Assembly (NCBI RefSeq): GCF_014195535.1
Contig: NZ_JACIBY010000025.1
Coordinates: forward strand, 1 to 64,000
DNA from: Runella defluvii
GTDB lineage: Bacteria > Bacteroidota > Bacteroidia > Cytophagales > Spirosomataceae
Length of the DNA: 64,000 nt
Reading direction: 5' to 3'
Part shown: one piece after another, positions 1-64,000 of the stretch
Numbering within the stretch: the first letter of the stretch is position 1
Layout of the letters: the number at the start of each line of letters is the position of its first letter
Program-made: the position numbers and the translations under genes
The notes under the pieces: generated by a model
Databases searched by the model: none
The model's input: the letters and a program-made list of their open reading frames with translations, nothing else
What the model was told of the DNA's origin: nothing

Positions 1-204
1 CCATTCCAAATATTTACACAACTATTTTTGAAAATAATTTGCAACCGCCTAAAAACCAAACTATTACACCTACAAAAAAACACCCAACTCCTCACCAAAA
101 TATCGCAAAACGTGCTCGCACCACCTACTTTTTTTGATTTCAGGGCTAGAAGCCACTTTTTACCTTCTCCGAAATCTGCAAGTTATTCTTGGATAAGGTT
201 TATA

Positions 205-240
205 AATGGGGCAGATTAAAATGAAAGTATCTGCCCCATT
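205..240. terminator. Hairpin terminator after the first permease gene
   Basis: A 12-base inverted repeat (AATGGGGCAGAT at 205-216 with its complement at 229-240) sits just beyond the stop codon of the minus-strand permease at 247. T-rich sequence flanks the stem on the plus-strand side (TTTCCTTTTATT) and a shorter AT-rich stretch on the other, so it may work in both directions. The remaining bases 1-204 hold nothing I can support. Confidence 0.75.
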
Positions 241-246
241 TTCCTT

Positions 247-2931
247 TTATTCTGTTTTTAAGCTCTTAACTGGGTCTGCTAAGGCTGCTTTTATGGCCTG
301 ATAACTGATTGTAAGTAGTGCAATAAACATTGCTGACCCTCCTGCGACCAAGAAAATCCACCATTCTATTGTAATATGGTACGCAAATTCTTGCAACCAC
401 AGCCCCGTAGCCCACCACGCCAGAGGAAATGCAATACCGTTGGCAATTAATACCAACTTCAAAAAGTCTTTGGAAAGTAAGGCGGTGAGATTAACGACGC
501 TTGCTCCAAGCACCTTTCGGACCCCAATTTCCTTGATTCGTTGCTCAGCGGTATAAGTAGCCAAACCAAACAACCCTAAGCAAGCAATAAAAATAGTAGC
601 AAGGGCTGCCCAAATCAGCATGGTTTCGCGGCGGTGGTCATCGGCATAGAAGCGCGCCAATTGTTCATCCAAAAAATGGTACTCCAATAAATGCGCAGGA
701 TCAATTTTTGTCAAGGCGTCATTAATCTTGGCCAAAGTCGTCGGAATATCATTCCCCGTAACTCTTGACGTGAAGTAATCAATCGAATGCACGGGGTTGT
801 TTTGATAAGCCAAAACCATAGGCGCTATTCTTTCACGCAGCGACTGAAAATGGAAGTCCTTTACTATACCTATTACGCGCGCGCGAAAGGTTTCTCTTGA
901 ATTAAGAAGACTGTAGCTTCCTCCCATCGAGCGTTCGGGGATTTCTACCAATTGCCCCACGGCTTCTTTTATGTTCAACATGTTGGCAGCAGTCTCATTT
1001 AAAATAATCGAAGTGGAATCGTTTGCGCCCATGAAATTGCGCCCGTTCACGACCTTTACTTCAAACGTAGTGGCAAAATCTTCATCCACTCCCAACAAAT
1101 ACGAAATCTTATGTTCGTCGCTATTCCCTTCTGGACGAATCTTAACGGTTGGGATATTTTTCCATTCCCCTGGCACCCGCGACATCACCGAGGTATTTTT
1201 CACCGTTGCAATCTTACTGATTTCATTCTTGATGGTTTGGGCATTTTTTCGGACATCGCCCGAATTTATATCCACCACCAACAGTAATTCTTTGGTAAAC
1301 CCTAAGTCTTTGTTGCTGACGTATTGAATTTGTCGGAACAAGACAATTGTTCCAATAATCATTACGACCGAAATTGTAAACTGAAAAACCACCAATCCTT
1401 TGCGCAGCGACAAATCGCCTTTGTTTTGTAACTTGAGCGATTTCAAAAGTGCAAGCGGGCTGAAACGTGACAGCAAAAACGCTGGATAACTCCCCGAAAT
1501 CAAACCCGTCAGCACCACCGCGGCAATCGTGTATAGCCAAATACGGTAATCGGAATGGAAGCCGAGCGAAAGCTGTTTTTCGGTAAAAGCATTGAAAGAG
1601 GGTAAAAAAAGATTGACAAACCCAATCGACAATGCGAAGGAAAGTAACGTTACGAGCAAGGACTCAAACAAAAACTGGTTAATCAAATGGCTGCGAAAAG
1701 CGCCGTTGGCCTTGCGAACACCAATTTCTTTAGAACGGTTGGACGCGCGCGCAGTCGTCAGGTTCATATAATTGATGCAGGCTATCAACAGGACAAATAG
1801 CGCTACTACCCCAAAAATCTTGATGTATAAAATACTGCCTTTCCCCGAACCTACACTGGTAGAACCTCTGGCAATATGGTCAGAATGCAGGCGCATATCA
1901 GTAAGGGGCTGCAACGAATAATCGGTCGTTGTCCCTACTTCAGGTTTATAATTGGCTGCCACCAAGGCATTCATTTTAGTACCCACGGCTTGCGGATGGG
2001 TATTTTCTTTTAGCAAAGCATACACCGTATAATCGTGTGATGACCAGTCAGACGCATTCGATTTCTGAAACTCGGCATCGTCGTTGAACGTACTTTCGGA
2101 TAATAAAGACTCAAAATCGAAACTTGAATTACTCGGATGATTTTTAATGACGGCCGTGATTTTGAAAGGCTTTTCCGTAAAATCAAATCGAAGGGTTTTG
2201 CCAACAACATCGGTGCTATTAAATAGCTTTTTGGCAATTTCCTCCACAATTATGATTGAATTAGGCTCTTTGAGAGCCGTTTGCTTTTCTCCCGAAATTA
2301 CCTCAAAATCAAATACCTTCATAAAATTCTCATCGGCCAAGTTGATGGTCAAATGAGTCTTATTTTTGGTTTCAGGATTCGACAGGTTATCGCGCCCAAA
2401 ACTGGTCATGCGCGCTGTTGTTTCGACTTCTGGAATACTTTTCTTTGATTCTTCGGCTAATTTATAACTTACAGCCGCAACCGTAAGGTCATCGGTTTTG
2501 GTCTTTTTGTGTTCGAGAACTCGGTAAATACGCGACGCATTGCGGTGCTGTTGGTCAAAAGTTAGCTCATCGAACAAATACAAGCCAATAATCAAAAAAC
2601 AAGTGATTCCGAATGTCAGGCCAGCCACATTGAGGGCCGTGTACAATTTGTGACGAGTAAGGGTACGAAATGCGATTTTTAGGTAGTTGCGTAACATAGT
2701 TGGGCTGTATAAATAGGTTGTTGGATACGGGTTGGGCTTCCGTTTGATGTTTGACCATCGAACGTACGTCAGGGCATCGCGCCAATAGCGTTGACGGGCG
2801 TTTGTTTCACCCAAACGTTGGCTACGGCGTTGATACCGTTCATGCAAATCGCCCATCACTTCCTCCCGCAAATGTGGTGCGAGCAGGCGACTAAGCCATT
2901 TGTCAATCCAAGCAGGCGGTTGATATTTCAT
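247..2931 (-). CDS. MacB/FtsX-type ABC permease with N-terminal prefix domain (unit 1, second permease)
   Basis: This 894-residue inner-membrane protein is a two-FtsX-half permease of the MacB class. Residues 1-80 form a cytoplasmic prefix (HLREEVMGDLHERYQ) ending at SPTMLRNYLKIAFR, where prefix-free relatives start. The first membrane segment is near 98-120, followed by a large periplasmic MacB-like domain, three membrane segments with the FtsX motif ACINYMNLTTARASNRSKEIGVRK, a second periplasmic domain and a final trio with EQRIKEIGVRKVLGASV. It ends in NPVKSLK plus two residues, as its paralogues do. There is no ATPase domain, so it must borrow an ATPase, probably the one at 23455-24132. 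It starts 3 bases after the preceding permease stop, so the two are co-translated. The substrate is unknown; MacB-like proteins move lipoproteins, peptides or drugs, or signal mechanically. Confidence 0.93.
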   Translation of the reverse strand: MKYQPPAWIDKWLSRLLAPHLREEVMGDLHERYQRRSQRLGETNARQRYWRDALTYVRWSNIKRKPNPYPTTYLYSPTMLRNYLKIAFRTLTRHKLYTALNVAGLTFGITCFLIIGLYLFDELTFDQQHRNASRIYRVLEHKKTKTDDLTVAAVSYKLAEESKKSIPEVETTARMTSFGRDNLSNPETKNKTHLTINLADENFMKVFDFEVISGEKQTALKEPNSIIIVEEIAKKLFNSTDVVGKTLRFDFTEKPFKITAVIKNHPSNSSFDFESLLSESTFNDDAEFQKSNASDWSSHDYTVYALLKENTHPQAVGTKMNALVAANYKPEVGTTTDYSLQPLTDMRLHSDHIARGSTSVGSGKGSILYIKIFGVVALFVLLIACINYMNLTTARASNRSKEIGVRKANGAFRSHLINQFLFESLLVTLLSFALSIGFVNLFLPSFNAFTEKQLSLGFHSDYRIWLYTIAAVVLTGLISGSYPAFLLSRFSPLALLKSLKLQNKGDLSLRKGLVVFQFTISVVMIIGTIVLFRQIQYVSNKDLGFTKELLLVVDINSGDVRKNAQTIKNEISKIATVKNTSVMSRVPGEWKNIPTVKIRPEGNSDEHKISYLLGVDEDFATTFEVKVVNGRNFMGANDSTSIILNETAANMLNIKEAVGQLVEIPERSMGGSYSLLNSRETFRARVIGIVKDFHFQSLRERIAPMVLAYQNNPVHSIDYFTSRVTGNDIPTTLAKINDALTKIDPAHLLEYHFLDEQLARFYADDHRRETMLIWAALATIFIACLGLFGLATYTAEQRIKEIGVRKVLGASVVNLTALLSKDFLKLVLIANGIAFPLAWWATGLWLQEFAYHITIEWWIFLVAGGSAMFIALLTISYQAIKAALADPVKSLKTE

Positions 2932-2934
2932 GCT

Positions 2935-5553
2935 CTATTCCGTCTTCAATGATTTTATTGGATTCATCAGCGCAGCCCTGATGGCTTGGTAACTGACCGT
3001 CAGCAAGGCAATTGCGATAGCCCCCAAGCCTGCCGCCGCAAATATCCACCACGATAATTCGGTGCGGTACTCATAATGCTGTAGCCAATCGTTGAGCAAA
3101 TAGTAGGAAATTGGCGCTGCGATGAAGCACGCAATCAACACCAGTAAGGCAAAATCTTTGGAAAGCATTTGCCAAAGCCCAGCTACACTAGCGCCCAACA
3201 CTTTTCGGATGCCGATTTCTTTGATACGTTGCTCGGCAATAAACGAGGCTAATCCAAACAACCCTAAACACGAAATCAGTACCGCTAAAAGAGCAAAGAA
3301 GGCCGCGAGTTTGCCGATTCGTTCCTCGTCGCTGAACTTCCGACCATAGACTTCATCCACAAAACTATACTCAAACGGCGCTTCGGGATTGTATTTTTTG
3401 AATACGGCAGCCACCTTATCCAATGCCTTGCTTGTGCCCAATTGGGGAGAAAGTTTGAAGCTAATCGTGTTGACTGCGTTGTAATTAATGGTATAAAAAG
3501 CAGCGTTAACAGGCTCAAAAGGCGATTGTCGAATCATGTTTTTAATGACCCCGATTACTTTATATTCCTTACCACTTCGGACGATTTCGCCGATGGGGTT
3601 TTTGAAGCCCATTAGCTTCAATGCCGCTTCGTTGATAATCATAGCCGAAGAATCGGTAGAGAACTTTCTTGAAAAATCACGCCCCTCTATCACTTTCCAA
3701 CCTACCGTTTTGCCAAAATCGTGGGTAACTTGATTCGCCATGAACAACGGTTGGGTATTCGGCGTTTTTCCTTTCCAAGAAATATTGGTGGTTCCTCCAT
3801 ACTGACCTGTAATAGAACCACCCGACTCCGCAAATTCGACTACTGCGCCCGTATTAAGCAAATCATTCCGCAAAGCGTCATAATGAGCGTAGAGTTCGGG
3901 CGTGTTCATGTTGATTTCTACCAAACTACTACACTCATAGCCCGAAGGACGGTCTTTAGCGTGTTGAATCTGCCGAAAAACGGTGATGATGCCAATAATT
4001 AACGTAACTGAAACCGTAAACTGAAAAACCACCAACACTTTGCGAGGAACGGAAGCAAATCTCGATGCTTTGAAAGTGCCTTTCAATACCTTAATCGGCT
4101 GAAAGGAAGACAGATAGAGTGCTGGATAACTGCCCGCAATCAACCCCGTAAGCAAGCTAAAACCTAACCCAAATAGCCAAAACCAAGGGTTAGCCCATAA
4201 AATGGAAACTCGTTTATCTGCGATTTCATTGAAAAAGGGTAGAGCGAGTTGCGCAAAAAGCAACGCCAACACAAATGCTACGAGGGTAATGACAAACGAC
4301 TCACTCAAAAATTGAAAAATCAATTGGCCACGTACCGAACCAACCGACTTGCGAATGCCGACCTCTTTGGCTCGTTTTTCGGAACGGGCGGTGCTTAGGT
4401 TCATAAAATTGATGCAAGCCAATAGCAAAACAAACACCCCAATGGCACCAAAAAGCCAAACAAAGTAAACAATGCCACCCGCGTTTTTCCCATCTTTAAA
4501 ATCGGTGTACAGATGCCATTGCTCCATCGGATGTAAGAAAAAGGCAGGTTTGTAGCCTGGCGGGTCTTTGCGTTTCATGCGAATATCCTTGATTTTGGCC
4601 GAAACTGCCTCCGCACTTGATCCTTCTTTTAATTGCGCAAATACCTGAAAGGAATTCTCATCCCATTCGTCCAACGCTCTTTTGACATACGCATCGTTGG
4701 CTACAAACAACTCCCAAGGTGCCAGGAAGAGTACGTCACGAAAGGCGCTGTTATACGGCAAGTCTTCATACACGCCTGTCACTTTCACGTCAGTTTTGTT
4801 GCCCATCCTGATAATTTTATTCAGCGGATTTTCGGTACCGAAAAATGCTTTTGCCACCGACTCAGAAAGGAAAATTGTGTGGACGTCTTTCAATCCGTCA
4901 GCGCTACCCGCCAACATCTTGAAAGACATCATATCCACAAAGGCTGGTTGTACATAATTGCCACTTTTTGTCAATTTTTTATCACCTGCCGCCAGAATCA
5001 CGTCACGGGTGTAAGTGGAAAGGCTGGTCGCCTGAAAATCAGGGTACTTGCTGCGCAACTCCTCCGCCATTGGAATGGGGACAGAGTTGTACGAAGAAAT
5101 CGTCCCGTCAAAATTCACAAACTGCCATACTTGGGCGATTCGATCGTAGTTTTTGTGGCTTTTATTGAACGATAATTCGTCCCAAACCCACAGGCCAATC
5201 AGCATCGCCACGGCCATTCCCGTAGCGAGCCCAAAGATGTTGATAAAGGAGTAACCTTTGTTTTTCAACAGGTTACGAAAAGCGATTTTGAAATAATTGC
5301 GTAACATAGTAGGGCTGTATGTATAGGTTGTTGGATACGGATTGGGCTTCCGTTTGATGTTTGACCATCGAACGTACGTCAGAGCATCGCGCCAATAGCG
5401 TTGACGGGCGTTCATTTCACCCAAACGTTGGCTGCGGCGTTGATACCGTTCGTGCAAATCACCCATGATTTCCTCCCGAAGGTGTGGAGCCACCAAGCGA
5501 TGCAGAAACTCATCGAGCCTCGGAAAAGGGCTTCTATTTTTTAGTGTTTTCAT
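2935..5553 (-). CDS. MacB/FtsX-type ABC permease with prefix domain (unit 1, first permease)
   Basis: About 872 residues from the ATG at 5551-5553. A TTG nine bases upstream would add three residues, and I prefer the ATG. The prefix (residues about 15-88) is almost the same as that of the next gene, even in DNA. The body differs and is closest to the permease at 14491-17127: both share ACINFMNLSTARSEKRAKEV and a DRP.GY segment before the second periplasmic domain. The first membrane segment is near residues 105-125, and the FtsX C-terminal block EQRIKEIGIRKVLGASV is intact. It follows the PadR gene by 13 bases, so PadR and permease are one transcript. The mosaic of prefix and body suggests local gene conversion. 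Confidence 0.93.
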   Translation of the reverse strand: MKTLKNRSPFPRLDEFLHRLVAPHLREEIMGDLHERYQRRSQRLGEMNARQRYWRDALTYVRWSNIKRKPNPYPTTYTYSPTMLRNYFKIAFRNLLKNKGYSFINIFGLATGMAVAMLIGLWVWDELSFNKSHKNYDRIAQVWQFVNFDGTISSYNSVPIPMAEELRSKYPDFQATSLSTYTRDVILAAGDKKLTKSGNYVQPAFVDMMSFKMLAGSADGLKDVHTIFLSESVAKAFFGTENPLNKIIRMGNKTDVKVTGVYEDLPYNSAFRDVLFLAPWELFVANDAYVKRALDEWDENSFQVFAQLKEGSSAEAVSAKIKDIRMKRKDPPGYKPAFFLHPMEQWHLYTDFKDGKNAGGIVYFVWLFGAIGVFVLLLACINFMNLSTARSEKRAKEVGIRKSVGSVRGQLIFQFLSESFVITLVAFVLALLFAQLALPFFNEIADKRVSILWANPWFWLFGLGFSLLTGLIAGSYPALYLSSFQPIKVLKGTFKASRFASVPRKVLVVFQFTVSVTLIIGIITVFRQIQHAKDRPSGYECSSLVEINMNTPELYAHYDALRNDLLNTGAVVEFAESGGSITGQYGGTTNISWKGKTPNTQPLFMANQVTHDFGKTVGWKVIEGRDFSRKFSTDSSAMIINEAALKLMGFKNPIGEIVRSGKEYKVIGVIKNMIRQSPFEPVNAAFYTINYNAVNTISFKLSPQLGTSKALDKVAAVFKKYNPEAPFEYSFVDEVYGRKFSDEERIGKLAAFFALLAVLISCLGLFGLASFIAEQRIKEIGIRKVLGASVAGLWQMLSKDFALLVLIACFIAAPISYYLLNDWLQHYEYRTELSWWIFAAAGLGAIAIALLTVSYQAIRAALMNPIKSLKTE

Positions 5554-5566
5554 TGTGGCCAAAGCA

Positions 5567-5902
5567 TTAGCTCCATTTTAAAGTCACTTGAGGCACAATG
5601 CGCTCCCAAAGTCGGTTTCGGACTTGGCGTACGTCGTTCAGGACTCTTCCACCCAGAGCAGTTACCGTGAATAAGCGCTTACGCCGCCCGCCGCGTTCGG
5701 CAGTAGCTTCGCCCAAAAGCGAAGTCACGTAGCCTTTTTGTTCGAGCCGCTGCAACGCGGCATGAACCGCCCCCGTACTGACGGTTTGTCCCGTTTCTTG
5801 TTCCAATTCTTCGGCAACAGACACCGAGTAGGCATGGGGGGCAAGAACGGCTACGGTCAAGAGCACCACCTCTTCAAATTCACCTAAATCACTTCTTCGC
5901 AT
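5567..5902 (-). CDS. PadR family transcriptional regulator (unit 1)
   Basis: A 111-residue winged-helix protein of the short PadR type. Residues 5-40 (LGEFEEVVLLTVAVL, then EELEQETGQTVS) give the first helices. AVHAALQRLEQKGYVTS is the recognition helix and wing entry, and AERGGRRKRLFTVTALG is the wing with its conserved basic tip. No ligand-binding extension is present. It is the first gene of a PadR-permease-permease unit. A sigma-54-like element lies about 40 bases upstream and a tandem palindrome about 100 bases upstream. PadR proteins usually repress their own operon, so this one probably autoregulates the two permeases. Its wing motif is nearly the same as those of the PadR genes at 11453 and 19939. 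Confidence 0.93.
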   Translation of the reverse strand: MRRSDLGEFEEVVLLTVAVLAPHAYSVSVAEELEQETGQTVSTGAVHAALQRLEQKGYVTSLLGEATAERGGRRKRLFTVTALGGRVLNDVRQVRNRLWERIVPQVTLKWS

Positions 5903-5933
5903 GCGTAATTTTTATTTCATCTATTTCTGTATA

Positions 5934-5948
5934 TAAAATACCTTGCCA
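5934..5948 (-). promoter_or_regulatory. Candidate sigma-54 promoter of PadR unit 1
   Basis: Read on the minus strand, TGGCAA-GGTAT-TTTA has the -24 element spaced as in the sigma-54 consensus TGGCAC-N5-TTGC, but the -12 half is weak. It ends 31 bases before the PadR start codon. The palindrome pair at 6001-6038 lies 52 bases further upstream, the same distance as in the divergent promoter region at 25.8 kb, which is the main reason to believe it. Confidence 0.5.
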
Positions 5949-5955
5949 AGAAAAA

Positions 5956-5986
5956 AAGCACCGATTTTGATGTAAAATCGGTGCTT
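5956..5986 (-). terminator. Rho-independent terminator after the 6250-8649 permease
   Basis: A perfect 13-base inverted repeat (AAGCACCGATTTT at 5956-5968, complement at 5974-5986) with a 5-base loop is followed on the minus strand by a run of T (plus-strand A at 5951-5957). It separates unit 2 from unit 1 and lies between the enhancer and the promoter of unit 1. Confidence 0.85.
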
Positions 5987-6000
5987 CGTTTAGATTGAAT

Positions 6001-6038
6001 TGTCCAAAAACGGACAGTTTCCAGTACGTCAACGGACA
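6001..6038. promoter_or_regulatory. Tandem palindrome, probable enhancer for the sigma-54 regulator (site A)
   Basis: Two 16-base sites begin 22 bases apart: TGTCCA-AAAA-CGGACA (6001-6016, one mismatch from perfect) and AGTACG-TCAA-CGGACA (6023-6038, conserved right half). The same paired arrangement occurs at 12056-12092 and 25794-25830. The third copy lies upstream of the response regulator's own gene, so the likely binding protein is that NtrC-class regulator. Confidence 0.7.
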
Positions 6039-6249
6039 GTCTGTTTACCGTTTGGGGTTTACTGTTTGAGGTTTAGGGTTTAGTTTTTTGGGCTTATACT
6101 TTGCTTTTTGCCCTTTGCAAACTTGCCCTTTGGAGTTTTGCCTTTTTCGGTTCATGCTTTGCTTTCTACAAATTTGCCACTTGCAAACTTGCCCACTTTT
6201 TCGCCCTTTGCGGTTTAAAATTTTACATTTTTCGGTTCATTCTTTTGCC

Positions 6250-8649
6250 CTACTCCGTCTTCAACGCCTCAACGGGATCGGCCAAAGCGGCTTTGGCACT
6301 ACGGAAACTGAGGGTAAGAAACGCAATTAGCACCGTCAAGAGTCCTGCCAAGGTCGGGATAAGCCAGTTCACTTCGATGCGATAGGCAAAATCGGCCAAC
6401 CACTCATTCATTAAGTACCAAGCCGCAGGCGTAGCCAGTACAATAGCGACCAAAATGGGTTTTAAAAAGTCGATGGAAAGGAGCTGTACAATGCTTGCGA
6501 CCGAAGCTCCGAGCACCTTCCGAACGCCAATTTCTTTGGTGCGCCGAGCCACGACCAACAAAACGAGGCCGTACAATCCCAAACATCCGATGAGAATGGC
6601 AACGACCGAAAAAACACTCGCCAACCGAACCGTCAATTGTTCGGTTTCGTAAAATTTTGCCAATTGTTCATCAAGGTATTCGTAGCTAAACACCTCATTT
6701 GGATAGATTTTTTGCCACGTTTGCCGAACGTGATTAAGGGTTTTGGAGGGAGAAGCTGCCGCAACCCGTACGCCTACTTTTCGATAACGGGCAGTTTGGG
6801 TGGAAATCACACAAGGTTCAATCTGTTCGCGTAATGAGCGTAAATGAAAATCTTTGACCACTCCCACCACGGGCGCAGCGACGGGCGACAAGTACGTTTC
6901 TATTTTATGGCCTAGTATGTCGTTGGGGTCTTTGATGTTTAGTTTTTTGAGCAACGCCTCGTTGACCACATATTCCCGAATGGTATCCGACGGCGCGACG
7001 TTCCTTCCTGCTACCAATTGCAGCCCGTAGGTTTTGAGGTAATCGGCATCCCCCAATCGTTCTCGTATCGGAAAAGCTTCCCATTGAGCACGGTTGTCAA
7101 ATTTGAACGAGCCACCGTTCATGACCGAAGCCGACGGTGGACGATACGCCGCACTTACCGACTGTATTTCGGGGTATTGAAGCAAGGAATTTTTAAACGC
7201 CGTGAGGGCTGTTGGGGAAGGGTCAGGTAGGTTGACGACCAATACGTTGTCTTTTTTAAAACCCAAATCCGATTGCTCCACGTACTTCATTTGCCTCGTC
7301 ACGACCATTGTACCAATAAGTAAAGCTTGACAAATGGCAAATTGCACCACAATCATCGACTGCCGCAGGGACAAACCTCCCTTTTTCGGCAGAACTCCTT
7401 TCCCTTTTAACGCCTGCCAGGGGCTAAAGCCCGACATCATAAACGCAGGATACCCACCCGCCAATCCAATGATACCAACCAAAAGTACCGTCAGTAATAG
7501 CGTCGCTTGGGCATTGAGGGTAAAAGTCAAATTCAATCCTAACCATTGATTAACAAAAGGTAAAATTAACACGACTAAAAGCCCAGCCCCAATCGCCGCC
7601 GTCGTCACAATCAGCGCGGTTTCTAGCAAAAATTGGCGCATTACTTGCCATTTGCTACTTCCCAACGTTTTGCGGATGCCAATTTCTTTGGCCCGACTCA
7701 ACGACTGCGCCGTGGCTAAGTTGATAAAATTGAGGCAGGCAATTAGAATCAAAAACGCGCCAATCCACCCCAGCGACCACAACAACGAGCGCTGAATCAA
7801 TGCCCCACCCGTTCGTTTTACATCGAAATGCACCTCCGACAACGGTTGAATGTGAAACTGGAAAACCGAGGCATCTTTGCCATAGTGTTTTTGAGCAAGC
7901 GCAGGAAAGGCCGCTGCCACCTGAGCCGCTGAGCTTGGGTTTTTGAGCGTAAGATAAACGCGGTCAGTAGAGTTGAGTGCCCACCAATCGTTCAGGTTTT
8001 GGTCGGGAAGTAGATGCGAGAACGTGCCCATCGAAATAAACAACTGCACATCGTTATTGGTCGTACGTGGAGGGTCGGCTAAAACGCCAGTCACTTTTAC
8101 TTTGGTCAAGTGATTCAAATCCAACACTTTACCGATGGGGTCTTCGTTACCAAAGTATTTTTTTGCCCAAGTTTCGGTAAGTACTACGGTATTGGGTTCT
8201 CGAAGAGATGTCTTAGGGTTTCCTTTAAGCCACTGATAATCAAAAACATCAAACCATTCTGATTCAATCAAAGCACCCGTATTTTGTTCTAAAAAACGTT
8301 GAGAACTCCCGTTTTTAGAGCTGGGAAAGCTCACAGTCAGCTCACGCAATGTTTTCAGCGAAGTCGCTTGCTCTACTTGCGAAAACTCGTCGCGAAGCAC
8401 CTTGGCCATGGGGAGAGGAGCCTCGGGGTAGGTTTCTACGGAGCCATCTTCTAAATGCAAATCTACCACAATCCGAAAAATGCGGTCGAATTTTTGATGG
8501 TGACGGTCGGTACTGAGGTGATACGAAATGAAAAGAAAAATCAGGATTCCCCCCGCCATTCCGACGGTGAGTCCCAAGACGTTAAGCGTAGTGTACGTCC
8601 GATAATGGCGGAGGTTACGCAGAGCGATGGTGAGGTAATTTTTGAGCAT
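6250..8649 (-). CDS. MacB/FtsX-type ABC permease without prefix (unit 2, last gene)
   Basis: A 799-residue permease that starts directly at MLKNYLTIALRNL, the point where the prefix ends in its longer paralogues. The first membrane segment is at about 21-43, followed by the periplasmic domain, then ACLNFINLATAQSLSRAKEIGIRKTLG near residues 305-330 and the second FtsX trio with RRTKEIGVRKVLGASVASIVQLLS near the C-terminus. It ends in DPVEALKTE. It lies 152 bases after the 884-residue permease, with an inverted-repeat element between them (8732-8794), so co-transcription is likely but expression may be uneven. A strong terminator follows it. The substrate is unknown. Confidence 0.92.
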   Translation of the reverse strand: MLKNYLTIALRNLRHYRTYTTLNVLGLTVGMAGGILIFLFISYHLSTDRHHQKFDRIFRIVVDLHLEDGSVETYPEAPLPMAKVLRDEFSQVEQATSLKTLRELTVSFPSSKNGSSQRFLEQNTGALIESEWFDVFDYQWLKGNPKTSLREPNTVVLTETWAKKYFGNEDPIGKVLDLNHLTKVKVTGVLADPPRTTNNDVQLFISMGTFSHLLPDQNLNDWWALNSTDRVYLTLKNPSSAAQVAAAFPALAQKHYGKDASVFQFHIQPLSEVHFDVKRTGGALIQRSLLWSLGWIGAFLILIACLNFINLATAQSLSRAKEIGIRKTLGSSKWQVMRQFLLETALIVTTAAIGAGLLVVLILPFVNQWLGLNLTFTLNAQATLLLTVLLVGIIGLAGGYPAFMMSGFSPWQALKGKGVLPKKGGLSLRQSMIVVQFAICQALLIGTMVVTRQMKYVEQSDLGFKKDNVLVVNLPDPSPTALTAFKNSLLQYPEIQSVSAAYRPPSASVMNGGSFKFDNRAQWEAFPIRERLGDADYLKTYGLQLVAGRNVAPSDTIREYVVNEALLKKLNIKDPNDILGHKIETYLSPVAAPVVGVVKDFHLRSLREQIEPCVISTQTARYRKVGVRVAAASPSKTLNHVRQTWQKIYPNEVFSYEYLDEQLAKFYETEQLTVRLASVFSVVAILIGCLGLYGLVLLVVARRTKEIGVRKVLGASVASIVQLLSIDFLKPILVAIVLATPAAWYLMNEWLADFAYRIEVNWLIPTLAGLLTVLIAFLTLSFRSAKAALADPVEALKTE

Positions 8650-8731
8650 AAAATAGCAGTGGCGTTATTTTATCTCGAAATTACTCAGAACCTTCTACAG
8701 ACGACCGTTAAAAAATGTTAAGTGTTTTTGT

Positions 8732-8794
8732 AAGTCCTTCCAAGTTTTGAAAACGGGGACGCCCAGTCGGGGACGCCCAGTCTTGGAAGGACTT
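8732..8794. repeat. Inverted repeat element with a duplicated loop
   Basis: A perfect 13-base inverted repeat (AAGTCCTTCCAAG at 8732-8744, complement at 8782-8794) encloses two exact tandem copies of GGGGACGCCCAGTC (8755-8768, 8769-8782). It could act as a leaky terminator after the permease that ends at 8802. The stem resembles the CTCCAAGTTTTTGAAACTTGGAG stem of the terminator at 41291, so it may belong to a dispersed hairpin family. Confidence 0.7.
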
Positions 8795-8801
8795 GTCTCC
8801 C

Positions 8802-11456
8802 CTACTCTGCTTTCAGCGACTTGACAGGATTGCCCAAGGCCGCTTTGATGGATTGAAAACTGACGGTGAAAAAGGCGATTAGAATCGACAATGCCGCCGC
8901 AATCACAAACGTCCAAACGCTGATGTCGATGCGGTATGGATAATTTTCGAGCCACTCTTTGATGGCGTAATAGGCCACAGGAAAGGCAAAAACAAACGAC
9001 AAACTGACCAGTTTTAGAAAATCTGCCGAAAGTAGCGTCGTGATACTTGCTACTGACGCGCCCAATACTTTGCGGATACCGATTTCTTTGGTGCGTCGCT
9101 CGGCCGAAAGGGTAGCCAAACCGAAAAGACCAATGCACGAGATAAAAATCGTCAAAATCGCGCCAAAGAGCATGATTTGTTTCCATTTGGCTTCTGATTC
9201 GTAGCGTTTTTCGTTTTCTTCATCCATAAATTTGTACTCGTACGGATTCGTTGGGAAGAGTTTTTTGTACGTTTTGGCAAGATGGCTTAGGCTCGCCGTT
9301 TCGCTTCCTTCTTTGATTTTGATGAACACTTTTCCGTACTGATTCCCTGGCTTCATCGTAAACAGCTGTGGACTTATTTTGGCGTTAAGTGACTCAAAGT
9401 GAAAGTCTTTCACCACACCAACTACTTTGTATTTTTCGCCTTCATTGTACCAAAAATCTACCACTTGCCCCAACGGGTTTGTCCAACCTGCTTTTTTCAC
9501 AAAAGTCTCATTGACCAATATCGACGAAGTAGAATCTGAATTAAACTCCGCCGAAAAATTACGCCCTTTGATAATCGGGATTTGTAACAACGGAAAGTAG
9601 GTGGCATCGACCGTTTCATAGGCAAAATTTATTTCGGTTTGGCCGTTTACTTTGGCAACTGTGTACCAGTTTCCGCCGTTTTTAGGGGCTACGTCTCGTA
9701 TATTTTGGTTTTTCAGTAATTCATCTTTAAAAACCTTCGCTTCATTCCGACTCAAACCCGACTTGTTCACCATCACAATGCCTTTGTCGTTGTAGCCTAA
9801 ATCTTTGTTAGTCAAATAGTTGAATTGAGAATAAATAGTAAGCGTTGCAATGATTAAAAACGAAGCCAACGCAAATTGCAACACCACCAAGCCTTTTTGA
9901 AGGTAGTTTTTGCCCGAAAGGTTGAATCGGCTGTAAAGCGTTTGAACAGGGTTATAATTGGATAATACCAACGCAGGATAAAAGCCCGCCAAAAGGCCCG
10001 TAGCAGCAAACAAAGCGAAATACCCTGCAATCAACTTAGCATCAAACAAATACGAAAATGCCAGTGCTTTATTGGAAAGCTCATTGAAGGTTGGTAACAC
10101 CATTTGTACCAACAATAGCGCAAATCCAAAGGCCAAAAAGCACAGAATAAACGACTCACCCAAAAACTGCATCATCAACTGCGCACGGCCTCCACCCACA
10201 ACCTTGCGTACCCCAATTTCTTTAGCCCGTTTGAGCGAGCGCGCCACTGTCAGGTTCACGAAGTTGATGCACGCAATGAGTAAAATAAACAACGCAATGC
10301 CCGAAAGGATGTACGAAAACATCGGATTGCTGCCGTCCACCAAGCCGTTTTGGGCAGGCATATCTTTATTAAGGTGCATATCCGTAAAAGGCTGCAACAT
10401 ATATTTCATTTTACTCTGAGGACCAAACCGCTTTACTTCTTCTTCCATCGCTTGTTTGGCATCCTTTTCAAAAATGCGGTTCATGGTGGCCTCTACTTTT
10501 TTGAGGTTGGCATTAGGCTCAAGCACGACAAACGTATTTTGGAAAAAATTAAACCAATTACCTTCATTGGCCATGTCTTCTTTGCTTACCACATAGGGAA
10601 AAAGAAAATCAAACTTGATTGAAGAATTTTGGGGGCATTTTTTAGCAATTCCCGTCACGGTATAGGGTTCAAACTCTTTTGAATCTCCGTTAGAATTTCG
10701 CACCAAGAGGATTTTTCCTAAAGCGTTGGTGGTTCCAAACTGCTTTTCGGCCATTTCTTCTGAAAGCACTACAGATTTGGGTTCTCTTAACGCCGTAGCA
10801 GGATTTCCGCTGACAAGCGGGAACGAAAACAACGCGAAGAAACTGCTATCGGCATGAAATGATTCAAAACTTTTGACTTCTGTTCCCACTTTGATATCAC
10901 TTCGATCGCTTTGGTAACGCACCGACATTTTGATTTCGGGAACACCCGCCGCAAATTTAGGTCCTTGCAAATACCCCGTATGGGTGTTGTACGATTGAAA
11001 AGCCCCCGCAGGTGTAAACTGTTTGCTCGTAATGCGGTAGATGTGGGGGTTGTTGGCGTGAAATCGATCAAAACTTACTTCGTCTTTGGTATAAAGCATG
11101 ATTAACATGGCCGCCGCCAAGCCAATACTTAGCCCAATGACGTTGATGGACGAATACACCTTGTTGTGCGCCAAGGTACGAAAGGCGATGGTAAAGTAAT
11201 TGCGTAACATAGATGGCTGAATTAAAAAAGGGTTATGGTAAGCTTGTTTTCTTTCACGACGACGGACAAAAGGAGGCAATACCGATGCGACATTGAGCAA
11301 ATAACGCCACGTAGCTTGGCCTTTGCCTGCACGCTCGTACCAGTAGGCGTATAGTTCCTCCAAATCCCCTTCCACTTCTTCGAGGGTATCTTCGGGATGC
11401 AACCACCTCAAGACGCGGTTGGCCCACTGAGGCGGATGAAGTTCGTTGGTTTTCAT
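8802..11456 (-). CDS. MacB/FtsX-type ABC permease with prefix domain (unit 2, first permease)
   Basis: An 884-residue permease. The prefix, residues 1-85 (PPQWANRVLRWLHPEDTLEEVEGDLEELY), is the most diverged of the five and is acidic in its second helix. The core starts at SMLRNYFTIAFRTL. The membrane segment after it is followed by the first periplasmic domain, the motif ACINFVNLTVARSLKRAKEIGVRK and the final trio with ERRTKEIGIRKVLGASV. The start codon overlaps the stop of the PadR gene by 4 bases (ATGA), so translation of the two is coupled. It ends with NPVKSLKAE. There is no nucleotide-binding domain. Confidence 0.93.
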   Translation of the reverse strand: MKTNELHPPQWANRVLRWLHPEDTLEEVEGDLEELYAYWYERAGKGQATWRYLLNVASVLPPFVRRRERKQAYHNPFLIQPSMLRNYFTIAFRTLAHNKVYSSINVIGLSIGLAAAMLIMLYTKDEVSFDRFHANNPHIYRITSKQFTPAGAFQSYNTHTGYLQGPKFAAGVPEIKMSVRYQSDRSDIKVGTEVKSFESFHADSSFFALFSFPLVSGNPATALREPKSVVLSEEMAEKQFGTTNALGKILLVRNSNGDSKEFEPYTVTGIAKKCPQNSSIKFDFLFPYVVSKEDMANEGNWFNFFQNTFVVLEPNANLKKVEATMNRIFEKDAKQAMEEEVKRFGPQSKMKYMLQPFTDMHLNKDMPAQNGLVDGSNPMFSYILSGIALFILLIACINFVNLTVARSLKRAKEIGVRKVVGGGRAQLMMQFLGESFILCFLAFGFALLLVQMVLPTFNELSNKALAFSYLFDAKLIAGYFALFAATGLLAGFYPALVLSNYNPVQTLYSRFNLSGKNYLQKGLVVLQFALASFLIIATLTIYSQFNYLTNKDLGYNDKGIVMVNKSGLSRNEAKVFKDELLKNQNIRDVAPKNGGNWYTVAKVNGQTEINFAYETVDATYFPLLQIPIIKGRNFSAEFNSDSTSSILVNETFVKKAGWTNPLGQVVDFWYNEGEKYKVVGVVKDFHFESLNAKISPQLFTMKPGNQYGKVFIKIKEGSETASLSHLAKTYKKLFPTNPYEYKFMDEENEKRYESEAKWKQIMLFGAILTIFISCIGLFGLATLSAERRTKEIGIRKVLGASVASITTLLSADFLKLVSLSFVFAFPVAYYAIKEWLENYPYRIDISVWTFVIAAALSILIAFFTVSFQSIKAALGNPVKSLKAE

Positions 11457-11791
11457 AGGCTGTTCAATTGCAATTTAGTCGGTGGTAGGAGTTGCCAAAG
11501 TTGTTGGCGCAGTTGTTGGATTTCCTGCAACGCACGATTTCCCAGCGCCGTTACGTGAAAAAGGCGCTTGCGCCGCCCACCGCGTTCGTTCGTCGCACCA
11601 CCGAGTTCGGAACCGACAAAGCCCTTTTCTTCCAGTCGAATGAGCGTATTGTGCACCGTTCCAAAGGTCACCACCCGCCCCGTGTGCTCTTCCAACGCCT
11701 GACTGACCGTGACGCCATACGCCTCTCCATCGAGAATGGCTACCATCAGCAAAACGACTTCCTCAAATTCGCCTAAATAGGTTCGACGCAT
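11453..11791 (-). CDS. PadR family transcriptional regulator (unit 2)
   Basis: 112 residues from the ATG at 11789-11791. A longer frame reaching 11890 is open, but its extra 33 residues run into the promoter and a repeat and do not match the other two PadR proteins, which begin at the same MRR/MKR point. Motifs are LGEFEEVVLLMVAIL, TVHNTLIRLEEKGFVGS (recognition helix) and ERGGRRKRLFHVTALG (wing). Its stop codon overlaps the permease start. A TGGCAC element sits about 40 bases upstream, and the palindrome pair is unusually far away because repeat DNA lies between them. It probably represses its own operon. Confidence 0.92.
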   Translation of the reverse strand: MRRTYLGEFEEVVLLMVAILDGEAYGVTVSQALEEHTGRVVTFGTVHNTLIRLEEKGFVGSELGGATNERGGRRKRLFHVTALGNRALQEIQQLRQQLWQLLPPTKLQLNSL

Positions 11792-11820
11792 GGGTATTAT
11801 GATTAGTTTATATTTTATCG

Positions 11821-11835
11821 TACAAATCCGTGCCA
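11821..11835 (-). promoter_or_regulatory. Candidate sigma-54 promoter of PadR unit 2
   Basis: Minus strand TGGCAC-GGATT-TGTA has a perfect -24 half and a poor -12 half. It ends 29 bases before the PadR start, similar to unit 1. The matching palindrome pair is 220 bases upstream rather than 52-54. Confidence 0.5.
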
Positions 11836-11848
11836 GAAAATAAAAAGG

Positions 11849-12026
11849 AACTGTTTCAAAAGTCTCATAGTACCAAATTATCTTTTGCACCTATTCAACC
11901 TCTCCCCCTAAATCCCCCTCTCCTTTCAGTAGAGGGGGACTTTTTAAGCCCTTCTCCAGAAAGGAGAAGGGTTGGGATGAGGTTAAAAACAAAGGAAATT
12001 TGGCAATAAAGGCTTTTGAAACAGCT
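11849..12026. repeat. Inverted-repeat-bounded intergenic element (MITE-like), nested
   Basis: A perfect 12-base inverted repeat (CTGTTTCAAAAG at 11851-11862, complement at 12013-12024), imperfectly extended by A/T-rich flanks, bounds about 178 bases with no ORF. Inside, 11897-11984 is a second palindromic unit running from AACCTCTCCCC to GGGATGAGGTT. It contains the hairpin CCCTTCTCC / GGAGAAGGG (11949-11971) and a stem around AGAGGGGG. Short units like the inner one are common between genes in Bacteroidota. The element sits between an enhancer and its promoter. Confidence 0.7.
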
Positions 12027-12055
12027 TCTTTTTTAAAACCTTAGAAATTAAAACG

Positions 12056-12092
12056 TGTCCGCAAACGGACAACCGTTGTCCTGCGGTGGACA
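12056..12092. promoter_or_regulatory. Tandem palindrome, probable enhancer (site B)
   Basis: TGTCCG-CAAA-CGGACA (12056-12071, perfect) and TGTCCT-GCGG-TGGACA (12077-12092) begin exactly 21 bases apart, two helical turns, so both sites face the same side of the DNA. The site lies just beyond the stop codon of the permease at 12099 and upstream of PadR unit 2. Confidence 0.78.
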
Positions 12093-12098
12093 ATCAAT

Positions 12099-14477
12099 TT
12101 ATTCCGATTTCAACGATTTCACAGGATTGGCCAAAGCTGCCCGAATGGCTTGAAAAGCAACTGATACAAGGGCAATGGCCAAGGCAAAAAACGAAGCCAA
12201 CCCCAAATACCACCACTGTAACTCTACTCGGTAAGCAAAAGATTGAAGTAATTTTTTCCCCAACCAGTACGAGATAGGCAGTGCAATAAAAAGGGAAATA
12301 GTGACCAATTTCATAAAATCGGCAGAAAGCAAAGCCGTAATGTTAGCAACACTCGCTCCTAAGGTTTTGCGGATACCGATTTCCTTGGTACGTTGTTTGG
12401 CCACCAACGAAATCAACCCAAAAATCCCCGCACAGGCCGTCAAAATGGCAATCAACGTAACAAAACCTGTCATTTGTAAAATGTTGCTAATTGATTCATA
12501 CACTTTATTTACTTCTTCATCAAGGTAAAAATGGTCTAAACCGCGTCGGGCAGGAATCTTTTTAAAACGCGCTTCAAGTTGGCTCACCAGCTCTTTGCCT
12601 TTTGCTTCGTCGGTCAGGCGCACCGTCAGGTAGCTCGAAAGTTGTTGTTTTCCACCGTACCAATGCAACAACGGCTCTACTTCGTCTTTCAGGCTTTGGT
12701 AATGAAAATCTTTCGTTACCCCAATCACCGTATAAACCGCATCATTGTTGTTTTGGCGAATGCGTTTTCCCACGGCCGTCTGCCACCCAAACGCTTTCAT
12801 GGCGGCTTCGTTGATGACCACTGCGTTATTGGCCGAGTCAGCCGAGTTGTCACGAAAACCGCGCCCTTCAATCATCGGGATTTTGAGGGTTTCAAAATAC
12901 TTTTCGCCCCCACTCACGTGCCGAAGGCCAATTTTCTTGGCGTCGTTTCCTTCGGGATAATAGCTGTTGAAGTTTTGCCAATACCGCATCGGTACCACCT
13001 GCGAAGTCGTAAACGAAACTACGTTGGGATTTTGGCGTAATTGATCCAAAATCACGCGTCCTTCTGATACCGCCGTGGTTTCATTTTTATACGACAAATC
13101 GGTTTGAAACACCAATACATTTTTTCGGTCAAAACCAAGGTCAGCGTTTTTCATAAAACTCACCTGCTGACGAAGCCCAATCGTTCCGACAATAAGCACC
13201 ACCGCCAACGCAAACTGAAGTACAATAAGGCTGTTTTGGCGCAAACGACCTTGGCGCGGGTCGGCCGATAGTTTTCCTTTGACAGCATCGGGGGTATTGA
13301 GGCTCATCAAATAACGCGCAGGATACGTACCTGCAATGAACGTCACCAACATGGTAATGCCAACAATGGTCAGAACCGTCGGGTAGTCTTGCGTCCAAGA
13401 AATGTGTAATTGCATGTTTTGTTTACGCAGCTCATTGAACGACGGAATCAAATAATAGACCGCGAACCCAGTCGCCAACACCAGTGAAAGCAACATCACA
13501 AGGCCAGATTCTGTCCAAAACTGCCGCAACACAATTCCCCTACTCGCCCCTACCACTTGTCGCACAGCCACTTCTTTGACCCGAGGCAAGGCCGCCGCCA
13601 TGTTGAGGTTAATGAGGTTGATACTAATAATGAGCAACAGAAAAACGGCGATGCCCACCGCGCCATAAATCAAGTTTTTAAACGTTGGATTTTGGTCGTG
13701 AATGTAGTGGGTAAATGCGCTTAGGTGTAAGGTTTGTTTTTGAGAATCGGGCGAAAAATGGGTTTTGACCAACGTTGGCAACTTGGCTTCTAGGGCCGCT
13801 TTATTGGCCCCTTTTTTGAGTATCACAAACACATTGGCAAATGTATTGTACCAATCGGCGCTTTCCTTAAACGAAGGTTGCTGTTCCAAAATCGCTATCG
13901 GTAGCAACGCTTCAAATTGCTGCGACGAATTGGCAGGTAGTTCGGCCAATACGCCCGACACTTTCATGGGGAGTGTATCGTCGAGCACGATGGTTTTTCC
14001 AACGGGATTGCCCTCGCCAAAAAGATGCAAAGCGTTTTTTTCGCCAATCACTAACGAATTCCTGTCGCGCAAGGCAGTGGCTGCGTTTCCGTATTTGAGT
14101 GGAAAACTGAAAACGTCAAAAAAGGTAGAATCAACAAACAGCGAACGAGGTTGTACATCTTTGGTTGCGTGGTGCATCCACGGCCAATACCACGACTGAA
14201 CATGGGTTCCTGTTTCGATTTCGGGGTAGTCTTTCAGCAATTGCCCCAAAATAGGATAGACGGTGTTGGTGTGCGTTTTACCTCCCGATTCCGTTTGAAC
14301 ATAAAAAAGACGGTCGGATTTTTCGTGAAAAGCATCGAACATGAGGCTTTTTTGGGCAAACAATACCAACACCACTACACAAGCCATCCCGATGGACATC
14401 CCGAGTAAGTTAATACCCGTAAAAAGGCGGTTTTTCCAAAGATTCCGCAAGGCGATTTTTAGGTGATTACGTAACAT
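12099..14477 (-). CDS. MacB/FtsX-type ABC permease without prefix (unit 3, last gene)
   Basis: 792 residues starting at MLRNHLKIALRNLWKN with no prefix. The first membrane segment is near 20-42, then comes a periplasmic domain. The middle FtsX region reads INLINLNMAAALPRVKEVAVRQVVGASR instead of the usual ACINFMNL...KEIGVRK, making it the most diverged first half in the set. The last FtsX half is standard (KQRTKEIGIRKTLGASVANITALLS). It ends with NPVKSLKSE. It starts 13 bases after the 895-residue gene and closes the PadR-900-895-792 unit. No terminator is obvious before the palindromes downstream. Confidence 0.92.
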   Translation of the reverse strand: MLRNHLKIALRNLWKNRLFTGINLLGMSIGMACVVVLVLFAQKSLMFDAFHEKSDRLFYVQTESGGKTHTNTVYPILGQLLKDYPEIETGTHVQSWYWPWMHHATKDVQPRSLFVDSTFFDVFSFPLKYGNAATALRDRNSLVIGEKNALHLFGEGNPVGKTIVLDDTLPMKVSGVLAELPANSSQQFEALLPIAILEQQPSFKESADWYNTFANVFVILKKGANKAALEAKLPTLVKTHFSPDSQKQTLHLSAFTHYIHDQNPTFKNLIYGAVGIAVFLLLIISINLINLNMAAALPRVKEVAVRQVVGASRGIVLRQFWTESGLVMLLSLVLATGFAVYYLIPSFNELRKQNMQLHISWTQDYPTVLTIVGITMLVTFIAGTYPARYLMSLNTPDAVKGKLSADPRQGRLRQNSLIVLQFALAVVLIVGTIGLRQQVSFMKNADLGFDRKNVLVFQTDLSYKNETTAVSEGRVILDQLRQNPNVVSFTTSQVVPMRYWQNFNSYYPEGNDAKKIGLRHVSGGEKYFETLKIPMIEGRGFRDNSADSANNAVVINEAAMKAFGWQTAVGKRIRQNNNDAVYTVIGVTKDFHYQSLKDEVEPLLHWYGGKQQLSSYLTVRLTDEAKGKELVSQLEARFKKIPARRGLDHFYLDEEVNKVYESISNILQMTGFVTLIAILTACAGIFGLISLVAKQRTKEIGIRKTLGASVANITALLSADFMKLVTISLFIALPISYWLGKKLLQSFAYRVELQWWYLGLASFFALAIALVSVAFQAIRAALANPVKSLKSE

Positions 14478-14490
14478 ATTGGGGTTGTTT

Positions 14491-17127
14491 TTATTCCGAT
14501 TTCAACGATTTTATGGGATTCGCCATCGCAGCCCTAATTGACTGATAACTAACCGTTAACAGGGTGATTGCCAAAGCTCCTAGCGTAGCCATCGCAAAAA
14601 TCCACCACGAAATTTCGGTATGGTATTTGTAATCCTGCAACCAGTCGTTGAGATAATAATAAGCAATCGGAATGGCAATCAGGCACGAAATAATCACCAA
14701 TACAACAAAGTCTTTGGAAAGCATTCCCCACAAGTTGAATACGGAAGCACCAAGCACTTTGCGAACGCCAATTTCTTTGGTGCGCTGCTCCGCCACAAAC
14801 GACGCCAATCCAAACAACCCTAAACACGAGATAAAAACGGCCAACAAAGCAAAAATGGCGGCAAGTTTACCAATGCGCTCTTCCGATTGGAATTTTTTAC
14901 CAAACTCTTGGTCGGCAAATTTATAATCGAACGGAGCGGCGGGAAGGTGTTTTTTGAACGTCGCTTCAATCATCGCCACCGACTCGGAGGCACTACGCGC
15001 GGGATTGAGTTTCATCGTCATCCAATTCACGTTTTCGTAGTTCATAAAATAAATAGTTTGCTTTACGGGTTCGTAAGGCGACTGCATGAGCATGTCTTTA
15101 ATGACCCCAACAATGGTAAAATGCCCCGCATCTTTTCCTTGTCCCCACTGTACTACCTTGCCCACAGGGTTTTGGATTCCCATAAATTTTATGGCGGCTT
15201 CGTTGATGACAATCGCCATTGTATCGGTTGAGAAACTCCGAGAGAAATCGCGGCCTTCTTTAAATTTCCACCCTACTGTTTTACCAAAATCGTGCGTGAC
15301 CCATATCGTTGCAAATTCAGCTTGCAGACTAGGATCTTTGCCTTTCCACTCAAACCCGCCGTTGTTTGACCAAACTGCCGTCAATGGACTCGACGATTCG
15401 GCCATTTCGACAATTGCGCCTTGTTTTTTCAACTCCGTACGAAGCAAATCATATTTCCCATAAAAATCGGGCGACATCATCTGCATCATAATCAGGCCGT
15501 TGTTGTCGTACCCCATGGGGCGGTCTTTGGTATGCTGAATCTGACGATAGACAATCAACGTTCCGATAATCAGCGTGATAGATACCGTAAATTGTACGAC
15601 CACCAACACCTGACGCGGCACCGAAGCAAAGCGCCCCGCCCTAAAAGTACCTTTGAGCACTTTCACGGGCTGAAACGACGACAAATACAGGGCGGGATAA
15701 CTTCCAGCCAACACCCCCGTGAGGACAATAAAACCTACGCTCACCAGCCAAAATACGGGTTCGGCCCACGGGAAGACCATTTTTTTATCAGTAATTTCGT
15801 TGAACAACGGCAAAACAGCCAACGTAAGTAGCACCGCTCCCAGAAAAGCAAAAATTACCACCAAAAACGATTCACTGAAAAATTGATTGATTAGCTGCGC
15901 GCGAATCGAGCCTACCGCTTTGCGAATTCCTACCTCTTTGGCCCGTTTTTCGGAACGTGCGGTGCTTAGGTTCATAAAATTGATACAAGCCAACAGCAAC
16001 ACAAACAGCCCCACAATAGCAAACAACCATACGTATTGAATAAAACCACCCGTTTGTACCCCTGCTTCCCAATTAGAGCGCAAATGCCAGTTGCTCATCG
16101 GGTGTAGAAAAATCTCCGCCTTAAATTTCTTTTCTTCCGCACTTACTTTGTCCAACTTCGTGTTTTTGATTTTAGCGCTTAGCTTGTCCATATCAGCATG
16201 GTCAGCAATTTGGGCAAAAAGCTGAAAGGAATTGTTATCCCACTGCCCTTCGTCGAGCGCGCGTTGTACCCATTTTTGCGAAGAAACGTAGAGTTTCCAC
16301 GGGGCAATAAACGTGAGGTCACGGAATTGGCTATTGTGCGGCAGGTCTTCATACACTCCCGTAACTTTTACGTCCAACTTATTATCAATCCGCATCAGTT
16401 TGCCCATGGGGTCGGATGTACCAAAGAGTGATTTTGCCGTAGAAGCCGACAGAAGCACCGAATTCAATTCTTTCAATCCGTCATGATTTCCTTTGAGCAT
16501 TTTCAACGAAAGCATTCGAGGCATATCCACATCTATGTAGTTGCCCGGGCGTGTAATCTTGGTTTCGCCATACGTCAAAATACGGTCTCCTTGCCAAGTA
16601 GCCATGGCCAAATGCTTAAAATCAGTACCGTATTTTGTGCGCAACTCTGCCTCTAATGGCATTGGAATAGCATTTCCTGTTCCCTTATTGCCATTGAAAG
16701 TTTGGTGCTGCATCACCTGCGCAAGGCGGTCGTAGTGTTGGTGATACTTATCGTACGACAATTCGTCGTAAATCCACAAGCCAATCATCATGGCCACAGC
16801 CATGCCGACGGCCAACCCACCAATATTGATGGCCGAATACCCCGCGTTTTTGGTGAGGTTTCGAAAAGCGACTTTTAAATAATTACGTAACATAGAAGGG
16901 CTGTATAAAAAGGTGAATGGATAGGGATTTGGTTTCCGTTTCAAAGCAAAAGGACGAATAAAACTCAAGACGTTCAGCACGTACTGCTGTCGGGCTATTT
17001 TTACGCCAAACAGCGCCACCTGCCGCTCGAATCGCTCATGCAAATCCCCTTGAACCTCTTCCAATAGGTGAGGCGCACAGAAAAATTCGAGCAGGCGTTC
17101 GGCCCAACGGGGCGGCTGGTTTTGCAT
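14491..17127 (-). CDS. MacB/FtsX-type ABC permease with prefix domain (unit 3, second permease)
   Basis: 878 residues from the ATG at 17125-17127 (MQNQPPRWAERLLEFF). Seventeen more residues are open upstream but run into a palindromic repeat and lack a counterpart in the relatives. The prefix (residues 5-75, APHLLEEVQGDLHERFERQ) is nearly the same as that of its neighbour at 17194. The body is closest to the unit 1 permease at 2935. The core has ACINFMNLSTARSEKRAKEVGIRKAVGS and, near the end, EQRTKEIGVRKVLGASVFN. It ends with NPIKSLKSE. Membrane layout is as in the other family members. Confidence 0.93.
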   Translation of the reverse strand: MQNQPPRWAERLLEFFCAPHLLEEVQGDLHERFERQVALFGVKIARQQYVLNVLSFIRPFALKRKPNPYPFTFLYSPSMLRNYLKVAFRNLTKNAGYSAINIGGLAVGMAVAMMIGLWIYDELSYDKYHQHYDRLAQVMQHQTFNGNKGTGNAIPMPLEAELRTKYGTDFKHLAMATWQGDRILTYGETKITRPGNYIDVDMPRMLSLKMLKGNHDGLKELNSVLLSASTAKSLFGTSDPMGKLMRIDNKLDVKVTGVYEDLPHNSQFRDLTFIAPWKLYVSSQKWVQRALDEGQWDNNSFQLFAQIADHADMDKLSAKIKNTKLDKVSAEEKKFKAEIFLHPMSNWHLRSNWEAGVQTGGFIQYVWLFAIVGLFVLLLACINFMNLSTARSEKRAKEVGIRKAVGSIRAQLINQFFSESFLVVIFAFLGAVLLTLAVLPLFNEITDKKMVFPWAEPVFWLVSVGFIVLTGVLAGSYPALYLSSFQPVKVLKGTFRAGRFASVPRQVLVVVQFTVSITLIIGTLIVYRQIQHTKDRPMGYDNNGLIMMQMMSPDFYGKYDLLRTELKKQGAIVEMAESSSPLTAVWSNNGGFEWKGKDPSLQAEFATIWVTHDFGKTVGWKFKEGRDFSRSFSTDTMAIVINEAAIKFMGIQNPVGKVVQWGQGKDAGHFTIVGVIKDMLMQSPYEPVKQTIYFMNYENVNWMTMKLNPARSASESVAMIEATFKKHLPAAPFDYKFADQEFGKKFQSEERIGKLAAIFALLAVFISCLGLFGLASFVAEQRTKEIGVRKVLGASVFNLWGMLSKDFVVLVIISCLIAIPIAYYYLNDWLQDYKYHTEISWWIFAMATLGALAITLLTVSYQSIRAAMANPIKSLKSE

Positions 17128-17158
17128 AGAATGATTGTATTGTAAAATGGGATGGAAT

Positions 17159-17188
17159 TGTAGAGACGTTGTATACAACGTCTCTACA
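17159..17188. repeat. 30-base perfect palindrome
   Basis: The sequence TGTAGAGACGTTGTA followed by its exact reverse complement spans 17159-17188. It lies in the 66-base gap between two co-oriented permease genes, 5 bases after the stop codon of the upstream one. It may form a hairpin that tunes the downstream gene. I recall similar palindromes as dispersed repeats in other bacteria, but cannot check that here. Confidence 0.8.
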
Positions 17189-17193
17189 GGGGA

Positions 17194-19860
17194 TTATTCC
17201 GATTTCAACGTCGTCACAGGATTGACCAAAGCAGCCTTTAGGGTCTGATAGCTGACTGTAAACATAGAAATAGCTACAATCGCGATGCCCGCAACGGCAA
17301 AACTCTCCCAACCCACCTCGGTGCGATACACAAAACCTTCGAGCCATTTATTCATCGCATAATACGACAGCGGAGAGGCGATGAGGAGCGCAATCAAAAC
17401 GGGTTTTAGAAACTCTTTGGAAAGCAACGTCGTGATACTGACCACACTGGCCCCTAGCACTTTCCGAACGCCGATTTCTTTGGTACGCTGCTCGGCGGTA
17501 AACATGGCCAGCCCAAACAACCCCAAACAACTGAGAAGAATGGCAATCAGCGTAAACGAATTGATAATTTTACGGAGCGTTTTTTCTTCTGAATACTGCT
17601 TTTGAAGGTCTTCGTCCAAAAACGAATATTGCAACGGTACAGTCGGGATGAGTTTTTTCCAGATTTTTTCCACGTTGGCAAACAGGCTTTCATAATTCTC
17701 GGCTTGCACGTCGAGAACCATGTACTCAGGTTGCGAACTGTAATGCGTCATCACGGGTGTCATTTCGTCCTTGAGCGAATTGTTGATGTACGTTTTATGT
17801 ACCCCAATGACGTTGTAGGCTTCGATATTATCTCCCGTCCCCGTGAACACCTGCGTACCCACGGCCGTCTCCACCGTCAAATTCAAGTCTTTTACACTTT
17901 TCTCGCTCAAAATCACTTGGTTATTGGTATCAGCTGGCGTGAAGTTTCGGCCTGCAATGAGCTTGATGCCAAGGGTTTTGAAAAAGCCTTCGTCAACGAC
18001 GTTGTTTTTGATTAAAACGCCTTTGTCCATGGTTCCCCCCGACTTGAAGACTAGCATGTCCTGCAAAAACTGCTGCGAAGGATAATACCGTACTCCTCCA
18101 ATATTTTTAATCTGATGTTGGGTCAATAATTCGTTTTTCAGCGCCGTGAAGTGCTTTTGAGCATTTTCGTTGGACAACGACACCACGACTTTTTGTTTTT
18201 TGTCAAAACCCAAATCTTTGTTTTGCATAAAATCCAATTGCTTCGAAATCACCAACACTCCGATAATGAGCACAATGGCAATCGAGAACTGAAAAACAAC
18301 CAAGCCTTTGCGAAGAACCACCGAAGCGGGATTGAATTTAAACGTTCCTTTCAACACACTTACGGGTTTGAAACTTGATAAATAAATGGCAGGATAAATG
18401 CCCGCCAACAAGCCCGTCGCCAACGCTACCAGCACCGTTATGAATAAAATATCAAGGTTTTGGGTAATAGTAAGCGCTAACGTACTGTCAGTAAGCGAGT
18501 TTAGAAATGGCAAAAGGAGCTTAACAATCGGCAAAGCCAAGAAAATAGAGATAAAAGCAATCAGCATCGACTCACCCAAAAACTGCCCAATCAACACCGA
18601 CCTAAAGGCTCCAACGGCTTTTCTAACGCCCACTTCTTTGGCGCGGCGCACCGAGCGGGCCGTGGTTAGGTTGACAAAATTGATGCAAGCAATCAGTTGA
18701 ATAAAAGCCGCGATGGTCAATAAAATGTACAAAAACGAAATATCAGACACTTTATCCGTTTGGTTCGTTATGCCTTTTGAATACAGGTGAATATCCGTTA
18801 CTTTTTGCAGCAAAACCGTTTTTTTCATCCCCAACTCCGCAATTCTTTTTCCACCATAACGCTGCAAAAGCGCAGGCATTTTGGCGTTTACACTTTCGGG
18901 ATTGACGTTGGGTTTGAGCTTTACGTACGAATAAATAAAGTTATTGCCGCCCCATTCGGTGTTATTTCGGGCAAACTCCCCAAGCCCACCGCTGTTTAGG
19001 CTGACCAAAAAGCTGGGTCGAAGGTGCGATTTGCCAAAACTATCGTCATATACCCCCGTCACGGTGAGGGTAGTGGTATTGAGATTGTTCCCAACTTTGA
19101 TGCGTTTGTTGATGGCTTTTTCTTGGCCAAAAAGCTTTTCAGCAATCGTCTTTGAAAGCACCACGGTATAGGGTGCATCCAACGAGTGTTCTGGCGCCCC
19201 TTCTACAAATTGGTAAGTGAAGACGTTGAAAAACGTTGAATCCACCAAAAAGCCTTTGTCGTCAATGAATGTTTCGGTTTTTCCTTCTACCCCCAAAAGG
19301 TTATTTTTTGCGGTAAAGAAATTGAGCACCCGCGTATATTCCACCACTTCGGGAAAGTCCTTTTTCATGGTAGGCGCGATGATGGGCGAACTCGTGCCGC
19401 TGTTGAACATGGGCTGATCGCCACCGTTGTGTAAAATGTTTGTTTGGAGTCGGTAAATGTTCTCGGCGTCTTTGTGGTAGTTGTCGTAGCCAAATTGGTC
19501 TTTGACGTACAACAAAATATACAAACAGCACACCGTCCCGACGGTTAGGCCGAGAATATTGAGCGAGCTGAACATCTTGTGGCGAACAAGATTCCGAAAA
19601 GCGATTTTGAGATAATTGATTAACATGGTTGGGCTGTATAAAAAAGTGGTTGAAAACTCGGTTTTTTTACGTTTGAGGGCAAAAGGGCGAATAAAACTCA
19701 GGACATTCCATACATACTGACGGCGCGCGATTTTCGCCCCAAACAGGGCTAGTTGTCGCTGATAACGCTCATGTAAGTCACCTTGCACTTCTTCCAAAAG
19801 GTCAGGCGCACAAAAGAATTCGAGCAGGCGTTCGGCCCAGCGGGGTGGATTTGTATTCAT
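17194..19860 (-). CDS. MacB/FtsX-type ABC permease with prefix domain (unit 3, first permease)
   Basis: 888 residues from the ATG at 19858-19860 (MNTNPPRWAERLLEFF); a 12-residue upstream extension is unlikely. The prefix covers residues 4-75 (APDLLEEVQGDLHERYQRQ). The core starts at SPTMLINYLKIAFRNL, with the first membrane segment near 95-115. The middle FtsX block is ACINFVNLTTARSVRRAKEVGVRKAVGAFR and the last is EQRTKEIGVRKVLGASVVSITTLLS. It ends with NPVTTLKSE. It lies 78 bases after the PadR gene, and the gap holds a GCAAACTTGCC-type inverted repeat. It is the first permease of the unit, as in the other PadR units. Confidence 0.93.
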   Translation of the reverse strand: MNTNPPRWAERLLEFFCAPDLLEEVQGDLHERYQRQLALFGAKIARRQYVWNVLSFIRPFALKRKKTEFSTTFLYSPTMLINYLKIAFRNLVRHKMFSSLNILGLTVGTVCCLYILLYVKDQFGYDNYHKDAENIYRLQTNILHNGGDQPMFNSGTSSPIIAPTMKKDFPEVVEYTRVLNFFTAKNNLLGVEGKTETFIDDKGFLVDSTFFNVFTYQFVEGAPEHSLDAPYTVVLSKTIAEKLFGQEKAINKRIKVGNNLNTTTLTVTGVYDDSFGKSHLRPSFLVSLNSGGLGEFARNNTEWGGNNFIYSYVKLKPNVNPESVNAKMPALLQRYGGKRIAELGMKKTVLLQKVTDIHLYSKGITNQTDKVSDISFLYILLTIAAFIQLIACINFVNLTTARSVRRAKEVGVRKAVGAFRSVLIGQFLGESMLIAFISIFLALPIVKLLLPFLNSLTDSTLALTITQNLDILFITVLVALATGLLAGIYPAIYLSSFKPVSVLKGTFKFNPASVVLRKGLVVFQFSIAIVLIIGVLVISKQLDFMQNKDLGFDKKQKVVVSLSNENAQKHFTALKNELLTQHQIKNIGGVRYYPSQQFLQDMLVFKSGGTMDKGVLIKNNVVDEGFFKTLGIKLIAGRNFTPADTNNQVILSEKSVKDLNLTVETAVGTQVFTGTGDNIEAYNVIGVHKTYINNSLKDEMTPVMTHYSSQPEYMVLDVQAENYESLFANVEKIWKKLIPTVPLQYSFLDEDLQKQYSEEKTLRKIINSFTLIAILLSCLGLFGLAMFTAEQRTKEIGVRKVLGASVVSITTLLSKEFLKPVLIALLIASPLSYYAMNKWLEGFVYRTEVGWESFAVAGIAIVAISMFTVSYQTLKAALVNPVTTLKSE

Positions 19861-19885
19861 GGTCAATTTTTTAAAAAGCAAGTAG

Positions 19886-19937
19886 GCAAGGGGCAAGTTT
19901 GCGAGTTTGCCTCTTGCAGATTTGCAAACTTGCCTGC
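19886..19937. repeat. Short inverted repeat related to the TTGCAAACTTGCC motif
   Basis: AGGCAAGGGGCAAGTTTGC is mirrored by GCAAACTTGCCTGCC (19924-19938) between PadR and permease of unit 3. The core TTGCAAACTTGCC (19922-19934) also occurs twice at 6115 and 6181, next to PadR unit 1. Confidence 0.5.
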
Positions 19938-19938
19938 C

Positions 19939-20283
19939 TCATATCGCCATTCCAAAAGTTGGCAATGATTGAGGTGCAATCGAATCCCACAAACGATTTC
20001 GTTGTTCGCGCACTTCCTGTAAGGTTTTACTCCCCAGCACAGTCACACTAAACAGGCGCTTACGGCGCCCGCCACGTTCGGCAGTTGCATCCCCCATTTT
20101 CGACGATAGCATTCCTTTTTCTTCAAGCCGATGCAAGGCCGCATGTACCGCGCTAATGCTCACATTTCGTCCCGTTTGTCGGTCTAGCTCGTCGGTGATT
20201 GCTATCCCGTAGGCTCCTTCACCGAGAATAGCCACGGTCAAGAGTACCACTTCTTCAAACTCGCCTAAGTACGTTCGTTTCAT
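19939..20283 (-). CDS. PadR family transcriptional regulator (unit 3)
   Basis: 114 residues with the same architecture as the other two: LGEFEEVVLLTVAIL, AVHAALHRLEEKGMLSS (recognition helix) and AERGGRRKRLFSVTVLG (wing). The C-terminal tail (LPTFGMAI) is specific to this copy. Unlike the other two units, the 118 bases upstream carry neither a TGTCC/GGACA palindrome nor a TGGCA element, so this unit probably uses a housekeeping promoter or is controlled indirectly. A terminator for the preceding operon lies between them. Confidence 0.92.
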   Translation of the reverse strand: MKRTYLGEFEEVVLLTVAILGEGAYGIAITDELDRQTGRNVSISAVHAALHRLEEKGMLSSKMGDATAERGGRRKRLFSVTVLGSKTLQEVREQRNRLWDSIAPQSLPTFGMAI

Positions 20284-20350
20284 AGTTGACTATCGTTATT
20301 TCAAAAGGAGGTGGCGTATTACTTCAACTTTTGTAGAATTAATACTTCTA

Positions 20351-20385
20351 AAAAAGGCTCAACCTCAAAACCAAGGTTGAACCTT
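20351..20385 (-). terminator. Terminator of the adaptor-ATPase-permease operon
   Basis: A 12-base stem (AAGGCTCAACCT at 20354-20365 against AGGTTGAACCTT at 20374-20385, one G-T pair) is followed on the minus strand by a T run. It lies 17 bases after the stop of the proline-linker protein and shields PadR unit 3 from read-through. Confidence 0.8.
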
Positions 20386-20401
20386 CTTCAAACACCCGAG
20401 G

Positions 20402-20992
20402 CTATTTTTTTAAGCCCAATTCTTGTTCTATTTTTTCAATGATGTTTTTGCGTTCTTTTTCCGATTTATCAGCGGCATTGATTGTCCGTTCGTAAATCAC
20501 CTCTTCACCGTCTTTATTAAAACGGTAACGCATAAAAAGCTCGCCCGTTTCCGAGTTATATTTTACCTCTTTTTCAAACCCATCTTTCAACGGTTTGGGC
20601 GTAGTGTGACCACTGCGTTCATACCCATCCGAATACGTTACCCCTGGAAACGGTGCAGGCGGCGTTGGGGGAGTAGGAGGTGTTGGCGGAGTAGGAGGCG
20701 TAGGAGGAGTAGGAGGAGTAGGCGGTGTGGGGGGCGTTGGCGGTACCGGAGGCGTCGGGGATTGAATTCCCAATGAATCCAGCACATGATTGCGCAATTC
20801 TTTTCGTTCGGTTTTGCTCAAATGCGCCACGTCGAAGGTGCGGTCATACTGAATCGCCCGCCCGTCAATCGTTCCTTTGACCCGTATTGACATCGTTTGG
20901 CCATTGTCGTCAATACTGCTACTGATAGAGCGGTGTTGAGCTACGGCCATTGAACTCACAAATAATAAACCAACGATTGATAAGGTTTTCAT
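20402..20992 (-). CDS. Secreted two-domain protein with a (TPP)n linker
   Basis: 196 residues of unknown function. Residues 1-18 are a signal peptide (MKTLSIVGLLFVSSMAVA, cleavage before QH). Residues 43-76 (YDRTFDVAHLSKTERKELRN) and 161-194 (YERTINAADKSEKERKN) look like two copies of one small motif: a strand with Y-x-R-T, then a charged amphipathic helix ending in (S/E)LG(I/L). Between them, residues 79-116 are PT/PP repeats with about ten TPP units, probably a rigid polyproline spacer. The gene starts 12 bases after the permease at 21005 and precedes the operon terminator, so it is probably exported to the periplasm or beyond as part of the adaptor-ATPase-permease system. An accessory or sensor role is inference. 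Confidence 0.85.
   Translation of the reverse strand: MKTLSIVGLLFVSSMAVAQHRSISSSIDDNGQTMSIRVKGTIDGRAIQYDRTFDVAHLSKTERKELRNHVLDSLGIQSPTPPVPPTPPTPPTPPTPPTPPTPPTPPTPPTPPAPFPGVTYSDGYERSGHTTPKPLKDGFEKEVKYNSETGELFMRYRFNKDGEEVIYERTINAADKSEKERKNIIEKIEQELGLKK
20656..20760. repeat. 9-base in-frame tandem repeat coding for TPP units
   Basis: The segment is built from degenerate copies of a 9-base unit (GGAGTAGGA, GGCGTTGGG on the plus strand) giving Thr-Pro-Pro on the coding strand. Copies differ at third positions, so the array is not freshly expanded, but its length could vary by slippage without a frame change. Confidence 0.85.
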
Positions 20993-21004
20993 AGCAGGAA
21001 AGGG

Positions 21005-23362
21005 TTAATCGGTTTTCAATGATTTTACAGGATTCATCAACGCGGCACGAATGGCCTGAGAACTCACGGTTAGCAGGGCGATAAAAACCGCCACAATGGC
21101 CGCCAACGCAAAATACCACCACTCGATTTCGATGCGATAGGCGTATTTTTCGAGCCAGCCTTTTAAGAAATACCACGCAATAGGAAAGGCAATGAACGTA
21201 GCCACCAATACCAATTTGATAAACTCCGCCGACAGCATACCTACCAAGTTGGTCACGCTGGCTCCGAGCACTTTTCGCACGCCAATTTCTTTGGTTCGTT
21301 GTTCGGCAGTAAAAGCGGCCAGCCCAAACAACCCTAAACACGAAATAAAAATGGCCAAAAAGGCAAAGAAATTCGACAATTGATTGACCACCTCTTCGCT
21401 TTTGTATTGTTTGGCGTATTCTTGGTCGGTAAACGAATATTTGAACGGGAAACTCGGATTAAACTTCTTGAATGTTTTTTCAAGGTTCGCCAATGCCTCC
21501 TTGGTTTTGCCAGCATCTGCCCTCACAATCACTACCCCCCAATTTTCGGTTTTGGGTTGTAAGCGTAAAATCAGGGGTTCGATGGTTGAGTGCAACGAGT
21601 TGTAGTGAAAATCTTTCATCAGGCCCACGATGGTTCCCTTGCGTCCCCACATAGTCATTTCTTTACCAACGGGGTCTTTATATCCCATTTTTTTGGCACT
21701 TGCTTCGTTGATGATGTAGTTGGTCGTATCCATGCCGTATTGCTCACCAAAATCACGCCCGCCCACCAGCTTAATGCCCATGGTTTGGATATAATCGTAC
21801 GAAATGGCATTTTGGGCAAACAACAATAACTGAGTCGTGTCTTTGCCTGGCCACGTAACGCCTTGGGTAGAAGAGCCGACTTCCAACGGATTGGACTGCG
21901 AAAGCGTGACGTGCTTTATGCCCGTCTGCCTTTGAAGTTCTTGTTTGAACGAAGAGAAATTTGTTTGTAAATCCCCTTCCAACGGCATATATACCAAGTT
22001 TTCGCGGTCGTATCCCGAATTTTTGGTTTGCAGATAATCCAGTTGTTCGTGCACAATCACCATGCCCACAATGAGCATAATCGACAACGCAAACTGAAAT
22101 ACCACCAAGCCCTTACGGAAATAAGTAGCGCTCGGTTTAAACTTCAACGAACCTTTGAGCACTACTACAGGGTTGAGCGACGACATAAAAAGCGCAGGGT
22201 AACTACCCGCTACTAAGCCCGTGAACACCGTCAAACCCAGCAAAGTGGCTAAAATGCGCGGGTCGGTAAAGTTGAGCGTCAGTTCTTTTTCGGTCAGAAG
22301 ATTAAACGTTGGCAATAACAAAAAGACCAACACAATCGAAATCAGCAACGACAACGACGTAATCAGGATGGCTTCTCCCATAAACTGCCCCACCAAAACA
22401 CCCTTGACAGCCCCAATTACTTTCCGAACGCCTACTTCTTTGGCCCGTTTGACGGAGCGTGCCGTTGCCAAATTCATAAAATTGATGCAGGCAATGAGCA
22501 AAATAACGATGGCTACAATTGAGAAAATACGCACGTATTCGATGCGCCCACCGTCTTGCTTTCCCGAATCCCATTTTGAATATAAGTACGATTCTGGAAA
22601 AGACTGCAAGAACAATTCTACGTTGCTGTCTTTGTTTTTGGTTTTGATGTAGCCTTTAATTTTGGCGTTTACTTTCTCCAAAGAAGCGTTTTTGGCCAAC
22701 AACACATAACAGCGTGGCCCATTGTTCCCCCACTCTTTCGACCACGCGTTGGTTTTTTGCCAACGATCGTAGCTCATCAAAAAATCAAACTGTATCGAGT
22801 TATTTTTGGGAAGTTCTTTGAGCACTCCCGTTACCATCACCGCATCTTTGTTGTCCACCTTGATGATTTTGCCGATGGGGTCTTGGTTGGGAAAATACTT
22901 TTGGGCTAACTTTTTTGAAATCACCACGCCATCAGGACGTTTGAGGGCTGTTTTGGCGTCGCCTTTTTCCAATGGGAAACTAAACAAACGCAAAAAATCG
23001 CCTTGCACATAACGCCCTTTTTCTTTGTCAAAGGTATTTCCTACGGTAAAGAGCGGCTGTTCTTCCCACAAAAACTGGCTTGCCATTTCTATTTCGGGGA
23101 TGTCTTTGGTGATGTTTTCAGCCAAAATCCCTGGCGTGGACGCGTACGTTTCAATTTTTCCAGAATAGTACTGATTTTCCATCACCCGATAAAGGCGAGC
23201 GCCGTTGGCGTGAAAACCATCCATGTTTATTTCGTCTTGCACCCAAAGCATAATCATCAGGCTGCAAGCCATACCAAGGGCCAACCCCATGATATTAATA
23301 AACGAATAAACCTTGTTTTTGAGCAGATTGCGGAATGCAATCGTGAAGTAACTTCGTATCAT
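21005..23362 (-). CDS. MacB/FtsX-type ABC permease without prefix, in the ATPase operon
   Basis: 785 residues from the ATG at 23360-23362 (MIRSYFTIAFRNLLKNK), the position where all prefix-free copies begin; the 11-residue upstream extension is spurious. The first membrane segment is at about 20-42. The middle FtsX block ACINFMNLATARSVKRAKEVGVRKVIGA and last block EQRTKEIGVRKVLGASVTNLVGMLS are intact, and it ends with NPVKSLKTD. It lies 92 bases after the ATPase. As the only permease in the same operon as an ATPase and adaptor, it is the best candidate for the core MacB-like subunit with which the orphan paralogues may exchange. Confidence 0.93.
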   Translation of the reverse strand: MIRSYFTIAFRNLLKNKVYSFINIMGLALGMACSLMIMLWVQDEINMDGFHANGARLYRVMENQYYSGKIETYASTPGILAENITKDIPEIEMASQFLWEEQPLFTVGNTFDKEKGRYVQGDFLRLFSFPLEKGDAKTALKRPDGVVISKKLAQKYFPNQDPIGKIIKVDNKDAVMVTGVLKELPKNNSIQFDFLMSYDRWQKTNAWSKEWGNNGPRCYVLLAKNASLEKVNAKIKGYIKTKNKDSNVELFLQSFPESYLYSKWDSGKQDGGRIEYVRIFSIVAIVILLIACINFMNLATARSVKRAKEVGVRKVIGAVKGVLVGQFMGEAILITSLSLLISIVLVFLLLPTFNLLTEKELTLNFTDPRILATLLGLTVFTGLVAGSYPALFMSSLNPVVVLKGSLKFKPSATYFRKGLVVFQFALSIMLIVGMVIVHEQLDYLQTKNSGYDRENLVYMPLEGDLQTNFSSFKQELQRQTGIKHVTLSQSNPLEVGSSTQGVTWPGKDTTQLLLFAQNAISYDYIQTMGIKLVGGRDFGEQYGMDTTNYIINEASAKKMGYKDPVGKEMTMWGRKGTIVGLMKDFHYNSLHSTIEPLILRLQPKTENWGVVIVRADAGKTKEALANLEKTFKKFNPSFPFKYSFTDQEYAKQYKSEEVVNQLSNFFAFLAIFISCLGLFGLAAFTAEQRTKEIGVRKVLGASVTNLVGMLSAEFIKLVLVATFIAFPIAWYFLKGWLEKYAYRIEIEWWYFALAAIVAVFIALLTVSSQAIRAALMNPVKSLKTD

Positions 23363-23454
23363 AGCTGTATGGGTAAAAGGCAATAGAAAGGGCAAAGAAT
23401 TGTAGAAACTCAGTGCCCTTTACGTAAAAAATAGAATGGGATAGGAATACGTGA

Positions 23455-24132
23455 TTAAACGCGCATTTTCTCGGTAACTACCTTACCATCAAACAAATTA
23501 ACGATACGGTGTGCAAATCCAGCATCGTACGGAGAGTGCGTTACCATGACGATACTCGTTCCTTCGTCGTTGAGTTGGATGAGGAGTTTCATTACCTCTT
23601 CGCCGTTAGCAGAGTCGAGGTTACCCGTAGGCTCATCGGCCAAAATTAGTTTGGGTTTGGCAACGACCGCCCGCGCAATCGCCGTACGCTGTTGTTGCCC
23701 CCCCGATAGTTGTTGAGGGAAGTGATTGCGACGGTGCATGATGTTCATGCGGGTCAATACGGTTTCGACCATCTCTTTGCGTTCGTTGGCAGGTACTTTT
23801 AAGTAAAGCAACGGAAGCTCAACGTTTTCATACACCGTAAGTTCGTCGATAAGGTTAAAGCTTTGGAACACAAATCCGATGTTTCCTTTGCGTAGTTGTG
23901 CCCGTTGGCGCTCCGACAACGTAGCTACTTCGGTTCCGTGGAAGTCATAGCTCCCTCCCGAAGGATTGTCGAGCAAGCCCACTATATTTAGTAATGTAGA
24001 TTTTCCACAGCCTGATGGCCCCATGATGGCCACAAACTCGCCATCTTTTACTTCCAAGTCTATTCCGTTCAGGGCTGTAGTTTCAACTTCTTCAGTTGAG
24101 AAGATTTTTTGAAGGTTGGTTATTTTGATCAT
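23455..24132 (-). CDS. MacB/LolD-type ABC transporter ATPase
   Basis: 225 residues from the ATG at 24130-24132 (MIKITNLQKIF); a 7-residue longer frame runs into a repeat. All motifs are present: Walker A GPSGCGKST (38-46), Q-loop QSFNL, signature LSGGQ (142-146), Walker B LILADEP (162-168), D-loop GNLDSANGEE and switch histidine VTHS. Length and the GEEVMKLL segment fit the MacB/LolD/FtsE class that powers FtsX-type permeases. It is the only ATPase in a locus of eight such permeases. The adaptor gene is 128 bases upstream, beyond a palindromic repeat. It acts at the cytoplasmic face of the inner membrane. Confidence 0.97.
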   Translation of the reverse strand: MIKITNLQKIFSTEEVETTALNGIDLEVKDGEFVAIMGPSGCGKSTLLNIVGLLDNPSGGSYDFHGTEVATLSERQRAQLRKGNIGFVFQSFNLIDELTVYENVELPLLYLKVPANERKEMVETVLTRMNIMHRRNHFPQQLSGGQQQRTAIARAVVAKPKLILADEPTGNLDSANGEEVMKLLIQLNDEGTSIVMVTHSPYDAGFAHRIVNLFDGKVVTEKMRV

Positions 24133-24134
24133 GT

Positions 24135-24257
24135 CAAGCCCCCTAACCCCCAATGGGGGAACGCCAGGGTCAGCGGTTTTGTGTGTTTATGTTTTTTTTG
24201 AAATAATTGGCTGCTTAAGCCCCCATCGGACGGTACGCCAGCGAGGTTTGGGGCTTG
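24135..24257. repeat. Palindromic intergenic repeat between adaptor and ATPase genes
   Basis: Ends CAAGCCCC (24135-24142) and GGGGCTTG (24250-24257) are exact inverted repeats. The interior has CCCCCAATGGGGG and a second AAGCCCC, plus two ACGCCAG segments. There is no ORF. It fills the whole gap in an operon and could fold in the transcript. Confidence 0.65.
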
Positions 24258-24260
24258 TTA

Positions 24261-25568
24261 TTACTTCATTTCTAATACTTCCTTATCACCAAAGTTAGCA
24301 TACGAGCTGGTGATTACTTTCTCGCCTGGCTGTAAACCTTCGAGTACTTCGTAGAACTCTGGGTTTTTGCGACCAAGGGTGATGTTGCGTTTGCTTGCAC
24401 GCTTGCCGCTGTTGTCTAAAACATACACCCAGTTTCCACCTGTATCGGAGAAGAACCCACCGACTGGTAACAACATCGCTTTTTCGGCCTTACCCAAGTC
24501 CAAACGAATCGGGGTCGATTGCCCACGTTTGATGCCTTCTGGTGCTCCTTTTGGGAAACTCATATCTACTTCAAAACGGCCATTGCGTACTTCTGGATAA
24601 ATGCGCGTGATTTGGAGGTTATGCTCTTTACCGTTGAAATCAAAATGTCCCATTAACCCCACAAAAATCCGTGAAATATAGTGTTCGTCAATCGCTACGC
24701 GCATTTTAAAACCGTCCAAGTCATCAATTTGGCCAATGTTTTGTCCTTGGCTAATGTTGGATCCTACTTCCACATCAATCGACGACAACATCCCGCTTAC
24801 GGGCGCTTTTACCACCAAGTTGTCGAGGGTCTGACGCCACAGCTCTACGTTTTTCTGCGTGCGCACTAAGGTTCCCTCCAACTGCGTAATCTGCATTTTG
24901 GCGTTTTCTTCTTGGTAGTTTTGCGACTCCGTTTCAATGTCACGTTGCTTTACCAACAATTCATAATCGCGTTTCGACTTCAAAAAGTCAGATTCGGGAA
25001 TGACCTTGTCTTTGAACAACTTTTGGTTACGGTCATAAATATCTTTGGCTTGGTCAATTTTGAAATCGAGTTCATTGAGCGTACGACGCATGTTGAATCG
25101 GTTGACGCGCAACTGTTGACGCGTATTCTGAAGGTCGTTGACCAATCGGCTCGCTTCGGTTTCCGATTGCAAGAAGTTCAACTTCAAGTTTTGGTTTTCA
25201 AGGCGCAAAAGCACTTGGCCTTGGCTTACCATACTACCACCTTCTACTATTTTTTCTTTCACGTATCCGCCCACAATCGCGTCAAGGCGAATCGTTTTGA
25301 GCGGCTGAATTACCCCCGTCACCACAATAAACTCATCGAACGAACCCGTTGAAACGCTTGATACCGTCAGTTTATCGGCTTCTACGTTGAGTTTTGAACG
25401 TTTATCTGAAAAGAATACTTGGTATCCGATGAAGGCGATGATGGCGCCGCCGCCTACCACCAAAATGATACGCTGTGTATTCCAAAATTTCTTTTTCCGA
25501 ACGCGATCCATTGATCCTTGTGTACTGTTGTTTGAAGTTTGGTTGCTAAGTGGATGTTTGACTTCCAT
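24261..25568 (-). CDS. HlyD/MacA-type periplasmic adaptor
   Basis: 435 residues. A cytoplasmic N-terminus is followed by one membrane anchor (about 33-53) after the basic RKKKFWNTQR. Then comes a lipoyl-like half (VGGYVKEKIVEGGSMVSQGQ), a long coiled-coil hairpin (about 125-250), the second lipoyl half (APVSGMLSSIDVEVGSNI) and beta-barrel/membrane-proximal domains (VLDNSGKRASKRNITLGRKN). This is the MacA-like fusion protein layout that links an inner-membrane MacB pump to a TolC channel. No TolC is in the operon; a TolC-family gene lies at 58278. It is first in its operon, behind a sigma-54-like promoter that leaves a 5' leader of about 145 bases. Confidence 0.95.
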   Translation of the reverse strand: MEVKHPLSNQTSNNSTQGSMDRVRKKKFWNTQRIILVVGGGAIIAFIGYQVFFSDKRSKLNVEADKLTVSSVSTGSFDEFIVVTGVIQPLKTIRLDAIVGGYVKEKIVEGGSMVSQGQVLLRLENQNLKLNFLQSETEASRLVNDLQNTRQQLRVNRFNMRRTLNELDFKIDQAKDIYDRNQKLFKDKVIPESDFLKSKRDYELLVKQRDIETESQNYQEENAKMQITQLEGTLVRTQKNVELWRQTLDNLVVKAPVSGMLSSIDVEVGSNISQGQNIGQIDDLDGFKMRVAIDEHYISRIFVGLMGHFDFNGKEHNLQITRIYPEVRNGRFEVDMSFPKGAPEGIKRGQSTPIRLDLGKAEKAMLLPVGGFFSDTGGNWVYVLDNSGKRASKRNITLGRKNPEFYEVLEGLQPGEKVITSSYANFGDKEVLEMK

Positions 25569-25724
25569 GGGTGCATTTGTTAATTCTGATGAATTTAAAA
25601 ATTTTTAAAACAATGATGGCTGTTAAAAACAACGCCTTGTCTGGCTCACGGTTCTCTAACCTAAACTAAAATCCTTCAATTGTATGTGTTCTTATGGCTG
25701 TATGAGTACTGTACCTCTCTTTAT

Positions 25725-25739
25725 CCAATACCCGTGCCA
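25725..25739 (-). promoter_or_regulatory. Sigma-54 promoter of the adaptor-ATPase-permease operon
   Basis: Minus strand TGGCAC-GGGTA-TTGG matches TGGCAC-N5-TTGC except for the last base. It faces the adaptor gene, whose start is 157 bases downstream. The nearest edge of the palindrome pair is 54 bases upstream. Confidence 0.75.
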
Positions 25740-25793
25740 GAACCATAAGTAGTTGAATTTTAGACAATTATTCAAAAATACCATTTCTAATTT

Positions 25794-25830
25794 TGTCCGT
25801 TTTCGGACAAGCATTGTACGGCGGTGGACA
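25794..25830. promoter_or_regulatory. Tandem palindrome, probable shared enhancer (site C)
   Basis: TGTCCG-TTTT-CGGACA (25794-25809, perfect) and TGTACG-GCGG-TGGACA (25815-25830) start 21 bases apart, with the same layout as 12056-12092. The pair lies at equal distance (53-54 bases) from the two divergent TGGCAC elements, as expected for one enhancer serving both promoters. Confidence 0.8.
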
Positions 25831-25883
25831 GGATTAAAAAGTACGTATTTTCTTACTGATTGATTATGAGGGATTTTGTAACT

Positions 25884-25898
25884 TGGCACTCTTATTGG
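25884..25898 (+). promoter_or_regulatory. Sigma-54 promoter of the two-component operon
   Basis: TGGCAC-TCTTA-TTGG on the plus strand has the same form, including the TTGG variant, as the divergent promoter. It ends 55 bases before the response regulator start codon. This implies that the regulator activates its own operon. Confidence 0.75.
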
Positions 25899-25953
25899 GT
25901 AAACTCCGTTAGAGTTTAAAATCCTCTGTAAACAACAATCGTATAAATAGCCC

Positions 25954-27330
25954 ATGCTTTCAGCCAAAATCCTCATTGTTGACGACGACGTAGATGTGCT
26001 TAGTGCTGCTAAACTGATGCTCAAACGCCATTTTAGCCAAATTGATATTGAAAAAAATCCGCAACGAATTCCTTTTTTGGTCACCAACGGCGACTATGAC
26101 GCGATTTTGCTGGACATGAACTTCACCCGCGACGTTATCAGTGGTAAAGAAGGATTTGATTGGCTCGACCGTATTTTAGACATTGACCCGCTGGCCGTAG
26201 TAGTTCTTTTTACGGCTTTCGGAAACGTAGAAATGGCCGTTCGTGCGATGAAATCGGGGGCGATGGATTTTGTTTTAAAGCCTTGGGAAAACGACAAATT
26301 GCTCGCTACCCTGCAAGCGGCGGTCCAAAAACGGGCAGAAAATAAAGCACATGCCAATGTGCAACCTACCTCCGCCACGCCTACCGCTCCGCCCAAAACC
26401 GTCAACAAACCAACACAGTCCACTTTCTTGGCGACCAGCCCAATCATGCAGCAGCTGTATGCTACCGTTGAGCGCGTCGCTTCTACCGATGCAACTGTAT
26501 TGATTTTGGGAGAAAATGGAACGGGAAAAAGTGATTTGGCCCAGCTTCTTCACCAAAAATCAAACCGTACCGAAAAGCCATTCGTCACCGTCGATTTGGG
26601 AGCTATTCCCGAAAGCTTATTTGAAAGTGAGCTATTTGGAAGTGTCAAAGGGGCGTTTACGGACGCCAAAGAAGACCGCGCAGGGCGATTTGAAGAAGCC
26701 CACGGCGGAACGTTGTTTTTGGACGAAATCGGAAATTTATCGCTTCCCATGCAAGCCAAATTGCTTTCGGTCTTGCAAAGCCGCCTCGTGACGCGCGTCG
26801 GGTCTAACAAGCCCAAGCAAATCGACGTCCGCGTGATTTGTGCCACCAATCAGCCGCTTGCCCAAATGGTAGCCGAGCGCACTTTCCGTCAAGATTTACT
26901 GTACCGTATCAATACCATCGAGCTTCGCCTTCCTCCGCTTCGCGAGCGCCCCGAAGACATTGTTCCGTTGGCCGAATTGTTCTTAAAACAATACCGTCAT
27001 CAGTACAAACGAGTGGTGACCACGTTCAGTGCGGCACTCGTCAAACAGCTCCAACGCTACAATTGGCCTGGAAATGTGCGCGAATTGCGAAGTGCAGTAG
27101 AGCGGGCCATTATTTTGACCCAAAACTCTACCCTCCAGCCCGAAGATTTCTTCCAAAATGCCTTTACCGAAGCGTCGCAGTTCAATGAAACGTTTCAGTT
27201 GGAAGAAATGGAAAAACAACTGATTGTGAAGGCCATGAAGAAATACAACGGCAATATCACAGAAGTAGCGCGCGAATTGGGTCTTTCACGGCAAGCGTTG
27301 TATCGGCGCATGGAAAAATACGGACTATGA
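25954..27330 (+). CDS. NtrC-class sigma-54-dependent response regulator
   Basis: 458 residues. The receiver domain (1-125) has the acidic pocket D10-D12, phospho-acceptor D54 (AILLDMNF), T87 and K109. A Pro/Thr-rich linker (about 135-155) leads to the AAA+ domain with Walker A GENGTGKS (186-193), the sigma-54 contact loop GAFTDA (233-238) and Walker B TLFLDEIG. It ends with a Fis-type HTH (about 430-456, ITEVARELGLSRQALYRRM). The contact loop reads GAFTDA rather than GAFTGA, a variant I know from active family members. The gene overlaps the kinase by 4 bases. The palindrome pairs nearby are its likely binding sites, which would make it activator of the exporter units and of itself. Confidence 0.97.
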   Translation: MLSAKILIVDDDVDVLSAAKLMLKRHFSQIDIEKNPQRIPFLVTNGDYDAILLDMNFTRDVISGKEGFDWLDRILDIDPLAVVVLFTAFGNVEMAVRAMKSGAMDFVLKPWENDKLLATLQAAVQKRAENKAHANVQPTSATPTAPPKTVNKPTQSTFLATSPIMQQLYATVERVASTDATVLILGENGTGKSDLAQLLHQKSNRTEKPFVTVDLGAIPESLFESELFGSVKGAFTDAKEDRAGRFEEAHGGTLFLDEIGNLSLPMQAKLLSVLQSRLVTRVGSNKPKQIDVRVICATNQPLAQMVAERTFRQDLLYRINTIELRLPPLRERPEDIVPLAELFLKQYRHQYKRVVTTFSAALVKQLQRYNWPGNVRELRSAVERAIILTQNSTLQPEDFFQNAFTEASQFNETFQLEEMEKQLIVKAMKKYNGNITEVARELGLSRQALYRRMEKYGL

Positions 27331-28655
27331 GACATTTCTCAATTGGTATTCTTTGGCGCATCGTCCTACTGGTATTTTTTGTAGGATTGGCCGTGTATTT
27401 TGGCAACAAAGAACAGTGGACAGCCGTATCGCTGCTCGGGATATTGGGCGCTGCCGCCATGTTTAACTTGTACCATTATGTCACAAACATCAACCGAAAA
27501 CTTTCCCGCTTTTTTGAATCGGTTCGTTACTCTGATTTTGCGGTTAAGTTTCGTTCAGACGACAAAATGGGGGATAGTTTTCGCGAAATTAATCAACAGT
27601 TCAACGAAGTACTGGAAGCCTTCCGCATCGCTCGGGCCGAAAAAGAAGCCAATTTGCAGTACCTCAACACCATCGTTCAGCAAATCAATACGGGTTTGAT
27701 AAGTTTTGGCAGCGACGGCCGCGTCGAACTGGTCAACAGCGCTGCGTTAAAAATGCTAAGTATTTATCGTCTTCGCCAGCTTGAAGATTTACAAGAACCT
27801 CATCCTCAACTTTTTTCGCTTATAGCAAACATCAAAACGGGGGTAAAACAACTTTACGAAACCCCCGACGACGAGTCGCTTTCGGTACAAGCAACGCAAA
27901 TTCAGCTACGGGGCAAAGTCCTTAGGATTGTGGTTCTTCAAAACATTCAGTCCGAACTCCAACAGAAAGAAGTGGAGGCTTGGCAAAACCTGACGCGCGT
28001 GCTTCGACACGAAATTATGAATTCGTTGGCGCCGATTTTGTCGTTGGTTGGCACCATGAAAGAGATTGTCCAGCTAGACATACAACCAGAAATCCCTGAC
28101 AACGAAGGACTTCAAGATTTGACCGAAGCCCTTCAAACCATTGAAAAGCGCAGTACTGGGATTATTCAGTTTGTGAATGCGTACCGCGACTTTACGGCGC
28201 TGCCCAAGCCTACTTTTGCCGAAATTTCGGTCAAAGAGCTTCTTCAGCGGGTGGTTCAGTTGTTCCAAAAAAGTTTGCAGGAATCGTCGGTGCAATTAAA
28301 CGTGAGCGTCGTTCCCGACACCCTTCTTCTCAATGCCGATGCTGATCAGATTGAGCAAGTGATCATCAACCTCATTAAAAACGCCATCGAGGCTTTGCAG
28401 GGAAACCCTGAGCCCCTGATTACCGTCAAAGCCCATTCGGACATCAACCAACGAACCTATATCGAAGTTGCTGATAACGGTTCGGGTATCGAGCCTGAGG
28501 CATTGGAGCGTATTTTCATTCCGTTTTATACCACAAAAAAAACAGGCTCAGGGATTGGTCTGAGCCTATCAAGGCAAATTTTACAGCAACATGGCGGCTC
28601 ACTTACGGCTACCTCAGAAGTTGGTGAAGGCACCACGTTCGTCATGGCGCTGTAA
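27327..28655 (+). CDS. NtrB/NtrY-like sensor histidine kinase
   Basis: 442 residues. Two membrane segments (about 9-25 and 33-50) are joined by a very short loop, so there is hardly any periplasmic sensor and the signal is probably membrane-borne or cytoplasmic. A HAMP-like linker (50-105) and a PAS-like region (about 110-205) follow. The H-box is VLRHEIMNSLAP with H228, then N-box NLIKNAIEAL, G1 DNGSGI (383-388), an F-box near FIPFYTTK and G2 GSGIGLSLS. It is co-translated with the response regulator and is its evident partner. The stimulus is unknown; stress in the cell envelope would fit the exporter targets, but this is inference. Confidence 0.96.
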   Translation: MRHFSIGILWRIVLLVFFVGLAVYFGNKEQWTAVSLLGILGAAAMFNLYHYVTNINRKLSRFFESVRYSDFAVKFRSDDKMGDSFREINQQFNEVLEAFRIARAEKEANLQYLNTIVQQINTGLISFGSDGRVELVNSAALKMLSIYRLRQLEDLQEPHPQLFSLIANIKTGVKQLYETPDDESLSVQATQIQLRGKVLRIVVLQNIQSELQQKEVEAWQNLTRVLRHEIMNSLAPILSLVGTMKEIVQLDIQPEIPDNEGLQDLTEALQTIEKRSTGIIQFVNAYRDFTALPKPTFAEISVKELLQRVVQLFQKSLQESSVQLNVSVVPDTLLLNADADQIEQVIINLIKNAIEALQGNPEPLITVKAHSDINQRTYIEVADNGSGIEPEALERIFIPFYTTKKTGSGIGLSLSRQILQQHGGSLTATSEVGEGTTFVMAL

Positions 28656-28676
28656 GAGGCTTTTACCAGGCAATCA

Positions 28677-28871
28677 TTATTTTTTTACTTTTAGATTCTC
28701 AACAAAAGCTTCTGAAACACCCACAATTTGGGCAATTTTAGAGCTACTAAAATCAGTATTTCTCAAGAGGTTTCTCACAACCTCTTGTTGAGCTACTTCT
28801 TCTCCTTTTTTGATTCCTCTCATATAAAGAGGGTCTTTTTCTTCTTTGAAAAACTCTGATACAGTTAGCAT
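28677..28871 (-). CDS. Small protein resembling the C-terminal tail of Rpn/PD-(D/E)XK transposase-like proteins
   Basis: 64 residues: a short lead (MLTVSEFFKEEKDPLY), a charged stretch (RGIKKGEEVAQQEVV) and an HTH-like end (FSSSKIAQIVGVSEAFVENL). This is how the tails of Rpn-family recombination-promoting nuclease and related proteins look in Bacteroidota, where the nuclease domain precedes it. Here no nuclease domain is present, so the gene is either a remnant or a free-standing small ORF. It faces the kinase gene convergently. Confidence 0.5.
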   Translation of the reverse strand: MLTVSEFFKEEKDPLYMRGIKKGEEVAQQEVVRNLLRNTDFSSSKIAQIVGVSEAFVENLKVKK

Positions 28872-28904
28872 AATAAGTTTACTGATTCATTGTTGTAATT
28901 AGGG

Positions 28905-30116
28905 CTATCCAAACAACCGTACAGGCTCAAACGCTTGGCCGAGCACCAAACGAGAATCCGCTTTGAGCCAGTCGTCGAGCAGGGTTGAATATATTTGACG
29001 AAAGTCTATTTTGTATTTTAAATCTCCGTTGTCCAAATCTGTCAAATCAGGCGCTTCCGACAGTACAGGCTTCGTGCGGTGTGGCCCGCCAATGACAAAT
29101 ACGTTGTTGGCCGTACCGTGGTCGGTACCGTTGGAAGCATTTTGTTTGACGCGACGCCCAAACTCACTGAACGTCATAATCATCACATCGTCGAGGCGGT
29201 TAGTTGACTTTAGGTCTTCCACAAATACACCCACCGCTTCGGCGTACTGACGCAACAGGCGGTCTTGTTGGTCGTTTTGACGAATGTGCGTATCAAAACC
29301 CGACAGCGATACGTAATACACTCGCGTGCTTACGCCCGAGGTAATCAGTTCCGCAATGGTTTTGAGGCTTTTTCCCAACTCCGTTGTTGGATACAGCTTA
29401 TTCGATTTATGGATTTGGGCTTTGTTGTACACATACTCGGCCGACGACACGGTTTCTGCCAAGGTTTTGTACAAATACGCCACATTTTCGTGGTCGTCGG
29501 CAGGGGTTAGTTTTGAATTAGCTTTTACAAAACCGTTTTGGGTTTGGGAAAATAGCTTTTCAGGATTTTGAAGTGCTAATCCATTCAAATTTTTTCCTTT
29601 CAACGCCAAACTCAACGTATCGTCGATTTCGAGGGCTTGGTGCGGAGCGGTTTTGGCACTTTGACCCGCACATTGTGCATCTAAATAACGCCCAATCCAG
29701 CCCGTTGACAAATACTCGCTGGCGCTGCTTCCCGTTTGCCAAATATCCATCGAGCGAAAATGCGAGCGGTCAGGGTTGGGGTAGCCTACATTGTTGATAA
29801 TCGATACCAACCCGTTGTCGTACAATTCTTTGATTTTTTCAAGGGCGGGATTCAGGCCAATGTCATCGTTTAGGCGCAGTACATTCGTTGATTTTATGGC
29901 GATAGACGGCCGTTCACGGTAATAAATATCATTCCTAAACGGCACCACTGTATTGAGTCCATCATTTCCTCCTGACAATTGGATAATGACAACCACTTTT
30001 TCGTTGAGCGTAGAAGGTGCGGAATACTGCGTTTCGTAGGCTTTCAAAAACTGAGGAACTAATAACGAGCCTGCGGTCGTAAAAGTCGTATTTCTTAAAA
30101 ATTCACGGCGTTTCAT
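28905..30116 (-). CDS. DUF1501 family secreted protein
   Basis: 403 residues. The N-terminus MKRREFLRNTTFTTAGSLLVP looks like a Tat signal, with RREFLR close to the twin-arginine motif. The body has the DUF1501 hallmarks: QLSGGNDGLNTVVP (about 47-60), PDRSHFRSMDIWQTG (about 113-128), the SGFDTH segment and MTFSEFGRRVKQNASNGTDHGTA near residues 310-335. These resemble metal-site motifs of the alkaline-phosphatase/sulfatase fold. Its partner DUF1800 gene ends 27 bases upstream; the two are regularly found together in Bacteroidota and other phyla. The biochemical role is not established. Confidence 0.95.
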   Translation of the reverse strand: MKRREFLRNTTFTTAGSLLVPQFLKAYETQYSAPSTLNEKVVVIIQLSGGNDGLNTVVPFRNDIYYRERPSIAIKSTNVLRLNDDIGLNPALEKIKELYDNGLVSIINNVGYPNPDRSHFRSMDIWQTGSSASEYLSTGWIGRYLDAQCAGQSAKTAPHQALEIDDTLSLALKGKNLNGLALQNPEKLFSQTQNGFVKANSKLTPADDHENVAYLYKTLAETVSSAEYVYNKAQIHKSNKLYPTTELGKSLKTIAELITSGVSTRVYYVSLSGFDTHIRQNDQQDRLLRQYAEAVGVFVEDLKSTNRLDDVMIMTFSEFGRRVKQNASNGTDHGTANNVFVIGGPHRTKPVLSEAPDLTDLDNGDLKYKIDFRQIYSTLLDDWLKADSRLVLGQAFEPVRLFG

Positions 30117-30143
30117 GGTGCTAGTGGTAGTTAGATAGTGTGT

Positions 30144-31580
30144 TTAACATACTTGATACTCAGGAATTGACATCAACGCCACCGTCAATTGTTTGACACG
30201 CTCAACTCGGCTTGGGGCGCTCCCTTGTTTATCAATTTGTTTTAATAAAGAGCTGTTAATAGGTACTTGTATCAAATGTGATGCCAGCGCTTCGGTAAGT
30301 TCTTGTTCAGAAAAAGAATCAAAAAAGGAGGAAAACTTTTCCCAATTCATCGTTACCTCAAATTTACTTTTCCGCTTCACCGTTTCTTCGTTCGCATCCC
30401 CGCTTTCTTTTACGCTTGCCGCCAGCATTTCGTTGCGAAAGAGTACTTTCGGCAGTTGCATTCGTGTCAACAAACTTGAGCTATCAATCCAGGCCGTTCC
30501 CGATGGCCAACCCGCCACATTGGGGGGATTGAACAACGTTTGTCCCAAGAGTTTTTGAGCATACAAAACGGGCGTTTTATCCACAAAATCCATCTGAAGC
30601 GTCCGCTGCATTCCCGCTAGTAATTCTACGGGCGACTTGATTTGCGCCCCAATATTGGCAGGGTCGTAAAACCAGTCCTGTGTAAATACATACTCCATGA
30701 CCTCCAAAATGTCACCATCCGTGCGTAAAAAGCGATTTGTCAATGCCTCAACGTGTTCGGGATTCACTTTTTGATTCACAAAATAGCGGTACAGTTTCGT
30801 AGAAATAAACTGAGCCGTTTTGGGGTTGGACAGTAGCATATACACTACGTCTTCTCCCGTGAAGTTGCCCGTTTTACCCAATATCGTTTTGGAACCTTCA
30901 TCGTGAAATAGTGGTCGAAATACAAACTCGCCTGAGCCATTGAATCCCCAACCCGTAAACGCCCTTGCGGCTTCTTTTACGTCGGTTTCGGTATAATTTC
31001 CACGCCCAAGCGTAAACAATTCCATCACTTCACGGGCAAAATTTTCGTTGGGGCTTTTTTTACGATTTTGTTGGTTATTCAAAAATTGGAGCATAGCCGC
31101 ATCTTTGGAAATAGCCATCAGCAAATCGCCAAATTTGCCAAGGGCATGGCGGCGCAACGTATTGTTTTGCTGCTGAACAAACAATGCCATTCTGCTACGG
31201 CAAGCGAAGTGGTTGTGCCAAAAGAAGGTCATTTTTTCCCGAAAAGCCCCCGTTCCTTGCCCCATCCGAGCCACCCACGCATCGTTTAAATTTCCAATGC
31301 TTTCTCGACGCTCTTCGGCTACAGCCTTCAACTTGTCTTTGATTCCGTCAAGTTCTTGGGTCGGACTGGCTTTCATGTCCCGTTTTTCATTCCGCAACGA
31401 AAAATAGGGCATTGGCTCAACGACATTGAAATCGTGAACCTCTTTGCTATCTCGAATAAAATCCTTGATTACCCGATGTTTCGGTGCCGAGAGCGCTACT
31501 TTTACCTCATCAGGAGAAGCCCCAAATCCTGCCCTCCAAAAAAAATGCTGAAGCTGACGCTGGTGTGAATTTGCTTCCAT
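30144..31580 (-). CDS. DUF1800 family protein
   Basis: 478 residues. It begins QRQLQHFFWRAGFGAS and carries the family blocks FWHNHFACRS, ENFAREVMELFTLGRGNYTE (about 180-200), AARAFTGWGF, FHDEGSKTILG and the late PPNVAGWPSG.AWI. No clear signal peptide is visible, although partners in this pair are usually secreted. It is first in a two-gene operon with the DUF1501 gene. The function is unknown; pairing with DUF1501 is the strongest clue. Confidence 0.94.
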   Translation of the reverse strand: MEANSHQRQLQHFFWRAGFGASPDEVKVALSAPKHRVIKDFIRDSKEVHDFNVVEPMPYFSLRNEKRDMKASPTQELDGIKDKLKAVAEERRESIGNLNDAWVARMGQGTGAFREKMTFFWHNHFACRSRMALFVQQQNNTLRRHALGKFGDLLMAISKDAAMLQFLNNQQNRKKSPNENFAREVMELFTLGRGNYTETDVKEAARAFTGWGFNGSGEFVFRPLFHDEGSKTILGKTGNFTGEDVVYMLLSNPKTAQFISTKLYRYFVNQKVNPEHVEALTNRFLRTDGDILEVMEYVFTQDWFYDPANIGAQIKSPVELLAGMQRTLQMDFVDKTPVLYAQKLLGQTLFNPPNVAGWPSGTAWIDSSSLLTRMQLPKVLFRNEMLAASVKESGDANEETVKRKSKFEVTMNWEKFSSFFDSFSEQELTEALASHLIQVPINSSLLKQIDKQGSAPSRVERVKQLTVALMSIPEYQVC

Positions 31581-31659
31581 AGTGTTTCCTTGAACTGTTT
31601 TTTTCTTAGAATCACTCGGAGGGAATAGGTTTAATGAACTAGCGTTATTTTAAAAACAT

Positions 31660-31702
31660 AACCTTGTAAATTGTAATATTAAATATTACAATTTACAAGG
31701 TT
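31660..31702. repeat. Perfect 43-base palindrome upstream of the AAA ATPase gene
   Basis: A 21-base arm (31660-31680, AACCTTGTAAATTGTAATATT) is exactly repeated in inverse at 31682-31702 around a single A. It ends 18 bases before the ATPase start codon. The arm contains nested TGTAAATTGTAATATTACA-like symmetry, so it could be an operator or a transcript hairpin that hides the start. Confidence 0.85.
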
Positions 31703-31720
31703 AAATCATATATTTGCTTT

Positions 31721-32890
31721 ATGATAGAAAGACATATTCAAATTCGATTGCTAGAAGATTTTAGCTTTTATCCTGCTTTAGCCATTGTAGGTCCAAGGCA
31801 AGTAGGAAAGACAACCCTCGCACGTCACTTACAGACATTATTAGGACGTCCTACCATATTTTTAGATTTGCAGGAGCCTCAAACTCAAAAGATTTTTGAA
31901 GAAGATGACATCACCTTTTTAAAAGCACACAGCGATAAAACAATTATTATCGATGAAGTTCAATTGCGGCCCCAACTTTTTTCAATATTACGCCCATTAA
32001 TTGATCAAGACAGGCGGCCAGGCAGATTTATTCTTCTTGGTTCATCTTCTCCCACTTTGATGCGCCACTCAGTGGAGTCTTTAGCTGGGCGTATTCATTA
32101 TACAGAACTTACACCATTCTCCTTACTTGAAGCGCAATCAATTGCGACCCAACTTGAGCATTGGGTATTTGGAGGGTTTCCAGAAGCATTAAAAGCAAAA
32201 GGGACACGTTTCGCACAGCAGTGGCTGGGAAATTATATTCGCGATTTTGTTTATCGTGATTTGAGAGCACTAGGGTACGATTTAAGTGTAGAGGGAATTA
32301 GTCGCTTACTATTGATGCTCTCAAGCATTCAAAGTCAGCTACTTAATATTAGCGACTTATCAAGGTCTCTTAACATAGCCCGCCCTACTTTAATGCGTCA
32401 CATTGAAATTTTAGAAGAAGCTTTTTTAGTTATTCGTTTACAACCTTACAGTGTCAACATTTCCAAAAGGTTAGTGAAATCACCTAAAATTTATATACGA
32501 GATACGGGTATATTACATACGCTACTCGAAATAAAAAGTTACAATCATTTACTTACTCACATTAGCTTAGGTGCTTCTTGGGAAGGGTATGTAATCGAGC
32601 AAATTAAACGTTCTGCCGTCCCGGAATGGAAATTTTTCTTCTACCGTACCCAATCTGGAGCAGAAGCTGACTTATTTGCCATTTCTCCTACTGGTGCAAA
32701 AATTTGCATTGAAATTAAACATGCACTCGCTCCTTCTATCAGCAGAGGGTTTCACGAAAGTATTAAGGACTTGTTACCAGATAATGCCTATGTGATAATT
32801 CCAGAAGGGCGCCAATACACGAACAAAGACGGTATAACTGTCCTGCCATTGCTTAATTTCCTGAATGATATTTTGCCTACATTTCAATAA
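31721..32890 (+). CDS. AAA+ ATPase with C-terminal DUF4143 domain
   Basis: 389 residues of the archaeal-type ATPase/DUF4143 family. Walker A is GPRQVGKT (24-31), Walker B TIIIDEV (74-80) and sensor LLGSSSP (105-111). A winged-helix region (about 195-245, ISDLSRSLNIARPTLMRHI) precedes the DUF4143 part. The latter has a PD-(D/E)XK-like core, SGAEADLFAIS then ICIEIKHA. The family's cellular job is unsettled, with links to mobile DNA and toxin-like activity proposed. The gene stands alone with lower GC than its neighbours, a palindrome in front and a terminator behind, which fits acquisition by transfer. Confidence 0.93.
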   Translation: MIERHIQIRLLEDFSFYPALAIVGPRQVGKTTLARHLQTLLGRPTIFLDLQEPQTQKIFEEDDITFLKAHSDKTIIIDEVQLRPQLFSILRPLIDQDRRPGRFILLGSSSPTLMRHSVESLAGRIHYTELTPFSLLEAQSIATQLEHWVFGGFPEALKAKGTRFAQQWLGNYIRDFVYRDLRALGYDLSVEGISRLLLMLSSIQSQLLNISDLSRSLNIARPTLMRHIEILEEAFLVIRLQPYSVNISKRLVKSPKIYIRDTGILHTLLEIKSYNHLLTHISLGASWEGYVIEQIKRSAVPEWKFFFYRTQSGAEADLFAISPTGAKICIEIKHALAPSISRGFHESIKDLLPDNAYVIIPEGRQYTNKDGITVLPLLNFLNDILPTFQ

Positions 32891-32911
32891 TTCAATTCTT
32901 CCAGTAAAATA

Positions 32912-32948
32912 AAAAATCCCCTGCTAGACTTGCTAACAGGGGATTTTT
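32912..32948. terminator. Bidirectional terminator between convergent genes
   Basis: A 12-base stem AAAAATCCCCTG (32912-32923) with its complement at 32937-32948 and a 13-base loop. The A/T arms give T runs in both directions, serving the ATPase gene and the symporter gene. Confidence 0.88.
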
Positions 32949-32968
32949 AGAAAAAACGAACTATTGAC

Positions 32969-34582
32969 TTACCAGAACACTGTGTAGAGAATAGCTACTA
33001 CTACGACGACAATCGCTGCTCCAACGGCAAATGTGCCTTTTACACGGAACATCGACGCATCAATTTCAAGTCCTTTATCACTTGGTTTCCAAAGTCCGAG
33101 GGCAATCATCACGGCCACACAGATAAGGAACACGATTCCCATACGGTCGAGGAACGGAACGGTTGACCAATCAGCGCCTGGGAGCCAATTGTTGTGCATT
33201 GAAAACGCCAACAAGAAACCACCCACAATCGCAAACATAGCGCCCGCCGAATTGGTCTTTTTCCAGAAAAACCCTAACAAGAAGGCCGCAAATACCCCTG
33301 GAGAAACCAATCCCGTCATTTCTTGAATAAACTGGAATCCACCTTTTTTATCAATACCCATATAAGGAGAAATGACAATCGCCAAAATCATCGCAACGAC
33401 AATCGTCACTCGTCCCATCCAAACCAATTTTTTCTCATCGGCTTCTGGCGCAATGTATTTTTTGTAAATATCCAACGTAAAAATAGTCGAGATACTGTTT
33501 GCTTTTCCAGCCAATGACGCCACAATCGCGGCCGTTAGTGCTGCAAACGAAAGCCCTTTCAAACCTACTGGCAACAAGTTAAGCAATACTGGATACGCAC
33601 GGTCTTGGTTTAGCTCTCCACCTTCAATCATTTCGGTTTGGAACAAACCGTGTTGGTACAATGTATAAGCAGCAATCCCTGGCAAAACCACGATGATTGG
33701 CATCAAAAGCTTCAAAAATGCCGCAAATAAAATCCCTTCACGAGCCGTCTTGAGGTCGGCACCAAGGGCACGTTGCGTAATGTATTGATTACATCCCCAA
33801 TAGTTAAGATTCACAATCCACATCCCACCAATCAATACGGTAAGCCCTGGAAGTGCCATGTATTGCGGGTGTCCTTCTTTAAATATCATGTGGAAGTGGT
33901 CTTCCGAATGTTCCATCATGGTTTTAAATGCACCTGCCAAACCTGGCGCATTAAACTCTTGTGACACCAAATCCATGGCAAGATACGTCGTAGCCAAGCC
34001 TCCTAAAATCAAGAAAAATACCTGAATTACGTCGGTATAACCAATTACTTTCATCCCTCCTACCGTAATTAAAACGGCAAAAATGGCCAAGCACCACATA
34101 CAAACTGTAAAGTCAATTCCAGAGATGGTCGATACGGCCAAAGCTCCTAAAAACAGGATTGAGGTTAGGTTTACCAATACGTACAAAAACAGCCAGAAAA
34201 TCGCCATAATCAAGCTAACGGTGGTATTGTAGCGTTGATTCAAAAACTGAGGCATGGTAAAAATCCTGTTTTTGAGGTAGATAGGCATAAAAAATATCCC
34301 CACCACTAGCAGCGTTGCAGCCGCCATCCACTCGTAAGTAGAAATGGCAAGTCCCATCAAAAATCCGTTTCCTGACATTCCGATAAACTGCTCGGCCGAG
34401 ATGTTGGAGGCAATGAGAGAAGCGCCAATCGCCCACCAAGTCAGTGAACCTTCGGCGAGGAAGAAGTCGGTTGTACTTGCTTCAGCTGATTTTTTTCGTT
34501 GGTAAATCCAGTAACCGTAGCCTGCGACTACGACAAAATACACTAGAAAGACTAAGTAGTCTAGGGTTTGGAGTTTTTGCAT
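32969..34582 (-). CDS. Sodium/solute symporter (SSS family, SGLT-like)
   Basis: 537 residues from the ATG at 34580-34582 (MQKLQTLDYLVFLVYF); twelve extra upstream residues are open but improbable. About 14 membrane segments are visible. Family features include the first helix with DYLVFLVYFVVVAGYG, FFLAEGSLTWWAIGASLIASNISAEQFIGMSG (unwound helix 1 region), the signature near GGMKVIGYTDVIQVFFLILGG, and NYWGCNQYITQRALGA. The SGLT/NIS-like match suggests import of a sugar or related solute with Na+; the substrate is not readable from sequence. No sugar-use gene is adjacent. Confidence 0.94.
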   Translation of the reverse strand: MQKLQTLDYLVFLVYFVVVAGYGYWIYQRKKSAEASTTDFFLAEGSLTWWAIGASLIASNISAEQFIGMSGNGFLMGLAISTYEWMAAATLLVVGIFFMPIYLKNRIFTMPQFLNQRYNTTVSLIMAIFWLFLYVLVNLTSILFLGALAVSTISGIDFTVCMWCLAIFAVLITVGGMKVIGYTDVIQVFFLILGGLATTYLAMDLVSQEFNAPGLAGAFKTMMEHSEDHFHMIFKEGHPQYMALPGLTVLIGGMWIVNLNYWGCNQYITQRALGADLKTAREGILFAAFLKLLMPIIVVLPGIAAYTLYQHGLFQTEMIEGGELNQDRAYPVLLNLLPVGLKGLSFAALTAAIVASLAGKANSISTIFTLDIYKKYIAPEADEKKLVWMGRVTIVVAMILAIVISPYMGIDKKGGFQFIQEMTGLVSPGVFAAFLLGFFWKKTNSAGAMFAIVGGFLLAFSMHNNWLPGADWSTVPFLDRMGIVFLICVAVMIALGLWKPSDKGLEIDASMFRVKGTFAVGAAIVVVVVAILYTVFW

Positions 34583-34680
34583 TTTAATTGCTGGGAGGTT
34601 AGTTGTTATTAGGGTCAAATACGTCGCAAGATACGGAAACGTCCATAAAAAAGTAGAAAAAATACCGTTTTAATACTATT

Positions 34681-35508
34681 TTACAAAATAATCGTTCGGT
34701 TGCCGTGAATAAACACACGGTCGTTGAAAACCAGCTTCAATGCCTTCGACAACACCGATTTTTCGGTGTCTTTACCAAGAGTGGCCATGTCAAAAGCCGT
34801 CAAGCGGTGATCTACTTCTTTTACATCTTGGGCGATGATGGGGCCTTCGTCCAAATTATCGTTGACAAAGTGTGCCGTGGCTCCAATGATTTTTACACCT
34901 CTATCGTATGCTTGTCGGTACGGATTAGCGCCAATAAACGCAGGTAAAAACGAATGGTGAATATTGACAATTCGATTGGGGTAATGTTTCACAAAATCCG
35001 AAGTAAGCACGCGCATGTATTTGGCTAACACCAGATACTCAGGCTGATAGATTTCGAGCGTTCGTAAAATCGCCTCTTCGTGCTCTTCGCGCGTTTTGTG
35101 TTCATGAGAAATAAAATGGAACGGAATTCCAAACTTACTGACCAGCGGCTGGAGGACGTTGTAGTTGCTAATCACCGCCTGAATCGTTGCGTCAAGTTCA
35201 TCAAAAGCGTATCGTATCAACAACTCGCCAAGGCAATGATGTTCTTTGGTCACAAACAACACCACGTCTTTCTTTTTCTTTGGGTTCAACCGTAGGTTAA
35301 GTCCCGCAGGAAGCGTCGCTGTTAAATCATCCAATATACTTTTCGGATTCCCCTCTCCCTCAAATTCAGTACGCATAAAAAACTGACCCGACGGGCTCAC
35401 GTATTCGTCTTGACTAATAATATTTTGGTTGTGATTATACAGCACATGCGTGACTTGGTAGATAAGCCCTTTGTGGTCTGGCCCATCCATGAGGAGAATC
35501 TGCTTCAT
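34681..35508 (-). CDS. purU: Formyltetrahydrofolate deformylase
   Basis: 275 residues from the ATG at 35506-35508 (MKQILLMDGPDHKGLIYQV); a start 12 residues earlier is possible. An N-terminal ACT domain (1-80) is followed by a formyltransferase-fold domain with NIHHSFLPAFIGANPYRQAY (about 190-210) and ATAHFVNDNLDEGPII, which hold the conserved His and Asp of the family. The enzyme hydrolyses 10-formyltetrahydrofolate to formate and tetrahydrofolate, and supports purine synthesis and one-carbon balance in the cytoplasm. It is monocistronic and divergent from the outer-membrane receptor gene. Confidence 0.96.
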   Translation of the reverse strand: MKQILLMDGPDHKGLIYQVTHVLYNHNQNIISQDEYVSPSGQFFMRTEFEGEGNPKSILDDLTATLPAGLNLRLNPKKKKDVVLFVTKEHHCLGELLIRYAFDELDATIQAVISNYNVLQPLVSKFGIPFHFISHEHKTREEHEEAILRTLEIYQPEYLVLAKYMRVLTSDFVKHYPNRIVNIHHSFLPAFIGANPYRQAYDRGVKIIGATAHFVNDNLDEGPIIAQDVKEVDHRLTAFDMATLGKDTEKSVLSKALKLVFNDRVFIHGNRTIIL

Positions 35509-35685
35509 TCGAAGGTCAAAGTTGAATTGGTATTTTTTGTTCAAATGTACGAATTACGGTCATTTTACCCGCTTTTTGACCAAATATCCTTCCTTATTCA
35601 CCGCCGTTGGTGTAAATCCCATACTTTGGGTGAACGCCCACACATAGCCTAAGTGGTAGTTTTGGTCTATCAAACTCATACAGCT

Positions 35686-38115
35686 ATGTTTCGTTTTACG
35701 CTACTTTTATTGCTTTGTGGGGCTACACCTGCCCTTTTTGCCCAAACTGTCTCTGGACGTGTCACGGATGATGTCGGAAAAGGGGTTGAATTTGCCACCG
35801 TTACTCTTTTACGGGCCAATGATTCTACCCTTGTCAAAGGCGAAATTGCGGATGCGCAAGGGGATTTTTCGTTCGATAAAGTCGCTTTTGGGCGTTTTTT
35901 TGTTCGAGTCAGTCAATTAGGCTATGCGCCGTTTAGCAGCCCCGTTTTCGTGCTTAATTCCGAAACGCCGACCCTTCATTTACGCACGTTACCCCTAGTC
36001 CAAGCCACGCAAAACCTCAACGAAGTCACAGTGCGTAGCACCAAACCCTTTATCGAACGGCAACTTGATAAAACGATTGTCAATGTCGAAAACAGCATTG
36101 TCAGTGCGGGAAGCAATGCGCTCGAAGTACTTGAACGCTCACCTGGCGTAGTTATTGACCAAAATGACAACCTCAGCCTCAAAGGCAAGCAGGGTGTTGT
36201 GGTGATGATAAATGGTAAACCATCCGTTATTTCTAACCAAGACCTTGCCAATTACCTAAGAGGCTTACCAGCCAATACCCTCGAAAAAATTGAAATCATC
36301 ACCAACCCGTCGGCCAAATACGACGCCGCAGGAAACGCGGGAATTTTGAATTTAGTCCTCAAAAAAGACCAAAATCTCGGCACCAACGGCACGCTAAGTT
36401 TGTCGTACGGGCAAGGTGTATATGCAAAAACGACCGAAGGTGTTACATTCAACCACCGCAACAAAAAACTCAACCTCTACGGAAATTATAATTACTCCTA
36501 CCGAAAAGGCTTTAGCCACCTCCGCCTCGACCGCCAATTTTATAATAGCTCGGCTTTAGAAGGCGTTTTTGACCAAGATAATTTTATTCGTTTTCCCTTC
36601 AAGACCCATACCGCTCGCCTTGGTCTTGATTATACTATTTCGTCGAAAACGATTATCGGAGCGCTCGTTACCGGCTTGGACAATCGCTTTAATCCCGTCG
36701 GGAATACCACGACACGTGTCTTAGATGGTCAACGAAATTTTCTCCGAAATGACTTGAATACCAATGATTCTAAAGACAAATTGCAAAACTACGCGGCCAA
36801 CCTCAACCTCAAGCACAGTTTCGATACCAAAGGTCACGAGTTAAGCATAGACGCCGATTATGTGCATTACCAAAACACTTCTGACCAACGCTTTGATACC
36901 GATTTTTTGGATGGCTTTGGGCAAAAGGTGCTGCCAACCGCTATTTTAACGGGCGACATCGCGGGTTCTTTAGACATCAAATCGCTCAAATTTGATTACA
37001 CTCGCCCACTCAAACAAAAAGCAAAATTAGAATTGGGAGCAAAAAGCAGCTTTGTTCGTGCTGACAATGACCTCAAATACTACAACCTCAGCGACGGGAA
37101 ACCTGTGTTTGACTCTCGACAAAGCAATCATTTTATTTACAACGAAAACATCAACGCTGGCTACCTCAACTTTGCCAAAGAGCTGAATAAAATCAACTTT
37201 CAATTGGGCTTACGCGTCGAACAAACCCGCCTCAACGGCAACCAACTTGCAACTCAAGCACAGTTTGACACGTCTTATACGCGGCTCTTTCCCAGTGCTT
37301 TTATCAACTACAAACACTCCAAAACCCATCATTGGGGACTTTCGCTAAGCCGCCGCATCGACCGCCCAAGCTATAAACAACTCAATCCGTTTAAGTTTTT
37401 TATCAACAACAGCACCTACAGCGAAGGGAACCCCTACTTACAACCGCAGTTTACGTATTCTCTCGAACTATCGCACACCTACAAAGACCAAATCACGACG
37501 ACTCTTTCGTACAGCAAGACGTTCAATAACATCACTGAGGTTATCGTCCCTGCCGATGGACAAGAAAAAATCACCATTCAAACCAACCGAAATTTGACTG
37601 AGTTTGAGTTTTGGGGAATCAACGTTTCGGCGCCTATCCAAGTAGCCAAATGGTGGAATAGTGTCAACAACATCAATACTTATTACGGAAAATACACGGG
37701 TTTTACGGCCAATACGCCACTGCAAAATGGGAATTTCAACATAAACATCAACAGTAATAACAGCTTTACACTTGGTAAAAAAGGCTACGTAGCTGAGCTT
37801 ACCGTCGTGTATCGTGCCCGCGAGATTTATGGATACATGGACGTATTACCAACGGGACAACTGTCGGTTGGAATTCAAAAAACCTTCTGGCAACGCAAAG
37901 GGACTTTGAAACTCAACGCCACCGACTTGCTTTATACCCAAATTGGGCGTGCTACCGTGACCTTCAATGATTACGTAGAAATATTTAGGGTAAACCGTGA
38001 TACGCGCGTAGCGACATTGTCTTTTTCGTACCGTTTTGGGAACAACAAAGTGACTCAGTCGCGCCGTAGAAATTCAGGCGTAGAGGACGAAAAACGCCGA
38101 GTAGGAGCTAGTTAA
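35686..38115 (+). CDS. Outer-membrane beta-barrel receptor, PF14905 type (TonB-linked)
   Basis: 809 residues from the ATG at 35686 (MFRFTLLLLLCGATPALFA, signal peptide cut before QTVSG). Residues about 20-105 are a carboxypeptidase-like beta-sandwich (SGRVTDDVGKGVEFATVTLL). A plug-like domain follows, with the family segment ALEVLERSPGVVIDQNDNLSLKGKQGVVVMINGKPS (about 145-185) and KIEIITNPSAKYDAAGNAGILN. The remainder is a barrel with alternating aromatic strands, ending in LSFSYRFG plus a short basic tail. Ligand unknown; members import nutrients or act in surface homeostasis. No SusD partner is next to it. Confidence 0.94.
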   Translation: MFRFTLLLLLCGATPALFAQTVSGRVTDDVGKGVEFATVTLLRANDSTLVKGEIADAQGDFSFDKVAFGRFFVRVSQLGYAPFSSPVFVLNSETPTLHLRTLPLVQATQNLNEVTVRSTKPFIERQLDKTIVNVENSIVSAGSNALEVLERSPGVVIDQNDNLSLKGKQGVVVMINGKPSVISNQDLANYLRGLPANTLEKIEIITNPSAKYDAAGNAGILNLVLKKDQNLGTNGTLSLSYGQGVYAKTTEGVTFNHRNKKLNLYGNYNYSYRKGFSHLRLDRQFYNSSALEGVFDQDNFIRFPFKTHTARLGLDYTISSKTIIGALVTGLDNRFNPVGNTTTRVLDGQRNFLRNDLNTNDSKDKLQNYAANLNLKHSFDTKGHELSIDADYVHYQNTSDQRFDTDFLDGFGQKVLPTAILTGDIAGSLDIKSLKFDYTRPLKQKAKLELGAKSSFVRADNDLKYYNLSDGKPVFDSRQSNHFIYNENINAGYLNFAKELNKINFQLGLRVEQTRLNGNQLATQAQFDTSYTRLFPSAFINYKHSKTHHWGLSLSRRIDRPSYKQLNPFKFFINNSTYSEGNPYLQPQFTYSLELSHTYKDQITTTLSYSKTFNNITEVIVPADGQEKITIQTNRNLTEFEFWGINVSAPIQVAKWWNSVNNINTYYGKYTGFTANTPLQNGNFNININSNNSFTLGKKGYVAELTVVYRAREIYGYMDVLPTGQLSVGIQKTFWQRKGTLKLNATDLLYTQIGRATVTFNDYVEIFRVNRDTRVATLSFSYRFGNNKVTQSRRRNSGVEDEKRRVGAS

Positions 38116-38283
38116 CCCCCATTTAACATACTTTAACGAAGCGGGTAAGCGCTCATTGATTTAAAATTCTGATGTTTGCACAAGGTTTCCAAACACCTAT
38201 TAGCAGCCTTGTTTTATCAAGATTTTTAAATGAAACGCCCCTTCCATGCAACGTTCCCCTGACATTTTGCATCTTATTACAAA

Positions 38284-38739
38284 ATGAGCAGCATTATGAC
38301 GGGGGAGCGATTTCATTTTGGGCATTTGTTCAGGCGCGTGTCACTGGGTTTTCTCAGTCGGCGCCCGCAAGAACGTCCCAGTCAGCTCGTTCATCGACTC
38401 TTTTTTTTATTGAGCCAAGAAAAACTCTACCTCTCTCCGCATTTTTCGCTCGACTCGCTCGCCCTTCGCCTCAACGTTGCGCCATCGCTGTTATCCAAAG
38501 CGCTCCGCGAAACCATCGAACAAGATTTTTTAGAGCTTATCAATTATTACCGCGTTCAGGAAGCCAAGAAAATTCTTGCCAACCCCAATAACATCGAGGT
38601 TTGTCTTGAAAATATTTCGTCCCACTTGGGGTATCTTTCGCACAGCAGCTTCCTTAAAACCTTTTATCAACATACCCTTCTTACACCCGACGAATACCGC
38701 CAACAAATGAACTTGGTGTGCGGGCCGTTGGATTCTTAG
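38284..38739 (+). CDS. AraC-type helix-turn-helix protein
   Basis: 151 residues. The C-terminal part (about 50-145) is an AraC HTH pair: FSLDSLALRLNVAPSLLSKALRE (first helix-turn-helix), FLELINYYRVQEAKKIL, then LENISSHLGYLSHSSFLKTFYQHTLLTPDEYRQQ (second). There is no ligand-binding domain, only a short basic N-terminus, so it may be a truncated form or bind DNA constitutively. It lies 114 bases before the fused beta-oxidation gene in the same orientation. The start is uncertain, as another Met is at residue 5. Confidence 0.75.
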   Translation: MSSIMTGERFHFGHLFRRVSLGFLSRRPQERPSQLVHRLFFLLSQEKLYLSPHFSLDSLALRLNVAPSLLSKALRETIEQDFLELINYYRVQEAKKILANPNNIEVCLENISSHLGYLSHSSFLKTFYQHTLLTPDEYRQQMNLVCGPLDS

Positions 38740-38782
38740 CTACTTGAAGTGGTTGTCAGAGATATTTTTTAAAAATATTATG

Positions 38783-38809
38783 CTTGCATACTATTTTTTT
38801 CTACTTTTG
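38783..38809 (+). promoter_or_regulatory. Candidate Bacteroidota housekeeping promoter of the beta-oxidation gene
   Basis: TACTTTTG (38802-38809) fits the Bacteroidota -7 consensus TAnnTTTG, with a TTG (38784-38786) upstream at about the -33 position. It lies 45 bases before the ATG of the fused hydroxyacyl-CoA dehydrogenase/hydratase gene. Confidence 0.5.
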
Positions 38810-38853
38810 GTTCACCAAAAATATCTCATTCAACACATACTGATTTAGATACA

Positions 38854-41256
38854 ATGAACCGTAGCATTAAGAAAGTAGCCGTGTTAGGCTCAGGCATCAT
38901 GGGGTCGCGTATTGCGTGCCACTTTGCCAACATCGGCGTAGAAGTATTGTTGTTAGACATTGTTCCCAAAGAACTCAACGCGGCCGAGCAAGCCAAAGGT
39001 TTGACGCTCGAACACCCTGCGGTTCGTAACCGTATTGTGAACGACGCGTTCCAAAATACCCTCAAAGCCAGCCCTGCAGCCTTGTACAGTGCCAAATTTG
39101 CGAGTCGGGTCAAACTTGGTAATTTTGACGATAACCTCGCCGAAATCAAAAACTACGACTGGGTGTTGGAAGCGATTGTGGAGCGTTTGGACATAAAACG
39201 GTCGTTGTTTGAAAAAGTAGATGCGCTTCGCAAGCCTGGAACGCTCATTACGTCAAATACGTCGGGGATTCCGATTCATTTGATGTCGGAAGGCCGCAGT
39301 GATGATTTTCAGAAGCATTTTTGCGGAACGCACTTTTTTAACCCTCCTCGTTACCTCAAATTATTCGAGGTAATTCCAGGTCCCCAAACCGACAAGTCTA
39401 TCCTCGATTTCTTGATGCACTACGGAGACTTGTATTTGGGTAAAACTACCGTACTGTGTAAAGATACCCCTGGCTTTATTGCAAACCGTCTCGGGATTCA
39501 TGCCCTTGTAGAAACAATCCGCGTGGCAGCCGAAATGGGTCTTACGGTCGAAGAAGTTGATAAATTGACAGGCCCTGTGGTAGGTCGCCCCAAGTCAGGG
39601 ACGTTCCGTTTGTCGGACGTGGTAGGTTTGGATACGACCGTCAACGTTTGTAACAACCTCGTGCAGATGCAGCACGACGAGTCGAGAGCGGCCTTTGAGC
39701 TTCCGCCAATTATGGCCAAATTAATGGAAAACAAGTGGTTGGGTGACAAAACTGGCCAAGGTTTCTATAAAAAATCCAAAGACGAAAAAGGGAAAACGCT
39801 CATTTTGGCCCTCGACCTCCAAACATTGGAATACAAGCCGTCGGTGAAAGTGAAGTTTGAAACCCTTGAAAAAACCAAAGCGATTGATGACCTCAAAAAG
39901 CGTTTTGGCATTTTATTAAAAGGAACCGACAAAGCGGGCGAGTTTTATCGCCGTACGTTTGCAAGCGGTTTCCGTTATGCTTCTAACCGTATCCCCGAAA
40001 TTTCGGACGAACTTTACCGCATCGACCAAGCCATCTGTGCGGGTTTTGGTTGGGAAATGGGGCTCTTTACTACTTGGGACGCCATCGGAGTGAAAAACAT
40101 GGTCGGCATCATGGAGTCGCTTCAGCTCAATCCTGCCACGTGGGTATATGAAATGCTGGAAGCAGGGAATGAATCATTCTACAAAGTACAAGACGGGAAA
40201 AAACTGTACTACGATATTCCATCTAAATCGTACAAAGCCATTCCAGGCCAAGAGTCGTTTATCATTCTTGAAAATAAATCACAAAATATCATCTGGAAAA
40301 ACGCTGGAGCGTCGATTTATGACCTTGGCGACGGTATTGCAGGCGTAGAATTCCATTCAAAAATGAACACCTTCGGTGCCGAAGTCGTGGAAGGACTCAA
40401 CCGCGCCTATGCCATTGCTGAAAAAGATTTCCGTGGGTTGGTCGTTGGAAATGACTCCAATGAAGCTTTCTCAGCAGGAGCTAACTTGGCCATGTTGTTT
40501 ATGTTTGCGATTGAGCAAGAATACGACGAAATCAACCTCATGATTGCGCAGTTCCAACAAACGATGATGCGCGCGCGCTACTCGTCGATTCCTGTCGTAA
40601 CGGCGGCTCACTCGTTGGCGCTCGGAGGTGGTTGCGAATTAAACTTACATTCCGACAAAGTTGTGGCCCACGCCGAAACGTATATGGGCTTGGTAGAACT
40701 CGGAGTAGGATTGATTCCAGCGGGAGGTGGTACCAAAGAAATGGCCCTTCGCTGCTCGGATTTGTACCAAACAGGCGACCCTGAGTTAAACATTTTACAA
40801 ACGGCCTTTATGAACATCGCGCAAGCGAAGGTTTCGACCTCGGCGCAAGAGGCCGTGGAAATGAATTACATCAAAGCCGACCGCGATCAAATTGTGCTCA
40901 ACCGCAGTCGCTTGATTGCCGAAGCCAAACAAGCAGCGGTGGATTTGGCCGAAAACGGTTACACGCAACCGAAACACCGCACCGACATCAAAGTACAGGG
41001 AAAAACAGGCTTGGCTTTGTTTAAAGCGGGAATCGGAAGTATGCGCATGGCAAATTACATCTCTGACCACGACGCCAAAATTGCCGACAAATTGGCCTAC
41101 GTCATTTGTGGGGGTGACTTGAGTTATCCTCAAAACGTGACCGAGCAATACCTCCTCGACCTAGAGCGTGAAGCTTTCTTGTCGTTGACGGGTGAGAAGA
41201 AAACGCTAGAACGTATTCAAGGACTACTTACGGGTGGAAAGCCTCCTCGGAACTAA
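38854..41256 (+). CDS. Fused 3-hydroxyacyl-CoA dehydrogenase / enoyl-CoA hydratase (FadN type)
   Basis: 800 residues. The dehydrogenase comes first: a Rossmann fold with GSGIMG (12-17), FFNPPRYLKLFEVI and the C-terminal helical domains (FRLSDVVGLDTT, GKTGQGFYKK). The crotonase-fold hydratase follows (about 470-700, AGVEFHSKMNTFG, FSAGANLAMLF, AAHSLALGGGCEL). This order is that of FadN, opposite to E. coli FadB. It carries out the hydration and NAD-dependent oxidation steps of fatty acid beta-oxidation in the cytoplasm. The thiolase and acyl-CoA dehydrogenase often next to it are not in this window. A hairpin terminator follows. Confidence 0.96.
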   Translation: MNRSIKKVAVLGSGIMGSRIACHFANIGVEVLLLDIVPKELNAAEQAKGLTLEHPAVRNRIVNDAFQNTLKASPAALYSAKFASRVKLGNFDDNLAEIKNYDWVLEAIVERLDIKRSLFEKVDALRKPGTLITSNTSGIPIHLMSEGRSDDFQKHFCGTHFFNPPRYLKLFEVIPGPQTDKSILDFLMHYGDLYLGKTTVLCKDTPGFIANRLGIHALVETIRVAAEMGLTVEEVDKLTGPVVGRPKSGTFRLSDVVGLDTTVNVCNNLVQMQHDESRAAFELPPIMAKLMENKWLGDKTGQGFYKKSKDEKGKTLILALDLQTLEYKPSVKVKFETLEKTKAIDDLKKRFGILLKGTDKAGEFYRRTFASGFRYASNRIPEISDELYRIDQAICAGFGWEMGLFTTWDAIGVKNMVGIMESLQLNPATWVYEMLEAGNESFYKVQDGKKLYYDIPSKSYKAIPGQESFIILENKSQNIIWKNAGASIYDLGDGIAGVEFHSKMNTFGAEVVEGLNRAYAIAEKDFRGLVVGNDSNEAFSAGANLAMLFMFAIEQEYDEINLMIAQFQQTMMRARYSSIPVVTAAHSLALGGGCELNLHSDKVVAHAETYMGLVELGVGLIPAGGGTKEMALRCSDLYQTGDPELNILQTAFMNIAQAKVSTSAQEAVEMNYIKADRDQIVLNRSRLIAEAKQAAVDLAENGYTQPKHRTDIKVQGKTGLALFKAGIGSMRMANYISDHDAKIADKLAYVICGGDLSYPQNVTEQYLLDLEREAFLSLTGEKKTLERIQGLLTGGKPPRN

Positions 41257-41290
41257 TCGTTAATGCCCCTAAAAGCTTTTGCTAACAAAA

Positions 41291-41323
41291 AGACCCTCCA
41301 AGTTTTTGAAACTTGGAGGGTCT
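41291..41323. terminator. Bidirectional terminator between convergent genes
   Basis: A perfect 13-base stem AGACCCTCCAAGT / ACTTGGAGGGTCT with a 7-base loop, flanked by AAAA on the left and TAAAA on the right. It lies between the stops of the beta-oxidation gene (41256) and the LolA-like gene (41346). The stem core resembles the repeat at 8732. Confidence 0.85.
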
Positions 41324-41345
41324 AAAAGCAGAATCTTATTCTTGC

Positions 41346-41975
41346 TTATCGCAAGTCAATCACCTCTACTCCTTTGTATTTTGAAGCGTCAAAGGCAAAC
41401 GACTTATCATCTACCTTTACGTTTGGCACAAAACTATCTACCTTAAAACCAAGACGTTGCCCGCTGCGTTGAAAGATTTTCCAGCTTTTCACTGACTTGT
41501 CTTTTTTATCAACTTTGATTTGGAGTTTGGCCACTTTCGAGTCTTTTTTCTCGGGTGTAAGCTCCACTACTTCGTAGGCTTTTCCAGCTTCAGTTACTTC
41601 TTCCAAGAAGGTGTATTTGTACCCTTTTTTGTAAATCGTATATACCTTCGTTGGGTCAATATCTCCCGCTTCTTTCGGGTCGTAGTTATTAACAGTCGCT
41701 TCGTTGCTTTCTTTGATGTAGGTAGTCATGATTTTTCCATCATTGAAAATTTCTTGACCCGCCATCTTCAAACGAAACTTCGTTCCCTTCACGGTGGCAT
41801 CCCCTTTTAGGGTTTCTTTCGTTCCTTCATTGATGTATGTAAACGCAACCTTGAACGACGTCATCGTCTTGTACTTATTGCTCATTGCATCCAAAATGGT
41901 CGCAGCGCGTTTGTCATTTTGAGCATTTGCGAAAAGGCTCCCCAAAAGAGCCATTGCAACTAGGGCTTTTCTCAT
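41346..41975 (-). CDS. lolA: LolA-like outer-membrane lipoprotein carrier protein
   Basis: 209 residues. A signal peptide (MRKALVAMALLGSLFANA) is cut before QNDKRA, then AATILDAMSNKYKTMTSFKVAFTY begins the half-barrel typical of LolA/LolB. Later segments such as FNDGKIMTTYI and IDLR at the end fit the Bacteroidota LolA-like family. It would carry lipoproteins across the periplasm. It lies downstream of ftsK in the same orientation (168-base gap), an arrangement I recall from other Bacteroidota. The sequence is diverged from the E. coli protein, so the role is by family, not by shown residues. Confidence 0.85.
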   Translation of the reverse strand: MRKALVAMALLGSLFANAQNDKRAATILDAMSNKYKTMTSFKVAFTYINEGTKETLKGDATVKGTKFRLKMAGQEIFNDGKIMTTYIKESNEATVNNYDPKEAGDIDPTKVYTIYKKGYKYTFLEEVTEAGKAYEVVELTPEKKDSKVAKLQIKVDKKDKSVKSWKIFQRSGQRLGFKVDSFVPNVKVDDKSFAFDASKYKGVEVIDLR

Positions 41976-42143
41976 TTAATATCTGTTTTTGTTAAAGATG
42001 CTATATAGACGGCTTTCCAACGAAAACGTTTAAAACAGCACGCCTATATAACCAAACTTGATTGAGCAAAGTTACAACAAGTACCGAAGTGTTCAATATT
42101 TGTTGGTCGATAGAAGCCTAGCATCCGTCGAGACAAAAAGGCA

Positions 42144-44669
42144 CTACCCCATGTTTTTGAGCATTTGCTCCAACGTGGCTATGTCGTTTATCAACACCTC
42201 ACGGGCTTTGCTGCCTTCAAATGGCCCGACGATTCCTGCGGCTTCGAGTTGATCCATGATACGACCTGCGCGGTTGTATCCCAATTTTAGTTTCCGCTGA
42301 ATCAGCGACGTACTTCCTTGTTGACTCACTACAATCACACGCGCAGCATCATCGAACATCGGGTCGCGGTCGGCCAAATCAATCGTTTCTTTGCCCCCTT
42401 CATCGTCATCTCCGCTAAATTCAGGCAAATGATAGGCCGAAGGATACCCACGTTGACTACCTATAAATTCACATACCTCATCAATCTCGTCGGTATCGGC
42501 AAAGGCACACTGAAGACGAATCATGTCTGAGCCCGTCGAAAGCAGCATATCCCCCATCCCGACGAGTTGTTCGGCACCGCCCGTATCCAAAATCGTTCGT
42601 GAGTCAATTTTTGACGTTACCCTAAACGAAAGACGGGCAGGGAAGTTGGCCTTAATCAAACCCGTAATGACGTTGACCGAAGGCCGCTGAGTAGCTACTA
42701 CCAAGTGAATCCCAATCGCCCGCGCCAGCTGCGCCAAACGAGCAATCGGCTGCTCCACTTCTTTTCCCGCAGTCATCATCAAATCGGCTAACTCATCAAT
42801 TACCAAGACGATATAAGGCAAAAAACGGTGCCCCCGCTCGGGGCTCAACTGTCGCTGGATAAACTTAGCATTGTATTCTTTGATGTTTCTCACACCCCCT
42901 TCTTTCAGCAAATTGTAACGGGTATCCATTTCAATACAAAGCGAGTTGAGCGTGTAAACCACTTTTTTGGTATCCGTAATAATCGCCTCTTCGCTATTGG
43001 GGAGTTTGGCTAAAAAGTGGCGTTCGATTTTGTTGAACAGCGTCAATTCTACCTTTTTAGGATCCACTAGCACAAACTTGAGCAAAGCAGGATGTTTTTT
43101 GTAAATCAAGGAAGCCAAAAGCACGTTTAGCCCCACCGATTTCCCTTGCCCCGTGGCCCCTGCCATCAGCAAGTGAGGCATTTTGGCCAAATCGGTGATA
43201 AAAAACTCATTGGAGATTGTTTTCCCCAAAGCTACTGGCAAATCAAACGTACTTTCTTGGAATTTTTTACTGGCCAATACCGACCGAATAGATACCATTT
43301 CACGGTTTTTATTGGGTACTTCAATCCCAATCGTTCCTTTGCCTGGCATAGGTGCAATGATACGAATCCCCAACGCCGCCAAACTCAGCGCAATATCGTC
43401 TTCGAGGCTTTTGATTTTAGAAATACGCACCCCCGCTTCTGGAATGATTTCGTACAATGTTACCGTCGGCCCGATGGTTGCTTTAATGCTCGCGATGCTG
43501 ATGCCATAATTAGCCAACGTTTCGACGATGCGGTCTTTGTTGGCTTCCAATTCCTCTGCCGTTACTTTCGACTGTCCTTCACCACGGTTATGGAGCAAAT
43601 CAAGCGTAGGATATTTATAATTGGCCAAGTCGAGGGTAGGGTCATACGGCCCGTGTAACTCCACCAATTCATCCGCTGCTTTGTCAGCATCGGAAAAAGG
43701 CACGACTGGAATCTTGGTCGTCGTCCCCGAAATAGGCATATCGTCTGTTTTATCTTCTTTGGCTGCCACCACTTCATCGGCATTTTCCACGATAAGCGTC
43801 AAGTTAGGAGCTGCTTTTGGCGTTTTAGGGGCTGAACTATTTGCCGTAAAATCAACCGTTTGTGCTTTTTCTTCAGGCTCATCTGCTGGTTTTGTTTCCA
43901 CTTTCGGCGGATTTGCTGGGGCAGGGCGTTCGTTGGGCACAGCGGCTTCCTCTTTTTCCTCCAACACTACCTCAATATCCACGGGTTGAACACGCTTTTT
44001 GATGGGGGTTTCAACCATTTCGGCAAACTCATCAAAAGAAGAAATACCGTGAAAATAAACCATGATAATCCCTAATAAGCCCAAAACAACAAACAAACCA
44101 CCAAAACCAATGTATTTGTTGAGCAAGGCGTTGATTTCGTAGCCTATGCCACCACATAAAAAACTAAGCGAGCCAGCCGTATCGGTCTGAAACACGAAGA
44201 AGCCAAAAAACAACCCAAGCCACATCAGGTAAATCAATACCAGCTGGGTAGTGCGCTGCAAGGGCAATAATTCACGTCCAAACGCGATTTTGACCCCGAT
44301 TAAAAACAGTAGAAACGGTAATCCCAAAGCGGCGATTCCAAACCAGCGGAAAATAAAGAAGTGTGAAAGCAAGAGCCCAAAAAAGCCCATGATGTTTTCG
44401 GTTTCTTTGACTGATACCCGCATTTTGGTGGTAAAAGCCGAATCGACCACACTCTGGTCGGCCGCGCCTGTGAATAGGTACCAAACAAAAGCACCAAAAA
44501 TATAAAGCGATAAAAATAGCAATACCCAACCCCAAACTTTACGGCTGCGCGGGCTTGGATTAAACGGAATTTTCATTTGCCTGCCTCCTCCGCTGGGTGG
44601 GGTAGGCGGGGGTGGTGTCGTCCTGCGATCTTGCTTCGACGAATTGGGAGGAATAACGTTTTTGGCCAT
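42144..44669 (-). CDS. ftsK: FtsK/SpoIIIE DNA translocase
   Basis: 841 residues from the ATG at 44667-44669 (MAKNVIPPNSSK). An upstream open stretch of 40 residues is not conserved in style. Four or five membrane segments (about 45-65, 92-112, 115-130, 142-160, 187-206) are followed by an acidic Pro/Ala linker (220-340) and the motor: Walker A GATGQGKS (504-511) and Walker B VLVIDELADLMM. The winged-helix gamma domain at the end (SLIQRKLKLGYNRAGRIMDQLEAAGIV) reads KOPS-like sites. It pumps chromosome ends at the division septum. Confidence 0.97.
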   Translation of the reverse strand: MAKNVIPPNSSKQDRRTTPPPPTPPSGGGRQMKIPFNPSPRSRKVWGWVLLFLSLYIFGAFVWYLFTGAADQSVVDSAFTTKMRVSVKETENIMGFFGLLLSHFFIFRWFGIAALGLPFLLFLIGVKIAFGRELLPLQRTTQLVLIYLMWLGLFFGFFVFQTDTAGSLSFLCGGIGYEINALLNKYIGFGGLFVVLGLLGIIMVYFHGISSFDEFAEMVETPIKKRVQPVDIEVVLEEKEEAAVPNERPAPANPPKVETKPADEPEEKAQTVDFTANSSAPKTPKAAPNLTLIVENADEVVAAKEDKTDDMPISGTTTKIPVVPFSDADKAADELVELHGPYDPTLDLANYKYPTLDLLHNRGEGQSKVTAEELEANKDRIVETLANYGISIASIKATIGPTVTLYEIIPEAGVRISKIKSLEDDIALSLAALGIRIIAPMPGKGTIGIEVPNKNREMVSIRSVLASKKFQESTFDLPVALGKTISNEFFITDLAKMPHLLMAGATGQGKSVGLNVLLASLIYKKHPALLKFVLVDPKKVELTLFNKIERHFLAKLPNSEEAIITDTKKVVYTLNSLCIEMDTRYNLLKEGGVRNIKEYNAKFIQRQLSPERGHRFLPYIVLVIDELADLMMTAGKEVEQPIARLAQLARAIGIHLVVATQRPSVNVITGLIKANFPARLSFRVTSKIDSRTILDTGGAEQLVGMGDMLLSTGSDMIRLQCAFADTDEIDEVCEFIGSQRGYPSAYHLPEFSGDDDEGGKETIDLADRDPMFDDAARVIVVSQQGSTSLIQRKLKLGYNRAGRIMDQLEAAGIVGPFEGSKAREVLINDIATLEQMLKNMG

Positions 44670-44840
44670 TAGATACTCGTTGTAGGGTTTCGTTACTAAT
44701 TCTTTTCGAGTTACTACTTTATCAAAAAATGCTAACGAAGAATAGACACAGTTATTGAGACCGTAGCACAAAAGCGTTCTACCGTACACAACTCACTCAG
44801 TATGAAGGTGTGCTGACGCACAAATGGGGTATGTGAAGCA

Positions 44841-45902
44841 CTAAACGAGGGATTGACAGATGCGCTTTGCCAAAGCGGGGCCTTCGTAAATGAAGCCCGT
44901 ATAAATTTGGACAAGGCTCGCTCCTGCCTCCAATTTTGCTTTGGCGTCTTCGGGAGAAGCAATCCCTCCTACTCCGATGACGGGAAAAGCCCGATTGGAT
45001 TTTTCACAAAGATAACGAATTACCTCAGTAGAACGATGCGTTAGGGGAGCACCACTTAGCCCTCCAGCTCCAATTTTTTTTACAAACTCATCATCTGTTT
45101 TCAAATCGGCGCGGCTAATGGTCGTGTTAGTAGCAATGACACCCGCGATTTGGGTCGTGGTGACTATCTCAATAATATCATCCAACTGGCTATCGGTCAA
45201 ATCGGGGGCGATTTTCAACAGAATGGGCTTAGCAGTGAGTGATGAGCGATGAGTGGTGAGCGATGAGTGGCCTGCGAGTTCGTTTGCTCTTTGCTTGAGC
45301 GCCGCCAAGATTTTCATCAATGGCTCTTTTTCTTGCAGGTCACGCAAGCCTGGGGTATTGGGCGAGCTCACGTTGACGACGAAGTAATCAACGGTATCGT
45401 AGAGAGCATCAAAGCTCTTCAAATAATCGTCGAGGGCGTCTTCGTTGGGAGTGAGTTTATTTTTACCAATATTTCCTCCAATCAAAATCGTTGTTTTGCG
45501 CTTTCTCAGGCGTTGGGCGGCGGCGGCAGCTCCGTGGTTGTTGAAACCCATGCGATTGATGATAGCGCGGTCGGGTTTGAGGCGAAACAAACGCGGTTTA
45601 TCGTTGCCATCTTGCGGTTTGGGCGTTACCGTCCCGATTTCCACAAAGCCAAAGCCTAAGCAGGCCAATTCATCCACCAATTCTGCATTTTTATCAAAAC
45701 CCGCCGCCAATCCCACAGGATTTTTAAACTTCAACCCAAACACTTCTCGCTCTAGCGAAGGATGTTCAAAATTGAATAATTGCTTTGAAATAAAAGGAAC
45801 GCCAGGAATTTGAAAGAAAAACTTGAGGGTTCCACAGATAAAATGATGCACTTTTTCGGCATCAAAACGGAAGAGAATCGGAAGGATGAGCCACTTATAC
45901 AT
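44841..45902 (-). CDS. pyrD: Dihydroorotate dehydrogenase (quinone), class 2
   Basis: 353 residues from the ATG at 45900-45902 ([20 protein letters not shown]). The N-terminal membrane-associated helix pair is that of class 2 enzymes. Flavin and substrate motifs are [55 protein letters not shown] (catalytic Ser region), KIAPDL, ATNTT and [27 protein letters not shown]. It oxidises dihydroorotate to orotate with quinone, step four of pyrimidine synthesis. A 14-residue insertion ([14 protein letters not shown]) just before [11 protein letters not shown] comes from a tandem DNA repeat (45237-45270) and sits in a surface loop. Confidence 0.97.
45237..45270. repeat. 14-base tandem repeat inside pyrD
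   Basis: GAGTGATGAGCGAT and GAGTGGTGAGCGAT are adjacent copies followed by GAGTGG. The unit is not a multiple of 3, so each copy codes a different peptide, but the net insertion keeps the frame. Confidence 0.8.
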
Positions 45903-45948
45903 GGCTACAAAGGTAAGGAAAATCAATAGGTATTTGTCGCCAATTAAC

Positions 45949-46698
45949 TCAATGTTTTACGCCCTGTTTTCTAAAATCAAGGTTTTGAAAGAAAAATAAA
46001 CGTATCGCGTTGATGTTTTTAAACCTGTTCCCAGCTGCCAACTGCTGATAGACGTTCATGTACCCTACCTGTAGATTAGTATGAGAATTAAAGTTGTAAG
46101 CCAGCCCGAGGAAAAGTCGATTTTGGTCAAAAACGTTGTAAACATTGTTTTTGGAAAGATTAATCATCGCTTCATTGTTAAGTTGTGCTGATAACGTTTT
46201 AGCGACGATTCCTTTTTTACTCAAAGGAATTGTGAGCATAAAATTGTATCGGATTCGTTCATCAAAACGGTATCCTTCGGCCAATTCGTTGTCATTTTTG
46301 ATTTTTCGACGGAAACGCTCTTCCAAACGAACCCACTGCATCGTACGAATTTTTCCGTAGCGGGTATGCCATTGTAATTGATGCCAGATTCGATGTTCGG
46401 GCTGAGAGACGTGGGCGTGGCCTTCTTCGGGAAAGTGATTGATAAAGGCGTAGCCATTGGTAAATTTTAAATCATCGTTAAAATAATACATCAAACCCAA
46501 GCGAATGATGCCTTTGGAGGGTTCTTTGACAAAATGTTCCGTCGTTCTAAAGTGGAAATCGCCCCAAACGCCCCATTTGTTAGAAAAACGTGTTTGGTTG
46601 AAGAAACCCATCCATACCTGGCTTTCGTCCGTGGCTTGACGGGCATTCTGAGCAAATAATGACGTGCTAATCAAGCACATGAGTAGAAGTTGTTTCAT
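45949..46698 (-). CDS. DUF2490 family outer-membrane-type protein
   Basis: 249 residues from the ATG at 46696-46698 ([16 protein letters not shown] signal, then [10 protein letters not shown]). The sequence [28 protein letters not shown] starts the DUF2490 domain. Alternating hydrophobic/aromatic strands ([22 protein letters not shown]) and a terminal aromatic strand ([12 protein letters not shown]) suggest a small beta-barrel. It starts 4 bases after the chrA stop, so it is tightly coupled to the chromate module, though its part in that process is unknown. Confidence 0.88.
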
Positions 46699-46702
46699 CG
46701 GA

Positions 46703-47860
46703 TTAGAAGTAAATTTTAACCACAAAGCCGATGGCAGCGGCCACAAGAATGATGTGCGGTTCCTGAATTTTTTTGCTGTAAATAAGGGTCAATGCGGCCA
46801 CAAGTGCTAACAATGCTGTTGGAATATCCACAATACTACGGAGCCCAATCACCCCCACAGCCCCTACTAATGCCCCCACTACCGCCGCGGTGATACCATC
46901 CACAAAAGCTTTAATAGACGCGTTTTTGGCAATCTTTTGAAAATAAGGAGCAGGTAATACTGTGAATAAATAACACGGTAAGAAAGTAGCCAATGCGGCG
47001 ACTGTTGCTCCCCAAAAGCCACTGACCAAATAACCAATGAAACCGACCGTAATGACGACAGGCCCAGGGGTAATCATCGCTACCGCTACTGCATCAACAA
47101 ACTGCTGCTCTGTAAGCCAACCGTACTGTTGGACTACTCCCGCATGTAGAAAAGGGACAATTGCTAACCCACTGCCAAATACAAATGCCCCAGCTTCCCC
47201 AAAAAAAAGCGCAATTTTCCACAACAAAGCAGCATCATACTCCCAAAAACCCATTTGCAGCAGTAATAGGCTATTGGAGGTTTTGAAAAAAGACTTAGGA
47301 GGTGCCTTGACCAACATATACACCAAGCCAGCCACTACAAACAATCCTGCGTTTTCCTTTTTAGTAATAACCGTAATAATACAAGCCACAACAAAAAACA
47401 ACCAGAGCAACCAATTGTTTTTCAATGACGTAAGCGAAAACTTTCCGATGGATTTTTGAGTAAGTTTATACGAACTGACCGCAATAATGCCGATAACTGC
47501 GGCCCCTACCCCATAGAAAACCGCTTGCATCCAAGGCAGTCCACCAAATTGTTGATAGGCCATTCCGAGCAAGACGACCATTAAAAACGAAGGTAAAATA
47601 AACGCGCCACCTACCAAGGTAGCTCCCAGTACGCCATAGTGGACAAACCCCAAATAAATGCCCAATTGCGCCGCCAACGGCCCAGGCGCAAGTTGAGCTA
47701 ATGCCAACCCATTCTTGTATTCTTCTTCCGAAATCCACTGGCGTTTTTCTACCAAATCTTTGTGCATATAGCCCACTAACGCCACTGGCCCCCCAAACCC
47801 CGAATAGCCCAATTTCAGAAAATAAAGGGTGAGCTCTTTTAACGAATATTGATTAGCCAT
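46703..47860 (-). CDS. chrA: Chromate transporter, two-domain CHR family
   Basis: 385 residues with two CHR halves and about ten membrane segments. The first half has the hallmark GYSGFGGPVALVGYM (18-32) and LAQLAPGPLAAQLGIYLG. The second half has FGSGLAIVPFLHAGVV and AMITPGPVVITVGFIGYL. It would export chromate, probably in exchange for another ion, across the inner membrane. It lies 77 bases after a gene that fuses a ChrB-like domain with an AraC HTH, which supports the substrate call. The start ATG at 47858-47860 is the only one that keeps the first helix. Confidence 0.94.
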   Translation of the reverse strand: MANQYSLKELTLYFLKLGYSGFGGPVALVGYMHKDLVEKRQWISEEEYKNGLALAQLAPGPLAAQLGIYLGFVHYGVLGATLVGGAFILPSFLMVVLLGMAYQQFGGLPWMQAVFYGVGAAVIGIIAVSSYKLTQKSIGKFSLTSLKNNWLLWLFFVVACIITVITKKENAGLFVVAGLVYMLVKAPPKSFFKTSNSLLLLQMGFWEYDAALLWKIALFFGEAGAFVFGSGLAIVPFLHAGVVQQYGWLTEQQFVDAVAVAMITPGPVVITVGFIGYLVSGFWGATVAALATFLPCYLFTVLPAPYFQKIAKNASIKAFVDGITAAVVGALVGAVGVIGLRSIVDIPTALLALVAALTLIYSKKIQEPHIILVAAAIGFVVKIYF

Positions 47861-47937
47861 TGTCCATTGATTTTTCGGACAAAGTTTCTACCATTTGGGG
47901 CTGGAAAATAGAACAGAACTAACCTTTTGTATATTTT

Positions 47938-48765
47938 TTACTTTTTTGTTTTTCGATACAAAGAAGGATTGACGCCAATTATTTTTTTGAAAATACGGGT
48001 AAAATGGCTTTGGTCAGAAAACCCCGTTAAGTACGCAATCTCCGTCAGGGTATGGTCAGAGTTTTCTAACAAATCAAGGGCTTTTTCGATACGAAGCTTT
48101 CGGATATAATCGCCGTAGCTAACATTTTCAAAGTACTTCGAAAACTCCCTAGACAGGTACGCAGGGTTAATATCTAATTCTTTGGAAATATCTTTTAGTG
48201 ACAACTGGGTATCAATCTGGTCCTGAATCATCTCTTTCAGAGCAATCGCCCACGCTGGTTTTCGTCTCGTAGGATTTCTCTCCAGTGCTTTTTGCATCGC
48301 ACTTACCAATAAATCTTCAAACGGCGTTTGTAAATGCTTACTTCTATACAGGTGAGTCGCCCAACTATACAGTGCGTCATAGATAACCATTCCTTGTTCT
48401 AGTAAAGCGTGGTCATCTTTTATGTTATAGGCAAGTCCAGCCGAAATTGCCCACAACCCTGCTGCTTCGGGCGCAAAATCATGTCGGTCGGTATCAGCAC
48501 CTCTGACAATGCCCGCCATGATTTGCAGCGCATCGTCTTCAATGCCGTATTTTTCGAGGAGTGCATCAAACGTACACTTATCACCGTAATGCGTTAGTTC
48601 TACATTCGGAACATCAAAAGGGGTAGCATTTAATAGTTCGGCTTCTAAAAGCACTTGATCAAACGGCACAAAAATGAACTCTGCCTCAGGGTCAATACAT
48701 TTTCGTATAAGCCACGGACAGGCAATACGGTCAATTTTGGGGCGTTCACGGGTTATCCATTTCAT
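47938..48765 (-). CDS. ChrB-like domain fused to an AraC HTH; probable chromate-responsive regulator
   Basis: 275 residues from the ATG at 48763-48765 (MKWITRERPKIDRIACPWLIRK). Residues 1-150 match the chromate-resistance ChrB C-terminal domain: RERPKIDRIACPWLI, FDVPNVELTHYGDKCTFD, IVRGADTDRHD and AAGLWAISAGLAY. Residues 170-275 are an AraC-type DNA-binding domain (LSLKDISKELDINPAYLSREFSKYF, then LTEIAYLTGFSDQSHFTRIFKKIIGVNPSLYRK). In Proteobacteria ChrB and ChrA are separate genes with other regulator types, so here sensor and DNA-binding parts seem joined. It lies upstream of chrA in one transcript. Confidence 0.9.
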   Translation of the reverse strand: MKWITRERPKIDRIACPWLIRKCIDPEAEFIFVPFDQVLLEAELLNATPFDVPNVELTHYGDKCTFDALLEKYGIEDDALQIMAGIVRGADTDRHDFAPEAAGLWAISAGLAYNIKDDHALLEQGMVIYDALYSWATHLYRSKHLQTPFEDLLVSAMQKALERNPTRRKPAWAIALKEMIQDQIDTQLSLKDISKELDINPAYLSREFSKYFENVSYGDYIRKLRIEKALDLLENSDHTLTEIAYLTGFSDQSHFTRIFKKIIGVNPSLYRKTKK

Positions 48766-48901
48766 TTGTTTACTATTGAAGGAAATCAACGATGTAAAAT
48801 CTCTGGCACAAAAATACCTTCAAACAACTACTAATGGTCTTCTTTTTTTATCCCCACAGAATTTCTAAATTTCTGCCCAAACACCTCCCTAACGAAGGTA
48901 A

Positions 48902-48935
48902 ACCTGTCGGTCAGATTGAATCATAACCGACAGGT
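48902..48935. terminator. Inverted repeat after the RND operon
   Basis: A perfect 10-base stem ACCTGTCGGT (48902-48911) / ACCGACAGGT (48926-48935) with a 14-base loop, 8 bases beyond the stop of the outer-membrane factor. T content after the stem is modest, so it is a likely but not certain terminator. Confidence 0.6.
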
Positions 48936-48943
48936 AATGAACG

Positions 48944-50374
48944 CTATTTCCAGCCCCCACCCAAAGCACGATACAGGTTAACCGTCGTTTGTTGCTGCTG
49001 TTTTTGGGTATTGATCAGCACCAACTTCGCCTGCAACGCATTTTGTTGGGCAAAAAGCACTTCTAAATAAGACGCCCTCCCCGTTCGATACAGTTTGTTA
49101 GACGTTTCTATTGAACGAGTTAGCAACATCGCTTCCCGATTTTTGAGGTCAAACATCTGAGCCAAATTGCGTAGGTTGGCCAGTTGGTTGTTGACTTCGA
49201 TGTACCCATCCAAAATTGTCTTTTGGTAGTTATACAACGCTTCAATTTGCACGGCTTGCGCTCCATTGAACTGCGCGACAATGGCCGAACGATTGATAAT
49301 CGGGCCTGCCAAATTTCCAACTACGGAATAAGCCAACGACTGAGGCGTACTCACCAAAAATTTCGGATTAAATGCCTGCAATCCCACCATTCCTGTTAAG
49401 CTAAACGACGGAAAGAAGGCCGACCTTGCTGCCACCAAGTCGGCTTTGGTTGCGATAAGTTCCAACTCAGCCGCTCGAATGTCGGGACGGTTTTTGAGTA
49501 AGTCTGACGGCATTCCCGTTTGAATCTGCGCGGCAATCGCTCGCGAGAGTTGGTTTTTATCCCGAACAATTGGCTGCGGAAAGCGCCCAAGAAGCCCATG
49601 AATGGCATTTTCGGTCTCAGTAATTGCTTGTACAATAGCTACTTCCGTGTGTTGACTATTCAGAAGTTGGGCTTCAAACTGTTCTACGGCCAGTTCGTTG
49701 GCTGCTCCTGCTTGTTTTTGTACTTTTACAATTTTGAGAGCTTCTTTCTGTAAACCAATGGTTTGCCGAACGATTTCTCGCTCGTTGTCAAGTGCCAACA
49801 AATCATAATAAGCATTGGCAACGCCCGCCACCAAATTGGTCGTAATCCAATTTTTTGCTTCGACACTAGCCAAATAACGCGCTAAAGCAGCTTCTCGTTG
49901 CGTACGAAGTTTTTTCCAAATATCCACTTCCCACGAAGCCGTCAAGCCTACAAAAAAATCAGGGAGGTGGGTCGGAACGACTTTCCCCTCCACAATGTCG
50001 GTCGTGGCATTTCCTGCTCCGTCCATGGTATAAAGGCCAAATCGACGCAGAGCGGTTGATCCTCCTCCCCAAACCGTTGGTTTTAGCAGTCCTTCCGTGG
50101 CTCTCACGTTGGAACGCGCCATCTCAATCCGTTGAATGGCCGTCAGGGCATCAAAGTTATTGACCAACGCTGTTTCAATCAACGCGGTCAAGGTACTGTC
50201 TTGAAAATAGTCTCGCCATTGAATCTGGGCGCTGTTTGCGGTATCTGTTCTACTTTCAAACGTCGCAGGAAGCGGTTCAAATTCGCGTTGGGTAGCAATG
50301 GGCGGCACTTTACATCCCGCCATAACTCCACCCAACAGCAGGATGACTAGCAGATTTCTTGGTATTATATCCAT
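48944..50374 (-). CDS. RND efflux outer-membrane factor (NodT/OprM family lipoprotein)
   Basis: 476 residues. Lipoprotein signal: MDIIPRNLLVILLLGGVMAGC with Cys near residue 21. Two repeats of the TolC-like fold follow, with NSAQIQWRDYFQDSTLTALIETAL, NNFDALTAIQRIE and RPDIRAAELELIATKADLVAARSAFFPSFSL, a classic NodT-family block. It ends in the YRALGGGWK tail common to this family. It forms the outer-membrane channel for the pump encoded upstream, whose gene overlaps it by 10 bases. Confidence 0.95.
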   Translation of the reverse strand: MDIIPRNLLVILLLGGVMAGCKVPPIATQREFEPLPATFESRTDTANSAQIQWRDYFQDSTLTALIETALVNNFDALTAIQRIEMARSNVRATEGLLKPTVWGGGSTALRRFGLYTMDGAGNATTDIVEGKVVPTHLPDFFVGLTASWEVDIWKKLRTQREAALARYLASVEAKNWITTNLVAGVANAYYDLLALDNEREIVRQTIGLQKEALKIVKVQKQAGAANELAVEQFEAQLLNSQHTEVAIVQAITETENAIHGLLGRFPQPIVRDKNQLSRAIAAQIQTGMPSDLLKNRPDIRAAELELIATKADLVAARSAFFPSFSLTGMVGLQAFNPKFLVSTPQSLAYSVVGNLAGPIINRSAIVAQFNGAQAVQIEALYNYQKTILDGYIEVNNQLANLRNLAQMFDLKNREAMLLTRSIETSNKLYRTGRASYLEVLFAQQNALQAKLVLINTQKQQQQTTVNLYRALGGGWK

Positions 50375-53300
50375 TTTTTTAGGCGCTCTTCGGTGAGTGG
50401 TTTTTCTTCTTTTTTGGTAGTTTTTTTCAATTTTTCGGCCAATGTTCCAAAAATGACGTACAGACCTGGAATGACAATCACGCCAAAAACAGTCCCAAAC
50501 AGCATTCCTCCTGCGGCTGCCGTACCGATGGTGCGGTTGCCAATGGCTCCTGCTCCCGTCGCAAACATCAGCGGTAATAATCCCGCAATAAACGCAAAGG
50601 ATGTCATCAAAATGGGTCGAAGACGTACTTTTGCACTCTCAATCGCGGCCTCAACCACGGTTGCGCCTTCGCGGTGACGAAGCGTTGCAAATTCCACAAT
50701 CAGAATGGCATTTTTTCCCAACAACCCAATGAGCATTACCATCGCGATTTGGGCATAAATGTTGTTCTCTAACCCCAAAAAGTGGAGAAATAAGAACGTT
50801 CCAAAAATCCCCGTTGGGAGCGAAAACACGACGGGTAGCGGCAATAAGAAGCTTTCGTACTGAGCCGCCAACAACAAATACACGAACAGCAAACAAATGG
50901 CGAAGATGTAAACGGCTTGGTTGCCCGTTTCCACTTCGTCGCGGCTAATCCCCGCCCAGTCAATGTCATAACCCGTTGGGAGTTTTTCGCGTGCCGTTGC
51001 CTGCACGGCTTCAATGGCGCTGCCACTACTGTAGCCCTCGGCAGGTTCGCCGTTTAGCTCTGCCGAAGGGTACATGTTGTAACGGGTTACCTGATCAACC
51101 CCATAGACCCGTTCGATGCGCACAAAGGCCGACAAAGGCACCATTTCTCCTTTGTTATTCTTCACGTACAGGTTGAGGATGTCTTCGGGCTTGGCTCGGT
51201 ACTGCGGCAATGCCTGTACCATTACTTTGTACATTTGGCCGTACTTGATAAAGTTGGTGGCATACTCACTTCCCAGTAGGGTCTGCAGTGCGCCCATCGC
51301 TTTGTTGATGGTCACTTCTTTTTGCGCGGCTTTGTCTTCGTCAATGTGCAACAGGTATTGGGGAAAACTCGCGTCAAAAATGGTAAATGCCGAAGCGATT
51401 TCGGGGCGAGCTTTGAGGTCTTTGATAAACTGCGTGACGACGGCTTCCATCGCTTTGAAGTCGCCACTCCCCGTTTTGTCTAACAAACGCAATTCAAACC
51501 CACTCGCATTGCCATAACCAGGAACGGCAGGCGGCGGAAAATACTCAAGGCGGGCATCTTTGATGTGTTGGGTGCGCTCGGTGACTTGCTCGATTACTTC
51601 GTCCACCGTTTCTTTGCGATTTTCCCAGTCTTTGAGGTTAATTAAGCACGTACCGTAGGTAGCTCCTGTCCCGTCCGAAAGGATATTGGTACCTGCCAAC
51701 GTAGAAATCGACTCGACCGATTCGAGGCTTTGACACGCTCGCTGCACTTCATCGACTACGGCCTTGGTACGTTCGAGGGTGGAACCCGACGGCGTGGTAA
51801 TACTCACGTAAAAAGTACCTTGGTCTTCGTTGGGAATAAAACCTGACGGAATTAATTTCCCCAAAATACCCGTCCCAGCGCAAAATGCCAGCAGCATTCC
51901 CAACGTAACCACTCGGCGGTTGACGATGACCGAAAGCAAGCGTTGGTATTGACTCGACAGCCCTTCGTACCAACGGTTGAACCCCGCAAAAAAGCGAGCT
52001 AAGAACCCCTGACTACGATGTTCAGCGTGGGTATGTTTCAAAAACAAGCCACACAACGCAGGTGTCAGCGTCAAGGCACTTACTCCTGAGAGCACAATCG
52101 CGATGGCCATCGTTAGAGAAAATTGTTTGTAGAAAATTCCCACGGGACCCGTCATAAACGAAGTAGGTACAAACACCGCCGACATAACCAACGTAATGGC
52201 AATAATAGCCCCACTGATTTCTTTCATGGCTTTTTCGGTGGCTTTTCGGGGAGAATAGTTCCCCGTTTCTAGCTTTGCATGAACCGCCTCAACGACCACG
52301 ATGGCATCGTCAATCACAATTCCGATGGCCAACACCAGCGCAAACAACGTGATGAGGTTGAGCGAAAACCCAAACAGCTGCATGAAGAAAAACGTCCCTA
52401 CCAACGACACAGGCACCGTGACGGTAGGAATGAGCGTAGAGCGAACGTCTTGCAAAAACAAAAATACCACCAAAGCCACCAAAATAAAGGCTTCAATCAG
52501 GGTTTTGACCACTTCGTGAACGGACGCATCCAAAAATCGAGACACGTCGTAGCTAAGTTCGTACTCCATTCCTTTCAAGAAAACCCGCTCTTTGATGGTC
52601 GCCATTCGTTCTTTTACTTGGGCAATCACCTCACTGGCATTCGAGCCTGGGAGTTGTTTGAGCATAATGGCCGCCGTGGGACGACCGTTGATTTTGGCTT
52701 CTACGTCAAAATACGTCGTTCCAAACTCCACATCGGCGACGTCTTTGATGCGCAAAATCTGCCCATCGGCATTAGACTTGATGGGAATGTTCTCGTACTT
52801 TTCGGGTGTATTGTACTTTCCACCGTATTTGATGACATACTGCAACGCCTGCGGGGTTTTGTCATTGCTCTCCCCTACTTTTCCTGGAGCAGCTTCCACG
52901 TTTTGTTCTTCCAATGCCTCTAGTACGTCTTCCGTAGAAATGGCATAATTGAGCATTTTGTCGGGTTTGAGCCAAATCCGCATGGCGTACTCGCGCGCGC
53001 CCAAAATATCGGCGTACCCTACGCCCTTTACCCGCTTGAGTTCGGCCAAGACGTTGATGTCCGCAAAATTGTAGAGGAATTTTTCCTCCATGGTGCTATC
53101 TCGGCTGTAGATGTTGAGGTACATCAACATGGCATTTTCCTCTTTGGCTATTTTCACCCCGTTCCGAATCACCTCTGCGGGAAGTTCTCCCATGACGGCG
53201 GCTACGCGGTTTTGGACGTTGACTGCCGCCACGTCGGGATCGGTGCCTACTTCAAAAATAACTTGTACTACGCCTACCCCATCATTGCCCGCATCCGACG

Positions 53301-53535
53301 ACATGTATTTCATTCCTGGTACGCCATTGATAGCCCGTTCAATCGGGACAAGGGCGGCTTTTGTGACGGTTTCGGCATTGGCACCCGTGTATTCGACGGT
53401 TACGTTTACTTCGGGCGGGGCAATGCTCGGGAACTGCGTCATGGGCAATCGGGTGAGCATCAATAAACCCAACAGTGTGATAATCATGGCGATGACTACC
53501 GACAGTACGGGTCGATGTATGAATTGATTAAACAT
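50365..53535 (-). CDS. RND multidrug efflux pump (HAE1 family)
   Basis: 1056 residues, the usual length for an AcrB/MexB-type pump. Twelve membrane segments in two halves, with the proton relay DD in GIVIDDAIVVVEAVH (helix 4, about residue 405). The first helix is FIHRPVLSVVIAMIITLLG. Periplasmic pore and docking domains are of normal size, and GLLGKNAILIVEFA marks helix 10. The HAE1-type sequence suggests hydrophobic drugs, bile-salt-like compounds or lipids rather than metal ions. It is the second gene of the adaptor-pump-channel operon. Confidence 0.97.
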   Translation of the reverse strand: MFNQFIHRPVLSVVIAMIITLLGLLMLTRLPMTQFPSIAPPEVNVTVEYTGANAETVTKAALVPIERAINGVPGMKYMSSDAGNDGVGVVQVIFEVGTDPDVAAVNVQNRVAAVMGELPAEVIRNGVKIAKEENAMLMYLNIYSRDSTMEEKFLYNFADINVLAELKRVKGVGYADILGAREYAMRIWLKPDKMLNYAISTEDVLEALEEQNVEAAPGKVGESNDKTPQALQYVIKYGGKYNTPEKYENIPIKSNADGQILRIKDVADVEFGTTYFDVEAKINGRPTAAIMLKQLPGSNASEVIAQVKERMATIKERVFLKGMEYELSYDVSRFLDASVHEVVKTLIEAFILVALVVFLFLQDVRSTLIPTVTVPVSLVGTFFFMQLFGFSLNLITLFALVLAIGIVIDDAIVVVEAVHAKLETGNYSPRKATEKAMKEISGAIIAITLVMSAVFVPTSFMTGPVGIFYKQFSLTMAIAIVLSGVSALTLTPALCGLFLKHTHAEHRSQGFLARFFAGFNRWYEGLSSQYQRLLSVIVNRRVVTLGMLLAFCAGTGILGKLIPSGFIPNEDQGTFYVSITTPSGSTLERTKAVVDEVQRACQSLESVESISTLAGTNILSDGTGATYGTCLINLKDWENRKETVDEVIEQVTERTQHIKDARLEYFPPPAVPGYGNASGFELRLLDKTGSGDFKAMEAVVTQFIKDLKARPEIASAFTIFDASFPQYLLHIDEDKAAQKEVTINKAMGALQTLLGSEYATNFIKYGQMYKVMVQALPQYRAKPEDILNLYVKNNKGEMVPLSAFVRIERVYGVDQVTRYNMYPSAELNGEPAEGYSSGSAIEAVQATAREKLPTGYDIDWAGISRDEVETGNQAVYIFAICLLFVYLLLAAQYESFLLPLPVVFSLPTGIFGTFLFLHFLGLENNIYAQIAMVMLIGLLGKNAILIVEFATLRHREGATVVEAAIESAKVRLRPILMTSFAFIAGLLPLMFATGAGAIGNRTIGTAAAGGMLFGTVFGVIVIPGLYVIFGTLAEKLKKTTKKEEKPLTEERLKKWI

Positions 53536-53559
53536 GGATTTTTTGGTTTGAATTGTGCG

Positions 53560-54684
53560 CTATTTCTGTCCCATACCTGCCATTACCTGACGCATCGGCA
53601 TCAACTTCGGCGAGACAGAATCGCCATCGACCACTCGCTGAATGCCCTCGTACAAAATCGTATCGGACGTACCCAGCCCCGAAGCTATCACATAAAGTTG
53701 CGGCAATCGCTGTAGGATTTGTACGTTGCGGATACTGACTTTGTTTCCTGCCTCTAGCACATAGACACAGTTTCTATCTTGCACTTCAAACACCGATTTT
53801 TGGGGCACAATCAGCGCATTTTTAAGTGTGCTGGTAAGTTGTACTTTTCCACTCGCTCCGTTTTTTAGCACCTGTTTAGGGTTCGGAAATTTGGCACGAA
53901 AGGCTATCGTTCCCGTGCTTTTATCAAACTGGCTATCAACGGTTTCGATGACGCCTGTTTGGGAATAGGGCTGACCGTTGGCCAACAATAGCTTGACTGG
54001 CCGACGGTGGCCTACCTCGTTTTGCTCCGTAAAATCCAAGTATTCTTTTTCGGTGACGTTGAAATAGGCAAATACATCTTGGTTATTAGACAGGGTAGTT
54101 AGCAGCGTACCTTCGTCCACCAAACTCCCCGTTTTGTTAGGAATACGCCCAATGACGCCGCTAAAGGGAGCTTTGATTTCGGTAAGCGAGAGTTGGAGCT
54201 GGGCGTTGGCCACATCCGATTCCGTTTCTTCGATTTTGGCTTTGAGGGTTTCGAGCTTCGACTCCACAATGTCCAATTCGGATTTCGATACCACATTTTG
54301 TTCTACGAGGAGGCGAGTGTTTTTGATTTCGAGTGCCCGCGTTTTTGCCTCCGCTTGAGAGCTTCGGAGAATAGCTTGCGCTTTGTTAAGTTCTTGGCGG
54401 TAGGCTTGGCTTCCTAGTCGAAATAGCGTTTGACCCGCCCGTACAGGTTTACCTTCGTCCACCAATACAGCTTCGATGTAACCGCCGATTTTGCTTCTTA
54501 CTTCCACATTTTGGAGCGAAGCAATGGAGGCTACGTATTCTTGGGTGTATGTCGTGTCAATGAGAATGGGTTGAGTAACAGGCAATATTTCTTGGGTAGC
54601 TTGTGCGGTTTTTGTCTCTTTGGTGCACGACCAAAGCATTATTAGGCAGGTAGAAATACCCGCCAACACTACGAATGGTTTCAT
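53560..54684 (-). CDS. RND efflux periplasmic adaptor (AcrA/MexA family)
   Basis: 374 residues. The N-terminus MKPFVVLAGISTCLIMLWSC gives a lipoprotein signal with Cys at 20. Lipoyl halves are EVRSKIGGYIEAVLVDEGKPVRAGQTLFRLG and IKAPFSGVIGRIPNKTGSLV, around a coiled-coil hairpin (about 95-160). Beta-barrel and membrane-proximal domains follow with QKSVFEVQDRNCVYVLEAGNKVSIRN and GLGTSDTILYEGIQRVVDGDSV. It is the first gene of the tripartite operon, 24 bases before the pump. Confidence 0.96.
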   Translation of the reverse strand: MKPFVVLAGISTCLIMLWSCTKETKTAQATQEILPVTQPILIDTTYTQEYVASIASLQNVEVRSKIGGYIEAVLVDEGKPVRAGQTLFRLGSQAYRQELNKAQAILRSSQAEAKTRALEIKNTRLLVEQNVVSKSELDIVESKLETLKAKIEETESDVANAQLQLSLTEIKAPFSGVIGRIPNKTGSLVDEGTLLTTLSNNQDVFAYFNVTEKEYLDFTEQNEVGHRRPVKLLLANGQPYSQTGVIETVDSQFDKSTGTIAFRAKFPNPKQVLKNGASGKVQLTSTLKNALIVPQKSVFEVQDRNCVYVLEAGNKVSIRNVQILQRLPQLYVIASGLGTSDTILYEGIQRVVDGDSVSPKLMPMRQVMAGMGQK

Positions 54685-54798
54685 AATAGTTGGATAAAAA
54701 GCACAACCGAGCGTAGCTTTTGGAGCTATGCTTTTGTGTTGTTAAAAATTAAGAAAATGGCGTAACTCAGTCGAGTGACTGGTTAGTTGGTAAGGGAC

Positions 54799-55197
54799 TT
54801 ACCCAAGCCTGTTTTTGGGTGGGGGTGGAACAATTTCGGGGTGAAATTGCGAAGCATAGGTATCTCGGTAGTGGATTGGACGCTCCGCCGAAGGCAGCAC
54901 ATCTTCGGTCGTGGTCAGCGAGAAGACACTGAACGGCTGGCAGTAAAAAAGAATTTTGGCGATGGAGATACTCCCGCCGTCTTCGGTATCGTGTTCGTCT
55001 TGTTCGGGAATGACGTTGTCAAATCCCATGATTTGTTCAATCACCAACTCCGCCACACTTTCGATGTCGTTGTAGCTGAGGTTTTCGGGAATGTAATCGG
55101 GTTGAGCGTCAGGGGAGTCAATACTACAGTTGAGGATGTGCAATGCCATAAACACCCAAACGATTCGAGAAAGAATATGTTTACGGAGAACAGACAT
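54799..55197 (-). CDS. Small exported protein upstream of the RND operon
   Basis: 132 residues of unknown function. A hydrophobic N-terminal segment (RIVWVFMALHILNCSI, about 11-26) could be a signal or anchor. It is followed by an acidic region (SPDAQPDYIPENLSYNDIES, EQDEHDTEDGGS) and a proline-rich end (HPEIVPPPPKNRLG). I recall proteins of the same build next to CzcA/CusA-type efflux genes in Bacteroidota, so the call as a real gene is fairly firm though no role is known. It lies 114 bases upstream of the adaptor in the same direction. Confidence 0.75.
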   Translation of the reverse strand: MSVLRKHILSRIVWVFMALHILNCSIDSPDAQPDYIPENLSYNDIESVAELVIEQIMGFDNVIPEQDEHDTEDGGSISIAKILFYCQPFSVFSLTTTEDVLPSAERPIHYRDTYASQFHPEIVPPPPKNRLG

Positions 55198-55262
55198 CAG
55201 TTGTTTTTGGTAGCAGACAGTTAAAGCAAGCGTGTTTTTACAAAAAAAGTTCGTTTTCTAGC

Positions 55263-56963
55263 CTAAAACACCTGCTGACGGTAAGGAAGATTAAACCGAA
55301 AACCGACGGTGGCTAAGTTGGTTTTGAGGTTTACCGAAGCTGCTGGACTTACTTGGTTACGAAACATGAGTCTTCCATCAATAAAAAAATTATGTTTGAG
55401 CATGTACGATGCCCGTATGTCCGAAAAAGTAAGATCAACGGGAGTACCTTGGCCTATATAAGTACCTGTTTCACGAGGAGCATCCTTTAAATAATCACGA
55501 TAAATATTTCCTCCCCAATTGCGTTCATCGATATCTATTCCTTTGTTAGATCTTGAAAAAGTTCCGTAAAAAGTGAGTCGGCGAGTCGGTTGATAACGAG
55601 CAATACCAAGTACTTCCCAAAAATTTGCCCCCAGTGGGTGTGCTAATGACAAATCGTTGTGAACATAATTGGTATAACCCGTAAAATGTGAATATGTATA
55701 AGGGCGTGCTAGGTTCAGTTCAACTTGTAAATCTAAATTGGGTATTCCTAGAAAATCAACGTGCTTTACACCTGCCTGAAAAGCATATTTTTTATTCATA
55801 GAGCCTTTTTTGCCAAAGTAATCGGAGGTTTTAAACTCATCCAACATAAATTGACTATAAAAACTAAAACGCTTTAAGAAATTCCATTTTATGTCAAGCC
55901 CTAACAAGGCGTTGTCAGCGCTTCCAAGATAGTTTTCTAGGTAGCGGTAAAAAATAATTGGATTCAGATAATGAGGGTCAAAAACTTTGTTATCGCGTCC
56001 AAACATTTCTGCTTCAAAAATCCCGATGTTAAAGTTTCGGCCAAGATTAATGCTCAGATGATGAATCGCCGCATATTTTTTATTGATGGGGACCTCTTTT
56101 CCTCGGTTATCGGTGTAGTAAAGCATACCGCACCATAGGTTGGTGTATTGAAATTTCCCCAACTGAGTTGTCATTCTCAAAAATAAGTAAGGTGAGCTCC
56201 AATCTGAGAGAATCATCGAACGATACCCATTCCCGATAAAGTTTCTATCATGCCCAAATTGTATATTAATCTGCTTAATTGGATTAAATGTGATGTACCC
56301 ACGCGCAGATATAAAATCCATTCCCCTGGTACTGAAACTCTTTACATTTCCTTCGCCAGGTAAAAGATACACAGGATAACCCACATAAATTTCTCGTGCA
56401 CTTAGTGTAAAATTGCGAACATACTGCGGGAACATCGCTTGCGTATCGCTCACGTAGGTATAAAAGCCCAGCTTTTTGCCAATGTTTCCCCGCAATTCAA
56501 CCCCGCGAGCCGTTAGCCATAAATAATCTTTGGAATTATTTTCTCCCCCCAAAATTAGCTGCGTGACGGGGCTGAGGTGTAGGTCGAAGTTTTTGTTCTG
56601 AACGTAGTAAAAATCAGAAGGCTTTCGATAAAACCGCTTCCACAACGTTTTTTTGCTCATGGGTGTTTGGTCCGACGACCACTCCCAGCTGTCTTGGCGT
56701 AAATAATCTAAGTTAAAAAAATCGGTATCGTTGAGTGGCATAGTGCGGTCGGCCTTGATGCTGTCCAAGAAGCTTGTCACCGCCGAACGTTGAAAAGGTT
56801 TTACCCCAATGTGAAAATCCTCATTTAGTCGTCCACGGCGAATTTCGTACCGATCTATCAGATGGTAGTAATCGTCATTGAGCGGGATGTATTGTGATTG
56901 GGCTACCGCATTTTGCAGGAAAAAACACCAACAAACAATCAACGTATAAATTCTAAATTGCAT
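55263..56963 (-). CDS. Capsule assembly Wzi-like / gliding motility RemB-like protein
   Basis: 566 residues from the ATG at 56961-56963 (MQFRIYTLIVCWCFFLQNAVA signal, then QSQYIPL). The start YIPLNDDYYHLIDRYEIRRG and the barrel segments (QFGHDRNFIGNGYRSMILSD, HPLGANFWEVLGIARYQP) match the Wzi/RemB family. In Flavobacterium johnsoniae RemB is linked to gliding, while in enteric bacteria Wzi anchors capsule at the outer membrane. It ends with a strand VGFRFNLPYRQQVF. It is divergent from the acyltransferase gene, and no other motility or capsule gene is adjacent. Confidence 0.88.
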   Translation of the reverse strand: MQFRIYTLIVCWCFFLQNAVAQSQYIPLNDDYYHLIDRYEIRRGRLNEDFHIGVKPFQRSAVTSFLDSIKADRTMPLNDTDFFNLDYLRQDSWEWSSDQTPMSKKTLWKRFYRKPSDFYYVQNKNFDLHLSPVTQLILGGENNSKDYLWLTARGVELRGNIGKKLGFYTYVSDTQAMFPQYVRNFTLSAREIYVGYPVYLLPGEGNVKSFSTRGMDFISARGYITFNPIKQINIQFGHDRNFIGNGYRSMILSDWSSPYLFLRMTTQLGKFQYTNLWCGMLYYTDNRGKEVPINKKYAAIHHLSINLGRNFNIGIFEAEMFGRDNKVFDPHYLNPIIFYRYLENYLGSADNALLGLDIKWNFLKRFSFYSQFMLDEFKTSDYFGKKGSMNKKYAFQAGVKHVDFLGIPNLDLQVELNLARPYTYSHFTGYTNYVHNDLSLAHPLGANFWEVLGIARYQPTRRLTFYGTFSRSNKGIDIDERNWGGNIYRDYLKDAPRETGTYIGQGTPVDLTFSDIRASYMLKHNFFIDGRLMFRNQVSPAASVNLKTNLATVGFRFNLPYRQQVF

Positions 56964-57052
56964 AGCGTTAGTTATCACTTGGGCAAATTAAGCTAATTTT
57001 GCCGCTCTGAGAGCGGTATGGTGACTCTCAAAAACCAAAAAAGATTATCCTC

Positions 57053-58198
57053 TTGAGCAAAGTTTCTACTTCAGTCTATTTTCCTAACCTCAACGGGGTT
57101 CGTTTTATTGCCGCCTTTTCGGTTTTGATTCATCACATTGAACAAGTCAAAGAGGTTTTCAAAGTTCCGAATTTTTACGACAATCACCTCATCAAGAGCA
57201 TGGGGAAATTAGGTGTCGATTTATTTTTCGTACTTAGTGGCTTTCTTATCACCTATTTGTTGCTGCACGAAAAAGGCCGATTTGGGTTTATTAACACCCG
57301 TAACTTCTACATAAGACGGATTTTACGGATTTGGCCACTTTATTTTCTGATTGTGCTGCTTTCGTTTTTTGTTTTTCCTCAGATTTCGTTTTTTGTAGCT
57401 CCCAACAACGAGGTGTCGTTCATGGCGCATAACGTTTTTCGGCGATTGTCGCTTTTCTTGCTCGTTTTGCCCAACATCGGTTTTATTCTTTACAACGCGC
57501 CCTACCTAGCGGCCCAAACCTGGTCCATCGGCGTCGAGGAGCAATTTTACTACCTCTGGCCTTGGATTGTCAAAGACTTTAGCTGGAAACGCCTCATCAT
57601 CACTGTCTTTATCTTCTGTTTCGGCACCTTTGCCGTTTTTTATATTTATTACAACTGGGTTGGTCATACGCAATATGCAAACAACGTGCCTGAAATTACA
57701 CGTTTCTTCTTCAGTCAATTTCGAATCATTACCTTGATGACGGGTGGACTGTGTGCCGCCTTGGTGTATTACCAAAAAGACAAGGTGCTCAATGCACTTT
57801 TCCGCAAAGAAGTTCAGTGGATTGTGTACATCGTATTAGTGATTTGCCTCGTCACGGGGGTTCACGTGAGCAGCCTTAATTTGGAGTTTTACGGGCTGTT
57901 TTTTGGTTATTTTATCCTCAACGTATCGAGTAATCCCGCCTCCATCGTCAACTTAGAATACAACTGGATTTCGTATTTGGGCAAGATTTCGTACGGGATT
58001 TATATTTACCAAACGGCTTTTATCGTCGCCAGTATTCACCTCATTCAGTGGATGTTTGGGGATTCTCTTTCTACACTTACCTTCAATTTACTTCTTTACC
58101 CGCTTTCGGCCTTGCTTACCATTGGCGTTTCGGCCTTGTCGTACCGCTACTTTGAAACACCGTTCCTAACGTTTAAGAATCGTTTCAGCAAGCATTGA
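57053..58198 (+). CDS. Membrane acyltransferase (acyltransferase 3 / OafA family)
   Basis: 381 residues starting with TTG at 57053; no ATG precedes the conserved first block YFPNLNGVRFIAAFSVLIHH, so the rare start is the best choice. About ten membrane segments are present. Catalytic features are the His pair near residue 23 (LIHHIEQ), GVDLFFVLSGFLITYLLL with the Arg-rich FYIRRILRIWPLYF, and WSIGVEEQFYYLWP. It would acylate a cell-surface sugar or lipid. It stands alone, so the acceptor is unknown. Confidence 0.92.
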   Translation: MSKVSTSVYFPNLNGVRFIAAFSVLIHHIEQVKEVFKVPNFYDNHLIKSMGKLGVDLFFVLSGFLITYLLLHEKGRFGFINTRNFYIRRILRIWPLYFLIVLLSFFVFPQISFFVAPNNEVSFMAHNVFRRLSLFLLVLPNIGFILYNAPYLAAQTWSIGVEEQFYYLWPWIVKDFSWKRLIITVFIFCFGTFAVFYIYYNWVGHTQYANNVPEITRFFFSQFRIITLMTGGLCAALVYYQKDKVLNALFRKEVQWIVYIVLVICLVTGVHVSSLNLEFYGLFFGYFILNVSSNPASIVNLEYNWISYLGKISYGIYIYQTAFIVASIHLIQWMFGDSLSTLTFNLLLYPLSALLTIGVSALSYRYFETPFLTFKNRFSKH

Positions 58199-58277
58199 TA
58201 AGTCGGTTATTGGTTACTCGTTATCGGTTATCAGTTACTCGTTCAACAGATAACGGGTTAACAATTAACAGATAACT
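58199..58277. repeat. GGTTA/ATAAC-rich spacer between convergent genes
   Basis: The 79 bases consist of short copies of GTTATCGGTTATCAGTTACTCGTT and the inverse GATAACGGGTTAACAATTAACAGATAAC, and can fold as a long AT-rich hairpin. It may end both converging transcripts. Confidence 0.5.
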
Positions 58278-59597
58278 CTACTTCACTTCGCTCACAATAG
58301 AGCTACTGAGGCGGAGGAGTTCGATTTCGGCGAGTTTGACGTTGAAAGCCGCTTCAATCATGCGTGACTCCGTGGCAACGGCATTGCGTTGCGCTTCGCG
58401 GAATTCGATGGCCGTCGAGTTTCCAAACTTGTAGCGTTCAAAGGCTAAATCTACGTTTTGGCGCGCTATTTTTAGGTTTTTCTCCTCAAAACCAAACAGT
58501 TGAAGGCTGTTTTGGTAGCTGTTGTACGTACGCTCAAGGGCCGACAACAACTGGTTTTTCAAATCTGCTTCTTGGTATTCGGTAATGATGGTGTTGACCT
58601 TGGCGTTTTGCTCGCGGCGGCGTTGGTTATAGCCGTCGTAAATCGGCACGTTGAGGCGCACTCCGTAATTTAACACCCGCGACTGCCCTTTCTGGGCTCC
58701 AAAACCCGCTTCGTTATTGAACGAAGTATAATTATACCCCGTCACCAAATCCACCTGCGGGTATTTGGTTGATTTGACCTCTTTTTCGTTGATTTTTGCC
58801 AACGTACGGCTTTGAGCCGCTGCCAACAAATTGGGGTTTTCGGTCAGTTTTTGCTTCAAATCAGCCAAGGACAAATCATTACGAAAGACGATGGTATCCA
58901 TAACCGCAAACTTGGTTTCAAAATCGCGGAACAGCAAAGCGTTAAGGTTCACATTGGCGTTTTGAATCACCTGCTGTTGCGCCAACACCGCCGCTTGGTC
59001 TTGGTTGTAGTCCACCTGCGCGGCTAAGTATTCCGATTTTGACGTTGTTCCTACTTCATAATTTGCTTTGGCAAGTTCTTGGCGCGTTGCCGAAATATCC
59101 AACGCATTTTGGAGTGCTTTGAGGCGTTGTTTTTGGCGAATGATTTCATAATACGCATTGGCCACCTGCGAAACGGTGTTCTGAATCGCAATTTGAACGT
59201 TGGTTTTACCCAACTTTTCAAACTCTTTCAAACGGTCGGCGGCGGCAAACATCCCCATTCCGTCGTAGAGCGTCCACACCATAGTTACCCCCGCGTTGTT
59301 GTTGCGGTTATCAATTCCGCTCTGCACCAACGGCTCACGGATATTGTTAAAAAACGATTGGTTGATGCTGTTATGGGTAAAGTTTTGAAGAGCCGTTCCC
59401 GATACCACGGGCAACATCCCCGCATTTCCTCGGGTGTTGTCATTATGTGCAATGGCCTCCCGACTTTGAACCACTTTAATGGAATAGCTTTTTTCGAGTG
59501 CGGTAGAAACGGCGTTTTCGAGCGTTAGTAGCTCTTGAGAAGACGAATCCAACGATAAACAAAAAACGATGGGGAACGCAAGAAAAAAGTATTTCAT
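58278..59597 (-). CDS. TolC-family outer-membrane channel protein
   Basis: 439 residues. Signal peptide MKYFFLAFPIVFCLSLDSSSQ, then LLTLENAVSTALEKSYSIKVVQSREAIAHND opens the TolC-type helical repeat. The duplicate appears in the second half (GVRLNVPIYDGYNQRRREQNAK, FERYKFGNSTAIEFREAQRNAV). No inner-membrane pump is adjacent. The MacA/MacB-like exporters at 0.2-25.6 kb lack an outer-membrane channel, so this could serve them, but that is inference only. The gene is monocistronic and faces the acyltransferase. Confidence 0.93.
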   Translation of the reverse strand: MKYFFLAFPIVFCLSLDSSSQELLTLENAVSTALEKSYSIKVVQSREAIAHNDNTRGNAGMLPVVSGTALQNFTHNSINQSFFNNIREPLVQSGIDNRNNNAGVTMVWTLYDGMGMFAAADRLKEFEKLGKTNVQIAIQNTVSQVANAYYEIIRQKQRLKALQNALDISATRQELAKANYEVGTTSKSEYLAAQVDYNQDQAAVLAQQQVIQNANVNLNALLFRDFETKFAVMDTIVFRNDLSLADLKQKLTENPNLLAAAQSRTLAKINEKEVKSTKYPQVDLVTGYNYTSFNNEAGFGAQKGQSRVLNYGVRLNVPIYDGYNQRRREQNAKVNTIITEYQEADLKNQLLSALERTYNSYQNSLQLFGFEEKNLKIARQNVDLAFERYKFGNSTAIEFREAQRNAVATESRMIEAAFNVKLAEIELLRLSSSIVSEVK

Positions 59598-59761
59598 ACC
59601 AGCAAAAACGAAATTAGTGGGCTTTTATGTAGGGCAAACTGCCATTCTTTCGATAACAGAAATGGCAGAAAGTTCGTTTAATGGATTGCGATAAAACTTT
59701 CGCACTGCTTCAAAAATAGCTTTTTAAAGCGTAGCTTTAGGCACAGTTTAACCCTGACACG

Positions 59762-61396
59762 ATGAAAAACTACTTTTACGCGCTCTGTGCCGCCTTTTTA
59801 GCGGCATGTTCAGGCCAGAAAAAAGCCGACCTAATTGTTTATAATGCAGCGGTCTATACCGTCGATTCGACCTTCTCCAAAGCCTCCGCTTTTGCCGTTA
59901 AAGATGGCAAATTTGTAGCCGTGGGCGATTCGGCCACCGTCTTTGCTCAATTTCAGTCCGACTCCCTCGTCGATGCCCAAGGCAAACCCGTTTATCCTGG
60001 CCTATACGACGCCCACGCCCACTTCTACGGCCTCGGCCAAATGCTCGACCAAGCCGATTTGGTGGACACGCAGTCGCCCGAAGAAATTATCGAACGCCTC
60101 AAAAAATACCAAGCCGAACACCCTGACGCCGTGTGGATTATTGGCCGTGGATGGGACCAAAACGATTGGCCCGTAAAGGAGTTTCCGACCAAAGACATCT
60201 TAGACAAAGCATTCCCCAATAACCCAGTCTATTTGACCCGCATCGACGGGCACGCGGGTTGGGTCAATTCCAAAGCTTTACAATTGGCCAAAATCACCGC
60301 CGAAACAAAGACAGAAGGTGGCTTGGTGGTTCTGAAAAATGGACAACCGACGGGTGTGCTCATCGACCGCGCCCAGCAACTTGTTCGCGCCCTCAACCCT
60401 ACGCCCACCAAAGAAGATATTACATCGAAACTTCTAAAGGCACAAGCGATGTGTTTCCAGTACGGCCTCACCAACGTCGGCGACGCGGGGTTGTCACCTG
60501 ATGTTATCGACCACATTGATAGCCTTCAAAAAGCTGGAACGCTCAAAATTCGATTGTATCCGATGGTGAGTGTCAGTCAAGAGAACATCGAAAAGATGCT
60601 CAAAAAGGGAATTTACGTCTCTGACCGATTGAACGTTCGTTCCTTTAAGATTTACGCCGATGGCGCGTTGGGCTCGCGCGGGGCTTGTTTGCTCAAACCT
60701 TACAGCGACGCCCCCGAAACAACGGGTTTTCTGCTTTTTAGCCCTACAGAACTTGAAAAATGGATTTCTCAATTGGCCAATAGTGAGTTTCAGGCCAATA
60801 CGCACTGCATCGGGGATTCGTCTAACCGCTTGATGCTAAACCTCTACGCGAAGTATTTGAAAGGCAAAAACAATCGGCGTTGGCGGATTGAACACTCGCA
60901 AATCGTGGACGCGGCCGATGTGGCAAAATTTGGCGATTATTCGATTTTACCCTCCGCCCAACCTACGCACGCTACCTCCGACATGTACTGGGCGGGGCAA
61001 CGTTTGGGCAAAGACCGCGAAAAAAATGGGTACATTTTCAAAACCTTGATGGAGCAAAACCAAAAAATTGCGTTGGGAACCGATTTTCCCGTGGAAGCCG
61101 TTTCGCCTTTTTATACTTTTCACTCGGCCGTGTATCGGCAAGATGCCAAGGGCTTTCCTGCGGGAGGCTACCAAGTAGAAAATGCCCTGACGCGTGAACA
61201 AACGCTGCGCGGAATGACGATTTGGTCGGCCTACGGTAATTTTGAAGAAAATCGCCTCGGTAGCATCGAATTGGGCAAAGCGGCCGATTTTGTTATCCTA
61301 GAAAAAGACCTGATGACCGCCCCCGCCAACGAACTCCGTGAGCTAAAAGTAAACAAAACCTACGTAGCAGGCGAAAAGGTTTTTGAACGAAAATAA
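59762..61396 (+). CDS. Lipoprotein amidohydrolase, YtcJ-like
   Basis: 544 residues. A lipoprotein signal with Cys16 (LCAAFLAAC) makes it a membrane-anchored periplasmic enzyme. It has the amidohydrolase-3 pattern: HAH (85-87) in the first metal site, WIIGRGWDQNDWP, ADGALGSRGACLL (about 298-310), NTHCIGD, the late GTDFPVE with the metal Asp, and GSIELGKAADFVILEKD at the end of the beta-sandwich. Substrates for this group are poorly known, possibly amides or formamides. It is monocistronic with a clear terminator. Confidence 0.93.
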   Translation: MKNYFYALCAAFLAACSGQKKADLIVYNAAVYTVDSTFSKASAFAVKDGKFVAVGDSATVFAQFQSDSLVDAQGKPVYPGLYDAHAHFYGLGQMLDQADLVDTQSPEEIIERLKKYQAEHPDAVWIIGRGWDQNDWPVKEFPTKDILDKAFPNNPVYLTRIDGHAGWVNSKALQLAKITAETKTEGGLVVLKNGQPTGVLIDRAQQLVRALNPTPTKEDITSKLLKAQAMCFQYGLTNVGDAGLSPDVIDHIDSLQKAGTLKIRLYPMVSVSQENIEKMLKKGIYVSDRLNVRSFKIYADGALGSRGACLLKPYSDAPETTGFLLFSPTELEKWISQLANSEFQANTHCIGDSSNRLMLNLYAKYLKGKNNRRWRIEHSQIVDAADVAKFGDYSILPSAQPTHATSDMYWAGQRLGKDREKNGYIFKTLMEQNQKIALGTDFPVEAVSPFYTFHSAVYRQDAKGFPAGGYQVENALTREQTLRGMTIWSAYGNFEENRLGSIELGKAADFVILEKDLMTAPANELRELKVNKTYVAGEKVFERK

Positions 61397-61413
61397 CAGG
61401 CTGAAAGCCTACA

Positions 61414-61450
61414 AAAAAGGGGTACGAGGTAAAATCTCGTGCCCCTTTTT
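61414..61450 (+). terminator. Rho-independent terminator of the amidohydrolase gene
   Basis: A 15-base stem AAAAAGGGGTACGAG / CTCGTGCCCCTTTTT with one G-T pair and a T run, 17 bases after the stop codon. The stem core (CACGAG...CTCGTG) resembles the GGCACGAGG...CCTCG part of the repeat at 62333. Confidence 0.87.
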
Positions 61451-61599
61451 TATTTTATTTTTTGTTAAAATATTGCAATTAAAACTACAAACTAAGATAT
61501 TTGGAGTATCATTTTCAGCGTTATCTCAACCCTCCATCTATCTATGCAGCCACACGATTTTTTCTTCTTATTTTTTATCAAAAACTACCATTTCAAACC

Positions 61600-62331
61600 A
61601 TGAAAACGCTCCCAAAAAAATCACGCCACTGCAAGTCGTTTGCAGTGACAACTCCTACCATTTTGAAAAACACTATTTTCTTTCTTTCATTTCTACTCCT
61701 TGGGGTTGGGAGTGAACTCAAGGCGCAGGAGTCGGTAGATAAAGACGTTAAACCCCACAATTGGGAGATTGGATTGGATATTTTACCATTAATCAAATCA
61801 ACCTCCTTATACAGTTTAATGGTAAAAAAAACATTAGGTACAACTAACAGTGCACTCCGCTTTCGTGGAGCCTCTGAGTTATATAGTACTCTCCATAATT
61901 CGTCACTTCCGAGTGGTAAGGGGAACGGAGTTAACCTTATCAACACCGCCTTTGATATTGGCTTAGAAAAGCGCAATCAATATGGTAAGTTTTCATTCTA
62001 TTATGGCGGTGATGTAAAGTTTGGGTATGAGTTAACCTCAACAAATGTTGGTGTAGCTGTAGGAGTTAATACACCCTCCGTTCTTTCAAAGAATCGCGAT
62101 AGATTTGCTACACTTGGTATTGGAGCTTTTATAGGGGGTAAATATTTCTTGAACCATAGAATCTCTATTTCTGCTGAAAGTTGTTTATCAGCTATTTATG
62201 GATGGCGGAAACGAGAATCTGGCCAAGTGGATACAAATTTAAAGCCAATCAACCTTTTTGTTGAAAAAAGCGCAGGATTAGCAACACACTTAAATGGTAT
62301 TTCAATTTTTATGATTAGTTATCACTTTTAA
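61600..62331 (+). CDS. Predicted outer-membrane beta-barrel protein, unknown function
   Basis: 243 residues from the ATG at 61600 (MKTLPKKSRHCKSF); an open stretch of 33 residues upstream has no protein-like features. A hydrophobic segment (NTIFFLSFLLLGVGS, about 23-37) ending near ELKAQE is a long signal peptide. The rest has short alternating strands (WEIGLDILPLIKS, FSFYYGGDVKFGYEL, SAESCLSAIYGW) and ends in ISIFMISYHF, an aromatic last strand typical of outer-membrane barrels. I do not recognise the family. Confidence 0.72.
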   Translation: MKTLPKKSRHCKSFAVTTPTILKNTIFFLSFLLLGVGSELKAQESVDKDVKPHNWEIGLDILPLIKSTSLYSLMVKKTLGTTNSALRFRGASELYSTLHNSSLPSGKGNGVNLINTAFDIGLEKRNQYGKFSFYYGGDVKFGYELTSTNVGVAVGVNTPSVLSKNRDRFATLGIGAFIGGKYFLNHRISISAESCLSAIYGWRKRESGQVDTNLKPINLFVEKSAGLATHLNGISIFMISYHF

Positions 62332-62332
62332 A

Positions 62333-62412
62333 TTCACAGGCTTCTAGCCATCTTCACATAACTGGCTGGAAGCCTGCGAATAAGCGGCACGAGGCAAAAC
62401 CTCGCGCCATCA
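62333..62412. repeat. 80-base intergenic repeat, copy 1
   Basis: It begins TTCACAGGCTTCTAGCC and ends CTCGCGCCATCA. It contains CAGGCTTCTAG / CTGGAAGCCTG and GCACGAGG / CCTCGCGC inverted halves. Copy 2 at 63106 differs at only about three bases. Confidence 0.85.
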
Positions 62413-62487
62413 AGGAGTAATCAATCGTATAAAATGGAATAAAAAATGGGATAGAAATAAAACGAATCACACTTAATTAACTAGCCA

Positions 62488-63067
62488 ATGATACGTACAA
62501 AGTCTATCATTTCACTCTTTCTCCTTATTGCTACTTCTTGCTCTGTATTTCAGGACATTGGACCAAGCAAGTACTCATGGGGTTCGTTTTCGGCCAAAAT
62601 AAACGGGAAAGTATGGGGGGGAAAGTTATTCTGGAGGATTTCAAGAGATTCGAGGCGATACTTTTCAAGGAGGCAACGCTGAAAATCAATGTCCAGAAGA
62701 GAGTCATTCAATCAGTTTCGATTGGTTTAATAAACAAGGATTCCACCGTGAAAATCTTATTTTAAGGAAAATACCTTTACTTTCTGGAAAACATCAAGTA
62801 ATCCCTAATCCATCGAAATGTAAAATGACAGATCCTATCTATGCCATGTTTTATACATCTACTGACGATGGGGATGTACTGGGGGATATCTACACGATTT
62901 TGCCTACACAGGATAATTTTGTTCAGATAGATAACTATGATAATTACACAAAGGAAATTAGGGGGAAATTTCAGTTGACATTTGTTATTAAGAGTATCGG
63001 CGGTAATCATGTATTACCCGATACATTGCGATTAACAGAAGGTAGATTTCATACAAAAATTAAGTAA
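62488..63067 (+). pseudogene. Lipoprotein gene interrupted by a +1 frameshift in a run of seven G
   Basis: The first frame begins MIRTKSIISLFLLIATSC, a lipoprotein signal with Cys18, and continues SAKINGKVWGG before going out of frame. With one G removed from the run at 62615-62621, translation continues VWGESYSGGFQEIRG and onward without a stop to TAA at 63065-63067, giving about 192 residues in total. The downstream part reads like real protein (DPIYAMFYTSTDDGDVLGD, FQLTFVIKSIGG). The SAKINGK.W entry resembles small Bacteroidota lipoproteins of unknown function. It may be a true pseudogene, a phase-variable gene or a sequencing error. Confidence 0.78.
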
Positions 63068-63105
63068 CCACCCACGATAGTGCGAGCACCCTGTTCGTGC
63101 TTACC

Positions 63106-63185
63106 TTCACAGGCTTCTAGCCATCTTCACATAACAGACTGGAAGCCTGCGAATAAGCGGCACGAGGCAAAACCTCACGCCATCA
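63106..63185. repeat. 80-base intergenic repeat, copy 2
   Basis: Nearly identical to 62333-62412. Its last three bases are the stop codon of the XRE gene (63183-63185 on the minus strand), so the repeat defines the gene's end. A GTGCGAGCACCCTGTTCGTGC hairpin-like segment precedes it (63081-63101). Confidence 0.85.
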
Positions 63186-63386
63186 TGATTTGATGGTTAA
63201 CGTAAGTTCTAAACCCAACACATCCCCAATTTTGCTCAGTGTTTCAAAAGATGGATTGGCAACACCTGTTTCAATGGCAATGACGGTCCGAAGCCCCACC
63301 CCCGCTAAGTCCGCTAAATCATTTTGCCGAATGCGCAGCCGTTGTCGCCGTTGCTTGATGACAACTCCTAGTTGGTGCAAATCCAT
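63183..63386 (-). CDS. XRE-family helix-turn-helix regulator
   Basis: 67 residues from the ATG at 63384-63386 (MDLHQLGVVIKQRRQRLRI); a start 8 residues earlier is possible. The HTH is RQNDLADLAGVGLRTVIAIETG, followed by NPSFETLSKIGDVLGLELTLTI, the pattern of HipB-type antitoxin or small Cro/CI-like proteins. A HipA-like toxin would be expected downstream (lower coordinates), but only repeat DNA and the broken lipoprotein gene are there. It may be an orphan. Confidence 0.87.
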   Translation of the reverse strand: MDLHQLGVVIKQRRQRLRIRQNDLADLAGVGLRTVIAIETGVANPSFETLSKIGDVLGLELTLTIKS

Positions 63387-63470
63387 ATTTTTTGTTGTTA
63401 AAATAGGCAATATACTGCTTATTTATAGTAAATGCAAGGTTTAATAATAGATTTTTGACTAAAATCGGCA

Positions 63471-63536
63471 ATATATTACATCTTCACAAAAACGGCTAAA
63501 AGCACGCAAATAATCAGCACAAGATGCAACTTCTTG
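63471..63536. repeat. Degraded copy of the 80-base repeat
   Basis: ACATCTTCACAAAAACGGCTAAAAGCACGCAAATAATCAGCACAAG follows the order of the 80-base element (CATCTTCACATAAC, CTGGAAGC, GCGAATAAGCGGCACGAGG) with many substitutions. It lies between the XRE gene and the channel gene. Confidence 0.5.
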
Positions 63537-63564
63537 TTATTTTTGTGGAAAAACTGCACTAATC

Positions 63565-64000
63565 GTGACTTTCCGCAAACGAGTTTACAATACCCTTGAG
63601 TTTTCGGCCAGTGGGCGACGAGGGCTGAACTTGTACATCAACATCAGTTTGGTATCGGTCATTGTGCTCAATTCCTTGGCCATTGTCCTACACACCGTCC
63701 CCGAAATCCGTCACAATCGCCTCTACGAACAACTTTTTCAATATTTCGAGATTTTTTCCGTCGGTATTTTCACCATCGAATACTTCCTGCGGATTTGGTC
63801 GTGCGTCGAAAACCCTCGTTACCGAAGCGATTGGCGGGGGCGTTTGCAGTTTATTTTTTCGTTTTGGGCCATTGTCGATTTTCTAGGGATTTTCCCCTTT
63901 TATTTCACCCTCCTTACCTCCGACTTTGGCATTATTCGTATTTTGCGCGTCTTTCGACTCTTCCGATTGTTTCGGGTATCGCGTTATTCTCGTGCCCTCA
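63565..64000 (+). CDS. Voltage-gated ion channel, 5' part (cut by window edge)
   Basis: At least 145 residues from a GTG at 63565, running open to the last base; no ATG lies in frame upstream. The segments look like S1-S4 of a potassium-channel voltage sensor. S1 is ISLVSVIVLNSLAIVLHT and S2 is FEIFSVGIFTIEYFLRIW, with the acidic and Arg residues of that helix. S3 is FSFWAIVDFLGIFPFYF, and S4 is GIIRILRVFRLFRLFRV with Arg/Lys about every third residue. The pore region would lie beyond the window, so ion selectivity cannot be seen. Confidence 0.85.
   Translation, partial: MTFRKRVYNTLEFSASGRRGLNLYINISLVSVIVLNSLAIVLHTVPEIRHNRLYEQLFQYFEIFSVGIFTIEYFLRIWSCVENPRYRSDWRGRLQFIFSFWAIVDFLGIFPFYFTLLTSDFGIIRILRVFRLFRLFRVSRYSRAL

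Follow-up and report, generated by a model that had tools for sequence, protein, structure and literature searches.

The paired palindromes in the 64,000-nt stretch of Runella defluvii DNA analysed here (the window) serve, with a probability of about 0.83, as the upstream activator sequence in an NtrC-type sigma-54 regulon that controls some 30 large FtsX permeases, and they very probably mark where one regulator switches on an exporter array. We propose that each pair offers the response regulator encoded from position 25954 two sites, side by side and separated by two helical turns, each for one dimer. Upon a signal, the neighbouring kinase would phosphorylate this regulator, and the phosphorylated form would bind the pair, oligomerise and, through looping of the DNA, reach and activate RNA polymerase with sigma-54 at a TGGCA-type -24 promoter. 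This promoter lies downstream of the pair by ∼41, 53 or 65 bp, with one face of the DNA preferred. The regulon would comprise the exporter array, i.e. some 30 large FtsX/MacB-type permeases, two ABC ATPases, an HlyD adaptor and a TolC-type protein. In half of the operons that carry a pair, the first gene encodes a PadR protein, probably a repressor that is specific to the operon and subordinate to the common switch.

Table 1. Positions of the palindrome pairs, promoter elements and genes in the window
Feature	Position	Strand	Remarks
Paired palindrome	6001..6038		Sites 6001-6016 and 6023-6038, spacing 22
Paired palindrome	12056..12092		Sites 12056-12071 and 12077-12092, spacing 21
Paired palindrome	25794..25830		Sites 25794-25809 and 25815-25830, spacing 21
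-24-like element TGGCAAGGTATTTTAT	5933..5948	-	Faces PadR1, 52 bp from 6001 pair
-24-like element TGGCACGGATTTGTAC	11820..11835	-	Faces PadR2, 220 bp from 12056 pair
-24/-12-like element TGGCACGGGTATTGGA	25724..25739	-	Faces HlyD-ABC-FtsX, 54 bp from 25794 pair
-24/-12-like element TGGCACTCTTATTGGG	25884..25899	+	Faces response regulator gene, 53 bp from 25794 pair
MITE-like insert	11842..12033		24-nt imperfect (88%) terminal inverted repeats; between 12056 pair and its promoter
PadR1 regulator gene	5567..5902	-	Followed by two FtsX permeases (2935-5562, 247-2931)
PadR2 regulator gene	11453..11791	-	Followed by two FtsX permeases (8802-11456, 6250-8649); probable start, from the ATG 264 bp past the pair and a 112-aa counterpart in G010
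PadR3	19939..20283	-	With three FtsX permeases (17194-19896, 14491-17178, 12099-14477)
FtsX/MacB_PCD permease of HlyD operon	21005..23395	-	
ABC ATPase	23455..24153	-	HlyD operon
HlyD-type adaptor	24261..25568	-	First gene of divergent exporter operon
NtrC-type response regulator	25954..27330	+	Domains: receiver, AAA+ (GAFTDA) and Fis HTH; candidate for binding the pair
Partner histidine kinase	27327..28655	+	HATPase_c; overlaps end of regulator gene

The first-pass annotation of this DNA had described three pairs of the palindrome TGTCCG-N4-CGGACA, and these were recovered at exactly its coordinates (sites starting at 6001/6023, 12056/12077 and 25794/25815) and with its spacings of 22, 21 and 21 bp. 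The motif itself is exact only in the sites at 12056 and 25794 among the six, with one mismatch at 6001 and two each at 6023, 12077 and 25815; the core is better given as TGTNC-N6-GNACA. The 7.99-Mb genome has just two exact copies of the motif, both inside the window. Single sites with up to three mismatches occurred in the window at chance level (24 found versus 20.0 expected); the signal lies only in the pair, in the whole genome and in the distance to the promoter. The regulator and HlyD genes diverge from the 25794 pair, which serves both directions; that this pair precedes the response regulator had been correctly noted, whereas the other two pairs, also assigned to the exporter locus, face PadR-FtsX operons.

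A scan of the whole genome for the motif paired at 21-22 bp, as had been suggested, showed that the pair exceeds chance: at 21-bp spacing and up to two mismatches there were 12 places versus 2 for the reversed pattern, and at 22-bp spacing 3 versus 0. We count 14 pairs genome-wide; the regulon proposed from three sites is supported and is far larger than these three copies. Within ∼155 kb around the response regulator (an extent judged from a close relative), 12 of the 14 lie in one gene array. Thirteen precede exporter operons (PadR-FtsX, FtsX arrays, ABC-TolC, HlyD-ABC-FtsX), and the sole exception, C8:235978, precedes an outer-membrane barrel protein rather than a permease. Seven pairs stand directly before a PadR gene; the targets of the other seven, FtsX arrays, ABC-TolC, HlyD/regulator and the outer-membrane protein, are operons without one. 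The count leaves out C4:585284 (two mismatches, spacing 22), which has TGGCA at 64 bp and is followed about 300 bp further by the start of a gene for a small secreted-looking protein. Five hits were also removed by eye as chance-like, namely C1:86310 and C11:234185 with two mismatches and C2:185140, C11:4899 and C14:58894 with three, and the two-mismatch hits C10:15375 and C10:130951, both before exporter operons, were kept. A later check placed all five removed hits within open frames, which are 83-533 codons long; a TGGCA at one of the promoter distances accompanies the C14 hit only and is likewise part of the frame.

Pairs away from TGGCAC elements had been named as an observation that would speak against a regulon, and all 14 pairs have a downstream TGGCA or TGGTA element, at a distance of 41-66 bp in 13 cases and of 220 bp in the remaining one. 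The elements proposed for the window are real: 25884(+) and 25739(-) flank the 25794 pair, 5948(-) belongs to 6001 and 11835(-) to 12056. In 15 promoters the TGG[CT]A offsets were 52-54 bp (nine), 41 bp (two), 63-66 bp (three) and 220 bp (one), and the classes at 41, 52-54 and 63-66 bp differ by roughly one DNA turn. The -24 GG element of sigma-54 promoters is present as TGG[CT]A in all 15 promoters called here; due to the fact that TGG[CT]A was the search criterion, the telling test is the position of the element relative to the pair. The usual -12 GC element is not generally present at standard spacing in these promoters. The -12 position is G in 9 and T in 6 of the 15 own-genome promoters, with a following C in 2, and over 112 promoters, selected by a score that included T/T and G-or-T at -12 and not the C, it is G in 84 and T in 28, with a following C in 26. 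The element mostly reads TTG or TTT and lacks the C that is usual there; since its spacing is standard, it is degenerate rather than absent. Tandem dyad sites in helical phase with the promoter, as in sigma-54 upstream activator sequences, are seen with a spacing of 20-22 and offsets of about 41/53/65; the loops vary between the two sites, and spacing and promoter distance are kept.

The domains of the regulator, the promoter geometry of 40-66 bp and the co-occurrence of regulator and pair over 59 genomes support the earlier suggestion that the activator is of NtrC class. The regulator matches Pfam PF00072, PF00158 (Sigma54_activat) and PF02954, all above cut-off, and its sigma-54 contact loop (GAFTGA) reads GAFTDA. 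In the laboratory strain R. limosa DSM 17973, the regulator is 98% identical to it. Among 44 regulator loci, some genomes being represented twice, the loop is GAFTDA in 38 and GSFTDA in 2; the other four are GAYTDA in G005 and G008 (both Runella) and in L045, and L147, a distant protein. According to PMC4641369, GAFTDA and GAYTDA are among the loop variants that would keep activity. The genome has three RpoN genes, which encode Sigma54_DBD together with the RpoN box. For the kinase, Pfam gives ATPase-type domains only, with one clear N-terminal hydrophobic segment; a second segment failed the hydropathy cut, and an intramembrane-sensing kinase is therefore not claimed.

For comparison across genomes, a model (R1) was built from the pairs of R. 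defluvii alone, and it led to loci for 17 of the 23 genomes outside the genus with a match. TGG[CT]A stood at 41, 52-54 or 63-66 bp in 14 of these 17 loci versus 0.68 expected from dinucleotide shuffles, with windows that were set after the loci had been seen (slightly wider ones were used in the first run), and at exactly the own-genome offsets in 12 of 17 versus 0.61 expected; the element was not at these positions in L111, L117 and L123. Stretches from 18 genomes (9 Runella, own included, and 9 other-family genomes) held 173 pairs versus 5 for the reversed pattern, and 112 of 123 consensus-called promoters lay at 40-42, 51-55 or 62-66 bp, windows that cover 13 of 56 positions. At orthologous promoters, the distance to the pair differs by roughly one turn (53 versus 64, 54 versus 63 and 52 versus 63 bp). 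The element facing the regulator is at 53 bp in all 11 readable Runella loci, own included, and was seen in Runella only; its HlyD-facing counterpart is present in 12 of the 13 non-Runella loci that have the pair and, within Runella, in 7 loci of 11, the other 4 lacking it at the expected distance.

In 59 genomes, an R1 match was found in 34 of 40 with the regulator and 2 of 19 without it, where presence means E ≤ 1e-120, a cut set after the search results were seen, and where stricter filters in the genome scan lost some weak matches. When G013 (4.7e-106, 53% identical over residues 144-457) is counted as present, the figures become 35 of 41 versus 1 of 18. No R1 match was found in the regulator-bearing genomes G031, G033, G037, G045, G047 and G055. 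Of 29 readable regulator loci, own included, 24 have the pair upstream of the gene and 5 lack it beside the regulator. A Runella genome without the regulator (G007; best relative 42% identical) has a single R1 place, at which the -24 element has changed to TGTCAC, the ABC gene has been lost and only fragments of the TolC-type gene are left; judged by these features, the site is a relic. The fourth half-site base is T in 22 of 64 half-sites of genomes whose regulator has the recognition helix LSRAALYRR (A-type), in 7 of 68 non-Runella half-sites of the LSRQALYRR type (Q-type) and in 8 of 96 Runella half-sites. For A-type versus non-Runella Q-type, Fisher's test gives p = 0.001. Since the genomes in this and the other counts share ancestry, p-values overstate the significance, and we take this weak covariation of helix and base only as a hint.

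An alternative is that another sigma-54 enhancer-binding protein binds the pair, such as the paralogue C5:90069, which is 44% identical and stands next to other MacB genes, and that the neighbouring regulator is itself only a target. The genome does encode further enhancer-binding proteins, and the regulator search gave a second strong match; nevertheless, G004, G006, G018, G019, G020 and G025, each with a single regulator match at the cut-off of that search and no second of the 44% type, carry 2-10 R1 matches each (both strands of a place counted). Together with the retention of the pair upstream of the 25954-type regulator, and its near-complete loss in G007 where that regulator is lost, this makes the explanation improbable.

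A role of the palindromes as operators of the PadR repressors that head many operons appears highly improbable. PadR operators, ATGT-N8-ACAT, are palindromes of similar size, and half of the pairs directly precede a PadR gene; such operators should be present before PadR operons and absent elsewhere, but the other half precede operons without PadR, and no pair was found in front of the PadR3 operon. In addition, the half-sites are arranged as TGT-N10-ACA, not N8, and a repressor would have no need of sites placed well upstream of the promoter and in preferred helical phases, as they are here. We give almost no credence to the view that the palindromes are RNA hairpins acting as terminators, or copies of a dispersed REP-like repeat located where permease operons end. 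The 12056 and 6001 pairs do lie behind a permease gene, ending 7 bp and about 210 bp past its stop codon, but the genes on either side of the 25794 pair are divergent and neither transcript should end there, the loops vary at constant spacing and promoter distance, and the pairs are concentrated in one array rather than scattered.

NtrC, ZraR and DctD represent types of NtrC-family two-component sigma-54 regulons. With this family the proposed regulon shares a receiver-AAA+-Fis HTH regulator beside a kinase, tandem dyads upstream of -24 promoters and helical phasing; it differs in its Bacteroidota host, its very large set of FtsX permease targets, the mostly C-less TTG/TTT at -12 and the GAFTDA loop. 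Half-site words and 16-bp geometry are identical to those of NifA, in which a GAF domain comes first; the Runella regulator has a receiver domain instead, a partner kinase and exporter targets, and is not a NifA. In BceRS-BceAB-type detoxification modules, a kinase in which no outer sensor domain is recognised is linked to FtsX-type permeases. The same holds for the Runella kinase, whereas its regulator would be a sigma-54 activator and the output a whole array; that a permease senses the signal is speculation. Tandem activator sites and helical phasing are described for NtrC-family sigma-54 regulons in PMC4740811. Sigma-54 control of FtsX-like permeases (COG0577) has been predicted by a computational promoter scan in several classes including Bacteroidia (PMC12316311), with the same promoter class before the same permease family as here; the passages of PMC12316311 on these permeases give neither an activator nor an enhancer motif or a helical geometry, all of which are proposed here for Spirosomataceae and some relatives. 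Among the open-licence papers searched we found neither a description of this regulon nor an account of the control of giant FtsX permease arrays in Spirosomataceae.

One sigma-54 switch might, as a tentative and rather doubtful extension, create a one-to-many exporter, in which the few ABC ATPases, HlyD and TolC of the regulon would be shared by dozens of FtsX permeases, whose operons mostly encode no ATPase, and the private PadR of many operons would select the permeases released. Candidates for such sharing are the ATPases at 23455 and C10:131094.

Sigma-54 control is little explored in Bacteroidota, and for a bacterial group that has been poorly studied the present analysis gives a specific enhancer code, a named candidate regulator and a target list. 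Natural variants are also available, i.e. one-turn changes of spacing, MITE insertions and a relic in a regulator-less species, and thus the regulon and the helical-phase rule are directly testable. The distance of 220 bp between the 11835 element and the 12056 pair is due to the MITE-like insert between them, and the same PadR2 promoter has a spacer of 53-64 bp in G005, G008, G009, G011 and G012. MITE-like inserts at three promoters have lengthened the enhancer distance to 205-220 bp, compared with about 41-64 bp otherwise; these insert-bearing spacers are not clearly in helical phase, and the three promoters would serve as natural tests of enhancer looping.

The regulon that the first-pass annotation had proposed from three paired palindromes holds and reaches far past the window: 14 pairs of 16-bp palindromic sites, putative upstream activator sequences, were counted in the genome (Table), and the three window pairs lie where that annotation had placed them. 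Its motif TGTCCG-N4-CGGACA was too strict, being exact in two of the six window sites, while the other four have one or two mismatches; the core common to them is TGTNC-N6-GNACA. With up to three mismatches allowed, the window has 24 single sites, about what chance predicts (20.0), and the exact motif is present only twice in 7.99 Mb, both times in the window. The pairing is what stands out: a 21-bp-spaced pair with up to two mismatches was found at 12 places in the genome versus 2 for the reversed pattern, and a 22-bp-spaced pair at 3 places versus 0; direct scanning, applied to the fetched stretches only, gave two further pairs spaced by 20 bp. Left out of the 14 were C4:585284, as doubtful, and C1:86310, C11:234185, C2:185140, C11:4899 and C14:58894, as chance matches, all five inside open frames. 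The pairs had been expected to keep company with TGGCA elements, and among these five chance-like matches one has TGGCA in the distance windows.

Table. Pairs, sigma-54 genes and insert in the R. defluvii genome (C, contig; C25 positions are window positions)
Feature	Contig	Position	Spacing (bp)	Remark
Pair	C25	6001	22	
Pair	C25	12056	21	
Pair	C25	25794	21	serves two promoters
Pair	C10	15375		
Pair	C10	18654		
Pair	C10	28229		
Pair	C10	37939		
Pair	C10	46294		
Pair	C10	69345		
Pair	C10	81459		
Pair	C10	95908		
Pair	C10	130951		
Pair	C6	502761		
Pair	C8	235978		-24 element at 54 bp, before outer-membrane barrel (OMP_b-brl_3) gene
RpoN gene	C1	1121093		with RpoN box
RpoN gene	C13	206857		with RpoN box
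RpoN gene	C8	223462		with RpoN box
MITE-like insert	C25	11842-12033		spacer between 12056 pair and promoter; 24-nt terminal inverted repeats, 88% complementary

The 14 pairs face 15 promoters. In 14 of these the -24 word reads TGGCA, in the remaining one TGGTA; the -12 end usually reads TTG or TTT and is followed by C in 2 of 15. The -24 word lies 52-54 bp from the pair in nine promoters, 41 bp in two, 63-66 bp in three and 220 bp in one. This geometry is conserved. In stretches of nine Runella and nine other-family genomes (own included), picked for holding the array or matches to R1, a sequence model of the pairs, we counted 173 pairs versus 5 in the reversed control, with overlapping registers counted apart; where a consensus-called promoter stood 25-80 bp from a pair, the distance was 40-42, 51-55 or 62-66 bp in 112 of 123 cases, and some of the other 11 arise where the same sites are read in a second register. 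Between orthologous promoters, the distance varies by about one helical turn: the PadR2 promoter lies at 53 bp in one compared genome (G009) and at 64 bp in four (G005, G008, G011, G012), that of the PadR gene before C10:38085 at 53-54 bp in four genomes and 63 bp in two, and that of PadR1 at 52 bp in two and 63 bp in one. A periodicity of ∼10.5-11 bp is reported for synthetic sigma-54 enhancers (PMC4740811). Before one PadR promoter of G008, three tandem sites (joined stretch L198-L204, ∼66156-66213, in L201) form two overlapping pair registers with offsets of 62 and 41 bp.

Exporter operons lie downstream of 13 of the 14 pairs: PadR followed by one to three FtsX permeases (seven pairs), FtsX-only runs, the longest of nine genes (four), an ABC ATPase with a TolC-type protein (one), and the divergent HlyD-ABC-FtsX and regulator-kinase genes (one). 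The barrel gene at C8:235978 would be a regulon member of another kind, and the PadR proteins probably act as private repressors. In those parts of C10, C25 and C6 that were fetched, similarity to the window permeases identifies 36 large FtsX permease genes, at least 29 of them downstream of a pair in the operons as we read them; ABC ATPases in the same stretches are 23455, its close relative C10:131094 and a distant match at C10:136448 (36 bits). Because 12 pairs and the regulator share one contig of the close relative G010 (5.610-5.766 Mb), C10 and C25 probably lie side by side in a single locus of roughly 155 kb. G010 also has a 2003-aa open frame with FtsX similarity, possibly a fusion (L089/L090, C1:5734858-5740869), where our genome has an 895-aa permease gene. 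Between HlyD-ABC-FtsX and PadR3, window 20402-20992 encodes a protein with no Pfam match, whose gene includes repetitive DNA of the GGAGTAGG type at ∼20660-20750.

The regulator, 98% identical to its counterpart in Runella limosa DSM 17973, has a receiver, an AAA+ domain with Walker A GENGTGKS and GAFTDA, and a Fis HTH; three relatives have GAYTDA instead, and both are among variants said to retain activity (PMC4641369). The analysis establishes the sequence, geometry and conservation of the pairs and their co-occurrence with this protein, which would bind them and, through phosphorylation and looping, activate the promoters. A pair lies upstream of the regulator in 24 of 29 readable loci, own included (a thirtieth, L042, is incomplete and was left out). 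Among the 40 genomes that have the regulator (E ≤ 1e-120), 34 gave R1 matches, versus 2 of the 19 that lack it (Fisher P = 5e-8, kinship ignored); within the family the counts were 29 of 31 versus 2 of 6 (P = 0.003). The two exceptions are G013, with a partial regulator match (53% over residues 144-457), and G007. At 12 of the 13 pair-bearing loci outside Runella, a -24 element faces the divergent genes, 53-55 or 65 bp away, and at none of the 13 does one face the regulator within a comparable distance. In Runella, the element faces the regulator at 53 bp in 11 of 11 loci and the divergent operon at 54 bp in 7 of 11. These distributions suggest that the divergent operon was probably the earlier target, with autoregulation added in Runella. 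Our genome has a further NtrC-type regulator, sharing 44% identity, next to two ∼420-aa MacB_PCD genes (C5:87471-91490); it is possibly a parallel exporter switch.

R1 was built on our 14 pairs without promoter sequence and matched 36 of 59 genomes, including all 13 of the genus. Of the 23 non-genus genomes with a match, 17 yielded loci, and TGG[CT]A stood at the own-genome ranges (41, 52-54 or 63-66 bp) in 14 of these 17 versus 0.68 from shuffles; the loci were unseen by R1, but the distance windows were defined after the loci had been inspected. With only exact own-genome offsets allowed, the count was 12 of 17 (0.61 expected), and with somewhat wider windows it was again 14 of 17 (0.88 expected). 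The three loci missing this -24 test have TGGTT at 53 bp (L111), TGGCG at 63 bp (L123) and nothing (L117). A relative of FtsX, PadR, ABC, TolC or outer-membrane proteins is encoded at 15 of the 16 non-genus loci checked for genes (L127 left out), the one without being L119.

A 2025 promoter scan predicted sigma-54 control of FtsX-like permeases, Bacteroidia included, and describes itself as the first such evidence; the part consulted names no activator or enhancer for them (PMC12316311). The NifA sequence TGT-N10-ACA (PMC2820453) equals our site in geometry. We found no account of this regulon in the open PMC literature, and judged from sequence it appears to be a large, new regulon of an already known type, with binding by the regulator predicted.

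In the regulator-less Runella G007, the protein nearest to the regulator shares just 42% identity with it, and MacB_PCD matches (E at most 1e-20) number 2 versus 8-32 in other Runella. Its single R1 place (L109, C66:15041-18075) precedes a promoter with TGTCAC as -24 element, and a comparison with G003 shows the ABC gene missing and the TolC-type gene reduced to short pieces. This place is likely a relic of a lost regulon, with the pair kept and the -24 element altered.

Relatives of the MITE-like insert occupy the spacers of PadR1 (G003, G005), PadR2 (G003, G010) and the PadR gene at C10:18736 (G005, G008, G010). The inserts shift the enhancer to 205-220 bp, with pair and -24 element both retained. 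In the array stretches searched, G003 and G008 also have copies outside those spacers, and G010 has a 40-bp piece there.
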